DNA from: a virus
Length of the DNA: 46,600 bases
Strand: one strand, 5' to 3'
IMG/VR virus record: IMGVR_UViG_3300002835_000336
Location: 1-46,600 of that record
The notes under the pieces were generated by a model. The model did no database searches, had not been told where the DNA came from, and was given only the letters and a program-made list of their open reading frames with translations. Within the stretch, counting starts at the first letter, position 1. Every line of letters starts with the position of its first letter. A program made the translations under genes and the position numbers. This document shows positions 1 through 46,600 of this stretch, piece by piece.

Positions 1-1442
1 GGAGATGCGTTAGATACGTGGAAGTATTCTAAGTCATCAAAGATAGCAGAAACTTCAGACGAAACAACGATGAAGTTAGCACCACCTCTTAAAGTAGCCT
101 TATGAATTTGAGCTGAGATTTGATTGATTTTAGTAATCAACGTTTGATTCCACTCTTTTTGAGTGTAAGCGTTGAAACCACCACCATTGTTAGCTCGTTT
201 CCATCCGTTGTAATCCCATCTCAATTGCCAAGCCGAACCTTTTCTTAAGTCTCTTAGGATCTCTCTATCGATTTCCGCCGCAACTTGCTCAGACAATAAC
301 GCCGTAAGTTCTGCTTCTGCATCAATGTTATGGAATGCACTAACGTCTTGTGCCAATTCTGGTGACCAAGTAGCTCTTAGTTTTCTTTCTGTTACAGAAA
401 CCACAACTTCATCAAGTTCGAATGATACCTCACCCATTTCAGTTGAGAATTCTAATGATTCGTATCTGGACCAAGCTACAGTCAAACCTGTAAATGAAGT
501 TCCAGTTGCCGCACCAACATATCCGTCAAAGTTAGCAGAAGAACAATCAATACAAGCTGGATGTGTAAGGTCCAATTCGATTAGTAAACATCCATCAGGA
601 GTACAGATATCACCATAATCAACGATACCTCTTCCGTATTTCTGAGTTACTACTCTAAATGGTACACTACCACCTGCAGCAATAATTTGTTTACCATCAC
701 CATCAACAATTGCTGGTGTAGAAACTACTGATAAAGAAGATAAGAAAGATTCAGTATCCATTTCGTTTCCGTCTGGTCCAGTTAATCTACCTGCGTTAGT
801 AGTAGAGAAACCTGTTACACACATTTTAACACTTCTGAATGAACCATCCGAAGCTTTAGGTTGTGATGATAAATTAGTAGGTACTTTCACACCATTAGCG
901 TTAAGTGTTGCACCATAGAAACCTGCCCCAGCAAAAACGATTTTTTTACCTTTAGATGCGTCAAACAATCCATCATTATAGTATAAGTCATATAGTGACT
1001 TCTCTAAGAATGGAGTGATAAGTGTATCTTCATTACATCCAGAAATAACACATGCTGGTAATGATCCGTTAGCGGAACCATCTTTACCGTTCAAAGGAAC
1101 TTGTGTAGATGATGTTTTAGGTACAAAGAAGAATAATTTTCCAATTGGCATGTTCATCGCTTGTACCGATACGATATCGTTAGCCAATAATTTAGAGAAT
1201 ACTCTTCGTACAATTGGAAATACCACTGTCTCGAATGAACCTGATGAATCAGACGAAGTCGACTCATTAAGTAAAGAAGATGCTTGGTTTTCGTACAATT
1301 GTGCGATGTTCTCTTTTACGTGACCTTTCAAACCTTCAAGGAAACCTAATGAGGTCCACTTAGAAATAGTTTTAGATCTGATTTGCTTTAGGTGCTCTAG
1401 TCCGATGTTTCCGACTTGACCTGAATTTAACAAATGTCCCAT
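1..1442 (-). CDS. 23: Major capsid protein gp23 (C-terminus cut by window edge)
   Basis: This is the precursor of the main head shell subunit. The reading frame begins MGHLLNSGQVGN and runs off the left edge after about 480 residues, so the stop is not seen. The segment 'VRRVFSKLLANDIVSVQAMN' aligns with the T4 gp23 stretch around VRRAIPNLIAFDICGVQPMN, and the later region RATWSPELAQDVSAFHNIDA corresponds to the conserved T4 core with SIELAQDLKAIHGLDAE. The N-terminal ~60 residues match the T4 delta region that gp21 removes; here the likely cut is LLNE|S, with E60 at bases 1263-1265. It is last in the visible 17-20-21-22-23 order, 39 bases after gp22. No late-promoter motif is seen directly before it, so it is probably co-transcribed with gp22. 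Identification is from recalled family sequence. Confidence 0.93.
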   Translation of the reverse strand, partial: MGHLLNSGQVGNIGLEHLKQIRSKTISKWTSLGFLEGLKGHVKENIAQLYENQASSLLNESTSSDSSGSFETVVFPIVRRVFSKLLANDIVSVQAMNMPIGKLFFFVPKTSSTQVPLNGKDGSANGSLPACVISGCNEDTLITPFLEKSLYDLYYNDGLFDASKGKKIVFAGAGFYGATLNANGVKVPTNLSSQPKASDGSFRSVKMCVTGFSTTNAGRLTGPDGNEMDTESFLSSLSVVSTPAIVDGDGKQIIAAGGSVPFRVVTQKYGRGIVDYGDICTPDGCLLIELDLTHPACIDCSSANFDGYVGAATGTSFTGLTVAWSRYESLEFSTEMGEVSFELDEVVVSVTERKLRATWSPELAQDVSAFHNIDAEAELTALLSEQVAAEIDREILRDLRKGSAWQLRWDYNGWKRANNGGGFNAYTQKEWNQTLITKINQISAQIHKATLRGGANFIVVSSEVSAIFDDLEYFHVSNAS

Positions 1443-1481
1443 TTTTTTTATTATTTTTTAATTTTTGTTATTTTATTATTT

Positions 1482-2837
1482 TTATGAGATTCTTCTCATT
1501 AAATCTTTAATCGCAGATATCTGTGGATCTACATATGCTGTAGACTCATTTAGATTTTGCGACTTTGACGACTCAATAGTCTTATTAACTTTTTTTTGTA
1601 CTGACTCGTTAATTGGTTTCTTATTATCTAACTCAGTCTTAATTGTTTTGTATATGTTCTTAGACTCTTTTATCGACTCAGCATTGTCAAACCTCTTAAG
1701 GATATCCATTTTTTCTTTTTTCGTTGTCGAATGCTCAGTGAAGATTCTATTCACATACGCTAAGTTAGTGTTAAACAAAGCCACCTCATTAAGTTTGTCT
1801 TTGAATACATTAAGTGCTTTCTTATACTCTTCGTTTTTAGATTTTAACTCTGTGTATTCTTTCATTATCTTAGATTCAGAAACTGTAGATGATTTTGGGG
1901 TTCTATTTACTAAAGGTTTACGAAGTTTTATAGATTCGTCTCTTCTACCCACTTTAGTGCCACTGTATCTTTGTTTACCAGCGAACTTTCTGTGTCTTTG
2001 TAGTTTGTCCTCTTCTAATTTTTCTTCTTCCTCATCAATGTAAGCGCCTTCTTCCATGTGGTAGTCTTCACCATAGTGACTTTTTTTCATACCACCCATT
2101 TCTTTAAACATTTCCATCATGTCGGAATCTTCGTCTAATTCTATCTCGTACATTACTTCTTCGTACATAGAACCGCAATTCCCTTCAGCGCAATACTCTT
2201 TTTCGTTCATAGAATGTCTCATTTCATCCATAGATTCCTTAATGTAATACTCTGCACCTGTTTTATTATCTGTTAGATGGATACCACCAGCATCTTTTAC
2301 AACTTCTACTTCATCATCGTCAGAGAGTTTTTTGAAAACTTTAACAACTTCGTCATCAGACGCACCTGTTAAGTCCATTACTTCTTCTCCTCCCATACCC
2401 ATAAAAGGTAATTCTAAATCTAATTTCATTTCCTCTCCTTCTTCACCTTCACTAGCGTCTAAGTCTAGGTCGGTGTCTAAGTCAAGTTCAATGTCATCAG
2501 ACTCTTCATCAGATACTTCATCATCTAAATCTAATTCGATGTCTTCCACCTCATCAGATTCTTCATCTTCAAGATCTAAAAGGTCTTCTTCTTCTTCTTC
2601 ATCATCGGATCCTTTAACTTCTGTATCGATCATTTCTAAATCTATCTCATCTTCTTGTTCTGAGACTTTTTTTTCTTTTTCTTCATCTCCCTTTTTCAAA
2701 GATGACTCGACGATACTTTCAAATTCCTTGGACATAAGTGCCGCAAGCATTTCTTTCGTATTGGCTTTTAAGGCATCCTCTAAAGACTTTGCTTCTAGTA
2801 AAGCCTCTTCGATGATTGATTTCTTTTTTTCAGCCAT
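1482..2837 (-). CDS. 22: Prohead core scaffold protein gp22-like
   Basis: This is the likely internal scaffold of the prohead, degraded by the gp21 protease during maturation. The 451-aa product has a helical N-terminus (MAEKKKSIIEEALLEAKSLE), a very long acidic Asp/Glu/Ser tract at about residues 50-150, a middle with acidic and Met-rich stretches, and a basic, helical C-terminal third. T4 gp22 is shorter (about 270 aa), but a charged, coiled-coil, low-complexity composition and a position directly between 21 and 23 are diagnostic. Several (I/L)xE peptides, such as ALLE near residue 14, would be protease targets. A late-type ATATTTAT element lies 61 bases upstream. The opposite strand contains a long Ser-rich open frame that is only a shadow of the acidic codons. 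The function rests mainly on synteny. Confidence 0.82.
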   Translation of the reverse strand: MAEKKKSIIEEALLEAKSLEDALKANTKEMLAALMSKEFESIVESSLKKGDEEKEKKVSEQEDEIDLEMIDTEVKGSDDEEEEEDLLDLEDEESDEVEDIELDLDDEVSDEESDDIELDLDTDLDLDASEGEEGEEMKLDLELPFMGMGGEEVMDLTGASDDEVVKVFKKLSDDDEVEVVKDAGGIHLTDNKTGAEYYIKESMDEMRHSMNEKEYCAEGNCGSMYEEVMYEIELDEDSDMMEMFKEMGGMKKSHYGEDYHMEEGAYIDEEEEKLEEDKLQRHRKFAGKQRYSGTKVGRRDESIKLRKPLVNRTPKSSTVSESKIMKEYTELKSKNEEYKKALNVFKDKLNEVALFNTNLAYVNRIFTEHSTTKKEKMDILKRFDNAESIKESKNIYKTIKTELDNKKPINESVQKKVNKTIESSKSQNLNESTAYVDPQISAIKDLMRRIS

Positions 2838-2897
2838 TTTACTTTTTTTTTTAATTGTTATTAATTATTATTTAACGCAATGTTATACGTTCACTAA

Positions 2898-2905
2898 ATA
2901 AATAT
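2898..2905 (-). promoter_or_regulatory. Candidate late promoter element of gp22
   Basis: ATATTTAT in the gene direction, about 61 bases before the gp22 start. It is one member of the repeated element described in the findings. Confidence 0.45.
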
Positions 2906-2936
2906 GCGATATTTTAGAAAAGTGTTAATTATTTTA

Positions 2937-4748
2937 CTAATCGAGTAAAAAATTATTTAAATTATCTTTAAGGATAGCATCTTCTTTTTTAATATTCGAC
3001 TCAGACATCTGTTGTTCTCTAGATGGAACATCACTATAAATCCAAGAACCTGGAGTAGACGGTGAGGTAACAATATCCCAACAAATTAATTCAAAATCGT
3101 CTTGCACTATATTCTTACCACCTTCTTTTTCCAAAGAACCTACACCTCTTGATGACACACCAATCTTTAAACCTTTTCTCAAATAATTCGCTACTCTGTC
3201 ACCTTCACAAGATATAATTCCTTGGTTTACGAATCCCGGTGACATAATGATTTCTAACTTACCCATAAGTACATTACCTTCCCACCAAAGGTCTACCACA
3301 TTATGAGAAATTCTACTTACCGCAACAATAGATGATTCTGGGTGGTCACAATTATGTGTCCAAGAGATCTTATTATTTGATCTCATTAACCACGTACTAT
3401 TAGGGACAGTTACACAGTATACATAATCATTATGTTTAATCTTATCAATCTTTATAAATCTATGATCTAAATAAATTCCCTTATTAGTTCTAAGGTGTAC
3501 ATTATATAATACTTTAGAATCAGAAGATTTTATTAATCGTTTAGTTTTAATTTTTTCTTTAATTAAAGAAATTGTTCCATCTTCATTTTCAACCTCACTA
3601 AAGACTACGTTTTCATCAACAATAATTCTATCTTTTGGTGTGATTGTGTTAATTGTTGCACCGTACCCTAGTTTTACTATAATTTCGAATACGTCATCTG
3701 CCAAAGATTTTGATGTAGTGACATATTCTTTAATTAATTCATTTTTACTATTGTGTCTGTTTCTTCCATCACCAAGTAATAACCAATCTAATAAAATATT
3801 TAACAATTCCGGTGAGTATTGTTTAATATAATTAGGTATATGTTTTTGATATGAATTCCCTAAACTGAACAATTCATCATATAATTCTTTACTATATATG
3901 TTATATTGTCTGTTATCTGATACACTATATTTAAAAGGTAACCGTTCAAGTAAAGACTCAATCATTTTTGAGGACTCTTCCTTCACTTGTGTAATACATA
4001 CTAAATTTTTCTTATTGCCACCTTTAGTTCCACTACAATGTCCATCGGCAATAAAAATACCTAAAAAAGAAACCCAATCTTCTATATCTATAGTAATATC
4101 ACTATTTTTTAATGTATAAGTTTTAGGTGAATCACCTACCCATTCTGCGGAATGTTTAATATAAGAATGAGATACTTTAGAATCTTTATTTTTTATTTTA
4201 TCATATAATTCTTCACCAGTTAAGATATAAGATTTATCATTTCTATCCCATAATACTACTTTATGTTTTTTAGTGATTTTCATGTCTAAACTACTATTGT
4301 TATAGATATGGATTAAGTCATCGTCATATTGTTTTTTGATAGTATCCGTAACATTTTGTTCCTCAATGAAGTTGGTATCAATATTCATTGTTAAAATTTT
4401 ATCACCAACTTTAACATCCTCAATTTTAAACCACCCATCAGTGGTGTAAATCTCAGTACCTTCAGGTACGCATTCCCCTAACGCTCTTTTTTCTTTAATA
4501 AGTTTAAGGTAGTTTTCCGCTTCTCGTCTAAGTATAGCTTCAGGGTATACTCTTCCATTTCTGTTTTCTACCCCATATTTTTGCATAACCGCATAAACTA
4601 TCAAAGGTTCCTCTATGATAGGTTCCCCTTTTGATAGTTTAGTCATTTCACTAATAAAGTTCTGGTTATCTTTTGGTGAAATGTATCCCGAATCATACTC
4701 AATAAGGACACCCCTCTTATTGCTATCGTTATTTTTTAATATTTCCAT
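2937..4748 (-). CDS. 21: Prohead core protease gp21 precursor containing an intein
   Basis: This is the serine protease that matures the prohead by cutting after (I/L)xE-type sites. The frame reads 603 aa from MEILKNND; an upstream in-frame Met at 4781 would add 11 hydrophobic residues. I prefer 4748, because the candidate late promoter at 4769-4776 would otherwise lie inside the coding part. The N-extein (92 aa) ends ...EKRALGE and the C-extein (137 aa) starts CDHPESSIVAVSRISH, so the spliced enzyme is about 229 aa (T4 gp21: 212 aa). The catalytic His is in DHPES and the Ser in the GVSSRGVGS segment. The intein sits two residues before the catalytic His, so there should be no active protease without splicing. 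It lies just upstream of gp22 and gp23, as in T4. Confidence 0.92.
   Translation of the reverse strand: MEILKNNDSNKRGVLIEYDSGYISPKDNQNFISEMTKLSKGEPIIEEPLIVYAVMQKYGVENRNGRVYPEAILRREAENYLKLIKEKRALGECVPEGTEIYTTDGWFKIEDVKVGDKILTMNIDTNFIEEQNVTDTIKKQYDDDLIHIYNNSSLDMKITKKHKVVLWDRNDKSYILTGEELYDKIKNKDSKVSHSYIKHSAEWVGDSPKTYTLKNSDITIDIEDWVSFLGIFIADGHCSGTKGGNKKNLVCITQVKEESSKMIESLLERLPFKYSVSDNRQYNIYSKELYDELFSLGNSYQKHIPNYIKQYSPELLNILLDWLLLGDGRNRHNSKNELIKEYVTTSKSLADDVFEIIVKLGYGATINTITPKDRIIVDENVVFSEVENEDGTISLIKEKIKTKRLIKSSDSKVLYNVHLRTNKGIYLDHRFIKIDKIKHNDYVYCVTVPNSTWLMRSNNKISWTHNCDHPESSIVAVSRISHNVVDLWWEGNVLMGKLEIIMSPGFVNQGIISCEGDRVANYLRKGLKIGVSSRGVGSLEKEGGKNIVQDDFELICWDIVTSPSTPGSWIYSDVPSREQQMSESNIKKEDAILKDNLNNFLLD
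3351..4472 (-). mobile_element. Intein with LAGLIDADG-type endonuclease in gp21
   Basis: This is a 374-residue intein inside the protease gene. It starts with Cys (CVPEGTEIYTTDGWFKIED, block A) and ends with His-Asn before a +1 Cys (ISWTHN|C). DOD-type motifs are visible as FLGIFIADGHCSG and LLDWLLLGDGRN. A homing endonuclease in such a conserved active-site position is typical, because deletion must be exact to keep the enzyme alive. The segment between the two DOD motifs and the splicing blocks is intact with no stop, so both splicing and homing could be active. The second acidic motif (LLLGDG) deviates from the usual D-G-D-G form, so cleavage activity is less sure than splicing. Confidence 0.92.
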
Positions 4749-4757
4749 AATAGTGAT

Positions 4758-4789
4758 ATACTTTAATAATAAATATATCACTATGTTAA
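4758..4789. promoter_or_regulatory. Inverted repeat and late-type element before gp21
   Basis: ATAGTGATATA and its exact complement TATATCACTAT flank about 13 bases that contain the ATATTTAT element (4769-4776, minus). The arms lie within roughly 10-40 bases of the gp21 start. This may be an operator or an RNA hairpin at the ribosome site; function is not known. The arm limits are approximate. Confidence 0.4.
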
Positions 4790-4794
4790 AAAAA

Positions 4795-5232
4795 TTATTT
4801 TTTTCTCTTATGGAAAGTAAAAACGTTATTGGTTTCTATACAATTTTTTACGACATTATAAATAATACTTTTAGTACTATCTATAATTTTTGGGTTGTTT
4901 AACGGATAATGTCTTTTTTGGAAGAGTGTTATTTCACAAGACATAAAACTTTTTTTTTCTACTGATAGTCCTGAAGTTCTCATATCTAAATCTACAATGT
5001 ATTTGTTATTGTAGTATAAATCTTGATCTAGATAGTTGTTTAATTTTTGTTTTATTTTTTTTCTTAAATTACTTAAAAAATATTCGTAATTTAGATTTTC
5101 GTCTAATTCATCTAATTCGCCCCACGCAGATAGATTAATATAGATACTTTTTGATTCTTTGTTGTTAACAGTACCAATCTTAGTTTTATAGTTTTCTAAT
5201 AAATCTAATTTGATTTCTTTTCCTAATTTCAT
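4795..5232 (-). CDS. Unrecognised protein in the 67/68-21 interval
   Basis: This 145-aa protein between the 116-aa gene and gp21 is not recognised. It is rich in Lys, Asn and Tyr, with alternating hydrophobic segments near residues 25-35 (SKSIYINLSAWGELDEL) and 75-110. No signal peptide or membrane segment is seen. The position inside the head cassette suggests a morphogenesis or structural part, but the sequence alone does not show it. It has no (I/L)xE leader. An AT-rich segment with TATTTTTG lies about 50 bases upstream, but a correctly spaced TTTG is missing, so I do not call a promoter. Confidence 0.7.
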   Translation of the reverse strand: MKLGKEIKLDLLENYKTKIGTVNNKESKSIYINLSAWGELDELDENLNYEYFLSNLRKKIKQKLNNYLDQDLYYNNKYIVDLDMRTSGLSVEKKSFMSCEITLFQKRHYPLNNPKIIDSTKSIIYNVVKNCIETNNVFTFHKRKK

Positions 5233-5321
5233 TCATAATTTTTTTCATGTATTGTTATTTAAAAGTTTGTTAATAATAATACAAAAATATTCGTGAAATG
5301 TCAAATTTAATCGCAAATAAA

Positions 5322-5350
5322 ACCCACTATAGTAGCGAACTCTAGTGGGT
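5322..5350 (-). terminator. Probable terminator after the 116-aa gene
   Basis: ACCCACTA pairs with TAGTGGGT (8-bp stem, 13-base loop), and on the minus strand the hairpin is followed by TTTTATTT. It lies 41 bases after the stop of the gene at 5391-5741. Confidence 0.6.
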
Positions 5351-5390
5351 AATATTTGTCCGTAGACAATAACGGCCCTAATCCGTTTTT

Positions 5391-5741
5391 TTACATTTTT
5401 CTATTTCCTCTTCTGAACGGTCTATCTCCGGTATTATGTCGTGAAGGCATTGACCTCATAATTGGCAATTTCCCTCTACGACCACCCTTTAAGTCATCAA
5501 TATCACCATCAAAGTCATAATATTCATTGTCATCAGTTAAATCATCGTCAGAATCTTCTGAGTATTCACTACCACCCATTCTTAATATTTCGTCTCTCGA
5601 TAAATCAGAAAATTTAACATCACCGAATCTAGGGTGTCCATCGTCCATCCCACCTAATTCATTAATCATATTTTCTTTAATCACTCTTTTTACAATTCTT
5701 TGTAAATCAGATTCACTAAGTCTTATTACTCTTTTTTTCAT
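5391..5741 (-). CDS. Small leader-bearing head-core protein (gp67/gp68 position)
   Basis: This 116-aa protein has one of the clearest copies of the recurring leader: RLSESDLQRIVKRVIKE (residues 7-23), ending in IKE|N, a likely gp21 cut. The mature part has an acidic middle (EYSEDSDDDLTDDNEY) and a basic, Arg-rich, Gly-rich C-terminus. Its place between portal and protease is that of T4 genes 67 and 68, whose products are small charged prohead core proteins cut by gp21. I infer a core or internal protein role. The leader is nearly identical to the C-terminal motif of the 87-aa protein at 39400-39663, far away in the window. Confidence 0.8.
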   Translation of the reverse strand: MKKRVIRLSESDLQRIVKRVIKENMINELGGMDDGHPRFGDVKFSDLSRDEILRMGGSEYSEDSDDDLTDDNEYYDFDGDIDDLKGGRRGKLPIMRSMPSRHNTGDRPFRRGNRKM

Positions 5742-5761
5742 TTTTCTTATTTTTTTATTAG

Positions 5762-6526
5762 TTATATTGATTCTTTTAAATCGTGTAATCTTGTAATATC
5801 AGTAGTAAAAGAATCTATGTTGAAACTATTGTTCAGTAGTTTATCCTTAACTTTTAATAGTTTATCTTTAAGATCTAAATCAGAAGACTCATTTAATTTA
5901 GTATCGATACCATCAATACACTCTCTTTTTAATTTATTGAAAATATTTTCTTTATCTTCACTTGTACCATTAAGTACTGTTTTAATGATTTCTTTTTCTG
6001 ACTCACTAATGTTAGAATATCTAGAATTAAACTTATTTACTGCCAATTTTGTTAACACACTAGATGGTAAATATACACTTTCCGTAACAACCTCTTTTAC
6101 TTCCTCTTTTTCTAACATATTTTTAACTATATAATTAATTGTCTCATTAATTTTTTTAATATTCGAAGGTGTTTTTTCGGTGTTAACTAAATAAGATATT
6201 TTATTATAGAATTCTTGATTTTCTTTTATGATTTTATTACCTTTAAGTAATTTAACGAAAAACTCATTACCTTTTACGATATGTCCTTCGTTTAAACCTT
6301 TAAGTAGTTCAATATTCTCCTTAACGAATTCTTTCGCCTCAACACCATCATCGAACCTACTATTTTGTAAATTACTATAAATTAGATATTGATTCTTTAA
6401 TGTTTTATTTTCTTTAATTGTTTTTAAAAATTTAGAAAATAGTTTTTTACTCTTTTCGTTTTTTTTAATTATAGACTCTACTACTAAATTTTTAAAGGTA
6501 TCTTTAATATTACCAAAATTCTCCAT
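5762..6526 (-). CDS. Helical protein after portal (prohead core candidate)
   Basis: This 254-aa, Lys/Glu/Asn-rich protein is predicted almost wholly helical and has no recognised domain. It is directly downstream of the portal gene and carries its own ATATTTAT element at 6541-6548. By T4 order (20-67-68-21) this is the position of the prohead core proteins. Several (I/L)xE peptides, such as NLVVE|S near residue 17 and KLNE|S near residue 213, would be protease sites. The functional call is from position only. Confidence 0.72.
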   Translation of the reverse strand: MENFGNIKDTFKNLVVESIIKKNEKSKKLFSKFLKTIKENKTLKNQYLIYSNLQNSRFDDGVEAKEFVKENIELLKGLNEGHIVKGNEFFVKLLKGNKIIKENQEFYNKISYLVNTEKTPSNIKKINETINYIVKNMLEKEEVKEVVTESVYLPSSVLTKLAVNKFNSRYSNISESEKEIIKTVLNGTSEDKENIFNKLKRECIDGIDTKLNESSDLDLKDKLLKVKDKLLNNSFNIDSFTTDITRLHDLKESI

Positions 6527-6540
6527 GTTCTTTTTTATAA

Positions 6541-6548
6541 ATAAATAT
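6541..6548 (-). promoter_or_regulatory. Candidate late promoter element
   Basis: ATATTTAT in the gene direction, 15 bases before the start of the 254-aa gene. Confidence 0.45.
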
Positions 6549-6568
6549 TCTGAATTTATAAAAAAGTT

Positions 6569-8479
6569 CTATTTAATTAAATTATCGATTTCTTTTGCCA
6601 TATCACTAATTTTAGAGTTTAGTATTTCAGTATCCTTTTCTACCTCATCTAAGTTAAAAACCCTTTCATCCTTATCTAAACTTTCCATAAGTCTATTTAA
6701 ATAAATTCTTTGATATTTATTAACTTTCTCTTCGTATCTTCTTCTTCCTTGCTCTAATAAAAGATTGTCTTTTTTCTTTATTGACTCTTCGGTTGGTGCG
6801 GGTTCTGCACCACCAGTGTCTGTTCCGATTCCACCTAAGTCACCTCCAGTGTCTGTTCCGAACCCACCTAAGTCATCACCACCTGTGCCTTCACCTTCTT
6901 CACCACCACCCTCTGCGGGTACACCACCGGTTAATGTAGAAAAATCACCATAAAGTTTATCTACCCTATCAAAGATACCTGTCTTCTTAATGATAGTTGC
7001 GGTTTGTTCCATTTCTGCTGCGGCAGCTTTTTCTAATCTTTGTTGTTCTAAATCATTTCTTATTTCTTCTTCAGACATTCCTAAAATTTCTTTTTTCGCC
7101 CTAGTCATTGACATTGTTCCGAATCCATTACCCGCATCTGATACTACATCTTTATATAGGGTTACCTTTAATTGAGTTTGTTCTACCTTTAACATCTCTG
7201 CCTGAGTAGACGGGTTATTCAATGTTAGTGTAAAGTTTTCTAACTCATCTTCTAACCCTAAAATATATAAATGAATGATAGCAATCTTATTTAATTCTTG
7301 TATCATTGCTTGTTGAATTCTATTGATTGTTCTAGCAAATCTAATATCTTGTAACGCTAAGTTTTTACCTTCACCATTAACCTCCTCAAATCCTAAGAAT
7401 GGTTTAGGTACTCTAAGTGCAGTAAACAATTTTTTCTGAAGGTATTGAATGTCTGCAATCTCAGATAGGTTAGATGCTCCTGGTAGAGTCTCTATTGGTG
7501 AAGGTGCGTTTGTGTCTCTTACTGGGATAAAATAGTCTTGGTCCTGAGCCATTTGATTATATCTAGTGTCTACCTGCCCCGTGTTTTGATCAATAACAGG
7601 ACTTCTTTTAAAATTATTCGCAATATTGTTAACATATGCGGGTACATCTTTCTCATCAATGTTACCGACAAATATTTTAAAGATTCTTCTTTCAGGTGCC
7701 CTAGTTACTCTGTATATCAACATCGCATCTTCAGAAAGTAACAATTGTTTCCATATCCTTCTCGCTTTTTCCAACATTGAAGTTCCGTAAGGTAGTCTCC
7801 TATCATCGCCCAACAACCTAAAGTGTGCGATTTGCCACGCATTAAACTCAATATTTCTTTGACCCCATATAAATTTAATTGGGTTAATTTTATCAGTTTC
7901 GGCATTCGCAGGATTTTCACCGAAACCTTCATTTTCCTTTCTACTAATCTCAATATTTGGTAATTGTTTAACACCTGTAATCCCTTCTTCACTATCTATA
8001 TTGAGGAATAAAAAATCATCACCATATTTACAAACATTTCTCGTCCACATAGGTAATGATGTATGTATATCTAATCTATTAAAAAATAAGTCTTCTAATA
8101 TTCTTCTAACTCTCCTACTTTCAGAAAATATGTTAATAACTTTGTTATCCGAATTTAATGTGGTAGATTCTTCCATCATTATATCTAATGCGGCGGCGAT
8201 TTCGGGAAAAAACTCCATACCCTCAAAATCCGCATAAGATGCTAACCTAGTTGTTTCATAATATATGGAATGTTGGTAGATTTCATTATCCACTTTTTGC
8301 CACATATTAGAAAGATACGAATCTTGTTGTCTTTTTAACTTTTCAAAATCATATTCTTCTTTAGATTTAGTTTTAAGAAGTTCTTTATCGTTAATTGAAT
8401 ACCTTGATTTATTTTGCGGTTTCACAACCTCTGGGCCAAATAAATCGTTTAATTGTTGGAATATTGTTTTTTTTGCCAT
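6569..8479 (-). CDS. 20: Portal vertex protein gp20
   Basis: This is the dodecameric portal at the DNA entry vertex, which docks the terminase and nucleates prohead assembly. The 636-aa product has the T4-type portal features: an N-terminal helical arm, YADFEGMEFFPEIAAALDIM (about residues 80-100), MWTRNVCKYGDDFLFLNID with the wing region, APERRIFKIFVGNIDEKDVP, and LPGASNLSEIADIQYLQKKL followed by FTALRVPKPFLGFEE. The C-terminal part has a Gly/Thr/Glu low-complexity linker around residues 545-580 and a helical tail, somewhat longer than T4 gp20 (524 aa). A candidate late promoter is at 8511-8518. Immediately upstream is the terminase gene. Recognition is by recalled family sequence. Confidence 0.93.
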   Translation of the reverse strand: MAKKTIFQQLNDLFGPEVVKPQNKSRYSINDKELLKTKSKEEYDFEKLKRQQDSYLSNMWQKVDNEIYQHSIYYETTRLASYADFEGMEFFPEIAAALDIMMEESTTLNSDNKVINIFSESRRVRRILEDLFFNRLDIHTSLPMWTRNVCKYGDDFLFLNIDSEEGITGVKQLPNIEISRKENEGFGENPANAETDKINPIKFIWGQRNIEFNAWQIAHFRLLGDDRRLPYGTSMLEKARRIWKQLLLSEDAMLIYRVTRAPERRIFKIFVGNIDEKDVPAYVNNIANNFKRSPVIDQNTGQVDTRYNQMAQDQDYFIPVRDTNAPSPIETLPGASNLSEIADIQYLQKKLFTALRVPKPFLGFEEVNGEGKNLALQDIRFARTINRIQQAMIQELNKIAIIHLYILGLEDELENFTLTLNNPSTQAEMLKVEQTQLKVTLYKDVVSDAGNGFGTMSMTRAKKEILGMSEEEIRNDLEQQRLEKAAAAEMEQTATIIKKTGIFDRVDKLYGDFSTLTGGVPAEGGGEEGEGTGGDDLGGFGTDTGGDLGGIGTDTGGAEPAPTEESIKKKDNLLLEQGRRRYEEKVNKYQRIYLNRLMESLDKDERVFNLDEVEKDTEILNSKISDMAKEIDNLIK

Positions 8480-8510
8480 TTTTACTTAAATATACTTTAT
8501 TACTATTATA

Positions 8511-8518
8511 ATAAATAT
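8511..8518 (-). promoter_or_regulatory. Candidate late promoter element of gp20
   Basis: ATATTTAT in the gene direction, 32 bases before the portal start codon. Confidence 0.45.
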
Positions 8519-8542
8519 ATCAAAATTCTAAATGTTTACATT

Positions 8543-11500
8543 CTATTTAATTCCGAATAACCAGTTGTATTCACCATTATCATTATTACCATTATTGGGG
8601 TGGACTGGATTATACGTTGGTGTGTTAGTATAGAAGGGATTAATGTGTTGTTGTCCATTAATCATTGGTTTACTTTGGATGTTTGACACATTTACCCAAC
8701 TCTCTAACATTGCCTTAGTTTGTTTTTCCACTTGTTCTAATTTTTTAAAAGATGTTTGTACAATGAATATTGCCATTGCATATGCCATAATAATATCATC
8801 ATTAAAACCTTCCATATGATCCGGTCTACCATTTTTATAAACAAATGTTCTAAGTTCTGATATTAATCTCCGTGAACGTATTATAGTTTTATTTTCTCTA
8901 ATATGTTCTTCTAATTCAGAAACCATTTGTAGACGAGTATTACCAACATTAAATCCCGGTACTTTATCACCTTGTTTGTATACAGTCTTCGAATACTTTT
9001 CAGATAATTTTCTACTTTTAGGGTCATCATAATGTAGATATTCATATTCCATCTCCAGAAGTTTTAATACTGTTGCCACACCCATACCTCCAGTAATATC
9101 CACAATAGTATACGCGTTATACATATTACCATACTTATAAACAATTTCCGCCAACATATCGGGTGGTAACTTATGTTTAAATTCTGCAACTTGTTCTAAG
9201 TTTTCGAAGTCTAATATAACAATAGTAGAACTATCTTTACCGTCCCCTCTACTAACGTCCACACCCATTATGTATTTGTGCCCGACTTCAGGTTTTTTCC
9301 ATATCCACATACTCTTTTCTGCCTCCGCAGAAAAATTTGGATCGAAGACGAAATTCTCTTCGTGGTAGACTATATATTCATCTTCAATAACATTACCACC
9401 TGACCCAATAAATGAAACGTCAAGTTCCTGTGCGATTTTCTTAGGGTCACCCATATCTGCCGACATTTCATCATACCATGGCGACAATGGTTTCCACCCG
9501 TCTTTAACCATTACTTCATAATAGTCTATTGTAGATTCATCTGTCTCATATATAACACCCTTATATTCCCACCTAAGTTTGGTTCTACCTAATGATTCAC
9601 ATTTAATCTCTTCTTCTTTTTCATCACCTCTAACCCAATACAACCCTCTATTATATCTAATGTCCTGATACCATTTCATTTCCACAATATTGAAGTTATT
9701 ATCGCCTGTTTTGGATTTATCATATGTTTTATAATATAATTCGTCCATCCCATTAGGGGTTTGGTGTCCTAATATATTGTTATATAAAACTGAATGACAC
9801 CAAAAATCATCTGTTTCAGGTAATGAAAAATCATAAGTTTTATTTTTACTTTTTTCTATTTTACTTACTCTAACCCATTTACTTTTTTCCATTAAGATTT
9901 TATCAATATTATATTTTGTGATATCAATACCTAAATTGTTTTCAATATAATCTATAAAACTTTTAAAAATGTTAACTGATAGATTTGAGGTTTTATTTTT
10001 ATCACTTAATCTAATACTAGTTAATTTTAAATTACTACCCCTAAAACGTCTTACTAAATTATTATCGTCAATAATTCGTCTCAATATGATTTTACCGTTT
10101 GGTATGATTCTATATCTATTATTTAAATTAACTTTTTTAATCGAATCTTTTTTCTTTTCTTTTCTTTCAAAATTAAACCCTATTAGTTCAAAGTATTTTA
10201 AGGCGTCAATAGATGTTGCAGATAATCTATAATAGTTACTTTTTGTAGGTATCAATTTAGAACCTTTATTAATACCTTCTTGATAATCTGTTAAAATACC
10301 TAAATTAGATAACATATATCTTATTTGTAAACACATCTTCTTAGAAGAAATATTAATACCTATTCTACCCCTAACACTATCTGAATAACCATCTCCATCC
10401 ATAAAACCTTTTAAAAGATGAATAGTCTTTTCTTTAGACAATGATAATAATTTTTTAGGTATAAATTTTTTAGTTGCGGTAAGACTTAAATCGATGCCTA
10501 AATTTTCCAGTAAAGAACCTAAATATTTAGATGAAATTGTATAGTGTAATCCATCATGACAACTATAATTAAAACCTGCGTTATTAATGGAGTCCCCAAT
10601 AAAATCACCACAAGTTAATGTTATACTTACACCAACTAATTCACCTTTTTTATTATATTTTTTATAACTAGAACCTTCTGAAAGGTATAACCCTATTAAA
10701 TAACTTAAATCATTATCAATCTCTTTATAAATCTTTTTTGGTTTTTTTTCTTTATTATTAAAGATGTAATTATGTTCTATTTTATCATCATCCCCAAATA
10801 AATTATAACCATACTGAATATTAACATAATCACCTTCTTTTATTTCACCCATAGGTAACCAACTATAAATTTTAGTTTCACTCTGATAAACCCAAAGTTT
10901 ATGTGTTAATGTACCTTCTAAAAAACTATTTGTTGTGGTAATTTTAATAGTATCTTGTAAACCATTATTTACTAAAATATTCGATTGCCTAGTTTTATCT
11001 TTCCCTAAAATTGAGTATTCATCCACATAATAACCCTCATTAGGGTTATCAGGTTGTCCATAATCTATAAAATCAGAAACTTGTCTTAATCCTTTATCAG
11101 TGAAAATAAATGTATCATCCGTTACACAAGATATAAGTGCGATTTTACCACCAGTACCTAATGACGCCAATGCGGCACCAAATACATCTGCCCCATTGTC
11201 GATGAATGCCGCCTCGTCCATTACTAAGAATGTTGGAGTAAAACCCCTTAATGCATCTTTAGACGTTGCGAGGGCTCTAATTTCACAACCGTTTGATTTT
11301 AATTTAAGATGTCCTTTTGAATTTATCTCTAAATAATCTGTTGACTCATCTAACCCCCAAACCCAATAAGGTATTTGTTCTAAAAAGTCTTTTACTTTTT
11401 TTAAAAATTCTTGCGCCAATGTTTGTTTATTGGCGAGTATAAGTACTTTATGTGGGTTATCTGGATCACCAAAGGCAGTTTTAACTGCAATATATGCGGC

Positions 11501-11713
11501 AGTAGTTGTAGACACACCTGCCTGCCGAGGTTTAGTTACCAGATTACGATTGTTTTTTTCGTATGACTTAATGATTTCTTTTTGTTTGTAATACAACTTA
11601 AAAGGTACCATACCTTTCTGAGTTAAATCAAATGTCTTTAAAAACGTTTCTATTGCGTATGTTGGATCACCTAAACATCGAGCAAATATTTTAAGTTGTT
11701 CTGCTCTATCCAT
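8543..11713 (-). CDS. 17: Terminase large subunit gp17 precursor containing an intein
   Basis: This is the DNA packaging motor, with ATPase and headful nuclease. The 1056-aa precursor splits into an N-extein of 195 aa, an intein of 456 aa and a C-extein of 405 aa, giving a mature enzyme of about 600 aa (T4 gp17: 610). The ATPase shows Walker A KPRQAGVSTT and Walker B FLVMDEAAFI. The C-extein resumes at TPNGMDELYY, the T4 TTTPNG coupling motif. The nuclease has GVDVSRGDGKDSS, TIVDITGGMG and DDIIMAYAMA, supplying the acidic triad. The intein interrupts the coupling motif, so packaging should depend on splicing. A candidate late promoter is at 11727-11734. No small terminase (gp16) or tail genes 18/19 lie between 17 and 20, unlike T4. 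Confidence 0.93.
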   Translation of the reverse strand: MDRAEQLKIFARCLGDPTYAIETFLKTFDLTQKGMVPFKLYYKQKEIIKSYEKNNRNLVTKPRQAGVSTTTAAYIAVKTAFGDPDNPHKVLILANKQTLAQEFLKKVKDFLEQIPYWVWGLDESTDYLEINSKGHLKLKSNGCEIRALATSKDALRGFTPTFLVMDEAAFIDNGADVFGAALASLGTGGKIALISCVTDDTFIFTDKGLRQVSDFIDYGQPDNPNEGYYVDEYSILGKDKTRQSNILVNNGLQDTIKITTTNSFLEGTLTHKLWVYQSETKIYSWLPMGEIKEGDYVNIQYGYNLFGDDDKIEHNYIFNNKEKKPKKIYKEIDNDLSYLIGLYLSEGSSYKKYNKKGELVGVSITLTCGDFIGDSINNAGFNYSCHDGLHYTISSKYLGSLLENLGIDLSLTATKKFIPKKLLSLSKEKTIHLLKGFMDGDGYSDSVRGRIGINISSKKMCLQIRYMLSNLGILTDYQEGINKGSKLIPTKSNYYRLSATSIDALKYFELIGFNFERKEKKKDSIKKVNLNNRYRIIPNGKIILRRIIDDNNLVRRFRGSNLKLTSIRLSDKNKTSNLSVNIFKSFIDYIENNLGIDITKYNIDKILMEKSKWVRVSKIEKSKNKTYDFSLPETDDFWCHSVLYNNILGHQTPNGMDELYYKTYDKSKTGDNNFNIVEMKWYQDIRYNRGLYWVRGDEKEEEIKCESLGRTKLRWEYKGVIYETDESTIDYYEVMVKDGWKPLSPWYDEMSADMGDPKKIAQELDVSFIGSGGNVIEDEYIVYHEENFVFDPNFSAEAEKSMWIWKKPEVGHKYIMGVDVSRGDGKDSSTIVILDFENLEQVAEFKHKLPPDMLAEIVYKYGNMYNAYTIVDITGGMGVATVLKLLEMEYEYLHYDDPKSRKLSEKYSKTVYKQGDKVPGFNVGNTRLQMVSELEEHIRENKTIIRSRRLISELRTFVYKNGRPDHMEGFNDDIIMAYAMAIFIVQTSFKKLEQVEKQTKAMLESWVNVSNIQSKPMINGQQHINPFYTNTPTYNPVHPNNGNNDNGEYNWLFGIK
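9761..11128 (-). mobile_element. Intein with LAGLIDADG endonuclease in gp17, ending in Gln
   Basis: This 456-residue intein begins CVTDDTFIFTDKGLRQVSDF (block A) and ends NNILGHQ before a +1 Thr of TPNG. The DOD endonuclease motifs are LIGLYLSEGSSYKK and LLKGFMDGDGYSD, with the acidic residues present. The last intein residue is Gln, not the usual Asn; Gln-ending inteins are known (for example in an iridovirus ribonucleotide reductase), so splicing is still plausible. There is no internal stop. The insertion site splits the motor's coupling motif, a site expected to resist loss. Confidence 0.92.
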
Positions 11714-11726
11714 TATTTTTTTCTAT

Positions 11727-11734
11727 ATAAATAT
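11727..11734 (-). promoter_or_regulatory. Candidate late promoter element of gp17
   Basis: ATATTTAT in the gene direction, 14 bases before the terminase start. Confidence 0.45.
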
Positions 11735-11744
11735 CTATAAATGA

Positions 11745-12599
11745 TTAAAATGCAACTACATTACCTTCTTCATACGCTTTGTAGTTAGGACCTAATTCGT
11801 ATGTGACGTTATTACCACCACCTACTTTTTGTATAATACCCGCCTTATTAACCGCACTCCAAAAGGTAGAATATTGCCCACCCGTATAATGACTACCAAT
11901 AAAGTCTAAAAACCCTCTTTTTGTTTTCTTAGGTATTTCTGGTATATCTTTCATATAATTAATTAAATCCCTAACCATACTACCTTCATCTTTTTGGAGA
12001 GTGAACCCTTTATGTTTAGGTATGATAGTTAACCCATTTTTTTCTGCGAAATCTTTAACTAATGGTTCTATATTTTCCATTCTATTTATACCTAAATGAT
12101 CAGATAGAATGGATGATTGTCTAATCGCTTCTTTAGGTTCATAATTGTTAAACAGATATTGTATGGAATCAAACAATAATCCATCAATTAACTCTTTTAA
12201 GATTTCACTTTTAAAATATTTTGGTATAACACTTTCTAATTTAATTAATTCTTTAATTTTTTCTAAAACGTTTTTATTAGAATCTATTATTTTTTTAGTT
12301 TCTTTTGTAGTTAACAATTCTAAAAGATTATTAATTTTATTTTGGTATTTACTAAGAGTTCTACGATTAATCATTTTAATGTCACTTAAAAGACTATATT
12401 TAAACCAATCATACAATCTATCACTAACTCCCATCATTTTTTCATTAAATTCATATATATCGAAAAAATAATATAGTTTTTCGTCTTCATCTAAGGATCT
12501 AGTATCGTCAAAAAACTTTTGTAATAACCTATCAATGTTAGGGTTTTGATTTTCAGTAATAACTTTTAAATATTGTCTTTCCGTTAGTTTAATCTTCAT
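11745..12599 (-). CDS. Leader-bearing protein with a C-terminal winged-helix-like part
   Basis: This 284-aa protein starts with the recurring leader KLTERQYLKVITE|N (residues 4-17), so gp21 cutting after ITE is predicted. The body is helical and Lys/Leu-rich. The last ~60 residues (from about KRGFLDFIGSHYTGG to GNNVTYELGPNY) look like a compact helix-turn-helix with a beta wing, which would suit DNA binding, but this is only an impression. The start codon overlaps the stop of the upstream 356-aa gene (TAATG), so the two are translationally coupled. No family is recognised. A packaged internal protein is the inference. Confidence 0.72.
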   Translation of the reverse strand: MKIKLTERQYLKVITENQNPNIDRLLQKFFDDTRSLDEDEKLYYFFDIYEFNEKMMGVSDRLYDWFKYSLLSDIKMINRRTLSKYQNKINNLLELLTTKETKKIIDSNKNVLEKIKELIKLESVIPKYFKSEILKELIDGLLFDSIQYLFNNYEPKEAIRQSSILSDHLGINRMENIEPLVKDFAEKNGLTIIPKHKGFTLQKDEGSMVRDLINYMKDIPEIPKKTKRGFLDFIGSHYTGGQYSTFWSAVNKAGIIQKVGGGNNVTYELGPNYKAYEEGNVVAF

Positions 12600-13669
12600 T
12601 ATAAGTTTCCTAATAAATTTTCATTTAAATGTTCAGATATCGTACTACTATCAGGATAAAAATATCCCATATCGGGTGTTTCTAACATTTCTCCTTCACA
12701 TTCTAATGTTGCACTTAAGACCTGTAAAAAATCCGAATATTCATCTTCAGGTAATTTACCTTCACACTCCACGAATCTTTCTAATATATCCATAAATATT
12801 TTACTAATGTCGAACTTTAAAATATGTTTATTTGAACCACCTTCTTTTTTTGATTTGATTACATCCCACTCACCTTCAGAACCCAAAAGATCTACTATAT
12901 CACTACTTATAGACTTAAACACTTCGGATTCCGCTGCGGAGTTGTATGACCACCTATAAAAATTTTCCAATTCCCTCTTTAAGTCATCAAACATATCTTC
13001 ATCATTTATTAATTCACCTAATAAATCACTGTCGGCCAACATATCCTCACTCAATCCGCCACCATCTGGATCTTCATCATACTCTAATTCTCCGCCAATA
13101 AAACCATTATCCTTAATATAATCTATTATGTGTTTTAATGATTTTTCATTTAATTCATTCCACACTTCACCCATAAAGTCAACACTATCAACACTAAAAA
13201 GTTCTGACGAATCTTCACCTAATACAAGTTCGGCAACACTTCTATCATTAGAGTGGTATAATGTTGATAATTCATGCCACCCATCGATAATTAAATAGGG
13301 GGTATCTCCACCCCATTTAATATCATTGAATATTGGTATTGCTCTACCTTCTTTAGTTACGTAATCTTTGTACCTATCTAAATTAAAATATTTTTCAAAC
13401 CAACCTGAATCCCTCAATATTTTTATTATAGTATCAGAATAAAACCGATCATTTAATTCATTTAAGTCTATATAGTCTAATGGGTCCTCATCTTCTTCCT
13501 CAATAATATAATTAAAAACACCTGAAAATATATCTACTTTATCTATATCGTCAAAGTATTTTATCATATCGTCAATATACAACGTGTAATCGTCACCATA
13601 GTTATGCTTCTGGTAACTAATATATTTTAGTATTAATTTTTTAAAATTGGGGTTTAAAGTACCTACCAT
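12599..13669 (-). CDS. Acidic Asp/Tyr/Leu-rich protein, unrecognised
   Basis: This 356-aa protein has a strongly acidic composition, many DD/DE pairs and several Trp residues. No domain is recognised and there is no leader with an (I/L)xE cut in the first 25 residues (MVGTLNPNFKKLILKYIS). The general look, and one segment (YRWSYNSAAESEVFKSISSD, about residues 240-260), resemble the 491-aa protein at 31711-33186 (CAASDAQYSADIDYLHSD), so these two may be distant paralogues. It overlaps the next gene by one base and has a candidate late promoter at 13683-13690. Confidence 0.7.
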   Translation of the reverse strand: MVGTLNPNFKKLILKYISYQKHNYGDDYTLYIDDMIKYFDDIDKVDIFSGVFNYIIEEEDEDPLDYIDLNELNDRFYSDTIIKILRDSGWFEKYFNLDRYKDYVTKEGRAIPIFNDIKWGGDTPYLIIDGWHELSTLYHSNDRSVAELVLGEDSSELFSVDSVDFMGEVWNELNEKSLKHIIDYIKDNGFIGGELEYDEDPDGGGLSEDMLADSDLLGELINDEDMFDDLKRELENFYRWSYNSAAESEVFKSISSDIVDLLGSEGEWDVIKSKKEGGSNKHILKFDISKIFMDILERFVECEGKLPEDEYSDFLQVLSATLECEGEMLETPDMGYFYPDSSTISEHLNENLLGNL

Positions 13670-13682
13670 TGTCTTTTTATTA

Positions 13683-13690
13683 ATAAATAT
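13683..13690 (-). promoter_or_regulatory. Candidate late promoter element
   Basis: ATATTTAT in the gene direction, 14 bases before the 356-aa gene. Confidence 0.4.
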
Positions 13691-13706
13691 AATGTTTTAA
13701 TAATTA

Positions 13707-15140
13707 TTATAAATATTTATGTAGTTTCGCAACCGTATCGAAGTCACCGTTATCTAATGCATCATCTATCAACCCTTGTATTTCATTAGGTGACATTTCG
13801 GAATAATCTAATTCTTTTGGTTCATCAGTAGTTGGTTCTTCTTCGGTTTCATTATCTAAGTTATCTATAATATCGTCCATATCATCATAACCTGTTTCAT
13901 CGAATATGTCTTCTAAACTATCTGAAGGATCTTCTGCGTGTAAGTCTTTTAATGTTTGGATTACTTCTTTACACTTTTGGCTACCACTTAAAATTTCTTT
14001 CATAAATTCATGAAATTGTTTTGCCGGCAATTTAGTTAATTCTTGAAATAACCATTGTTTCATATCGTAATTTTCAGATCCTACACAATCTAAGAACTTC
14101 TCCCACATACCAGGACCTAATCTCATCCCCCATATTTCACCTTCTGGTGTATCTGCCTTTTTAATTACTTCTGATTGTTCTTCAAAATCTAAGTGACCGT
14201 CCGCCCAATTGATTGCGGATAATTCTAATGTACCTTTAATAAGTTCATGTACTAAAAGCGGGAATATCCAAGCCTTTGCTACTACTACAGGTATCTCGTC
14301 TCCTTCCTCAACATTAACTTTATCCATTTCTTCTTCCTCGTCAGAATCTTCAGGCGATTTAGCCTTTCTCCATTCAATCTTCTCTACACCTCCAGCTTGT
14401 CCTGTCATAGTAGTATCGGGAATCACCCAATATTGGAAATCTGCTAAAGACATTAGCTTACCATATAACCCCATAAGTCTAGGGTCAATAGTATCTAATT
14501 CGTCAGCAACCATATGGAAAATATAGTGTCCTTTTTTAGATGCCCCTTGCATCAAAGCGTTTATGACTCTTCTTTTATCTACCTCCATTTCTAACTCTTC
14601 CATTCTCTCCGCACTTTTTGGGGCTTTTGGTGTCTCAAACTCTGAACCATAGTCTTGTTCATCTTCTTCCTCTTCATCTTGATCATTAAACCCTAAATCA
14701 GTACCGGGAGGTGATAATGTTGCCTCTAACATTTGATCCGGAATGTCAAATTCTTCGGAAACTATATCAATTGCCAATTGTTCTAAAGCTTCTTTATGTC
14801 TGGACTCAATTTGACTAACTTCGCCCATAATCTGAAACATCTGTTGCATCATCATAGGGTTGATGTTTTGGACTCCATGATATCTCTTTACTTTATTAAT
14901 AATTTCTTTAAATCTTTTACTTGCCAGTTTTTCAGAATAATTTTGTGCTTCCGAACCAACAGGTATTGATTTACTCTTACCAAAGATATGTTCACCACTT
15001 CTAAGTCTTTTTTCTAATCCGGGATTCATCCTTTCTGGTTGTTCTGGATCATATTCAATTGCCTCAACGATTTTGTTAAGTCTATATTTTTCTTTTATAA
15101 CTCTATTAGTTACTTCGTTAATGATATTTTTTCTTTTCAT
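13707..15140 (-). CDS. Leader-bearing structural or packaged protein, 477 aa
   Basis: No family is recognised. The N-terminus (MKRKNIINEVTNRVIKEKYR) is amphipathic and contains INE|V, IKE|K and, further on, IVE|A, so it fits the proposed targeting leader with up to three possible cut sites. The middle has an acidic low-complexity linker near residues 150-175, then a folded-looking region (KKGHYIFHMVADELDTIDPR, LADFQYWVIPDTTMTG) and a conserved-looking stretch with GMRLGPGMWEKFLDC. The C-terminus is acidic. It is next to other leader-bearing genes on the same strand with a short gap, so it is likely co-expressed late. Confidence 0.75.
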   Translation of the reverse strand: MKRKNIINEVTNRVIKEKYRLNKIVEAIEYDPEQPERMNPGLEKRLRSGEHIFGKSKSIPVGSEAQNYSEKLASKRFKEIINKVKRYHGVQNINPMMMQQMFQIMGEVSQIESRHKEALEQLAIDIVSEEFDIPDQMLEATLSPPGTDLGFNDQDEEEEDEQDYGSEFETPKAPKSAERMEELEMEVDKRRVINALMQGASKKGHYIFHMVADELDTIDPRLMGLYGKLMSLADFQYWVIPDTTMTGQAGGVEKIEWRKAKSPEDSDEEEEMDKVNVEEGDEIPVVVAKAWIFPLLVHELIKGTLELSAINWADGHLDFEEQSEVIKKADTPEGEIWGMRLGPGMWEKFLDCVGSENYDMKQWLFQELTKLPAKQFHEFMKEILSGSQKCKEVIQTLKDLHAEDPSDSLEDIFDETGYDDMDDIIDNLDNETEEEPTTDEPKELDYSEMSPNEIQGLIDDALDNGDFDTVAKLHKYL

Positions 15141-15152
15141 ATTTTTTTATTT

Positions 15153-15884
15153 TTAAATCGGATACATAATACTAGTCCACATTTTAAAAGAATCTGATGC
15201 CATTCTCCCAAATACTCTCTGTACATTTATTAAGTCGGTACTACCTCCACTATTTTCTATTCTAGCCAAAGCTGCCCTAATTAAAATATCTCTTATTTCT
15301 TGTTTATTATCTAAAAGATAATTTATGTGTGTTAATTGTTTTTCTAACATGTTTTTATCACCAGTAGAATCATACTCATCTTCATCTTCATCATAATAAT
15401 CTAAATTTTCTATCTCTTCTTCTAAACTTTCAGGATCCTTACCCATTCCATATAACCATCTATGTAAATCATCTTTATCCCAATTTAATAATGGGGATGC
15501 ACCATACATATTAATAAGTCCACTTTCTCTAAGGTGCTCTAAAAATTTAAATACTTTAGTTCTATCAGATGAAGGTATTTCCCTAATTACGAAAAAACGA
15601 TCACCACTTTCATTATATGGAGATTCATTAATCTTAACTTTAGAATTAATGTATTCTACTAAATCCCTTTTTTTCATTTTTGGGTTTTTAGTTTCTTTTT
15701 TATCCTCAGAAACTTTTTCAGGTATATCCTCAAAATCAGTATCATCAGAAAATTCTTTTGCCCACTTCTTAAACTTTCTACCTTTTTTAGTATCTTTGTC
15801 CGCCATAGCATAAAAGAACCTTTGTTGTGCTTTTGACGCAAATTTTTCTGAAATTAGTTTTTTTATGATTTCCCCTTTTGTCAT
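15153..15884 (-). CDS. SKAQQ-motif protein, 243 aa
   Basis: The N-terminal segment FASKAQQRFFYAMADKD followed by KKGRKFKKWAKEFSDDTDF resembles a short motif common in phage structural proteins and in the DUF3008 family (SKAQQ...). The rest is not recognised. A second segment around residues 72-88 (KRDLVEYINSKVKINE|SP) looks like a displaced targeting leader with an INE|S site, so cutting there would release an N-terminal ~88-residue basic piece. It lies 3 bases after the 165-aa gene and 12 bases before the 477-aa gene, on one strand, as in an operon. Confidence 0.7.
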   Translation of the reverse strand: MTKGEIIKKLISEKFASKAQQRFFYAMADKDTKKGRKFKKWAKEFSDDTDFEDIPEKVSEDKKETKNPKMKKRDLVEYINSKVKINESPYNESGDRFFVIREIPSSDRTKVFKFLEHLRESGLINMYGASPLLNWDKDDLHRWLYGMGKDPESLEEEIENLDYYDEDEDEYDSTGDKNMLEKQLTHINYLLDNKQEIRDILIRAALARIENSGGSTDLINVQRVFGRMASDSFKMWTSIMYPI

Positions 15885-15887
15885 AAC

Positions 15888-16385
15888 TTACTTTCTTTTT
15901 ATGAATTTTTTAATTAAGTCTTTTTTTGATTCACCAAATGTTGCGGTTCTTATGTTACCTTGTGCGTCTTTTAGACCTACAGTATCATCCCTTTTAATTT
16001 TATCATTTGATAAATCAGATGCCAATTTTGTTGGGTCATCATAGACAGTCATTTGAGTTTCCTCACCTATCATTTCATCCCCCATTTCTAGTTCTGTGTT
16101 AGATTGTAATGGAATGTGTCTCATATAGATGTCTGGGTATAATTTCGCCATTCTTCTTAGAATGTGATCGGGATTTTTTCTCATATATCTAACAACCGCA
16201 GGATCCATATCGTCACCATACTTACCAAACACATCCTCAACACCTCTTTCTTTTGGTGTTGGCTTAAAATCTTTTTTACTATAAGTATCTCTCATCTCAT
16301 AGTCCTCGTCAACATAACGTTCCATTAATTTACGTCTAGTTGCTCTCCTAATCTCTGATTCATATATTCTAATTTTTTTTCCCAT
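15888..16385 (-). CDS. Small leader-bearing protein, 165 aa
   Basis: The leader is IRIYESEIRRATRRKLME|R (residues 5-22), a variant of the (L/I)xE-x-(D/E)-I-R-R pattern with LME as the possible cut. The mature part is Arg/Met/Asp-rich with MRKNPDHILRRMAKLYPDIY (about residues 68-88) and a C-terminal basic tail (ESKKDLIKKFIKRK). No family is recognised. Gaps to both neighbours are 3 bases. Confidence 0.7.
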   Translation of the reverse strand: MGKKIRIYESEIRRATRRKLMERYVDEDYEMRDTYSKKDFKPTPKERGVEDVFGKYGDDMDPAVVRYMRKNPDHILRRMAKLYPDIYMRHIPLQSNTELEMGDEMIGEETQMTVYDDPTKLASDLSNDKIKRDDTVGLKDAQGNIRTATFGESKKDLIKKFIKRK

Positions 16386-16388
16386 AAC

Positions 16389-16787
16389 TTACGTATTTAT
16401 AGTTTCCTTTTCATATATTATTACCATATCTTTTTCATATAGTTTATCTTCTACCGAAGAAATTTCTTCACCAAAAGAGAAATATAGTCTTTTTTCGGGA
16501 TAATCATCATATCCTTCCATATTTTCCCAAGCCATTGCAACAATTCCATCAACTGCGTCCCACATTGCAAATGAGTCAGACTCTTGTACTAAATCTAATT
16601 TTAAATCAGTATTTAATACACCTGACTTTTTTATTAATTTCCCTTCTGGTGGTTCTGGATTACCAGATGATGGGTACGAGTCCCATCCTTCACCATCTAT
16701 ATCATCTAAAATATCTGAAAAGAGGAATTCATAAATGTAATTCCCCTTCCAGTTTTGACCTATTTTATTTATATATACTAGTTTCAT
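16389..16787 (-). CDS. Unrecognised 132-aa acidic protein
   Basis: This compact acidic protein begins MKLVYINKIGQNWKGNYIYE and has FAMWDAVDGIVAMAWENMEG in the middle and a beta-rich C-terminal half. It has no leader, signal or membrane segment. Its start overlaps the stop of the 679-aa gene (TAATG), so it is coupled to that gene. Function unknown. Confidence 0.7.
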   Translation of the reverse strand: MKLVYINKIGQNWKGNYIYEFLFSDILDDIDGEGWDSYPSSGNPEPPEGKLIKKSGVLNTDLKLDLVQESDSFAMWDAVDGIVAMAWENMEGYDDYPEKRLYFSFGEEISSVEDKLYEKDMVIIYEKETINT

Positions 16788-18826
16788 TATCTAAACATAC
16801 CTCTTCTTCTGTAAGAAGGTTTTGGTTTATCCATATTTGGGTTTTCTGCCTTAGGTCTAGGATCAACTTTAGGACGTTTAATAGTTCTCCACTTATCACC
16901 TTTTCCTGGTCTAGTTGTTGGTGTAGTTATAGTTCTTTCCTTTTCTTTAGTTCCCGGACTATCATTTCTTAAGAAATCGATATCTAAGTCAATGAAGTCT
17001 TCATCGTTATCCATTTGTGCTTTAGGTCTAGGATCAACTTTAGGTCGCTTAGTAGTTCTCCACTTATCACCTTTTCCTGGGGTAGTTGTTGGTCTAGTTA
17101 TAGTTCTTTCCCTTTCTTTAGTTCCTGGATTATTATTTCTTAAGAAATTGATATCTAAGTCAATGAAGTCATCACCTTTACCCATCTCAAAATCTAATTT
17201 ACCATCATCGTTGTTATCCATATCTAAACGATTAGGGATACCATCGAAGTCTCTGTCTAAATCACCTGTGGTGGATAAGTAACCTTGACCAGTTGCAATT
17301 GCGTCCATTACAGACATATCTTCTTCATCTATATTACGTCTACTATCTTTTCTTCCTTTACGTAACATTTTGAAGTCTTCCGCATCGATTCTACCATTAT
17401 TGTTTTTATCTAAATTTCTTTGTTTACCGGCAAGTTTTTCGTATACCATTTCACTTTCGCTAAGTTCACATTTCATACACATACCTTCGTTCATTCTACT
17501 ACCACATTGTTCACAAAGTTCTCTTCTTTCTTTAATAACGTTTCTAAGTGTTTTTTTAGTTTCTCTTCTTAAGAAAGATTCCATTAATTGTTTTTTAGAA
17601 AAAACTCTACCTTCGTTTTTTTCTTTTTTACCTTCTTTATATTTTAGTGTAACATCACCACATTTGCAGATACCTTTTTCGTGTAACATATCCATTTGTT
17701 TTTTAGAAATGAATATACATTCTTTATCAGTTTCGGCAATTTTATCTAACAATATTGAATCTTCAACACCTGATTCTCTATATACTAAACACTTATCATC
17801 ACATTCACAGATACCTTTTTTGTGTAACATATCCATTTGTTTTTCTGTGATGTTAAGAACTTCTTTTTTATCATCACCATCTTCTTTGTCCTCACCTTCA
17901 GATAGTTCATCACCACTTTCTTCCGGTGTTTTTTCAGTGGAACCCATATCGAACTCATCTACTTCTTCATCACCTCCCTTATCGAACTCGTCTGAAACTT
18001 CTTCGTCTTCTCCACCTTCTAATTTTGCAATAATATCTTCTTTATCTCCTTCATCCATTTCATCTAAATGCATCGCTGAGATAATTGAATTAATTACATA
18101 TTTTTCTAAGTCAGAATCCGCTACATCCATATCTCTTAACAACTGTCCGATTTTACCGGTATATTTTTGTATCTTTTTAGTGTTATCATCACCTTCTTCA
18201 TCACCCATATCCTCTTCAGTTTCTTCTTCACCGAAATCAACATCTGCGATGTCTCCTCCCATATCAACATTAACTTCAGTCTCATCTTCTACCTCATCTT
18301 CCACAGGTGCTTCTACTTTAGGGGTATTAACCTTAAGAACTTTCTTTTGTTCTTCTAAATCTGCGTCAGATATAATTTCTTTTTCTCCTTCAGTTTGATC
18401 TTCTTCATCTTCTTCCATAACAAATCCAAAACCTACCCCACCACCAAAGGCAACACCGTCAGACTCAAAAATATTAGTATTGTTTTCGATACCATAAGAC
18501 TCATTCAACATATCAAACTTCATATTTAAGTGTTTGATTGCTTCCGCATATGACTTATATCTTTCATCATATTTGTTTTGTAGTCCTCCGACATAACTAA
18601 AGTCTTCTGATAAGAATCGTCCTGAAGTTTTATTTGAAGTTTTAATAAAGTAATCGTGATTTTCTCTAATGATACCATAAACAACGTCATTAGGTCCTTT
18701 TTTGATTAATTCTAATTCAGAATATGATTTACTTTCATTTAAAGTATTCATTTTCCCCATAAGATCTAACATCCTATTAAGTTTGTCTTGACCTTTTAAT
18801 GTTTTTGGATTTACGTTTTTTCTCAT
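16787..18826 (-). CDS. Large modular leader-bearing protein with EF-hand-like and Cys-ribbon parts
   Basis: This 679-aa protein has a leader ending GKMNTLNE|S near residue 33. After an N-terminal domain comes a long acidic region (about residues 130-330). Two homologous segments follow, each with KQMDMLH(K/E)KGIC(E/K)C. Next is a four-Cys ribbon (CEQCGSRMNEGMCMKC) that may bind zinc, then two Ca-binding-like Asp loops (DKNNNGRIDAEDF and DMDNNDDGKLDF), typical of EF-hand or dockerin loops. The last ~130 residues hold two near-identical ~55-residue repeats (PGTKERERTI..., GKGDKWRT(T/I)KRPKVDPRP). It looks like a mosaic packaged or structural protein. It starts the minus-strand run that continues to 15153. 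No family is assigned. Confidence 0.75.
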   Translation of the reverse strand: MRKNVNPKTLKGQDKLNRMLDLMGKMNTLNESKSYSELELIKKGPNDVVYGIIRENHDYFIKTSNKTSGRFLSEDFSYVGGLQNKYDERYKSYAEAIKHLNMKFDMLNESYGIENNTNIFESDGVAFGGGVGFGFVMEEDEEDQTEGEKEIISDADLEEQKKVLKVNTPKVEAPVEDEVEDETEVNVDMGGDIADVDFGEEETEEDMGDEEGDDNTKKIQKYTGKIGQLLRDMDVADSDLEKYVINSIISAMHLDEMDEGDKEDIIAKLEGGEDEEVSDEFDKGGDEEVDEFDMGSTEKTPEESGDELSEGEDKEDGDDKKEVLNITEKQMDMLHKKGICECDDKCLVYRESGVEDSILLDKIAETDKECIFISKKQMDMLHEKGICKCGDVTLKYKEGKKEKNEGRVFSKKQLMESFLRRETKKTLRNVIKERRELCEQCGSRMNEGMCMKCELSESEMVYEKLAGKQRNLDKNNNGRIDAEDFKMLRKGRKDSRRNIDEEDMSVMDAIATGQGYLSTTGDLDRDFDGIPNRLDMDNNDDGKLDFEMGKGDDFIDLDINFLRNNNPGTKERERTITRPTTTPGKGDKWRTTKRPKVDPRPKAQMDNDEDFIDLDIDFLRNDSPGTKEKERTITTPTTRPGKGDKWRTIKRPKVDPRPKAENPNMDKPKPSYRRRGMFR
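16820..17160 (-). repeat. Tandem ~170-base coding duplication
   Basis: Two head-to-tail copies in the C-terminal part of the 679-aa gene encode FIDLD(I/L)xFLRN...PGTKE(R/K)ERTI...GKGDKWRT...KRPKVDPRPKA. Nucleotide identity is high, so the duplication is recent. Limits are approximate. Confidence 0.7.
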
Positions 18827-18846
18827 TTTTATGTTTTTATTTCATT

Positions 18847-19167
18847 TTATCCGTTAGTTGGTAAACCGGTTTTAATGTTTACAAATTGATATTGTTCTGT
18901 ACCACCAGTTGCAGTAATTAAACCTGTATTAATTTTTGTTTGTGGTGGAATTGAATTACCTAATAATAGGTATCCTGTACTTAGTGTTGTGCCATCCACT
19001 TGTACTATAATGTCTAATGTTTTACCTGCGACCCCAATAACATTAGTACCATTAATAGTGTATGTTGATCCAGAGTTGAAATAAACTGCACTATATACAA
19101 AATTAGTGAAGTCTGTAGTACCTGATGTATGTAATACGGAATAAGTTCCCGTTAAATATGTTCCCAT
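18847..19167 (-). CDS. Small beta-rich protein (possible capsid decoration protein)
   Basis: This 106-aa protein is rich in Thr, Gly, Ser, Tyr and Val with almost no charged residues, unlike its neighbours: TYLTGTYSVLHTSGTTDFTN and NGTNVIGVAGKTLDIIVQVD. This composition fits an all-beta outer particle protein, such as a head decoration or fibre tip. There is no leader, as expected for something outside the head. An ATATTTAT element is 17 bases upstream. The role is inference from composition. Confidence 0.72.
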   Translation of the reverse strand: MGTYLTGTYSVLHTSGTTDFTNFVYSAVYFNSGSTYTINGTNVIGVAGKTLDIIVQVDGTTLSTGYLLLGNSIPPQTKINTGLITATGGTEQYQFVNIKTGLPTNG

Positions 19168-19183
19168 AATTATCTTTTATTAA

Positions 19184-19191
19184 ATAAATAT
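19184..19191 (-). promoter_or_regulatory. Candidate late promoter element
   Basis: ATATTTAT in the gene direction, 17 bases before the 106-aa gene. Confidence 0.45.
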
Positions 19192-19223
19192 TGCATTTTT
19201 CATAAAAAAACGCAAATTAATTT

Positions 19224-20018
19224 TTATAATGTTTTAATTCTTAACATAGACTCATCTAATGTTAAAGATTTATCATATGAACTATTCTCAATTTCACTTA
19301 ATTTATCTAAATACATGGTTCTCCTTAATACTTTAAATGCGATATTCTCAAACGAATACTCACCTTCACGATCTAAACCAGTTTGTCTCATTTTTTTGAT
19401 TTTTTCTTTTAGGTTTTTAATCATTCTGATAGTTTTATCGTATTCCTCATTTTTATACATATAATAGACATCATGTATTGTGTCTATAATATTATTAACT
19501 TTTTGTTCTACTTTTTTTGCGTCTATTTCTTTTTTAGTTGAGTCAGGTTGTACTACCCATCCATCCCATAGAATAGAATATACACCACTAGAAACGTGTG
19601 GTTCTTCAGTATCTTGCATATATAATTCCACATCATAACCTTTAATAGTTATGTCGTGTTTTTCATTCCATAAATTCTTTTTGGAGTTGAAATATTCTTT
19701 AACTAACTCTTCGTTTTCGTCAACTTCACCAAAATCTACTAATATATGTAAGTCTACATCTGAAAATTTTGACCAATTAAAGTTCGCCAAACTACCAGTT
19801 AAAATAATGTCATTTATGTCTACCCAACTTACATTTAATGTTTCAAAGAAATCATCTGCAATCATAAGAAGTCTCCTTCTAATATCCTCATACATATGTT
19901 GTTCTTTATCGAATATTTTTGGGTTAAGTGTGGATCTCACTTCAAATGAAGAGAAGTCAATGTTTTCTTTTTGGATGATATCATTGATATCTTGTTCAGT
20001 AATTTTTATAATATCCAT
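19224..20018 (-). CDS. Nucleotidyltransferase-fold protein with targeting leader
   Basis: This 264-aa protein has the polymerase-beta-type nucleotidyltransferase signature: LTGSLANFNWSKFSDVDLHI (GS, then D-x-D), around residues 68-90, with a third acidic residue likely in YDVELYMQD. Such enzymes move a nucleotide onto protein, RNA or small molecules; the substrate cannot be told. The leader is KITEQDINDIIQKE|N (residues 5-18); the first motif is clear, but the final site is IQKE rather than a strict (I/L)xE. If packaged, it would be ejected and could modify a host target at once, as T4 Alt does by ADP-ribosylation. An ATATTTAT element is at 20032-20039. Confidence 0.82.
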   Translation of the reverse strand: MDIIKITEQDINDIIQKENIDFSSFEVRSTLNPKIFDKEQHMYEDIRRRLLMIADDFFETLNVSWVDINDIILTGSLANFNWSKFSDVDLHILVDFGEVDENEELVKEYFNSKKNLWNEKHDITIKGYDVELYMQDTEEPHVSSGVYSILWDGWVVQPDSTKKEIDAKKVEQKVNNIIDTIHDVYYMYKNEEYDKTIRMIKNLKEKIKKMRQTGLDREGEYSFENIAFKVLRRTMYLDKLSEIENSSYDKSLTLDESMLRIKTL

Positions 20019-20031
20019 AAATCTTTTTTTA

Positions 20032-20039
20032 ATAAATAT
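20032..20039 (-). promoter_or_regulatory. Candidate late promoter element
   Basis: ATATTTAT in the gene direction, 14 bases before the nucleotidyltransferase gene. Confidence 0.45.
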
Positions 20040-20062
20040 ATTAATATATGGATAAATATCTT

Positions 20063-20093
20063 AAAAATAAGAAACGGGCGTATTCTTATTTTA
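20063..20093 (-). terminator. Hairpin ending the 129-aa gene
   Basis: AAAATAAGAA and TTCTTATTTT form a 10-bp stem with a GC-rich loop ACGGGCGTA. It lies at the 3' end of the gene at 20091-20480. Its loop is complementary to bases before that gene (see findings). Confidence 0.5.
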
Positions 20094-20480
20094 ATCCGTC
20101 AATAATTCCTTTTCTTTGTTTAAACAAAATTTAGGATTATTGAGTAACTTGTCTATTCTAGAGTCTATATATCTTATAGCCTCATTATGTAACTCAACCG
20201 TATGTGAATGGGATCGTTCAACCGTTTGGTCAATATTTCTATATGAGTCATCAATCCGTCTGTGGAATGTGTCATATATTTCTTTTATTTCACCAGAATA
20301 ATTGTGTTCTGTTCTGTCTATTCTATTATGTATACTTCTATCTGTTTCAGATATGTAACTTTCTAAGTTTTTGTTAATTTTAATTAACTTTATAACCTTA
20401 AGTGTAACCCAAGTAATGACTATACCCATAAGCACAACCAATACAGAAGCAACACCCAAAGCGAATGATAATTTTTCCAT
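20091..20480 (-). CDS. Small membrane-anchored coiled-coil protein
   Basis: This 129-aa protein has one clear N-terminal transmembrane helix, LSFALGVASVLVVLMGIVIT (about residues 4-24), followed by Lys residues and then a helical, charged coiled-coil domain with heptads to the end (IHNRIDRTEHNYSGEIKEIY). No family is known. A membrane anchor with a cytoplasmic or periplasmic coil suits an early protein acting at the host envelope (exclusion or lysis control), but this is inference. It is flanked by complementary GC-rich sequences. Confidence 0.72.
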   Translation of the reverse strand: MEKLSFALGVASVLVVLMGIVITWVTLKVIKLIKINKNLESYISETDRSIHNRIDRTEHNYSGEIKEIYDTFHRRIDDSYRNIDQTVERSHSHTVELHNEAIRYIDSRIDKLLNNPKFCLNKEKELLTD

Positions 20481-20534
20481 AACTATTTGTTTTTAATTTT
20501 TATTTGTTATTTGTTATTTATGAAACGCCCGTTT

Positions 20535-20726
20535 CTATTTACTACCTATAGTAATAATTTCATATCTCCAACCCCTATCTGTGTTGGTATTTAATAGTTC
20601 ACATAATTTCGTTACCACACCAAAACACGATGTCTCATAAACCTCACCATTCGAATCCAGTAAAATAACGTGTTGTGGTTTACCACCTTTATTCATAATC
20701 TTTTTTATCTGATAACTCTTAATCAT
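20535..20726 (-). CDS. Unrecognised 63-aa protein
   Basis: This small protein starts MIKSYQIKKIMNKGGKPQHV and ends with GWRYEIITIGSK. It is predicted beta-rich with one Cys pair (CFGVVTKLC). Its ATG overlaps the stop of the KTSC gene (4-base ATGA overlap), so it is translated from the same message. Function unknown. Confidence 0.65.
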   Translation of the reverse strand: MIKSYQIKKIMNKGGKPQHVILLDSNGEVYETSCFGVVTKLCELLNTNTDRGWRYEIITIGSK

Positions 20727-21019
20727 AACGTCTTTTTTATTTCATTTATTTGTTCCACTATTGGTTGTACGTCTACTATATCACTTGATTGTGAATACGA
20801 ATATTTTTTAATAACTGTGTGTAATACCTTACCCTGACTTTTACCCCCCTCAAACTTACTATAATCAGTAAAGGTAACTCCCTCATAGATATACTGTCTA
20901 CCAGAGTTAAAAATAAGTGCCAATTTTTTTTCATTAACGACATACTTAGACCCTAAAATATTAGAAGAGTCATAAAGACACTCTATCGAACCGTTTTCTT
21001 CATGTTTTAATAAAACCAT
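20723..21019 (-). CDS. KTSC-domain protein
   Basis: This 98-aa protein contains a KTSC-type domain: SSNILGSKYVVNEKKLALIF (about residues 17-36) followed by NSGRQYIYEGV and a final VLHTVIKKY, matching the family pattern 'SSNI...Y......L...F..G..Y.Y..V...........G.......I...Y'. The molecular role of KTSC domains is not firmly known; they occur in phages and near nucleic-acid enzymes. It is second in a three-gene early cluster (74 aa, 98 aa, 63 aa) with overlaps or tiny gaps. Confidence 0.78.
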   Translation of the reverse strand: MVLLKHEENGSIECLYDSSNILGSKYVVNEKKLALIFNSGRQYIYEGVTFTDYSKFEGGKSQGKVLHTVIKKYSYSQSSDIVDVQPIVEQINEIKKTL

Positions 21020-21021
21020 AA

Positions 21022-21246
21022 TTAATCTTTTAAAAGTTTATATGAATGTATATTTTTAAGTTCATAAACATCTCCCTTAATTTCAGAAGGTTCACTTATG
21101 GAAACTCTTGTCTCTTCAGTAATTAAAACATAATTACCTGTTATTACCATTGCAGAATCTTCATATACTATTCTGTCTGTAGGTTTACCTTCTTCGTCTT
21201 TAAGTAATAAAACTATTTTTCTAAATGTTGGTGCACTTGGTATCAT
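21022..21246 (-). CDS. Unrecognised 74-aa early protein
   Basis: This is the first gene of a three-gene minus-strand cluster. The product is beta-rich (IVLLLKDEEGKPTDRIVYED, ...VLITEETRVSISEPSEIKGD) with no known domain. The promoter at 21251-21282 ends only 4 bases before its ATG, so the mRNA would start at or within a base or two of the start codon (leaderless or nearly so). Confidence 0.66.
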   Translation of the reverse strand: MIPSAPTFRKIVLLLKDEEGKPTDRIVYEDSAMVITGNYVLITEETRVSISEPSEIKGDVYELKNIHSYKLLKD

Positions 21247-21250
21247 AATA

Positions 21251-21282
21251 CAAAGATATAAAAAATTTATTATTTAAACAAA
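21251..21282 (-). promoter_or_regulatory. Bacteroidota-type promoter of the 74-98-63 aa cluster
   Basis: On the minus strand TTTG (21279-21282), exactly 20 bases, then TATCTTTG (21251-21258): a perfect match to the Bacteroidota -33/-7 consensus TTTG-N19-21-TAnnTTTG. Host polymerase would use it, implying early expression. Confidence 0.75.
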
Positions 21283-21347
21283 TATAAATATAAAAAAAAT
21301 CCACAACTTGTAAAGTCATGAATCATTTAAATGTAGTAGATATGTAC

Positions 21348-21800
21348 TTAATCTATAGTTACCTTTCTATTATAGGACTTTGTTTTACTTAGTTTTTCTT
21401 TTGGTAAGTAAATTGTCGTTATACCGTTTTCTGTTTTTGCGTAAATTTCTTCACTGACAACATTTGTAGGGATATCAAAAGTTCTATGAAAATTATTATA
21501 GCGATACTCTTTAGATATATAATCACCGTTTTCTGTTTTTTCTAATTTATGTTCACCTTTAAATGATAATGTTTCACCATTAATTTCAATAGAAAGATTC
21601 CCTTTAGATAATCCAGGTGTAATGATTTCGTACCTATATCCCCATTCGTCCTCAAAAATATTAGTTGAGGGAATATTAGTACTAAAGCCTAATATTTTAC
21701 CACCACTATTTAATCTACCTTTAAGATTATAATTGGGGGAAGAATTTTTAACTAACATCGTTTCGAACTCTTCGATTAACTTAAAAAAATTTGTACTCAT
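21348..21800 (-). CDS. Small heat shock protein (Hsp20 family)
   Basis: This 150-aa protein has an alpha-crystallin domain: WGYRYEIITPGLSKGNLSIE (about residues 48-67), then LSFKGEHKLEKTENGDYISK and FHRTFDIPTNVV, ending near GITTIYLPKEK (the I-x-L-P variant of the A-x-x-x-n-G-v-L-x-I-x-x-P signature). It would hold unfolding proteins. Phages of the T4-like group often carry an Hsp20. Two genes away on the opposite strand is a ClpC-like unfoldase, so the two could form a proteostasis pair. Two AACGTTTG copies lie about 30-50 bases upstream, but no full consensus promoter is seen. Confidence 0.9.
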   Translation of the reverse strand: MSTNFFKLIEEFETMLVKNSSPNYNLKGRLNSGGKILGFSTNIPSTNIFEDEWGYRYEIITPGLSKGNLSIEINGETLSFKGEHKLEKTENGDYISKEYRYNNFHRTFDIPTNVVSEEIYAKTENGITTIYLPKEKLSKTKSYNRKVTID

Positions 21801-21882
21801 TATTAATTTTATTTTTCATTGTTATTATGTTTACAAACGTTCAAGACAAACGTTATACCAACGACTAAAATGTGACAATTTG

Positions 21883-22806
21883 TCATGGATTGTTTATATG
21901 TTTACCTTTAATTTTGTAATAATTGACATCTATATCCTTTTCTTCTAATTCTTTTTTAGGTATATATGTCTCACCAGTTTCTAAGTAATGATCCATTCTC
22001 TTTCTACCGAAGTTAATATTGAACTCAACCAAATCAATACCAATGAACTTTCTGTTATTCTTTAGTGATGCCACTCCCGTTGTAGATGAACCTGCGAATG
22101 GATCTAAAACGACATCATTCTCATCACTACCAATCTTAACAAACCACTCTGCCAATTCAACCGTAAACGGTGCAGGGTGTAAAATACCCGGATTAGATTC
22201 CGCCGCAGCGATAACAACATTATGTGGTAACGATCCCTTTTCATTTAACTCCTTCATTTGTGAATCATAAACACCATCTCTAGAGTTAATTGTGGTAACA
22301 GGTTTCTCAAACCTTTTTTTAGTGACATCAGAATGTTCTGTCCTACAATTGTCAGCCCTAAATTTGGGTTTGTTTGAATTGCTAAAATGGAAAACATATT
22401 CGTATCTATCGATTGCCCTATATTTACAGTTTGTGGGTATTGCGTTCTTTTTAAACCAAATATATGGTTTCGCAACCATATACCAACCTTGTTTCCTCAT
22501 CTTATATCTTAACTCATCTAAAACAGGATGAACAACACCCTTATCAATTTTATCGTTAATATTTAAGAAAAAACTACCATCAGGTTTAAGAACCTGTAAA
22601 AACAATTCAGTGAATTCTAACAACCAATCTGCGTAATCGTCAACGTGAATGGATCCGATTTCCCCATCATCATTTCCACTATAATTCTTTCTCATTGAAA
22701 AATAAGGGGGAGAAGTGAATATCATATCAACCTTTTCACCGTTATCGATCATTTCTTTTAGAACGATTTTTGTATCACCTAATTGTAATTTGTATTGACT
22801 TTTCAT
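21883..22806 (-). CDS. DNA methyltransferase, beta class (N4-cytosine or N6-adenine)
   Basis: This 307-aa enzyme would transfer a methyl group from S-adenosylmethionine to an amino group in DNA. Motif IV is TSPPYFSMR (about residues 31-39) and motif I, near the C-terminus, is DPFAGSSTTGVAS, an IV-before-I order that defines the beta class. The S-P-P-Y form is more common in N4-cytosine enzymes, but N6-adenine enzymes also use it. No restriction gene is adjacent, so it is an orphan enzyme, probably protecting phage DNA from host restriction. It has a perfect early promoter (22829-22860) and is divergent from the Clp gene. Confidence 0.9.
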   Translation of the reverse strand: MKSQYKLQLGDTKIVLKEMIDNGEKVDMIFTSPPYFSMRKNYSGNDDGEIGSIHVDDYADWLLEFTELFLQVLKPDGSFFLNINDKIDKGVVHPVLDELRYKMRKQGWYMVAKPYIWFKKNAIPTNCKYRAIDRYEYVFHFSNSNKPKFRADNCRTEHSDVTKKRFEKPVTTINSRDGVYDSQMKELNEKGSLPHNVVIAAAESNPGILHPAPFTVELAEWFVKIGSDENDVVLDPFAGSSTTGVASLKNNRKFIGIDLVEFNINFGRKRMDHYLETGETYIPKKELEEKDIDVNYYKIKGKHINNP

Positions 22807-22828
22807 GATTTTATAGTTAACTTTGAAA

Positions 22829-22860
22829 CAAAGATAATGATATTTAATTAAAAAAACAAA
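22829..22860 (-). promoter_or_regulatory. Bacteroidota-type promoter of the methyltransferase
   Basis: Minus strand TTTG (22857-22860), N20, TATCTTTG (22829-22836), 22 bases before the methyltransferase start. It lies in the 60-base gap to the divergent Clp gene. Confidence 0.75.
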
Positions 22861-22866
22861 TTTAAA

Positions 22867-23589
22867 ATGAAAAAAGTATTACCTAAAGTTAAGAGGATTA
22901 TAAATATGTCCATAAAACAGGCGAAATTTTATGGTGATTATGAGGTTAGAATTGAACATATAATAATATCATTAATAAACGACTATAATAATAATGCGAT
23001 AAAGACATTAATTAATATGGGTGTTGATGTGGATAATTTACATAAAACTATAGAGAAGTCTTTGTTAAGAGAAGAGGATTATGATAATGTGAAAATTAAT
23101 AATAAAGATTTCCCATTGGAAGAAATGACAGAAAACATTTTAAAGGGTGCGGAAATAGAGTGTGATAAATTAAACGATGAATACTTGGACACCCAACACA
23201 TTCTTTTGGCAACACTTAAAGTAAAAACTAATATGTCCTCAATGTTAAAAAGTGCGAAGATTTCTTATAAAAATTATAAAGATAACATTGTAAGTGCGAT
23301 AGAACCTATGGAAAATGAAGATGAAAATAAAAGTAGAGAAAGTAAAAATAAATTAAAAAGTAGTAAGTCTAATGAAACACCTATATTAGATAATTTTTCT
23401 ATCGATGTTACTAAAAGAGCGTCCGAAGGTAAGATTGATCCGGTAATTGGTAGGGACGAGTCAATTCAAAGAGTTGCCCAAATATTGGCGAGAAAGAAAA
23501 AGAATAATCCTATTATTATTGGTGATCCGGGTTGTGTATTAGGTGATACTAAAATCAAGGTTAAGAAAATATCTGACATATCAATATAG
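22867..23589 (+). CDS. ClpC-like AAA+ unfoldase, N-terminal half fused to IntN of a split intein
   Basis: This 240-aa product carries a Clp N-domain (about residues 1-145: ...[20 protein letters not shown], ...[12 protein letters not shown]), a linker and the start of the first AAA+ domain ([20 protein letters not shown], then [10 protein letters not shown]). The Walker A loop stops after GDPG and goes straight into an intein N-fragment of 18 residues, [18 protein letters not shown], then TAG. The rest of the loop (TGKT) is on the second ORF at 24268, in the same frame. The two halves must be joined by trans-splicing to give an ATPase of about 820 aa. Without splicing this half has no functional P-loop. 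N-extein is 222 residues (22867-23532). Confidence 0.9.
23533..23589 (+). mobile_element. Split intein N-fragment (IntN), 18 residues
   Basis: It begins with the catalytic Cys and block A (CVLGDTKIK) and ends at an in-frame TAG. At 18 residues it is much shorter than the ~100-residue IntN of canonical split inteins, and close to the ~25-residue 'atypically split' class known from phage metagenomes. Confidence 0.85.
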
Positions 23590-23852
23590 ACTTCAAACAT
23601 GATGAGTGGTACCCAGATGGTAAAAAATATAGGTACGATTTCTACCTTACTAAATACGACACATATATCGAATATTTTGGATTAATTAAAAATGTTGGTT
23701 ATGTTGATAATAAAATGTTAGACGAATATTCACGTAAAATGGGTGATAAGATTGTCTTTTTTAAAGACAATGGTTATAATGTTATTTATGATACCTCAGT
23801 TAGTGAAATTATTAAAAAATTAAATAAAGAGTATGGAAACAAAGGAAAATAA
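23577..23852 (+). pseudogene. Vsr-like (PD-(D/E)XK) homing endonuclease remnant between the intein halves
   Basis: In frame 3, between the two Clp ORFs, about 91 codons read as a plausible protein: EWYPDGKKYRYDFYLTKYDT, then YIEYFGLIKNVGYVDNKMLD and KIVFFKDNGYNVIYDT. The pattern Y-R-x-D-F-Y-L-x-x-Y-x-x-Y-I-E-Y-F-G-L is that of the Vsr-like endonucleases that sit inside split inteins ('fractured genes'). No in-frame ATG, GTG or TTG precedes the core; the first ATG would cut it in half, and the frame opens right after a TGA at 23574-23576. The N-terminal half of the domain appears lost, so I call a remnant; a rare start codon or frameshift from IntN is the alternative. The end overlaps the IntC start. 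Confidence 0.72.
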
Positions 23853-26064
23853 AAAAAGTATGGAAATCGATGATGTTGTTGAGATGTCAGTTACGGATTT
23901 CTTTAACATGGTAAAAGACGAAGGTGGTACCTACCAAATAGAAACTGATGAAGGTTTTAGTAGTCTGGGTTCTTTAATAACTAAAAAAGATAAAAAATGT
24001 TTTAGGGTTGAATTATCTAACGGTATGTTTTTGGAAGCATCTGAGGATCACTATTTAATGGTTGATATTGAGGATGGTAGGGTTAAGAAATTAGATGGTG
24101 CTACATGGTTACCATTAGGTTTAGTAGAAATTGGTGATTTTGTTAACACTATTGATGGTATGGTTGAGGTTGTATCTAAAACGGACATAGGGGTTCATGA
24201 TACGTATGATTTTGAGGTTAAAGATAATAACCATAGATACGTCTCGAACGGGATAATTAGTCATAATACTGGTAAAACCACAATAGTAGAGGGGTTGGCG
24301 TTAAAAATTGTACAAGGTGACGCACCTAGAACGTTGTTAGATAAAAGAATTGTTTCATTAGACTTAACTTCATTAGTTGCGGGTACAAAATATAGAGGAC
24401 AGTTCGAAGAAAGGATTAAAGGTGTTGTTGATGAACTTATGGGTGTAGATAATGTGATATTATTTATAGATGAAGTTCACACTATAGTAGGTGCAGGTAA
24501 CACAAGTGGATCTATGGACGCTGCGAATGTATTAAAACCAGCGTTGGCGAGAGGTGACTTACAATTGATTGGTGCAACCACATTAGATGAATTTAGAGAA
24601 AATATAGAGAAGGATGGTGCCTTAGCGAGAAGATTCCAACAAGTAATTATTGACCCACCTTCAGTAGAAGATACGATAAAAATCTTAATGAAAATTAAAG
24701 ATTCGTATGAAACTTACCATAAAGTATTTTACCCAACAGAGACAATCGAACAATGTGTTAAGATGTCGGATAGATATATCACAGACAGAGAATTTCCCGA
24801 TAAAGCGATTGACATTATGGATGAGGTTGGATCTAGAAGTCAGATTAACGTTAAAGTCCCAAAGGCAATTAATGATTTAGAAGATAAAATTTTAGAGTTA
24901 AAAAATAAAAAGAGTGAAGTTGTTAAGAAACAAAAATACGAAGAGGCGGCGAGATTAAGAGACGAAGAGAGAATAATCAACGAAAGGTTGGATGGTGAAA
25001 AGGTAAAGTGGGTAGATAGTTTAAGTAAAGATAAAAAAATAATAACCCCTGAAGACGTTAATGAAGTGGTTGCATCTATGACGGGAATACCATTAAAAAG
25101 AATTAGTGGTGATCAAGGTAAGAGGATGTTAGAGATGGAAAAAGAGATGGGTAAACAAGTTATCGGTCAAGAAGTAGCGTTAGAAAAGATTGCCAAATCA
25201 TTAAGAAGAAATCGAGTTGGGATCAGGAACCCTAAAAAACCAGTAGGAACTTTCATGTTTATTGGAAATAGTGGGGTGGGTAAAACTCATATTGCGAAAA
25301 AATTGGCGGAGCATATGTTCGGTGATGAAGATTCATTAATTAGATTAGATATGTCTGAATTTCAGGAAAAACATTCTATCTCTAGATTAATAGGTTCTCC
25401 TCCGGGTTACGTTGGACATGAAGATGGTGGGCAACTCACTGAGAAAGTTAGGAGAAAACCGTATTCTATTGTACTATTTGATGAGATTGAAAAGGCACAT
25501 AAAGAAATATACAATATCCTATTACAATTATTAGATGATGGACATTTAACGGATTCGTCAGGAAGAAAAGTTAACTTTAAAAACTGTATGGTTATAATGA
25601 CATCTAATGTTGGTGTTAAGAAACTACGAGACTTTGGTACGGGCGTTGGTTTTGGTACTAAATCTAAATTGGAGAAACGAGATGACATTAAAGAGAGTAT
25701 GTTAACTGATGAACTTAAAAAACAATTTCCACCTGAGTTCCTAAATAGATTAGATGATGTTATTATATTTAAATCATTAACTAAGGAACAAATCGGTAAG
25801 ATTGTTGACTTAGAAATTGTTAAATTAGTGAAAAGGGTATCTGAAATAGGTTATACACTACAAATAAATAAAACTGCGAAAGATCATTTAGTGGATGTCG
25901 GATACGATGAAGAATATGGGGCAAGACCATTGAATAGGGCAATACAAAAACATATTGAGGATCCTGTCTCTGAAGAAATTTTAAGTGGTAGAGTAGAAGA
26001 AGGTCAAACTATTAAAGTGAGTTATTCTAAGGCAAAAGAAGAAATTGTGATAAAAATCTCTTAA
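23833..26064 (+). CDS. IntC fused to the C-terminal part of the ClpC-like unfoldase
   Basis: The first 145 residues (23833-24267) are an intein C-fragment with block B-like ELSNGMFLEASEDHYLMV and blocks F/G YDFEVKDNNHRYVSNGIISHN, ending in Asn before a +1 Thr. The C-extein (598 aa) starts TGKTTIVEGLALKIVQ, completing Walker A of domain 1, with Walker B VILFIDEVHTI. A UVR-like middle (QKYEEAARLRDEER) points to ClpC rather than ClpA. Domain 2 has GNSGVGKTH and IVLFDEIEKAH. The spliced protein would be a hexameric ATP-driven unfoldase, with a ClpP-type host protease or in disaggregation with the nearby Hsp20. The start overlaps the endonuclease frame. Confidence 0.92.
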   Translation: METKENKKSMEIDDVVEMSVTDFFNMVKDEGGTYQIETDEGFSSLGSLITKKDKKCFRVELSNGMFLEASEDHYLMVDIEDGRVKKLDGATWLPLGLVEIGDFVNTIDGMVEVVSKTDIGVHDTYDFEVKDNNHRYVSNGIISHNTGKTTIVEGLALKIVQGDAPRTLLDKRIVSLDLTSLVAGTKYRGQFEERIKGVVDELMGVDNVILFIDEVHTIVGAGNTSGSMDAANVLKPALARGDLQLIGATTLDEFRENIEKDGALARRFQQVIIDPPSVEDTIKILMKIKDSYETYHKVFYPTETIEQCVKMSDRYITDREFPDKAIDIMDEVGSRSQINVKVPKAINDLEDKILELKNKKSEVVKKQKYEEAARLRDEERIINERLDGEKVKWVDSLSKDKKIITPEDVNEVVASMTGIPLKRISGDQGKRMLEMEKEMGKQVIGQEVALEKIAKSLRRNRVGIRNPKKPVGTFMFIGNSGVGKTHIAKKLAEHMFGDEDSLIRLDMSEFQEKHSISRLIGSPPGYVGHEDGGQLTEKVRRKPYSIVLFDEIEKAHKEIYNILLQLLDDGHLTDSSGRKVNFKNCMVIMTSNVGVKKLRDFGTGVGFGTKSKLEKRDDIKESMLTDELKKQFPPEFLNRLDDVIIFKSLTKEQIGKIVDLEIVKLVKRVSEIGYTLQINKTAKDHLVDVGYDEEYGARPLNRAIQKHIEDPVSEEILSGRVEEGQTIKVSYSKAKEEIVIKIS

Positions 26065-26068
26065 AAAA

Positions 26069-26100
26069 TTTGGCAGTTTAAATTATTTGTTTTTTATTCG
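26069..26100 (+). promoter_or_regulatory. Bacteroidota-type promoter of a short transcript
   Basis: TTTG (26069-26072), 20 bases, then TTTATTCG (26093-26100), a weaker -7 box. The stretch AATTTGGCAGTTTAA and the following TATTCGTATTA are shared with the promoter at 35535-35566, so this is a copied module. Confidence 0.6.
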
Positions 26101-26119
26101 TATTATAAAACAAATAAAT

Positions 26120-26180
26120 ATGAAAAATTTAGTATTTAGTTCATAAACACCACCTCTACTCAATCGTAGAGATGGTGTTT
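26120..26180 (+). pseudogene. Remnant of a signal-peptide gene ending in a strong hairpin
   Basis: An ATG about 20 bases after the promoter encodes only MKNLVFSS and a stop. Directly after it, AAACACCA-C-CTCTAC and GTAGAG-A-TGGTGTTT (26145-26180) form a 14-bp hairpin with one mismatch and a 6-base loop. The start resembles the secreted-protein starts at 34132 and 35589. It is either a dead copy with only its promoter left or a deliberate small RNA of about 75 bases. Confidence 0.5.
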
Positions 26181-26244
26181 AATATAAGCCCTAAATCGGT
26201 AACATCTGCGACAGTAGTTGATTATTCATTAAGATTTCCAATAT

Positions 26245-26400
26245 TACCTTTTACCATAATAATATCTATTTTCTATTATATCTTCTACGTGACTCAGAAA
26301 TTTGATTTCTTTTTTCTCTTTTTACTTCATTAACGATTCTTTCGATCATCTCAACCATTTCTGATTCCGTAAGTCTGATTGTTTTTTTACCTTTATTCAT
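26245..26400 (-). CDS. 51-aa peptide consisting mostly of the targeting leader
   Basis: This short ORF reads MNKGKKTIRLTESEMVEMIE and continues RIVNEVKREKRNQISESRRR, ending RRIIENRYYYGKR. It carries the recurring (L)TES-x-x-V-x-M-I-x-R-I leader and then only ~25 mostly basic residues, with IIE|N as a second possible cut. T4 internal proteins are also small and basic. It sits 38 bases upstream of the 545-aa gene's stop on the same strand. Confidence 0.6.
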
Positions 26401-26438
26401 TTTATTTATTTTTACTCTATTGTTATTTTAATCTATTG

Positions 26439-28076
26439 TTATATTGACCACATTATCCCCTGACAGAACTCATCTTTCATCTTGTAGAATTCTTCTTTAT
26501 TTTCACCTTCTAAACCATTAGTGTCGAAAGAAAGTCTAACGATGGTAGCACCTTCTTTAGTACACATTTTCTTTAATGTTTCGTTGTTAACTTTTTTAAT
26601 CGGGTTACCACCTGCAGATATTCCAAATACAGTTTTTAATTTTTCATATCCCTCACCAGGTATTTCCACAATATTATTATTACTTAATGAAAGCATTACC
26701 AATGTGTCCAATGGTAAGTAATCCGCAGGTGGGAATTTATCAAGGCCACAATTTATGGCTGCTAAATGACTTAGTTTTTTGAATCCTGATAAGTCTGGTA
26801 GAGTTTTAATCTTCATATCAGAAAAGTCTACCATCTCAACAGTATCCTTATCTAAATACTCTGTAACATCGACATCATCAACATTATCTAATAACCAATT
26901 TAAGTATTTGTTTTGTTTTAATGGTACAGTTTGTTCTGACGCTAATTTCTTAATATTCTTAACACCTTCTTCATACGCTTCACCGCTTATGTGTTCTTTC
27001 GCGGATCCACCAAACTTATTTAAATATTTAATATATGAACTCTCCATAAGTCCCGATCCTTTTCTTACGTCCATCTCTACTAACGCACCCAATTCTTTCT
27101 TAAAGAAATCCCTAAGTCCTGAAAATCTATTTAAAACACTATCTAACTTACTGCTGTTTTCTATAGATGAGTTATTTTTATCGTGTATTTGATTAGATTC
27201 AAAATGGAATTGTAGTGGATATAAACCACCTTCATCATCACCATCGAAAAGTTTTTTAGGCATAATTACATAATAATCGGAAAGTGACCCATCAGGTTTT
27301 GGGTTATTTCTTCTATAACTATCAAAATAACTGTTACCTTCTCTTCTAGTACACCAAGAGGCTAAACCACCTAAAGGTTCACAACTCGAATCCCTTGTTA
27401 ATGGTGTATATACTAATACGTCATTATCTCGATATGCTAGTCTTGCCTCACCTAAGTCAACGAATTTTTTCAAACTTTTCCAAATCTTACTTTCCCCATC
27501 TTCGTCTTCATCTTCGGCACCAACAAAGGGACTCACTACACTATATAGGTGTGCTAGATCGCTGTATTGGTTGATGTCTGTCACATTTTGAGGTGCGTTA
27601 GGTCTATTAGGTGCACTTCTTTTAAATACTTTTTTACTTTTAACTTTATCGAAAACACCTAAAAATTCATTCGCTTCAGGTAAATCTTCCGCTAAAAATC
27701 TAACCGCTTGTTCGAAATCATTTTCGTTAATATGATTCATAAACACTTTAATCATCCACTGAACATATTGTTTATTGTTCGATGGGTCGGCATCTACAAT
27801 GTCTTGAAATATTTCTGGCGATAATTTTATTGATTGTTTACCATTTCTACTAGTAACAATATATGCGATATCGATACCCTCATGATTTTCGATAGGTTTA
27901 ACGTTAATTCTTCTATTTCTACCACCTCCCGGTTCTCTTTCATCTTCTCTTTCATTTTCACCCTCTACCGCTTGGTCTAATGTTTCTGGATCAATTACAT
28001 TTTGATTTCTTAAGAATTCTACCCTATCTTCTTTAAGTAATATCTTATATTGATTTTCAGATATAATGTATTTCAT
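26439..28076 (-). CDS. Leader-bearing protein with a WCT-motif domain and leucine-rich repeats
   Basis: The leader is YIISENQYKILLKE|D (residues 3-16), with a good LKE|D cut. The middle domain holds GGLASWCTRREGNSYFDSYR (about residues 233-252), a W-C-T...Y pattern met in phage accessory proteins, followed by YYVIMPKKLFDG. The C-terminal ~140 residues form leucine-rich repeats (VEMVDFSDMKIKTLPDLSGF, LVMLSLSNNNIVEIPGEG) suited to protein binding. If packaged, this could be an ejected effector acting on a host protein. An ATATTTAT element is at 28094-28101. No exact family is assigned. Confidence 0.75.
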   Translation of the reverse strand: MKYIISENQYKILLKEDRVEFLRNQNVIDPETLDQAVEGENEREDEREPGGGRNRRINVKPIENHEGIDIAYIVTSRNGKQSIKLSPEIFQDIVDADPSNNKQYVQWMIKVFMNHINENDFEQAVRFLAEDLPEANEFLGVFDKVKSKKVFKRSAPNRPNAPQNVTDINQYSDLAHLYSVVSPFVGAEDEDEDGESKIWKSLKKFVDLGEARLAYRDNDVLVYTPLTRDSSCEPLGGLASWCTRREGNSYFDSYRRNNPKPDGSLSDYYVIMPKKLFDGDDEGGLYPLQFHFESNQIHDKNNSSIENSSKLDSVLNRFSGLRDFFKKELGALVEMDVRKGSGLMESSYIKYLNKFGGSAKEHISGEAYEEGVKNIKKLASEQTVPLKQNKYLNWLLDNVDDVDVTEYLDKDTVEMVDFSDMKIKTLPDLSGFKKLSHLAAINCGLDKFPPADYLPLDTLVMLSLSNNNIVEIPGEGYEKLKTVFGISAGGNPIKKVNNETLKKMCTKEGATIVRLSFDTNGLEGENKEEFYKMKDEFCQGIMWSI

Positions 28077-28093
28077 AATTTAGTTTTTATTAT

Positions 28094-28101
28094 ATAAATA
28101 T
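28094..28101 (-). promoter_or_regulatory. Candidate late promoter element
   Basis: ATATTTAT in the gene direction, 18 bases before the LRR gene. Confidence 0.45.
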
Positions 28102-28120
28102 ATTGTTTTTAATAAAAAAT

Positions 28121-28672
28121 TCAATCCTTAATGTATTGTGAGTTTTTGAATAATTCATATTCTACATTACGCCTATTTTTTAATCCTTTTGATCTATAGG
28201 TTTTAATTAGTTCTGCTGCATCATCATAGTTACCTTTTTTAAGTTTTTGAATGAAATCAGATGTTCTCACTCCCTCACACCCACTATTAATAACTAATGA
28301 AATGAGTGCCTCATATTCATTCAGTTTAAGTTTATATCCCTCATGATTTGTTTCCTTCCAAGAATTTAAAAATGTTTTTACACATTTTGCGGCCTCATTC
28401 ACGTCCTTAATAAATAGATCATTTGCCTTACTTTTAGATATTACGTTACCCTCATACGCTTCTTCACCTGTATGTCCATAACCAATAGTCCAAACGCCTA
28501 CGGTATCTTTGTATGCCTTTAATAACGGATCTCCTTTTTTGGTTGGACTACCCTCATGCCACCTTAACCAATCCCAAAAATTTTGACTGGCGATTAATTT
28601 AGTGCCATCACTTCTATTGTCACTTTCAATTATTAATCTTTTTAATTGATTTTCAGTAATTATAATTTTCAT
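28121..28672 (-). CDS. GH24 (T4-type) lysozyme with targeting leader
   Basis: This 183-aa muramidase would cut the MurNAc-GlcNAc bond of peptidoglycan. Catalytic region: WHEGSPTKKGDPLLKAYKDT then VGVWTIGYGHT, with the Glu, Asp and Thr of the GH24 E-D-T triad. The C-terminal helical lobe (LNEYEALISLVINSGCEG) matches the family. The first 17 residues are not a secretion signal but the recurring leader, IIITENQLKRLIIE|S, with a good IIE|S cut. So this enzyme is likely to be packed in the head or virion rather than made for lysis, perhaps for entry or delivery. It faces the HNH gene with shared ATATTTAT elements. Confidence 0.9.
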   Translation of the reverse strand: MKIIITENQLKRLIIESDNRSDGTKLIASQNFWDWLRWHEGSPTKKGDPLLKAYKDTVGVWTIGYGHTGEEAYEGNVISKSKANDLFIKDVNEAAKCVKTFLNSWKETNHEGYKLKLNEYEALISLVINSGCEGVRTSDFIQKLKKGNYDDAAELIKTYRSKGLKNRRNVEYELFKNSQYIKD

Positions 28673-28676
28673 ATTT

Positions 28677-28703
28677 ATAAATATATTATTTTATAATAAA
28701 TAT
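28677..28703. promoter_or_regulatory. Paired late-type elements between divergent genes
   Basis: Two ATATTTAT copies on the minus strand (28677-28684, 28696-28703) and an ATATTTAT on the plus strand at about 28671-28678 lie between the lysozyme and HNH starts. A two-way late promoter is likely. Confidence 0.4.
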
Positions 28704-29117
28704 ATGAAAAAACCATTAAAATATAATAAAAAATACCGAAGAAAGTCTTCATCTGAAAAAATTAAAGATAAAATTAGGTATCAAATACGTAAAATTACAA
28801 AAAAATACCCAAAAATCAAACAAAAAATCAAAAATATTAAGGATTTAGAAAAAAAATTGTATTATGCGATGGTTTGGGAGGTTACGGAACTACAACCATA
28901 CTATAATTTAGAGAATTCTGACAAAAGAGGGTGGAAAAACTATCATTTAGATCATATTTGTAGCATTTCAGTTGGGTATCATAATAATATTTCACCAGAA
29001 TTGATTGGTAATATTAAAAATTTACAATTCCTTCATTACAAAGAGAATATCGATAAAGGTTATAAGGTAAAACCTCATATTTTAAAAGAAATGTTAAAAA
29101 AATCAAAAAAATATTAA
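28704..29117 (+). CDS. HNH endonuclease
   Basis: This 137-aa protein has a very basic N-terminus (MKKPLKYNKKYRRKSSSEKI) and an HNH-type core: NYHLDHICSISVGYHNNISP followed by ELIGNIKNLQFLHYKENIDK. The D-H, N and H/N positions of the beta-beta-alpha metal fold are visible. Stand-alone HNH genes in T4-like phages are usually homing endonucleases that spread between related genomes; host-gene nicking is the alternative. It is one of the few plus-strand genes here and sits between minus-strand genes, as an insert would. Confidence 0.82.
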   Translation: MKKPLKYNKKYRRKSSSEKIKDKIRYQIRKITKKYPKIKQKIKNIKDLEKKLYYAMVWEVTELQPYYNLENSDKRGWKNYHLDHICSISVGYHNNISPELIGNIKNLQFLHYKENIDKGYKVKPHILKEMLKKSKKY

Positions 29118-29139
29118 CGTTTTTACTATAAATCGAAAA

Positions 29140-29166
29140 CCCCCAACCCTCTTTAGGGGTTGGGGG
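29140..29166. terminator. Strong bidirectional hairpin
   Basis: CCCCCAACCC pairs with GGGTTGGGGG (10-bp GC-rich stem). It lies between the convergent HNH gene and the 64-aa gene. On the minus side it is followed by GTTTTCG, on the plus side by AATGTC, so minus-strand termination is better supported. Confidence 0.65.
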
Positions 29167-29211
29167 AATGTCATCTATACTCGTACTAATAAGGTTAAAA
29201 AAGTAAATAAA

Positions 29212-29406
29212 TTAACTGTTCATTAAACTAATTGCCTTCCTAACTAAATCATTTTTTTGTTGTTCTAACAAATCTAACTTCGCTTTTTGAGTTTCGTTAA
29301 GTTCCATACCAGCAGATTCAGATTTAATATCTGCAATTTGTCCATCTAATTTATCATGTTGTAACAATAATGAATGATAAAGTTGTCCTTTTTGTTCGTT
29401 ATTCAT
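29212..29406 (-). CDS. Small coiled-coil protein, 64 aa
   Basis: All-helical 64-aa product with heptad spacing (QLYHSLLLQHDKLDGQIADI, KLDLLEQQKNDLVRKA). No family is recognised. It ends 45 bases before the GC-rich hairpin. It has no leader and no ATATTTAT element in the ~100 bases upstream; a coiled-coil assembly factor or inhibitor is possible but not shown. Confidence 0.6.
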   Translation of the reverse strand: MNNEQKGQLYHSLLLQHDKLDGQIADIKSESAGMELNETQKAKLDLLEQQKNDLVRKAISLMNS

Positions 29407-29538
29407 TTTTCTTTAATTTTTTTAAAATGTTATTTAATTTAGACCCAAACGATTACATATCTATTATCTACCGTTCAAATCATTCTACTCAATCTACCCA
29501 AATACTAAAAATGGATGGGTTTTTCGGGTGTATATTAT

Positions 29539-29563
29539 AAAAAAACTGATATTAGTTATCAGT
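29539..29563 (-). terminator. Terminator overlapping the stop of the 61-aa gene
   Basis: On the minus strand AAACTGATA-ACTAA-TATCAGTTTTTTT: a 9-bp stem and T-run. The stop codon of the 61-aa gene falls inside the stem-loop. Confidence 0.7.
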
Positions 29564-29737
29564 TTCTTCTATTACTTCTACTTCTTCGATATCAAGTTGT
29601 CTATCTTTGAGTTTTTCTATCTCTTTCATAAACTCTTTTTGAAATATTTTTTGTACTCTTCTTTGATCAGATTCAATTCTTTCTGTCCTAGCCTTAGATT
29701 TTTGTTTTTGATTTTTTCTATGTCTACTTTTTGGCAT
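29552..29737 (-). CDS. Small basic/acidic two-part helical protein, 61 aa
   Basis: The first half is strongly basic (MPKSRHRKNQKQKSKARTER) and the second acidic (LDIEEVEVIEETDN), joined by a helix. This bipolar make-up would suit nucleic-acid contact, but no family is recognised. Its stop lies inside a terminator hairpin. Confidence 0.6.
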   Translation of the reverse strand: MPKSRHRKNQKQKSKARTERIESDQRRVQKIFQKEFMKEIEKLKDRQLDIEEVEVIEETDN

Positions 29738-29786
29738 AATTAAAATTTTTATATTATAAGTATAACTATCTTTTATTAAAAAGTCA

Positions 29787-29794
29787 ATATTTAT
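29787..29794 (+). promoter_or_regulatory. Candidate late element of the DUF192-like gene
   Basis: ATATTTAT on the plus strand, ending 4 bases before the ATG at 29799. This shows the motif keeps its orientation with plus-strand genes too, but the closeness would leave little or no 5' leader. Confidence 0.4.
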
Positions 29795-29798
29795 TATT

Positions 29799-30200
29799 AT
29801 GAAACTATTGGATTTATTATTAGAAACTGTATCGGTACCATTTAAAGAAAGTTGTGTTTTGACAATAACAAACTCTGATGGTGAAGAAATCGTAGTAAAT
29901 TGTGAAGTTCCAACTACAGACGAAGAGAAAATGACAGGTTTAATGTATAGAGATAATCTTTGTGATAATTGTGGAATGTTTTACGATTATGTTGATGGTG
30001 GGTTTTGGATGAAAAATGTTAATTTCCCAATTGAGATGATTTTCATAAATAATAATCAGATTGTTGACATTAAAAGGGCGAAAGCGCAAGATGAAACAAC
30101 AATATACTCTTCCGTAGAATCAAATGGTAATTTAGAAGTAAATGATGGTTTCAGTAAATCAAATAATATCTCTATTGGGGATAAAGTTTATATATCATAA
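29799..30200 (+). CDS. DUF192-family protein with T4-like short leader
   Basis: This 133-aa protein starts MKLLDLLLE|T, about the length and form of the T4 internal-protein leader (ten residues ending in IxE). The rest is a DUF192 domain: EEKMTGLMYRDNLCDNCGMF then FWMKNVNFPIEMIFINNNQI, with the family's G-L-M...GM-F...W-M-K-N signature. DUF192 has no settled biochemical role. It overlaps the 3' end of the convergent metallopeptidase gene by 13 bases. Confidence 0.8.
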   Translation: MKLLDLLLETVSVPFKESCVLTITNSDGEEIVVNCEVPTTDEEKMTGLMYRDNLCDNCGMFYDYVDGGFWMKNVNFPIEMIFINNNQIVDIKRAKAQDETTIYSSVESNGNLEVNDGFSKSNNISIGDKVYIS

Positions 30201-31210
30201 ATCTCAGGATATTGTTTCCCAAAAACCCTAAGTAACTCACCCGCCTTTGCGTTCGCCTCATCTTCCCAAGGTGACCCATCTTCACCCTCATCAGGATTAC
30301 CTCTTAAATCACCTCTTTCATTTTGTTTATGATGTACCATTTCATGTGCAATGGATCTAATTATATCTGGAGTTGCCCTATCTCTTGTTAGGACATTAAT
30401 CTCACCATCTATCATATCATAATTCGCCAATGTCTCAATGTCATCACCATTATCAGTTAAATTAACTCTAAATCCATCACCTAATGATAATTCCCTTTTT
30501 CCGAATTCAATAAAATCACCAACTATACTTTCATTCAGTGTTTCATTATCTGAAGGTATAATCATTTTAATACCCATATCTTTTAACTTATATGGTAATT
30601 TTCTGAAAAATTCGTTTACTACATAATCCATAGAAAAAGAGTCATCAATGTCGTAAACACTATTAAGTTTTCCCATAATTGAGATTCGGTTAGCGGAACT
30701 CTCACACCCAAATAATTCATATCCATCTTTTAATAACGTTCTCCATACAGTACAATTAAAAATAAACAATTTACTTTTTAGTAAAATATCATCTTCCAAT
30801 AAAACCCATTCACCCGCATCTCCGAAATCTTCATTATAATCCAATACCCCCTTTTCCACCAAAGTATCTAACCAATCATAAACAATTTCATAATAAAATT
30901 CATCTGAATTATATTGTTGTTTTGGGTTATTTATTCTGAAATAATATCCTTCATCATATACGTCTTCAGGATCATAATGATAGTCCCACCCTAATTGTTT
31001 TATATATTTATCTTCATGTCTTATTCTTTCGAGATCGATATCAAAAACACCAATATCTTCCATCTCACTAACAGATCCAAACGAAGTCATGTTATTTGAC
31101 GGTGAAATATATATAGTTTCTAATAAAGAATTAACCACACCATCTAAAAACTTTTGATGGTTCGGGTGTGTAAACTCCTCTTTTAATATTTTCCTAATTA
31201 AATCTTTCAT
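30188..31210 (-). CDS. Zinc-metallopeptidase-like protein with leader
   Basis: This 340-aa protein has MKDLIRKILKE|E as a short leader. The C-terminal third contains IIRSIAHEMVHHKQNERGDL, an HExxH zincin motif, and a downstream WEDEANAKAGELLRVF that offers the third metal ligand Glu. The N-terminal ~220 residues are acidic and unrecognised. It could be an ejected protease acting on host proteins, or a virion peptidase. The start overlaps the stop of the 150-aa gene (ATGA), so the two are coupled. Confidence 0.8.
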   Translation of the reverse strand: MKDLIRKILKEEFTHPNHQKFLDGVVNSLLETIYISPSNNMTSFGSVSEMEDIGVFDIDLERIRHEDKYIKQLGWDYHYDPEDVYDEGYYFRINNPKQQYNSDEFYYEIVYDWLDTLVEKGVLDYNEDFGDAGEWVLLEDDILLKSKLFIFNCTVWRTLLKDGYELFGCESSANRISIMGKLNSVYDIDDSFSMDYVVNEFFRKLPYKLKDMGIKMIIPSDNETLNESIVGDFIEFGKRELSLGDGFRVNLTDNGDDIETLANYDMIDGEINVLTRDRATPDIIRSIAHEMVHHKQNERGDLRGNPDEGEDGSPWEDEANAKAGELLRVFGKQYPEIYDI

Positions 31211-31659
31211 TGTTTAAAATTATTTTGTTCATCTTTATCAATAACCTCAAATTCATCAATACCCACAATCAAATTTAAAATTCTACCGTTATCCCAATCA
31301 ACGTTTAAAAGATCTTCATCGAACATATTAATTGTATCTATTGATGTAACAGTACCTGTAGTGTTAGGTTCTATTGGGTTAGGATCATCAGGCATGTTAA
31401 TTAAACGTATTCTGTCTCCAGGTAATGCATTATTACCGTCACCATAGTTATCCCTAACAAATTTATTAATAATCTCATAATATAAGTCAGAACGATACTC
31501 TATATCGTATATATTAACTAATTCTGGTCTAACCTTTTCCGTTGCGTACCCCAATACATTACTAAAAAGATTAAAGTCTTTATTTGGGTTGGACATTTTA
31601 CCATACCTTTTATTCAGGAAGTCTATTAATGTGGATATAAATTTTTGTCTTGAATTCAT
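31207..31659 (-). CDS. DUF4314-like protein, 150 aa
   Basis: The N-terminal half is helical and unrecognised. The C-terminal half matches the DUF4314 pattern: ALPGDRIRLINMPDDPNPIE, then TTGTVTSIDTINMF and LLNVDWDNGRILNLIVGIDE. The domain is a small SH3-like barrel found in phage and plasmid proteins, with unknown function. It is translationally coupled to the metallopeptidase gene. It has no leader with (I/L)xE near the start. Confidence 0.78.
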   Translation of the reverse strand: MNSRQKFISTLIDFLNKRYGKMSNPNKDFNLFSNVLGYATEKVRPELVNIYDIEYRSDLYYEIINKFVRDNYGDGNNALPGDRIRLINMPDDPNPIEPNTTGTVTSIDTINMFDEDLLNVDWDNGRILNLIVGIDEFEVIDKDEQNNFKQ

Positions 31660-31710
31660 ATTATTTTTTTAACTTTAGTTCTCGTATGATACAAATATAA
31701 TAAAATTTTA

Positions 31711-33186
31711 TTAATAATAAGATAGTTTGTCTGATAATATTTCATTAAAATAATTCCATTCTATATTTCCCGCACCACCATATCTAAAATGTTTATCTGT
31801 ATTAATACTAATTTTATCTTCAGGTAAAAAATAATTATACTCTGAACTGTAACCCTCCTTTTCTGATTCAATGATATTATTATAAATATCGTAAAAACTA
31901 TCAGGATAATCATCTTCTAAAATACCTAAAAGAGACTCTTGAAAGAAAGGAGATTGTGTGAGTTCTCCAATTTCTAAATCTGCGACATATTCTAATCCCA
32001 TATTAAGATTACCATCACTATTCACTTTATTTTGTAATTTACCACCAAAACCACTTAAATAATCCTCAATACCATTTTCAAAATCAGAATGTAAGTAATC
32101 TATATCTGCGCTGTATTGTGCGTCACTGGCGGCGCAACCAATATCACTACCAAACTCATTTTCAACAAACTCCTTAAAGTCTTCTTCTGATTCTTCACCT
32201 TCTAAATCTTTTAAATAATGTTCTTTAAGTGTTTTAATATTAGATTCATCTATTTTATCAAACAACCAAGAATCAAAATCCATACATTCCCAAGTAGTAT
32301 CATAATCCCAATCACCACTTAGATAGTTTTTAACCATATCTTGTATGTCATAATCCCTATCATCTACAAACATACCTGATAAATCATCTGCATCGAAAAC
32401 TATTCTTATGTATTTTGGTGTTCTATTATTATATTCTGTTAAATACTTATAGATAAAATTATATTCTTTTTCATATTTTTCACCTTGTTCATTATTTTGA
32501 AAATCAAAAACTTTTAATAAGTCAAATATTTTATCGGGATTACTATCGAATGCCTTAAAAACTTTTTCGTATTGTACTTTTGTTGCTAAATCATCATTAA
32601 GGGGGTTAAACTCTTTCTCCTCCTCATCATACCTTTCAATATCTTCATTAATACTTCTATATTCATCATTTGGTTCCCAAGAAGACTCTATTAAGTCGAA
32701 TAACTCACTTTGGATGTATTCGTACTCACTCTTATCCAACATATCTAAGAAATTAATTTTTTCATCACCGTATACATCACTTTTAAAATCTCCGTACCAA
32801 ATCTCACCCATAAAATCAATAAAATCATTAAGATCTTTCAATTTGTAACCGTTTATACGATAAGGATCAGATTCATATTGTACATAATCATCATATAAAA
32901 CCTCATACGCATTTTCCACAAATATTAATTTCTTTAAATGGATTCTAATCATATCCCACAAAGTATCGGATTCATCTTCAGTAACACCGTATAAATTTCT
33001 TAAACATTTTCTAACCTCCGTACCCAGATAACTGTCCTTTTTAAGTTGTACCTTATTTACATTCCATTTTCCGATATGAGAGTTAATGTCACATATATTA
33101 ATTTCTATATTAGTAACGGGGTTATAATTTAAACGATTTTTGATTAAAGTATTAAATAGTTTTTCTAAAAATTCTTGTTGTTCCAT
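31711..33186 (-). CDS. Large acidic Asp/Tyr-rich protein, 491 aa
   Basis: No family is recognised. The protein is acidic throughout with many D/E/Y/S residues. The segment LYGVTEDESDTLWDMIRIHL (about residues 62-84) parallels VYGLTYGETDYVWEQYRREL in the 80-aa protein at 45901, so they share a small helical module. The CAASDAQYSADIDYLHSD segment resembles a part of the 356-aa protein at 12599. It has no leader; MEQQEFLE|K is a weak possibility. An ATATTTAT element lies at 33211-33218. Confidence 0.68.
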   Translation of the reverse strand: MEQQEFLEKLFNTLIKNRLNYNPVTNIEINICDINSHIGKWNVNKVQLKKDSYLGTEVRKCLRNLYGVTEDESDTLWDMIRIHLKKLIFVENAYEVLYDDYVQYESDPYRINGYKLKDLNDFIDFMGEIWYGDFKSDVYGDEKINFLDMLDKSEYEYIQSELFDLIESSWEPNDEYRSINEDIERYDEEEKEFNPLNDDLATKVQYEKVFKAFDSNPDKIFDLLKVFDFQNNEQGEKYEKEYNFIYKYLTEYNNRTPKYIRIVFDADDLSGMFVDDRDYDIQDMVKNYLSGDWDYDTTWECMDFDSWLFDKIDESNIKTLKEHYLKDLEGEESEEDFKEFVENEFGSDIGCAASDAQYSADIDYLHSDFENGIEDYLSGFGGKLQNKVNSDGNLNMGLEYVADLEIGELTQSPFFQESLLGILEDDYPDSFYDIYNNIIESEKEGYSSEYNYFLPEDKISINTDKHFRYGGAGNIEWNYFNEILSDKLSYY

Positions 33187-33210
33187 TGTTTAATAGTCAC
33201 ATTTATTTAT

Positions 33211-33248
33211 ATAAATATTGTTTTTTTTTAAATAAGTATATATATTTG
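33211..33248. promoter_or_regulatory. Divergent promoter region: late element (-) and host-type promoter (+)
   Basis: Minus: ATATTTAT at 33211-33218, 25 bases before the 491-aa gene. Plus: ATTG (33217-33220), 20 bases, TATATTTG (33241-33248), ending 4 bases before the ATG at 33253, so the plus transcript would be leaderless or nearly so. Confidence 0.55.
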
Positions 33249-33252
33249 TATT

Positions 33253-33525
33253 ATGAGTAGAAAAAAAGTTAAATCTGAGTCATTAGAAAAAACCACACCT
33301 AAGAAAAGGGTAGAAGTTAAAGAAAAAAAAAGTCCGATTACTTATGTTCCTAATGATAGTAAAATTAGATGGGATAAGATAAAAGGAATTAATGGTGAAA
33401 TAGTTAGATTTAAAATGGAGGATAGTGAAATAACAAAAGAGAGGTTAGACAAAAAAAAACACACGCAACTATACGTAGGTATCGACGGTAATGATTTATA
33501 CTTTTATTATGAGATTATTGTGTAA
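33253..33525 (+). CDS. Small basic early protein, 90 aa
   Basis: This 90-aa protein has a Lys/Glu-rich N-terminal half (MSRKKVKSESLEKTTPKKRV) and a beta-rich C-terminal half (HTQLYVGIDGNDLYFYYEII). No family is recognised. It has its own host-type promoter, which suggests early expression, and overlaps the 3' end of the convergent 146-aa gene by 11 bases. Confidence 0.65.
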   Translation: MSRKKVKSESLEKTTPKKRVEVKEKKSPITYVPNDSKIRWDKIKGINGEIVRFKMEDSEITKERLDKKKHTQLYVGIDGNDLYFYYEIIV

Positions 33526-33955
33526 ATTGGTTTCCGGGGTTATTAGAGGGTCTATCACCCCCCCTTTCACTTGAAACTGAAGCATCTAAATCTTCTATAA
33601 TAATTTCATTTGTATCGATAACCATTTGATAAGCGTCCATTGCATCTGCAATATGTGTACTCAGTCTATCGAAGGAAACATTTGTCATCTTAGACCTATT
33701 AGATTTGTCAACTATCTTCTGTAACTCTTTCTTAGTCTCTACTAATTCCTCATTTAATTCGTTTATTGCACCACTTAATTGGTAAGCGTATTTGGTGTAG
33801 TCGTATCCTGTGCCTTTAAACATACCCCCAATACCCTTAAAGCCAGACATAATTCTTCTACCTAGTCCTTCGTCTAATCTTTTAGTATGTTCTATAATTC
33901 TATTTAAATCTGATTCACTTAGATTTATTATTTCTCCGTTCTTTTTAATTTTCAT
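33515..33955 (-). CDS. Small leader-bearing protein, 146 aa
   Basis: The leader is INLSESDLNRIIEHTKRLDE|G, a longer form ending in LDE|G near residue 29. The mature part has a Gly-rich start (RIMSGFKGIGGMFKGTGYDY) and a helical body with a coiled-coil look (LNEELVETKKELQKIVDKSN). Unrecognised. The Gly-rich part might pass or insert into a membrane, but no strong hydrophobic helix is seen. Confidence 0.72.
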   Translation of the reverse strand: MKIKKNGEIINLSESDLNRIIEHTKRLDEGLGRRIMSGFKGIGGMFKGTGYDYTKYAYQLSGAINELNEELVETKKELQKIVDKSNRSKMTNVSFDRLSTHIADAMDAYQMVIDTNEIIIEDLDASVSSERGGDRPSNNPGNQFTQ

Positions 33956-33966
33956 AATATATTTTT

Positions 33967-34014
33967 TTAAATTCCTTGATCAGGATACCATTCATAATCA
34001 TCTTCGTACTCCAT
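33967..34014 (-). CDS. Possible 15-aa peptide
   Basis: ATG...TAA reading MEYEDDYEWYPDQGI, just after an ATATTTAT element (about 34029-34041) and before the 146-aa gene. Very acidic and aromatic. It could be a leader peptide or chance. Confidence 0.3.
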   Translation of the reverse strand: MEYEDDYEWYPDQGI

Positions 34015-34051
34015 AACTTTATTTTATTATATATAAATATATTGACTATTT

Positions 34052-34084
34052 AAAAAAAATCTCATTTTTGTGGGATTTTTTTTT
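34052..34084. terminator. A/T-stem hairpin between 34.05 and 34.08 kb
   Basis: A-run-ATC and GAT-T-run flank a TCA...TGG loop. It could stop transcripts in both directions. Weak stem. Confidence 0.35.
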
Positions 34085-34103
34085 GCCATATGAAATATTT
34101 TTT

Positions 34104-34266
34104 TATATTTGTTATAAAAAATTAAATAACTATGAAAAATTTAATAATCATTTTAGTCTTATTGGTGAGGATCAGGTTTCCCTATATTTATTCTATTGTC
34201 CCTAATCTAGCGAATTTACCATTTTCCCATACTTCTATCTTTTCTAAGATACCATCATTATCATAA
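34104..34266 (+). pseudogene. Promoter plus signal-peptide start, overrun by a convergent gene
   Basis: TATATTTG (34104-34111), with TTTG 18 bases upstream, precedes ATG at 34132. The frame reads MKNLIIILVLLVRIRFPYIY and on to a stop at 34266, but only the first ~12 residues look like a signal peptide; the rest is antisense to the end of the gene at 34188. It looks like the left-over start of a secreted-protein gene (compare 26120 and 35589). Confidence 0.5.
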
Positions 34267-35468
34267 ACGTATTTTCTACCACTAAAAAATTTACCGTTTT
34301 TGAAATCTCCTTCATGAGATAGTTCTTGAAAATTACCTTCTTTTTTATCTGAATGTTTACCAGTCTTTAAATCAACATAGTATATTTGACCCTCACCATC
34401 TTTGAATTCACTTTTAGGTGTGGGGGTCTTTAGTTCTGGTTGCGTAGAACATTCCAAATTTGCCGTCCAATAAGTCCCACCAAACGGTGCGTAGATATCA
34501 ATAAAATAATTGTAACCAGATTCTTTGTTTATTGTGTGAGTAAAACCGTTTACTCCACCTTGTAAATCCATTCCGGTAATTGTTTTTACTTGTTTAGATA
34601 AAGATGTAAAGTCTGGATCACCTGAAGATAAAGAAGTAATGTAACCACTATCTTTGATTAAATCTTCTTTACCACCTAACTTATTTCTTTTAATGACAAA
34701 TCTGTCAGGTATAACATATGAGTCTCCCTTGAATATTATTTCACCTGCGTAATTCACATCAAAATCAATGACAATTCTATCTGCCAAATAATTAGGTAGA
34801 ATACCTGCACTACCAGACGCCTTAATCGGTGTCTCACATTTATTAACTTTTATTACGGAAGCGTCACTAAACTGTTTAGTAGGTGTTCTATATTCTCTAC
34901 TGAATTTAGGGTTTTCTTTAAAGTTAAATAAAACACCAGATGGTATGGTAACTCTAACTTCTTTTTCGTTTAGATTAGGGTTAGGGTCACTTATTTTACC
35001 TTTAAGTGGTGTTACGAATTTTTCGATTAATCCTTTAATTGCCTTTCCTCTATTTAAGGCAATAACTTTATTATCATAAGTAACCTTACCATTATCATAA
35101 TAAGATTTATTGACTAACTCTTGTGAATATCCTGTCGGTATTTGATTGGTGGCACCCTCAGATGATGCACCACTTTGTATTTGAACGTTGTCTATTTTAG
35201 CCCCTTTACTAATTGATAGATTAAGTTTAGTTATGAAGTCATAAAACTCAGGCGTTAACTCATTTAATTTTATATCGTTTATCGTATTGAATGTAACCCC
35301 TGGTTTTATAGGGTACGCTAAATTATCGGGAAAGGTTTCTTTAAACTTAAAAGTTTCTCTCTCATTTTCATCCTCATTCAATAACTTTTTATCGTAATTA
35401 AAATTAAACTCATAGAGTGTCTTCATCCTTTCTCTCTGTTCGTTTAATGATTGTATTTTATTCTTCAT
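34188..35468 (-). CDS. OmpA-like / MORN-like protein with leader, 426 aa
   Basis: I choose ATG at 35468 (MKNKIQSLNE|Q); an in-frame GTG lies 9 bases upstream. The LNE|Q site fits the leader rule. The middle part has VIALNRGKAIKGLIEKFVTP, recalling the A-x-x-R-A-x-x-V helix of OmpA C-terminal (peptidoglycan-binding) domains; the C-terminal ~60 residues are a MORN-like beta tail (EGDFKNGKFFSGRKYVYDND). A cell-wall-contacting virion or packaged protein is possible. A similar OmpA-type segment is in the neighbour at 36208. An ATATTTAT element is at 35487-35494. Confidence 0.7.
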   Translation of the reverse strand: MKNKIQSLNEQRERMKTLYEFNFNYDKKLLNEDENERETFKFKETFPDNLAYPIKPGVTFNTINDIKLNELTPEFYDFITKLNLSISKGAKIDNVQIQSGASSEGATNQIPTGYSQELVNKSYYDNGKVTYDNKVIALNRGKAIKGLIEKFVTPLKGKISDPNPNLNEKEVRVTIPSGVLFNFKENPKFSREYRTPTKQFSDASVIKVNKCETPIKASGSAGILPNYLADRIVIDFDVNYAGEIIFKGDSYVIPDRFVIKRNKLGGKEDLIKDSGYITSLSSGDPDFTSLSKQVKTITGMDLQGGVNGFTHTINKESGYNYFIDIYAPFGGTYWTANLECSTQPELKTPTPKSEFKDGEGQIYYVDLKTGKHSDKKEGNFQELSHEGDFKNGKFFSGRKYVYDNDGILEKIEVWENGKFARLGTIE

Positions 35469-35534
35469 GTTTAACACTTTATTTATATAAATATGATTAT
35501 ATGATAGAAAAAAAATTATTTTTTTGTAAAAAAA

Positions 35535-35566
35535 TTTGGCAGTTTAATTTTTTTGTCTTATATTCG
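35535..35566 (+). promoter_or_regulatory. Bacteroidota-type promoter of the CAP-domain gene
   Basis: TTTG (35535-35538), N20, TATATTCG (35559-35566), 22 bases before the ATG. Nearly the same sequence occurs at 26069-26100. Confidence 0.65.
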
Positions 35567-35588
35567 TATTAATAAAACTAAATAAATT

Positions 35589-36197
35589 ATGAAATCTTTA
35601 AATTTAATTATCGCAACACTTACACTTCTTTTGTCTATCAATGGAATTTCTCAGAAACCAACTGACTATATCCCAGACTTAAGTGAGAAGTCTTCTTCTT
35701 ATTGTGAACAATTATTCATTGAAAAATTGAATAAAGAAAGAGTTAAGTTGGGTAAAAAACCATTGGCGTTTGATACTTTATTGGCACCGGCGGGTGATCA
35801 CCACGCCCTTTATATGAGAAAATTGGGTAAATTAACTCATTGGGAAGATGATGATGTAGAAGGTATGGTAGAATACCCTTCACATATATCTAGATTAAGA
35901 TTACTTGATAGAACTAAAATTGAAGATTTGAGTGAAGACATTGGTACTGGGGTTATTAGTATATCACAGGCATATAATCCAGCAACATTCAATTCATGTA
36001 GTGATCATTTTATTAAACTTTTTAGTAATTCAACAGATCATTGGAATGATTTAACGAACTCTAATTGGGATTGTATTTATGTTGTGATTGATTTCTTACA
36101 CGACTATAGAGAAAATCCGATATCATCTGGAATGTACATAACAGTTATCGTGGGTAAATATACTGATGAATATAAAATAGAAAAAGGGGTTAAATAA
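35589..36197 (+). CDS. Secreted CAP-domain (SCP/PR-1-like) protein
   Basis: This 202-aa protein has a clear signal peptide (MKSLNLIIATLTLLLSINGI, cut near SQ). The rest is a CAP domain: FIEKLNKERVKLGKKPLAFD, then LAPAGDHHALYMRKLGKLTH, with the N-x-x-R, D-x-x-L...A...H and G-x-L-x-H signature, and a C-terminal core FSNSTDHWNDLTNSNWDCIY. Two Cys may pair. CAP proteins are secreted and act on membranes, sterols or cell walls; in a phage it may act in the host periplasm. It has a host-type promoter and its own terminator, so it is a stand-alone early transcription unit, unlike its neighbours. Confidence 0.85.
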   Translation: MKSLNLIIATLTLLLSINGISQKPTDYIPDLSEKSSSYCEQLFIEKLNKERVKLGKKPLAFDTLLAPAGDHHALYMRKLGKLTHWEDDDVEGMVEYPSHISRLRLLDRTKIEDLSEDIGTGVISISQAYNPATFNSCSDHFIKLFSNSTDHWNDLTNSNWDCIYVVIDFLHDYRENPISSGMYITVIVGKYTDEYKIEKGVK

Positions 36198-36209
36198 CCC
36201 CTTTTTTTT
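36182..36209. terminator. Bidirectional terminator after the CAP gene
   Basis: AAAAGGGGTTA-AAT-AACCCCTTTTTTTT: strong stem with a T-run on both sides. It overlaps the CAP gene stop and serves the convergent gene ending at 36208. Confidence 0.8.
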
Positions 36210-37491
36210 ATGACTTTTTCTTACCACCACTTACTATTTTGGTTATATAATTGATCATAAATGCACCATTATCAACCGCTAAGTCTCTATCGAAGTTTGA
36301 ATTGCCAACACCCAACTTACTAATGAATGTCTCAAAATCGTTAATTTCACTAACGTCTGATAATTTTGTACCATCCATAATTATTGTTAAAATATCTTCA
36401 CCTTCCTGACGGTTATTTAAATATCCACTTGTGGTTAAAGCTGTCACAATTTTACTGTGGGCATTACTACTAACGTTTTTAAAAGCCTGTGTCTCAAAAG
36501 CCCCAGTTGGGTTGTCTGTCCATGCTCCTTGTCTAAATTCAGCACCACCAACACCACCTTGAACACCTCCGGCAGAAATAGGATTCTGACCCGTACTGCC
36601 ATCCCAAAAGTAACTAAGTACTATTGGTTCTGTACCACCGGCGGGTGTTAATTTAATTGTTCTATTCCCTTGATAATATGTTTGAGTAGGGTCTTGCGTT
36701 ATACTACCACCCTCTACACCAAAGTCTTTAGCCAATTTAACTTCTAAATTATTAATAAACTCTATTTTTGGTTTACCCTGTTCTATAGGATATTGAGCTT
36801 CATCTTTATATTTTGCGTTTAAGAGGATGAATTTCTCTTCCTCAGTTTTTCCTGGCATTACTTTACCACTTGTTTTGATTGTAATACCCGGAATCTTTTC
36901 TTGAATATATTTGGCAACTGACTCAGCTCTCTTCTCCGCTAAGTATTGGTTTCCTGCATCATAATTCTCACTTTTAGTGATATCTATACCACCAAATGGT
37001 CGTGAGTCTGGGTGATCCAATTTTATCCCACCAGGACCAGTCTCAGTAGGTGCTTTATCATTTGCAGCGCCTTGAATAGACATTACCACATTTTTAGCGT
37101 CAAACCCTGAGGTATCGAGTAAATTCTGAATAACTATGTCTAACTGTTCCTTTAATTGTTCGGAATTTGTGGCGCCGTCAATAGTAACCATATTATCCTT
37201 ATATAATGCCTCAACTTTAGGTGGGTCAACCTTTAATGGTTGTGGTTCGCCTAAAGACTTATAAAAAATATTATTTCCGAATTGTCGTTGAATATCTTTT
37301 GCGTTTCTAATTCCTGCGTTGAACTGTGTTACTTTTTCATATTCCTCCGTTTGTTCATTAAGAAAATATTTTTTGACTATCTTTTCTTCTGTTAATCTAT
37401 CTAATGATGTAATGTTTTCTCTATCCGATTTAGAGTCATAACCCATTAGTTTTCTCATTCTATATATTTCTTCAGTTAAATTCCGTTTCAT
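36208..37491 (-). CDS. OmpA-like protein with leader, about 427 aa
   Basis: The longer frame begins at 37632, but I choose ATG at 37491 (MKRNLTEEIYRMRKLMGYDS) because the ATATTTAT element at 37512-37519 lies just upstream of it. The start contains LTE and the later KKYFLNE|Q near residue 45 is a good cut. The middle (NQYLAEKRAESVAKYIQEKI, then ITIKTSGKV) is a convincing OmpA-C-like segment, with SIQGAANDKAPTET before it. It pairs with the 426-aa protein at 34188 as a likely paralogue. A peptidoglycan-binding role is inference. Confidence 0.72.
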   Translation of the reverse strand: MKRNLTEEIYRMRKLMGYDSKSDRENITSLDRLTEEKIVKKYFLNEQTEEYEKVTQFNAGIRNAKDIQRQFGNNIFYKSLGEPQPLKVDPPKVEALYKDNMVTIDGATNSEQLKEQLDIVIQNLLDTSGFDAKNVVMSIQGAANDKAPTETGPGGIKLDHPDSRPFGGIDITKSENYDAGNQYLAEKRAESVAKYIQEKIPGITIKTSGKVMPGKTEEEKFILLNAKYKDEAQYPIEQGKPKIEFINNLEVKLAKDFGVEGGSITQDPTQTYYQGNRTIKLTPAGGTEPIVLSYFWDGSTGQNPISAGGVQGGVGGAEFRQGAWTDNPTGAFETQAFKNVSSNAHSKIVTALTTSGYLNNRQEGEDILTIIMDGTKLSDVSEINDFETFISKLGVGNSNFDRDLAVDNGAFMINYITKIVSGGKKKS

Positions 37492-37511
37492 AATAATACC
37501 CTTTTTATAAT

Positions 37512-37519
37512 ATAAATAT
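37512..37519 (-). promoter_or_regulatory. Candidate late promoter element that decides a start
   Basis: ATATTTAT in the gene direction, 21 bases before the ATG at 37491. Confidence 0.45.
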
Positions 37520-37546
37520 ACGTAACCCACAAAAAAGTAATTATCA

Positions 37547-37578
37547 TTTGTATAATTAATATATTTTTTGTAAATTTG
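37547..37578 (+). promoter_or_regulatory. Bacteroidota-type promoter of the 96-aa gene
   Basis: TTTG (37547-37550), N20, TAAATTTG (37571-37578), 23 bases before the ATG at 37602. Perfect consensus. Confidence 0.75.
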
Positions 37579-37601
37579 TAATATCAAAATAGTTAAAATA
37601 T

Positions 37602-37892
37602 ATGGTAGTAAAAATTGAACGTTGGTCACCAAAAAATGAAACCGTTGTAACAGAGACGGGTTTTAGATATTTAGATACAAAGTCTGTTATTACTAATATA
37701 GAAACTTGGGAAGGGGATAAAGAAGAGATATTCAAAAGGTTTGATAAGGAGAATAATAGTCTAAGATATTGTAACGGAAGTCATTGTGAATTTGAAGATG
37801 AAACATTACACACTGAATATATAAATTGGTACAAATCTTTAGATGAAAGTACTAAGTTTAATATGTTCTATAGTAATGGTGTTGTAGATTAA
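37602..37892 (+). CDS. Unrecognised early protein, 96 aa
   Basis: This 96-aa acidic, aromatic protein (MVVKIERWSPKNETVVTETG) has no known domain. A Cys-x4-Cys pair (YCNGSHCEF) is visible. It is the first gene of a two-gene plus-strand early unit driven by the promoter at 37547-37578; the next gene starts 10 bases after its stop. Confidence 0.65.
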   Translation: MVVKIERWSPKNETVVTETGFRYLDTKSVITNIETWEGDKEEIFKRFDKENNSLRYCNGSHCEFEDETLHTEYINWYKSLDESTKFNMFYSNGVVD

Positions 37893-37902
37893 AAAAAATC
37901 TG

Positions 37903-38085
37903 ATGGAGAAATGTTGTAAAGAATGTCCTTGGATTGTTAGAAACAAAAACAATGACTCAATAGTTAACCATTCTAAAAAATGGGGAAAGAAACATAATTG
38001 TCACATGTTAATTACCGGTACAAACAAAAAACTCTGGACAGATAATCCAGAGTTTCAATGTGTGGGCAATAAAAAAAATATTTAA
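37903..38085 (+). CDS. Small Cys-rich protein of CxxCPW type, 60 aa
   Basis: The start MEKCCKECPWIVRNKNNDSI and the later KHNCHMLITG and FQCVGN give the C-x-x-C-P-W ... C-H ... C-G pattern of a small phage/actinobacterial family (DUF6283-like) that probably binds a metal. Function unknown. A perfect 10-bp hairpin (38029-38055) lies inside the 3' end of the frame. It is the second gene of the early unit and converges on the 106-aa gene with 4 bases of overlap. Confidence 0.7.
   Translation: MEKCCKECPWIVRNKNNDSIVNHSKKWGKKHNCHMLITGTNKKLWTDNPEFQCVGNKKNI
38029..38055 (+). repeat. Perfect hairpin within the Cys-rich gene
   Basis: AAACTCTGGA and TCCAGAGTTT with the loop CAGATAA. It lies inside codons of the 60-aa protein and has no T-run after it. 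It could be an RNA-processing or regulatory structure. Confidence 0.55.
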
Positions 38086-38402
38086 GACCCCATTTTACCC
38101 ATACTACTTGTGTGGTCGGTCATAAAAAATAAAACATCTCCGGAATAAATCTTATCCGGATCAATAATGTGTGTATTTAATTCTTTATTAAAAGGTAAAA
38201 AATGTAAACCATCTTTTTCTTTAGATTTTTTTATTATACCATCAATATCATCACCAGATTTTACCATATACGGTATTAAACCTTGTATAGATTTAGTCAT
38301 TTTGTTAATATAACCTTGAGTTAATTTTTCATTCTGTTCATTCAACAACCGTCTGTTCGATTGTTCAATCATCAATCTCTTTTGTTTTTCAATTCTTCCC
38401 AT
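38082..38402 (-). CDS. Small leader-bearing protein, 106 aa (GRIEKQKR type)
   Basis: The leader MGRIEKQKRLMIE|QSNRRLL ends with NE|Q; both LMIE|Q and LLNE|Q are possible cuts. The first 22 residues are almost the same as in the 94-aa protein at 38678, but the rest is unrelated, so a leader was swapped between different cargo. Cargo: helical then beta (HIIDPDKIYSGDVLFFMTDH). Unrecognised. Confidence 0.72.
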   Translation of the reverse strand: MGRIEKQKRLMIEQSNRRLLNEQNEKLTQGYINKMTKSIQGLIPYMVKSGDDIDGIIKKSKEKDGLHFLPFNKELNTHIIDPDKIYSGDVLFFMTDHTSSMGKMGS

Positions 38403-38414
38403 TTTTTTTTATGT

Positions 38415-38651
38415 TTAATATCTACCACTAACATACATATATAATACTTCAGGTATCATAACACATTGTGACATATTACCATTTTTATCTATACAATCAA
38501 TAACCTCTAAACTTCTAACAATATTTTTAATATTCATAGGCGCCTTCATAGTTACATTCTCTATATATTGTTTAGTGTATAATTTATTCGAATCATAATA
38601 TGACTCAGTTAAAATTTTATTATATTGTGATTCTGTAATTCTTATTTTCAT
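38415..38651 (-). CDS. Small leader-bearing protein, 78 aa
   Basis: Leader KIRITESQYNKILTE|S (residues 2-16) matches the 284-aa and lysozyme leaders, with a good LTE|S cut. The ~62-residue cargo (VRSLEVIDCIDKNGNMSQCV) has two Cys and is unrecognised. It sits in a run of three leader genes (38082-38962). Confidence 0.72.
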   Translation of the reverse strand: MKIRITESQYNKILTESYYDSNKLYTKQYIENVTMKAPMNIKNIVRSLEVIDCIDKNGNMSQCVMIPEVLYMYVSGRY

Positions 38652-38677
38652 ATTTATTTTTATTTCATTCTATTATT

Positions 38678-38962
38678 CTACTCACTCACCATTGAGTTGT
38701 AGTTTCCGTAATTTGGAGTTTGTCCTTTGGACGACACCCAATCCGAAAATAAATCAGTATATTCATTTGTCGTTAGTTGATTAATTAAATCACCACCCAT
38801 ATGTCTCTCAAACTCATTTACAATGTCGGAAGATAAATCATCATAACCAAATTTATATTTCATATCTTTTATTACTTTTTCCATATTAACTATAGACTCA
38901 CCCAACAAACGTTTATTTGATAGTTCAATAATTAATCTTTTTTGTTTTTCAATTCTTCCCAT
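38678..38962 (-). CDS. Small leader-bearing protein, 94 aa (GRIEKQKR type)
   Basis: The leader MGRIEKQKRLIIELSNKRLL is followed by GE|S, nearly the same as the 106-aa protein's. Cargo (MKYKFGYDDLSSDIVNEFER and on) is acidic, helical and unrecognised. A perfect palindromic late element (38968-38985) lies just upstream and is shared with the divergent nuclease gene. Confidence 0.72.
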   Translation of the reverse strand: MGRIEKQKRLIIELSNKRLLGESIVNMEKVIKDMKYKFGYDDLSSDIVNEFERHMGGDLINQLTTNEYTDLFSDWVSSKGQTPNYGNYNSMVSE

Positions 38963-38967
38963 TGTGG

Positions 38968-38985
38968 ATATTTATTAATAAATAT
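38968..38985. promoter_or_regulatory. Palindromic late-type element between divergent genes
   Basis: ATATTTATTAATAAATAT is a perfect 18-base palindrome, giving an ATATTTAT on each strand. It lies 6 bases before the 94-aa start (-) and 26 before the nuclease start (+), so a two-way late promoter is likely. Confidence 0.5.
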
Positions 38986-39010
38986 ATGAAAATCAATAAA
39001 AATTCAAATT

Positions 39011-39364
39011 ATGTACACTTATAACGCAAAAGTAGAACGTGTTGTTGATGGGGATACCATTGACGACTTGGTAGATTTAGGATTTGACATATGGAAAAAA
39101 GTAAGAATCCGTTTTTATGGTATTGATACACACGAAAGTAGAACCAAAGATTTAGAAGAAAAGAAAAAAGGTTTACTCGCCAAACAAAGGGTCATTGACA
39201 TTCTAAACGAAAACAATAATGAAATTATTTTAAAATCATTTGGTGTAGATAAATATGGTAGATGTCTAGGTGAAATTTTTGTTACTACATTAGGTGAAAC
39301 TTCACTACAAAAGACATTGATTAATGAGGGTCATGGTGTGGAATACTTTGGTGGTAGTAGATAA
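39011..39364 (+). CDS. Staphylococcal-nuclease-like (thermonuclease) protein
   Basis: This 117-aa protein has the SNase fold signature: AKVERVVDGDTIDDLVDLGF, VRIRFYGIDTHESRTKD, and DKYGRCLGEIFV, giving the Asp ligands, Arg and Glu/Arg of the active site. It would cut DNA or RNA with Ca ions, perhaps to degrade host DNA or recycle nucleotides. It is at the short end of the family (about 120-150 aa) and has no signal peptide, so it acts in the cytoplasm. It shares the palindromic late element with the 94-aa gene. Confidence 0.9.
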   Translation: MYTYNAKVERVVDGDTIDDLVDLGFDIWKKVRIRFYGIDTHESRTKDLEEKKKGLLAKQRVIDILNENNNEIILKSFGVDKYGRCLGEIFVTTLGETSLQKTLINEGHGVEYFGGSR

Positions 39365-39399
39365 TACGAAAATAATGAGATATTACCTCATCACTCGTT

Positions 39400-39663
39400 T
39401 TATTTTCCACCAATCACTCTTTTAACTATTCTACGTAAATCAGATTCAGTTAACTTATAATACTTAGTATCCTTATCAATACTACCCATATCTCTCATAA
39501 CAACACCAGACTTAGTTAAACCAATAACATCAACAAATTTATCCATCATTAATAGAATATTGGTTTCTGTCATTTCGATCCCCAATGATTTTAATACGGA
39601 TATAGACATTCTTCTAAGTTCACCTATTGTATATCCCCTTCTTTCGTCTAACCTTCTTTTCAT
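39400..39663 (-). CDS. 87-aa protein with the targeting motif at the C-terminus
   Basis: The N-terminus is MKRRLDE|RRGY, a short (LDE) form. The C-terminus carries KLTESDLRRIVKRVIGGK, almost the same as the N-terminal leader of the 116-aa protein at 5391 but as the last 18 residues. So the motif works, or once worked, as a movable tag at either end. The middle is helical (LRRMSISVLKSLGIEMTETN). An ATATTTAT element lies at 39679-39686. Confidence 0.72.
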   Translation of the reverse strand: MKRRLDERRGYTIGELRRMSISVLKSLGIEMTETNILLMMDKFVDVIGLTKSGVVMRDMGSIDKDTKYYKLTESDLRRIVKRVIGGK

Positions 39664-39678
39664 AATTTCTTTTATTAT

Positions 39679-39686
39679 ATAAATAT
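39679..39686 (-). promoter_or_regulatory. Candidate late promoter element
   Basis: ATATTTAT in the gene direction, 16 bases before the 87-aa gene. Confidence 0.45.
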
Positions 39687-39696
39687 ATCAATAATA

Positions 39697-39722
39697 TAAA
39701 AAACTCTCTTCAAGAGGGGTCG
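39697..39722 (-). terminator. Weak terminator after the 178-aa gene
   Basis: CTCTT-G-AAGAG hairpin on the minus strand followed by AGTTTTTTAT, downstream of the gene ending at 39755. Confidence 0.45.
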
Positions 39723-39754
39723 GGGTGATTCGGACAATTCGGTCATACAAAAGA

Positions 39755-40291
39755 TTAATAAATTACATGATCAATAAAAATAAGTTCATGTCTCGGTTTG
39801 TCAGAATACTTAGAGGGAACGGAATGACACGTTTTTATTGTATTATAACCACTAAATGAACCATTACGTAAATTAACAGTTAACAATCTATTCACATAAC
39901 TCCTATACGTGGGAAAATATAACAAATGGTGATCAATCTTCCCCAAATAATCTTTAACCTTATTTTCAATTATTAGATTATATTCCGACACAATAATATC
40001 CCATATATAACCAACCTCCTCTTTATCTGTAACCATATAGTTAACATAGTGGTTATATATTATTGCATATACATCATTAATAAAATTCATATATATATAT
40101 ATAAAATAATATTTACCATACCTCTTACCACCAAACGATAATTCATATACCACCCTTTGTGTTTTACCACTCGTATCGATGCAATCACCATCATAAAACT
40201 CAATACGAAAACTATCACCATACACGACAAATACATCAATAACAAATTTGTTTAAAGGCGCAACTTTCCTAATAAAATTTTCATTTACCAT
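39755..40291 (-). CDS. Unrecognised 178-aa protein
   Basis: I prefer the start at 40291 (MVNENFIRKVAPLNKFVIDV); the longer frame from 40324 overlaps the upstream gene by 23 bases. Beta-rich first half (YGDSFRIEFYDGDCIDTSGK), then helical with many Tyr/Ile/Asn (YYFIYIYMNFINDVYAIIYN). No family is recognised. It follows the 93-aa gene in the same direction, so the two form an operon. No leader or ATATTTAT element. Confidence 0.62.
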   Translation of the reverse strand: MVNENFIRKVAPLNKFVIDVFVVYGDSFRIEFYDGDCIDTSGKTQRVVYELSFGGKRYGKYYFIYIYMNFINDVYAIIYNHYVNYMVTDKEEVGYIWDIIVSEYNLIIENKVKDYLGKIDHHLLYFPTYRSYVNRLLTVNLRNGSFSGYNTIKTCHSVPSKYSDKPRHELIFIDHVIY

Positions 40292-40301
40292 ATAGAATAT
40301 A

Positions 40302-40583
40302 TTAAATACTGTGATAAACGCCAACGGAAGAATCCCAATGGGTATTCCTTAGATCCTTAAGAAACTCATAATGTTCCTCTTTAGGAATGGAATCCAACAC
40401 AACCTTAATTCTGGGGGTTATGGGAATCATAATACCACCAGTCATACATTCAATACCATCCTTTTCAATAACACTTAAACGATTTTTCTCATCAACATAT
40501 AATGAAACCAATCTAACAATCTCAACCCCATCTGTAGAGGGTGTAACATGATATACATTCATAGTATTTAATTTATAATACAA
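40302..40583 (-). CDS. Unrecognised 93-aa early protein
   Basis: This 93-aa protein may start at M1 (MYYKLNTMNVYH) or M8 (MNVYHVTPSTDGVEIVRLVS). Unrecognised. TATATTTG lies about 23 bases upstream of the first ATG; a proper -33 TTTG is not clear at 20 bases. It is the first gene of the pair with the 178-aa gene. Confidence 0.6.
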   Translation of the reverse strand: MYYKLNTMNVYHVTPSTDGVEIVRLVSLYVDEKNRLSVIEKDGIECMTGGIMIPITPRIKVVLDSIPKEEHYEFLKDLRNTHWDSSVGVYHSI

Positions 40584-40647
40584 ATATAAACAAAATATTT
40601 GAAATAGAAAAATTTTTCAAAAATTTTTTTGACATCTAACCCCTTTT

Positions 40648-40667
40648 ACCAGAAATGGGTGTTGTTT
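40648..40667. repeat. 20-base direct repeat, copy 1
   Basis: ACCAGAAATGGGTGTTGTTT, identical at 41081-41100. Here it is followed by CTGATGAAACCCA, giving a hairpin (TGGGT-GTT-GTTTC / GAAAC-CCA). The spacing of the copies is 433 bases. Confidence 0.8.
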
Positions 40668-40774
40668 CTGATGAAACCCATTTGAAGAAAACCATCCTCA
40701 TAGTATAACATAGAATATTCTAAAATAACATACCATATGTTATTCTGAAAAAACCTTATTTGAAGAAGACATCT

Positions 40775-41014
40775 CTAACCCTCAACAATCCTCTTATTTA
40801 CTCTCACCTGATAACTATAATCCTTCTCCCACAATTCACTGTCACCCACATCTATTAATTACTTACCATCCTTACGTTCATATAAATTTAAACGTAAATA
40901 ATTAAATAACTTCTGATAATCACTATAGAATAACTCTCCCTTTAATATCGTATTCTCTTCACCCAAACCATATAGGAATTTCTCATAAATACGAACCCGA
41001 TACATACACTTCAT
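40775..41014 (-). pseudogene. 80-codon ORF interrupted by one in-frame TAA
   Basis: From ATG at 41014 the frame reads MKCMYRVRIYEKFLYGLGEE and on for 51 residues to ...LYERKDGK, then TAA (40859-40861), then LIDVGDSELWEKDYSYQVRV and on to a second stop at 40775. Both parts look like coding sequence, so one nonsense mutation in an 80-aa gene is the simplest view. A 51-aa protein or stop read-through are alternatives. No family is recognised. Confidence 0.5.
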
Positions 41015-41080
41015 ATTAAAAACACTTTAATTCTAAACTTAAAAATTCCAGGGAAAAATTTTGAAGGGTATCCCTTATTC

Positions 41081-41100
41081 ACCAGAAATGGGTGTTGTTT
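41081..41100. repeat. 20-base direct repeat, copy 2
   Basis: Identical to 40648-40667. Flanking sequence also shows a degenerate ~40-base pair, CTTAAAAATTCCAGGGAAAA (about 41037-41056) and CCTAAAAATTTCCTGGAAAA (about 41153-41172). Confidence 0.8.
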
Positions 41101-41248
41101 ATCATCGTTTATAAAAACTTATTGAATGGGACGAAAAAGACTTCGAACCTAAACCTAAAAATTTCCTGGAAAATTTATGGACGATATCACACCCCCTTTA
41201 AACTTCGTTATATCCCCATAGGGAAGGGGGGTTATACGGGGGGGTATA

Positions 41249-41304
41249 GGGGGATCCCCCCTTTATAGGGGGTACTTATATATTTCTATATGGTACCCCC
41301 CTAT
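41249..41304. repeat. G/C-run hairpins
   Basis: GGGGGATCCCCC (41249-41260) is a palindrome. ATAGGGGGTAC (41265-41275) pairs with GTACCCCCCTAT (41293-41304) around a 17-base AT loop. Further G-runs lie at 41221-41247. In a very AT-rich genome this is a strong compositional outlier. Confidence 0.7.
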
Positions 41305-41315
41305 GTTACCTCAAC

Positions 41316-41351
41316 TATCAATATGTCTATCAATATGTCTATCTATGTATC
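41316..41351. repeat. Short tandem repeat
   Basis: TATCAATATGTC twice (41316-41339) and a degenerate third copy. It lies just downstream of the minus-strand promoter at 41363, at the predicted RNA start. Confidence 0.7.
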
Positions 41352-41362
41352 TTTCATTAATA

Positions 41363-41394
41363 CAAATATACGAATTATATTTTACAATGTCAAA
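41363..41394 (-). promoter_or_regulatory. Bacteroidota-type promoter into the structured region
   Basis: Minus strand TTTG (41391-41394), N20, TATATTTG (41363-41370): perfect consensus. It reads into the tandem repeat and the G/C-run hairpins with no large gene for 340 bases, so an RNA or long leader is made. Confidence 0.7.
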
Positions 41395-41406
41395 TTTTTA
41401 GTGAAT

Positions 41407-41628
41407 AAAAAAAGGGATAAAGTTCGGACTTAAAAAATAAAACCCTAATTTTTATCCCTCTCTGATTTTTGTGAGTAGTATGTATCTTTCAGATTAGACA
41501 CTTTATCTTCTCACGGATAAGGTTTACACACCCAGTGTAAAGACTCTGACTTTTCTTTCACCTTTCTATCTCCTGTGGTGTGGGGATGGAGACAGTGGGA
41601 TATGTAACCTTCTATATCAAATAACTAT
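41407..41628 (-). ncRNA. Candidate structured ncRNA of about 220 bases with promoter and terminator
   Basis: Minus strand. The promoter is TTGACA-N17-TATTAT (41663-41635). The RNA would contain TTTACAC-TGGGT-GTGTAAA and GTGAG...CTCAC stems, CTTATC/GATAAG and ATCT-GAA-AGAT hairpins. It ends with AGGGATAAA...TTTATCCCT followed by seven T (41413-41459). No ORF of note lies inside. The stems, the matched promoter and the terminator together support a stable RNA. Function unknown; the exact ends are estimates. Confidence 0.62.
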
Positions 41629-41634
41629 AATATA

Positions 41635-41663
41635 ATAATACGTATAATATATCATAATGTCAA
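41635..41663 (-). promoter_or_regulatory. Promoter of the ~220-base ncRNA
   Basis: TTGACA (minus strand of 41658-41663), 17 bases, TATTAT (41635-41640). The left half also fits the TTG-N20 rule but the -7 box is TATTATTA, a weaker match. Confidence 0.5.
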
Positions 41664-41689
41664 TAGTTTAGATTATAAAATTTATCATT

Positions 41690-44680
41690 TCATATGGTAT
41701 TGTTTTCATTAATGGAACTACTTGGTCTGTTGTTCACAATATTACCATCTGAATCTTCATAATAAATTTTGTTATTGTTTTTGTCAAATTCTCGTTTTAT
41801 CCAATAACCATCTGAATTTTCATAATAAATTTTGTTATTGTTTGAATCATATTCTTGTTTTGACCAATAACCATCTGAATCTTCATAATAAATTAAATTA
41901 TTTTTTTTATCAAATTCTCGTTTCTCCCAATCACCATCTGAATCTTCATAATAAATTTGGTTATTGTTTGAATCAAATATATAGTTATTACTTAACCTTA
42001 CTTCTTGATTATATACTTTTGATAATATCCTATCCCATAATTCTTCAGGTACTTCATTAACCCTTAAATTATAGATATAAGGTGTTCTAATCATATTACT
42101 TAATCCATTAATGTATTTCTCTTCTGGGGTAATATCTATATTTTCATTTAATGGGTTACTTGGTCTGTTGTCTATAATTTTACCATCTGAATCTTCAAAA
42201 TAAATTCTGTTATTGTTTGAATCATATTCTTGTTTATACCACTCACCATTTGAATTTTCATAATAAATTCTGTTATTGTTTGAATCATATTCTCGTTTTA
42301 TCCAAAAACCATATGAATTTTCATAATAAACTTCATTATTATTTGAATCATATTCTCTTTTTTCCCAATAACCACTTGAATTTTCAAAATAAATTTCGTT
42401 ATTTTTTTTATCAAATTCTCGTTTCTCCCAAAAACCATCTGAATCTTCCCAATAAATTTGGTTATTGTTTGAATTATTTATTCCATTACCTTGTACCCTT
42501 ACTTCTTGATTATATACTTTTGATAATATTCTATCCCATAATTCTTCAGGAGTATCTGTAACTTTTAAATTATAGAAGTAAGGGATATTAATAAATTTTA
42601 CAATACCATTAACGTATTTTTCTTCTGGGTCAATATTTTCGTTAATATTTCTTTTATCAATAATATAACCATTTGAATTTTCAAAATAAATTAAGTTATT
42701 ATTTTTATCAAATTCTTGTTTTCCCCAATAACCATCTGAATCTTCAAAATAAATTTTGTTATTGTTTTTATCAAATTCTCGTTTAGACCAATGACCATTT
42801 AATCTTTCATAATAAATTTCATTATTGTTTGAATCATATATATAATTTTCACTTACACTTACTTCTTGATTATATACTTTTGATAATACTCTACCCCATA
42901 ATTCTTTTGGTACTTCATTAACTCTTAAATTATAAAAATAAGGTGGTTTAATTAATTTACTTAATCCATTAATAAATTTCTCTTCTGGAACTATATTTTC
43001 ATTTAATGGGTTACTTGGTCTGTTATCTAAAATATAACCATATGAATCTTCAAAATAAATTTCATTATTGTTTGAATCATATTCTTTTTTCTCCCAATAA
43101 CCATTCGACTTTTCATAATAAATTGAGTTATTGTTTGAGTCATATTCTTGTTTCTCCCAAAAACCATTTGAATTTTCAGAATAAATTCTGTTATTGTTTT
43201 TGTCAAATTCTTGTTTCTCCCAATCACCATCTGAATCTTCAAAATAAAGTAAGTTATTGTTTTTATCATATTCTTTTTTTATCCAATAACCATTTAAATA
43301 TTCACGATAAATTTCATTATTGTTTGAATCAAATAGATAATTATTATATTCTCTTACTTTTTGTTTAAACACTTTTGATAATATTCTATTCCATAGTTCT
43401 TTCGGTACTTCATTAACACTTAAATTATAGATATAAGGTAATCTAATAAAATTTACAATTCCATTAATAAATCTTTGTTCTGGGTTAATATCTACATTTT
43501 CATTAATGGAATTACTTGGTCTGTTATCTTTAATTTCACCATCTGAATTTTCATAATAAATTATGTTATTGTTTGAATCATATTCTTGTTTTGACCAATA
43601 ACCATCTGAATCTTCATAATAAATTGAGTTATTGTTTGAATCAAATATATACTTATAACGTCCACTTACCCTTACACTTACTTTTTGATTAAATATTTTT
43701 GATAATATTCTATTCCATAGTTCTTTCGGTACTTCATTAACACTTAAATTATAGATATAAGGTAATCTAATAAAATTTACAATTCCATTAATAAATTTCT
43801 CTTCTGGGGTAATATCTATATTTTCATTAATGGAACTACTTGGTCTGTCATCTCTAATTGTACCATCTGAATCTTCATAATAAATTATGTTATTGTTTTT
43901 ATCAAGTTCTCGTTTCTCCCAATAACCATTTGAATTTTCGTAATAAATTCTGTTGTTGTTTTTATCAAATTCTCGTTTCTCCCAACCACCCTTTTTTGTT
44001 TCATAATAAATTTGGTTATTGTTTGAATTATATATATAATTATCCCTTACACTTACTTCTTGATTAAATTTCTTTGACAATATTCTATTCCATAAATGTT
44101 CTGGAGTATCTGTAACTTTTAAATTATAGAAGTAAGGGATATTAATAAATTTTACAATACCATTAATAAATTTCTCTTCTGGGGTAATATCTATATTTTC
44201 ATTAATGGAACTATTTGGTCGATTATCAATAATATAACCATTTGAAGTTTCAAAATAAACTTCATTATTATTTGAATCATATTCTCTTTTTTCCCAATCA
44301 CCATCTGAATTTTCATAATAAATTGGATTATTGTTTTTATCAAATTCTCGATTTATCCTATAACCATCTGAATTTTCATAATAAATTTCGTTATTGTTTT
44401 TATCATATTCTCGTTTCCACCAAAAACCATTTGAATCTTCAAGATAAATTTCATTATTGTTTTCATCATATATATAATTTTCACTTACACTTACACTTAC
44501 ACTTACTTTTTGTTTAAACACTTTTGATAATATTCTATCCCATAATTCTTCAGGTACTTCATTAACCCTTAAATTATAAAAATAAGGTAATTTAATAAAA
44601 TTACTAATACCATTAATAAATTTTTCTTCTGGTGTAATATCTATATTTTCGTTGATAATATTCTTTATGGTTATCTTCAT
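41690..44680 (-). CDS. 996-aa protein of seven large modules with 26 short beta repeats
   Basis: The leader MKITIKNIINE|N starts a seven-fold array. Each module has a ~45-residue helical head (NIDITPEEKFINGI, then FYNLRVNEVPEELWDRILSK) and then 4, 3, 2, 5, 3, 5 and 4 copies (26 in all) of a ~21-residue repeat of the type YDSNNNEIYYENSDGYWEKR, with a last copy ending (I/L)xDxRPS. The repeat is like MORN or YD repeats in form. Every module starts (I/L)NE|N, and the protein ends with INENNTI, a lone remnant. If gp21 cuts at these sites the gene makes seven separate proteins. The repeat number suggests active recombination. An ATATTTAT element is at 44700-44707. Confidence 0.85.
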   Translation of the reverse strand: MKITIKNIINENIDITPEEKFINGISNFIKLPYFYNLRVNEVPEELWDRILSKVFKQKVSVSVSVSENYIYDENNNEIYLEDSNGFWWKREYDKNNNEIYYENSDGYRINREFDKNNNPIYYENSDGDWEKREYDSNNNEVYFETSNGYIIDNRPNSSINENIDITPEEKFINGIVKFINIPYFYNLKVTDTPEHLWNRILSKKFNQEVSVRDNYIYNSNNNQIYYETKKGGWEKREFDKNNNRIYYENSNGYWEKRELDKNNNIIYYEDSDGTIRDDRPSSSINENIDITPEEKFINGIVNFIRLPYIYNLSVNEVPKELWNRILSKIFNQKVSVRVSGRYKYIFDSNNNSIYYEDSDGYWSKQEYDSNNNIIYYENSDGEIKDNRPSNSINENVDINPEQRFINGIVNFIRLPYIYNLSVNEVPKELWNRILSKVFKQKVREYNNYLFDSNNNEIYREYLNGYWIKKEYDKNNNLLYFEDSDGDWEKQEFDKNNNRIYSENSNGFWEKQEYDSNNNSIYYEKSNGYWEKKEYDSNNNEIYFEDSYGYILDNRPSNPLNENIVPEEKFINGLSKLIKPPYFYNLRVNEVPKELWGRVLSKVYNQEVSVSENYIYDSNNNEIYYERLNGHWSKREFDKNNNKIYFEDSDGYWGKQEFDKNNNLIYFENSNGYIIDKRNINENIDPEEKYVNGIVKFINIPYFYNLKVTDTPEELWDRILSKVYNQEVRVQGNGINNSNNNQIYWEDSDGFWEKREFDKKNNEIYFENSSGYWEKREYDSNNNEVYYENSYGFWIKREYDSNNNRIYYENSNGEWYKQEYDSNNNRIYFEDSDGKIIDNRPSNPLNENIDITPEEKYINGLSNMIRTPYIYNLRVNEVPEELWDRILSKVYNQEVRLSNNYIFDSNNNQIYYEDSDGDWEKREFDKKNNLIYYEDSDGYWSKQEYDSNNNKIYYENSDGYWIKREFDKNNNKIYYEDSDGNIVNNRPSSSINENNTI

Positions 44681-44699
44681 TTTTCTTTAAATTATATTA

Positions 44700-44707
44700 A
44701 TAAATAT
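44700..44707 (-). promoter_or_regulatory. Candidate late promoter element
   Basis: ATATTTAT in the gene direction, 20 bases before the repeat-protein gene. Confidence 0.45.
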
Positions 44708-44741
44708 TTGTATATGTCAAAAAAAATGTTTATCTTTATAT

Positions 44742-44912
44742 TGTTGGTGAGATTATTCTCGAAACGGGTCAGAGAAACAAGTTCTTCTCTAAGAGGGTGG
44801 ACTCCGACTTGTTTTATATTTTCCTATTTATAAAAAAAAGATCAACCGACCTCTGATCCCTTCATACTATCATATACCCGATGTACGCCTGTTTCGAACT
44901 TAATCACCAACA
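44742..44912 (-). ncRNA. Highly structured candidate ncRNA, about 170 bases
   Basis: Nested complementary segments (plus-strand names): TGTTGGTGA 44742-44750 with TCACCAACA 44904-44912; CTCGAAAC 44758-44765 with GTTTCGAA 44891-44898; GGGTCAGAG 44766-44774 with CTCTGATCCC 44851-44860; AAACAAGT 44775-44782 with ACTTGTTT 44807-44814. The promoter at 44916-44947 would start RNA on the minus strand at the outer stem, and a run of eight T follows about 20 bases after the other end. It lacks any ORF. Its 5' end (minus) faintly recalls tmRNA, but other marks are missing. The nature is unknown. Confidence 0.68.
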
Positions 44913-44915
44913 TAA

Positions 44916-44947
44916 CAAAGATACAAATAATAATTGACATAAACAAA
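44916..44947 (-). promoter_or_regulatory. Bacteroidota-type promoter of the structured ncRNA
   Basis: Minus strand TTTG (44944-44947), N20, TATCTTTG (44916-44923). Perfect match; the predicted start is within a few bases of the outer stem. Confidence 0.75.
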
Positions 44948-44998
44948 TAAATAACGATTTATTTAATTATTAAACATGACAAATGACCCACATAGTAG

Positions 44999-45023
44999 GT
45001 GTATTTTAAATTAAAAAATACAC
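44999..45023. repeat. AT-rich hairpin before the GIY-YIG gene
   Basis: GTGTATTTT pairs with AAAATACAC across 7 bases. It lies 44 bases before the GIY-YIG start. It may be a terminator or RNA-processing site; no strong T-run. Confidence 0.4.
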
Positions 45024-45066
45024 TTAAAGTAGACAAAAAATCGATATTAAGATATTTACATAATAT

Positions 45067-45819
45067 ATGAAAGTAGTTTACATATATAGTTTAATTGACC
45101 CAATAACTAATGAAGTTAGGTATGTGGGTAAATCAATCGAACCGGAAAAAAGGTATAAACAACATATTTATACCTCTAAAAAAAGAAAGACATATGTGAA
45201 TATATGGATTAATGATTTATTAAACGATGGACTAAAACCATCGATGGAAATAATAGACAAATGTGATGAGTCTAATTGGGTTGAGACGGAACGTAGGTGG
45301 GCCAATTGTTTAAATAAAAAATATAGTAAGTTATGTAATTTAACTTATATTAGTGGTAAAGAGGATAGAGATCCTAACCTTTCAATTAACGTTACCACAA
45401 GAAATAAAAGGAATGTACTATATGAAGAAATACATACTTTAAAAACAAAAACTACCATACCTTCAGTAAACATAATAAACATGTTTAATAAAAAAGAATG
45501 GAATCAATATAAAACACTAAAAAGAGAAAATAATAGAATAGAACGGTTTAATAAAAAAAAGTTCGGTAATCTATATACCCTTTTTAAGGATTTTATTAGT
45601 GGTGATATTAGTGATTTAGATATGTGTATTTGGTATACTATAATGTCGATGAACACCCCTAAAAATAAAATTAAAAATAAAGAGGTCTTAAATAAAGTTA
45701 AAGAAGTTAAAAAACACCTAAAAAAGGGATCAGATTTTTATCATAAAATCTACTACAACCCAAACAACACCAAAGAAAGTATTACCACATTAATCAAAGA
45801 ACTAAAAAAAATAATTTAG
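45067..45819 (+). CDS. GIY-YIG homing-type endonuclease
   Basis: This 250-aa protein starts with the GIY-YIG domain: VYIYSLIDPITNEVRYVGKS (Y-I-Y ... Y-V-G) and EPEKRYKQHIYTSKK with the conserved Arg and His; the catalytic Glu is likely in ETERRWANCLNK. The remainder is a basic, helical DNA-binding part with Lys/Asn-rich stretches. It is like the T4 Seg family of free-standing homing endonucleases. It is on the plus strand between minus-strand genes. With the HNH gene and the inteins it adds to the mobile endonuclease load of this genome. Confidence 0.88.
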   Translation: MKVVYIYSLIDPITNEVRYVGKSIEPEKRYKQHIYTSKKRKTYVNIWINDLLNDGLKPSMEIIDKCDESNWVETERRWANCLNKKYSKLCNLTYISGKEDRDPNLSINVTTRNKRNVLYEEIHTLKTKTTIPSVNIINMFNKKEWNQYKTLKRENNRIERFNKKKFGNLYTLFKDFISGDISDLDMCIWYTIMSMNTPKNKIKNKEVLNKVKEVKKHLKKGSDFYHKIYYNPNNTKESITTLIKELKKII

Positions 45820-45900
45820 TTAATCATTAAGAATTGTCTTTTACTCCTAAACAATAAAATATAAATATACGGTATTTAAAAAAAAACTAAACATTAACTA

Positions 45901-46143
45901 TTAATAAGTTATCTTATTTAGTTCCCTTCTATATTGTTCCCATACATAATCCGTCTCTCCATAAGTTAAACCATATACATCCTTACAGTATTCTTCAAAA
46001 CTAACAGGAGGACCAAAAGGTAAATGACCAATGTAATAATGTCTTTCTTCATAGGGTGTATATATCTCACCAATATCATAATCTACTTTAGTACCTCTAA
46101 TAATAAATTCCAAAACCTTATCTAAATAAATATAATTTTCCAT
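45901..46143 (-). CDS. Small acidic protein, 80 aa
   Basis: This 80-aa acidic, Tyr-rich protein has no family. The C-terminal VYGLTYGETDYVWEQYRREL parallels LYGVTEDESDTLWDMIRIHL of the 491-aa protein at 31711, suggesting a shared helical module. ATATTTAT at 46148-46155 ends 4 bases before the ATG, and one arm of an 18-base inverted repeat (46162-46179) lies just upstream. Confidence 0.65.
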   Translation of the reverse strand: MENYIYLDKVLEFIIRGTKVDYDIGEIYTPYEERHYYIGHLPFGPPVSFEEYCKDVYGLTYGETDYVWEQYRRELNKITY

Positions 46144-46161
46144 ACATATAAATATTAACCG

Positions 46162-46378
46162 GTGGTAAAAAGTGGGAATGTGTAAAACACCGAATGTAAT
46201 AAGTACAATTATTTTTTAAAATATTTTACTAAAATGTTGACTTTTTCATATTTTTTTCGTATATTTGTATATAGATTTTTAAAAAAATTTGAAAAAAATA
46301 TAGAGGAAATTTAGGGACAACGCAATATTATTTAACCCTTTCCTTTTTAGTCTTAATCAGATTCCCACTTTTTACCAC
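46162..46378. repeat. Perfect 18-base inverted repeat with 181-base spacer
   Basis: GTGGTAAAAAGTGGGAAT at 46162-46179 and its exact complement ATTCCCACTTTTTACCAC at 46361-46378. The spacer contains the plus-strand promoter at 46236-46267. The left arm lies in the upstream region of the 80-aa gene. Confidence 0.85.
46236..46267 (+). promoter_or_regulatory. Bacteroidota-type promoter pointing to the right edge
   Basis: GTTG (46236-46239), N20, TATATTTG (46260-46267). No large ORF follows before 46600, so it makes an RNA or the leader of a gene beyond the window. Confidence 0.65.
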
Positions 46379-46600
46379 TTTTAAACATTATTCTCCAATT
46401 AGTCCATTTTCAATGGGGCAAATAAATTTTCTTTTATAGTACTAGTTTAATAATTTAATTGTGGGTGTTTATGGTACACTCTATTAAAAGATCTTTTTAA
46501 ATATATTATAGTATACCATAGTGATATGATAGTGTCTCAGGTGGTCTTATTTAAGGTATAAAAAAACCCTCATATTACTATGAAGGTTTTACTATTTTAT
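46379..46600. other. Right-edge region without a recognised gene
   Basis: AT-rich sequence with no convincing ORF. It includes a partial inverted repeat TATGGTA...TACCATA (about 46467-46520) and a terminator-like hairpin at 46564-46592. It probably lies within the transcript from the promoter at 46236. Confidence 0.4.
46564..46592. terminator. Terminator-like hairpin near right edge
   Basis: AAAACC-C-TCATA-TTAC-TATGA-A-GGTTTT: 11 pairs with one mismatch, A-run before and T-run after. Confidence 0.55.

Follow-up and report, generated by a model that had tools for sequence, protein, structure and literature searches.

A family of short leaders with a gp21-type cut-site signature on unrelated phage proteins, a probable enlargement of T4 capsid targeting

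The locus and its head genes

The DNA analysed here, called the window, is the 46,600 nt of IMGVR_UViG_3300002835_000336, from an uncultured bacterial virus. Head genes lie at one end of it (Table 1). The gp23-like major capsid protein carries a predicted propeptide site, SLLNE↓STS, where the arrow marks the cut. A preliminary description of the same DNA had claimed this site, and alignment of N-termini bears the claim out, as gp23 proteins of relatives have the same (I/L)xE site (LLNE↓S, LLSE↓S, LINE↓A, LINE↓S, LISE↓A, LIYE↓A; in immuto, IVSE↓A). The gp22-like protein, 451 aa long, has 126 D+E versus 67 K+R, and the immuto protein at the gp22-like position matches proteins of the genomes G001 and G040. 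The gp21 gene reported earlier is also there. The two halves of its S77 domain (3033-3491 and 4413-4607) have between them an intein with a LAGLIDADG domain (Intein_splicing, 38.8 bits). A gp20 homolog is also present, as in T4.

Proteins with leaders in the window

The preliminary description listed 18 proteins, by start position, as bearers of one leader. Open reading frames are found at all 18 starts, that at 26400 being only 44 aa. Fourteen of the leaders hold, seven by profile match and seven by a closing kept in orthologs; four fail or are undecided. The two profiles, HMM-A and HMM-B, were built without the window and without its near-identical records, and the maxima in shuffled proteomes (n = 20) were 9.3 for HMM-A and 5.3 for HMM-B. 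The 24 seeds of HMM-A include orthologs of the proteins starting at 12599, 28076 and 38651, so these three matches speak of conservation and not of independence.

The closing (I/L)xE is kept in orthologs of the proteins starting at 15140, 16385, 18826, 29799, 31210, 38962 and 44680. For 16385, LME is found in all six full-length near orthologs shown, and a remote ortholog (L315) has an LTESEL leader. For 18826, nine of nine orthologs shown have LNE↓S or LTE↓S. The three near orthologs of the DUF192 protein (29799) close with LLE, LSE or ISE; its remote homologs L188 and L308 are without such a start. Within the profile-matched set, some orthologs of 11745-12599 have a different start (MKVIINNRQHLLLVE..), two orthologs of 33515-33955 close with KVDE↓G and NVEE↓G, and the short ORF at 26400 has orthologs in three relatives (L103, L098, L109).

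The leader of the protein at 20018 is not supported: its helix is kept, but P3 is Q, N, K, S or E in orthologs. Its homologs in three other cultured phages start with other short stretches that end in (L/I)xE. The protein at 37491 has one ortholog, and the next (I/L)xE past the helix comes only at residue 35 (RLTE, RITE). No orthologs of 35468 and 38402 were found among the loci compared.

Some of the cargo labels are firm, and others are not. The lysozyme matches PF00959 at 1.4e-24; the nucleotidyltransferase matches PF01909 with E 2.7e-4 and 21.7 bits against a cut-off of 21. The OmpA and LRR labels given earlier are not supported, since the Pfam matches lie under cut-off (for the weak LRR label of 26439-28076, PF12799). 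The protein 30188-31210 is a putative peptidase; it includes an HEMVHH stretch, and a Pfam search gave no match.

Nor is there one leader, as had been claimed. At least four forms are seen. In the LTExQ form the Glu stands near position 12, in the LTESDL form at 16 and in a gut form at 20; the fourth is a basic helix of 9-11 residues, for example MKxxIKxILKE. Leaders in the window are 9-31 residues long. Among 50 hand-listed genes, 27 have an (I/L)xE whose end falls at residue 8-35, versus 18.5 ± 3.1 in shuffles, and 6 of 2000 shuffles reach 27. As evidence, the motif by itself is weak and the extended leader strong.

Table 1. Features of the window (arrows, predicted cuts)
Feature	Position	Strand	Basis
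gp23-like major capsid protein	3..1442	-	truncated by contig end
Acidic gp22-like scaffold/core protein	1482..2837	-	placed between gp23 and gp21
gp21-type prohead protease (Peptidase_S77) with intein	2937..4781	-	PF03420 65.6 bits, cut-off 27
Leader MKKRVIRLSESDLQRIVKRVIKE↓ of 116-aa protein 5391-5741	5673..5741	-	HMM-B 42.9 bits
Leader MKIKLTERQYLKVITE↓ of protein 11745-12599	12552..12599	-	HMM-A 21.7 bits
Leader closing KIVE↓AIEYDP, protein 13707-15140	15063..15140	-	orthologs
Leader closing KLME↓, protein 15888-16385	16320..16385	-	orthologs
31-residue N-terminal stretch closing TLNE↓SKSY, protein 16787-18826	18734..18826	-	orthologs
Nucleotidyltransferase, leader-like helix without (I/L)xE closing	19224..20018	-	PF01909
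Leader-like basic ORF, 44 aa	26266..26400	-	HMM-B 13.5 bits
Leader MKYIISENQYKILLKE↓ of protein 26439-28076	28029..28076	-	HMM-A 24.6 bits
Leader MKIIITENQLKRLIIE↓ of phage lysozyme 28121-28672	28625..28672	-	HMM-A 25.6 bits
Leader MKLLDLLLE↓ of DUF192 protein	29799..29825	+	orthologs; PF02643 3.1e-20
Leader MKDLIRKILKE↓ of protein 30188-31210	31178..31210	-	ILKE in 3/3 orthologs
Leader with NLSESDLNRIIE, closing RLDE↓G, protein 33515-33955	33869..33955	-	HMM-B 15.6 bits
Leader MKIRITESQYNKILTE↓ of 78-aa protein 38415-38651	38604..38651	-	HMM-A 29.3 bits
Leader closing RLLGE↓S, protein 38678-38962	38897..38962	-	LGE↓S in 4/4 orthologs
C-terminal leader-helix copy KLTESDLRRIVKRVIGGK-stop, protein 39400-39663	39403..39456	-	HMM-B 34.6 bits
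Predicted polyprotein, leader MKITIKNIINE↓ (11 aa) and seven repeated modules	41690..44680	-	module repeats

The leader family and its cargo

The commonest leader, M-x3-5-[RK]-LTESDL-xR-IV-KR-V(I/L)-x-E, is found widely across IMG/VR, where a search with the leader pattern found at least 120 stretches versus 2 for the same codons in reversed order. The peptide is kept while codons vary between copies. The search pattern left P1 to P3 unfixed. In 60 non-redundant leaders, P1 is E in all 60, P2 is free, and P3 is I in 49, L in 8, M in 2 and V in 1, that is, I or L in 57. Among all 82 copies, the closing Glu stands at position 16 in 74 and at position 20 in 4; of the four that lack it, two are C-terminal copies, one (L141) is a chance match at an internal position, and one (L198) is an ORF of 35 codons that has no ATG. 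This closing agrees with the L/I-X-E rule described for cleavage by T4 gp21, where targeting propeptides have 10-19 residues (PMC9026906); that of 20018 does not.

The same leader stands before unrelated cargoes, often in clusters of adjoining genes. The 201 leader proteins sampled fall into 135 cargo groups without detectable similarity, and a consensus across their 135 representatives is the leader, with almost nothing beyond it. At most 19 representatives match any Pfam family and at least 116 match none. Nine of the 17 families recognised act on or bind the wall or peptidoglycan (they include glucosaminidase, lysozymes, M23, VanY, LysM, PG_binding and SH3); UPF0227, DUF6576, zinc ribbons and, in the window, DUF192 do not. 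Endolysin is the label on 14 of the 25 PHROGs listed, out of 40. N-terminal copies detected by HMM number 17 in G001, 12 in G002, 10 in G040, and 6 each in G004 and the window. No enrichment of a presumed late-promoter motif is seen ahead of leader genes (15/44 versus 105/430, p 0.20).

Exchanged leaders, C-terminal copies and a predicted polyprotein

The ortholog of 13707-15140 in G004 has an LTE-type leader joined at the identical E↓AIEYDP. Here, the two leaders have no recognisable similarity as far as the predicted cut, and the protein after it is conserved (72% identity over the whole length). Inside one protein a domain is preceded by PLNE↓DLAVWFG; in another, this domain begins after MISE↓DLGVWFG.

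The C-terminal copy on 39400-39663 is without P1 Glu. More such copies occur in L147, L316, L165/L315 and L197, and P1 Glu is kept in none of three C-terminal cases. The predicted polyprotein, 996 aa, is built of modules 108-167 aa long with (I/L)NE↓N at their boundaries, and all eight of its (I/L)xE motifs lie at module boundaries. Single-gene relatives number five in L063, with their own ILRE leader, and one in L096 (IIKE), and L104 encodes a longer one; in that longer relative and in one of the L063 genes, (I/L)xE is found away from module starts too. The preliminary description had overlooked both the C-terminal copy and the cut-site-like boundaries within 41690-44680.

Association with the S77 protease

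The leader had been expected only with gp21. In leader-positive records of at least 100 kb, S77 is found in 13 of 13, versus 2 of 6 controls, and gp23 in all 13. A search of 79 leader records gave no S77 match in 55, of which 36 are under 30 kb; at 75-100 kb, five of nine leader records are without S77. The 19 leader records of at least 30 kb that lack S77 lack gp23 as well (0/19), and four of these that were examined have proteins common to S77-positive relatives. The expectation is weakened somewhat by Prevotellaceae genomes with rare solitary leader copies, in which a search for S77 found no match. Two cultured relatives have gp21, and the leader was not found in them.

Interpretation

What is observed is a family of leaders on unrelated cargo, a P3/P1 signature that it has in common with gp23, and linkage to S77. 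These observations make it highly probable that the leaders act as T4-type capsid-targeting propeptides, which dock, are cut by a gp21-type protease, and have their cargo packaged and ejected. In favour are the P3/P1 signature and its counterpart in gp23, co-occurrence with S77, a leader that differs ahead of the cut site on an otherwise conserved protein, sites at module boundaries, and C-terminal copies without P1 Glu. Thus, the core of the preliminary description is supported, less its single leader, four of its 18 members, and its OmpA and LRR labels. Counting against it are the solitary Prevotellaceae copies, the leader records in which S77 gave no match, the two cultured relatives that have gp21 and not this leader, the late-promoter motif that shows no enrichment, and the (I/L)xE away from module starts in relatives of the polyprotein. 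Searches found no virion data for a phage carrying this leader.

We infer docking, cleavage, packaging and delivery as follows. A short, basic, amphipathic N-terminal helix would dock the protein to the prohead core before the shell closes, probably at the acidic gp22-like scaffold, a candidate partner. A gp21-type protease would then cut after (I/L)-x-Glu and remove the helix; the mature protein would be left free in the head, to be ejected with the DNA. Because many unrelated proteins have the same kind of tag and a cut-like site, the head of this virus probably carries proteins in uncommon number and variety for delivery to the next host.

The leader might, of course, never be cut. It would then be a docking helix that ties accessory proteins to scaffold, portal or tail, with the Glu serving helix structure or binding. 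Two of three leader pieces are indeed strongly amphipathic (helical moments 0.69 and 0.69; the third, 0.29), and C-terminal copies without closing Glu exist. Since they do, the Glu appears dispensable for binding. Against an uncut helix are a P1 Glu in 60 of 60 beside a free P2, the same site in gp23, differing leaders with the same end site and the same mature protein after it, and (I/L)NE between repeated modules, all of which leave it unlikely.

The wall-hydrolase lean of the recognisable cargo counts against head delivery, as a role in lysis fits too. The leader might instead direct proteins to the envelope or control them, for example by holding lysozymes inactive until the cell is lysed, and be unconnected with the head; this is favoured by the 9 of 17 Pfam families and the 14 of 25 PHROGs listed (of 40). 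However, those families come from at most 19 of 135 representatives and include some outside the wall theme, the leader has, by eye, no signal-peptide core, and chance would have to account for both the gp21-type site and the link with S77. We hold this very improbable. A recombination module, in which the shared 5' coding stretch mainly serves gene swaps in a variable region and the peptide does little, would explain why unrelated cargoes, often of neighbouring genes, share a leader; with a peptide kept despite codon differences, an invariant Glu, C-terminal copies, and cut-site-like motifs between modules, its chances are slight indeed.

Capsid targeting may extend to a transferable packaging code. 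Here, any protein would gain entry to the head via a helix of ~16-24 residues ending in (I/L)xE; the element would serve at the N-terminus with removal, at the C-terminus as an uncut anchor, and between polyprotein modules; the prohead protease would split polyproteins into several effectors; and other T4-like lineages, such as Maribacter phage Molly, would use dialects of their own. We give these four statements, taken jointly, an even chance. The clade using the code is probably that of T4-like phages of Bacteroidota. If the code is real, the pool of injected and mostly unknown proteins grows to hundreds of families.

Comparison with known systems

Should capsid targeting be correct, a simple sequence signature would predict in-virion proteins for a large group of uncultured phages, the tag would offer T4-like heads a second capsid-targeting signal by which proteins can be loaded, and in the polyprotein a prohead protease would be put to uncommon use. 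IP1-IP3 of T4 are described as anti-restriction factors (PMC12373910); the 135 cargo groups would therefore be candidates for proteins of the first minutes of infection.

In phiKZ-like giants (SPN3US gp245, phiKZ gp175), a gp21-related protease with a cut motif ending in Glu is reported to process many head and ejection proteins (PMC10052503, PMC5694885, PMC9026906). The nine SPN3US substrates have N-terminal propeptides mostly of 111-254 residues (PMC10052503), unlike the 9-31 residues here, and no short helix shared as a tag by dozens of unrelated proteins is described in the accounts available. In P1, an N-terminal sequence likewise sends a carried protein into the head; that signal is described on DarB, not as a tag common to many cargoes (PMC9024508). 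Nine proteins of Molly start K-x-L(V/I)E-(S/T), and its annotated genes include one for a prohead protease; unlike the window, Molly is a cultured phage, with another leader sequence, of which the accessible portion of PMC8776804 makes no mention.

The closest parallel is T4, where IPI-IPIII and Alt, otherwise dissimilar, have short N-terminal leaders cut by gp21 (PMC9026906, PMC12373910). The closing L/I-X-E is alike, as are the gp21, gp23 and gp20 homologs. The T4 leaders read MKTYQEFIAE↓ in both ipII and ipIII and end ITE↓ in ipI; comparison of these short sequences, by eye only, finds like architecture and no clear sequence match. The leader here has another sequence and a longer helix, with its E near 12, at 16 or at 20. 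T4 has three internal proteins and Alt, whereas up to 17 HMM-detected copies occur per genome here, with 135 cargo groups sampled, C-terminal copies and a predicted polyprotein. On this comparison, the leader system is probably T4 capsid targeting in a new and greatly expanded version.

A leader family with a fixed closing residue

The commonest leader, a short N-terminal helix carrying LTESDL, was sought in IMG/VR with a degenerate DNA pattern for LTESDLxxIV. At least 120 stretches matched, versus two for the codons in reverse order. Here, positions are counted from the L of LTE, P1 is the Glu before the predicted cut (a slash outside brackets in peptides), and P3 lies two residues earlier. 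Eighty loci, with 82 leader copies, were examined. An ATG stands at most 20 residues upstream in 80 of the 82, although L141 is internal and L147 and L165 are C-terminal; 76 have at most 40 open codons upstream. In 74 copies Glu occupies position 16 and I/L/V/M position 14, and in four Glu is at position 20. The other four comprise L141, which is an internal chance match, the C-terminal copies L147 and L165, and L198, an ORF of 35 codons that lacks an ATG.

The 82 hits gave 75 rows with a near ATG and a length of 35 residues or more; de-duplication left 64, and 60 remained once four of a longer gut form, whose Glu lies four residues later, were taken out. These 60 non-redundant leaders all have Glu at position 16. 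Position 14 is I in 49, L in eight, M in two and V in one; position 15 is free, and at position 17 Q, N, E or S predominate. Positions 14-17 had been left open in the search pattern. A loose search over all loci compared gave 350 candidates, chance ORFs among them: the closing Glu falls at 16 in 168, at 12 in 40, at 11 in 31, at 15 in 12 and at 20 in nine, and 64 have none at positions 10-24.

Two leader profiles, HMM-A (24 seeds) and HMM-B (60 sequences), were built without the window and near-identical records. They find 17 N-terminal copies in record G001 (166 kb), 12 in G002, six in G004, ten in G040 (295 kb) and six in the window, and, in fragments without head genes, six in G059, two in G018 and one each in G089 and G084. 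One match, which appears to be a genuine leader, came from 588 kb of control loci, and none from 100 kb of a further control record. The cultured relatives immuto and Mel-JY01, both with gp21, have no profile match. Run by tblastn, three leaders of 20-24 aa found no match (E 10) in 50,697 phage records.

Leaders in the window

The preliminary description had proposed one leader on 18 window proteins, named here by gene start. Fourteen of these hold up, seven by profile and seven by orthologs. HMM-B matches 5741, 33955 and 26400, and HMM-A matches 38651, 28672, 28076 and 12599, all seven outscoring every one of 20 shuffled proteomes; the HMM-A seeds contain orthologs of three of its four window matches, the exception being the lysozyme (28672). 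For 15140, 16385, 18826, 29799, 31210, 38962 and 44680, the (I/L)xE closing is kept in orthologs while other leader residues drift. The remaining four do not stand. Orthologs of 20018 retain the helix with a wrong P3, 37491 has a single ortholog, with the next site not before residue 35, and 35468 and 38402 have no ortholog among the loci compared. Nor is there one leader: at least four forms were found. The LRR and OmpA labels given to some cargo lack support as well, their Pfam scores being under the cut-offs.

The bare (I/L)xE count was set aside as main evidence because its excess over shuffles is mild (27 of 50 window genes, versus 18.5). The protein at 26400 is a basic ORF of 44 aa, scarcely more than a leader, and is kept in three relatives; its second site (ISE/S, VTE/S, ITE/S) is better conserved than its first.

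The predicted cleavage site

In T4, gp21 cuts C-terminal to the Glu following L/I-X-E, and propeptides of 10-19 residues target internal proteins to the core, as stated in an excerpt of PMC9026906. The T4 record has MKTYQEFIAE common to ipII and ipIII, and ITE in ipI. At the N-terminal processing position of gp23, the major capsid protein, a comparison of 40 rows (two not spanning the site) gives LLNE/S, LLSE/S, LINE/A, LINE/S, LISE/A or LIYE/A, with IVSE/A in immuto. Leader and gp23 therefore match at P3 and P1.

Four features may be read as signs of cleavage at the predicted site: a changed leader, polyprotein boundaries, domain starts and C-terminal copies. Among the relatives listed, orthologs of 15140 read MKRKNIINEVTKRVLNEKLRINRITE/AIEYDP or have a similar sequence. 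The G004 ortholog reads MKNKTIRITESQLKKLTKKRVSE/AIEYDP; it is 72% identical to the window protein over the full length, and the close match starts directly after the Glu. Either the leader was exchanged, or it diverged so far that it is no longer recognisable.

The 996-aa protein at 44680 has eight (I/L)xE, versus 14.8 expected from shuffling, and all eight lie at boundaries: one closes an 11-aa leader, six separate modules and one follows the final module. Being repeats of one another, the copies represent one retained arrangement, not eight independent events. Its relatives include five genes in locus L063, each with its own leader ending ILRE/, one in L096 ending IIKE/, and a 356-aa protein in L104 whose second repeat is preceded by NINE/S. 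Since some relatives have (I/L)xE elsewhere too (four more in L104), strict boundary-only placement is a trait of the window protein.

Within the L165/L315 protein, a domain starts after PLNE/DLAVWFG, and its L197 homolog starts after an N-terminal MISE/DLGVWFG. The helix is also found C-terminally, in one window gene (see the table) with relatives L147 and L316, in L165/L315 and in L197, where the proteins end GGK, DGK, SSK or KDNQVGND. The P1 Glu is present in none of these three cases, whose independence is imperfect (L165 and L197 have a common domain), versus 60 of 60 N-terminal leaders. With nothing beyond the helix, a cut site would be unneeded there; alternatively, LTE/S within the helix might serve as the site.

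Association with the prohead protease

Peptidase_S77 (S77), the gp21-type prohead protease, is present in 24 of 79 leader records (11 of 40 plus 13 of 39; repeat record L171 excluded, and G028, G034 and G052, which hold L141, L147 and L165, included). At 100 kb or more, a threshold picked after the lengths were seen, it is present in 13 of 13, 12 counted through N-terminal copies and one (G052) through its C-terminal copy; at 75-100 kb it is present in four of nine. The controls came from unrelated patterns, and their S77 search covered 28 of 69 loci, in records of at least 30 kb whose leader status was read from parts of them. S77 is found in two of these 28, and in two of six of at least 100 kb. 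The contrast between 13 of 13 and two of six gives a Fisher p of 0.004.

None of the 19 leader records of at least 30 kb without S77 has gp23, as would be expected of fragments missing the head block. The four S77-less records read (G059, G084, G089, G018), each compared with a single reference, G001 or G040, have 16 of 108, 20 of 94, 51 of 122 and 18 of 92 ORFs (at least 100 aa) in common with it; for a partly read control record the figure is at most three of 104. Among 26 records searched (24 with S77, two of unchecked S77 status), gp23 is present in 25, the exception being a 17-kb fragment.

A search of 84,980 prokaryote genomes with the leader pattern gave 21 loci, 16 of them in frame. 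About six in-frame loci are leader-like by inspection (L349, L355, L359, L363, L366, perhaps L356). They are solitary leader-bearing ORFs, one or two per genome in five genomes of Prevotellaceae and other Bacteroidales, one a complete Segatella baroniae chromosome. An S77 search of ten bacterial genomes, which does not prove absence, gave no match in any, and no phage gene was recognised by eye in 8 kb around the Segatella copy. We read these copies as strays from phages. The preliminary description would have been refuted by the same leaders in phages with no prohead protease, and these copies are a weak instance of that.

Cargo

With the first 26 residues cut off, 201 leader proteins, each 75 aa or longer (a sample excluding L011-L012 and the window), fall by BLASTP at E 1e-3 into 135 cargo groups, some of which remote homology would merge. 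The 135 representatives yield a consensus in which hardly anything but the leader remains. Window cargo comprises a phage lysozyme, a DUF192 protein, a nucleotidyltransferase (putative leader), an HExxH protein and uncharacterised proteins.

The representatives match 17 Pfam families at E 1e-3, together with at most 19 members. Nine of these families relate to peptidoglycan or the wall, and among the PHROGs listed (25 of 40) 14 are called "endolysin." Wall hydrolases in the head would fit a role at entry, for which T7 gp16 is a precedent as a wall hydrolase so carried. This wall-related lean also fits hydrolases that serve lysis, which leaves a small probability for a leader with no tie to the head. 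We claim no anti-defence role for the cargo, whose PADLOC matches were weak (best E 1.6e-5).

Genome, host and promoters

The window, 46.6 kb and a whole virus record, probably covers part of a larger genome. Its head genes resemble those of T4.

Features of the window discussed in the text
Feature	Position	Strand	Remarks
gp23	3-1442	-	cut by contig end
Acidic protein at scaffold position	1482-2837	-	between gp23 and gp21
gp21/Peptidase_S77 with intein	2937-4781	-	LAGLIDADG insert and Intein_splicing match
Leader protein	5391-5741		HMM-B
gp20 portal	6569-8479		PF07230, 264.6 bits
Terminase with endonuclease insert	8543-11713	-	LAGLIDADG
Leader protein	11745-12599		HMM-A
Leader protein	13707-15140		differing leader in G004 ortholog
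Nucleotidyltransferase	19224-20018	-	putative leader
ClpA/ClpB-like ATPase	22867-26064	+	intein
44-aa ORF	26266-26400	-	HMM-B
Leader protein	26439-28076		HMM-A
Lysozyme	28121-28672		HMM-A
Leader protein	33515-33955		HMM-B
Leader protein	38415-38651		HMM-A
C-terminal helix copy	39400-39663	-	
Predicted polyprotein	41690-44680		

Among phage records, the portal is best matched in Microcystis phage Mel-JY01, at 42% over 64%, and in Flavobacterium phage immuto, at 35.5% over 69%; related portals are encoded by 552 IMG/VR stretches, of which 80 were retained. The host is likely a member of the Bacteroidota, judging from immuto, the bS21 phages and a promoter motif. In the bS21 phages, TerL, capsid, protease and portal form a single block, and their predicted hosts are Bacteroidetes, according to an excerpt of PMC9723584.

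Three genes are interrupted within 46 kb: gp21, the terminase and the ATPase. The gp21 homolog of G001 lies at 159346-159813, in an open frame of 234 aa that is close in length to a gp21 without an insert. The ATPase intein lies inside the Walker A motif (GDPG/C...HN/TGKTT, slashes here marking its ends), and its frame is broken, with four in-frame stops between the two ORFs.

Two motifs stand upstream of 19 of 51 called window genes: TAnnTTTG and ATATTTAT, about ten times commoner there than elsewhere. We take TAnnTTTG to be a Bacteroidota promoter of the host type, and ATATTTAT is assumed to be a late-promoter motif. Leader genes were drawn from four records (44 genes, one being the C-terminal copy, entered via an internal ATG). 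ATATTTAT precedes 15 of the 44 versus 105 of 430 others, which is no significant enrichment (p 0.20). TAnnTTTG precedes none of the 44 versus 52 of the 430 (p 0.009); as support these counts are weak.

Other dialects

Homologs of the nucleotidyltransferase occur in 45 phage records, including T4-like cyanophages, Molly, Cr30, Lak and huge phages. They start MNLKTLVE/T in Maribacter phage Molly, MRKFSQLLE/D in Caulobacter phage Cr30 and MRHLESRTKHLISE/L in Synechococcus phage S-CRM01, differing short N-terminal stretches that each close with (L/I)xE. Four homologs inspected from Lak and uncultured huge phages have no clear leader.

In Molly (NC_062751; L413, L420, L421), K-x-L(V/I)E-(S/T) lies within the first 20 residues of nine different proteins, and the rest of its ORF sequence contains four inner matches. 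A single N-terminal match was found in each of immuto and Mel-JY01. The Molly leader appears to be a separate dialect, and Molly, which grows on Maribacter forsetii DSM18668, is a culturable test system.

Relation to T4 capsid targeting

A search of the open-licence PMC literature, with subscription journals outside its scope, found no paper on this leader; the works it gave on capsid targeting and prohead proteases concern T4, P1 and SPN3US, among others. The principle, unrelated proteins with one leader, is already known from T4 capsid targeting. The leader is the sole common part of the T4 internal proteins, and at least ten such proteins are reported in related phages, as described in an excerpt of PMC12373910. 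What is new is the leader family, its scale, its C-terminal and polyprotein forms, and its dialects. The system found here is of the same kind and would be a variant of T4 capsid targeting, with cleavage and packaging predicted.
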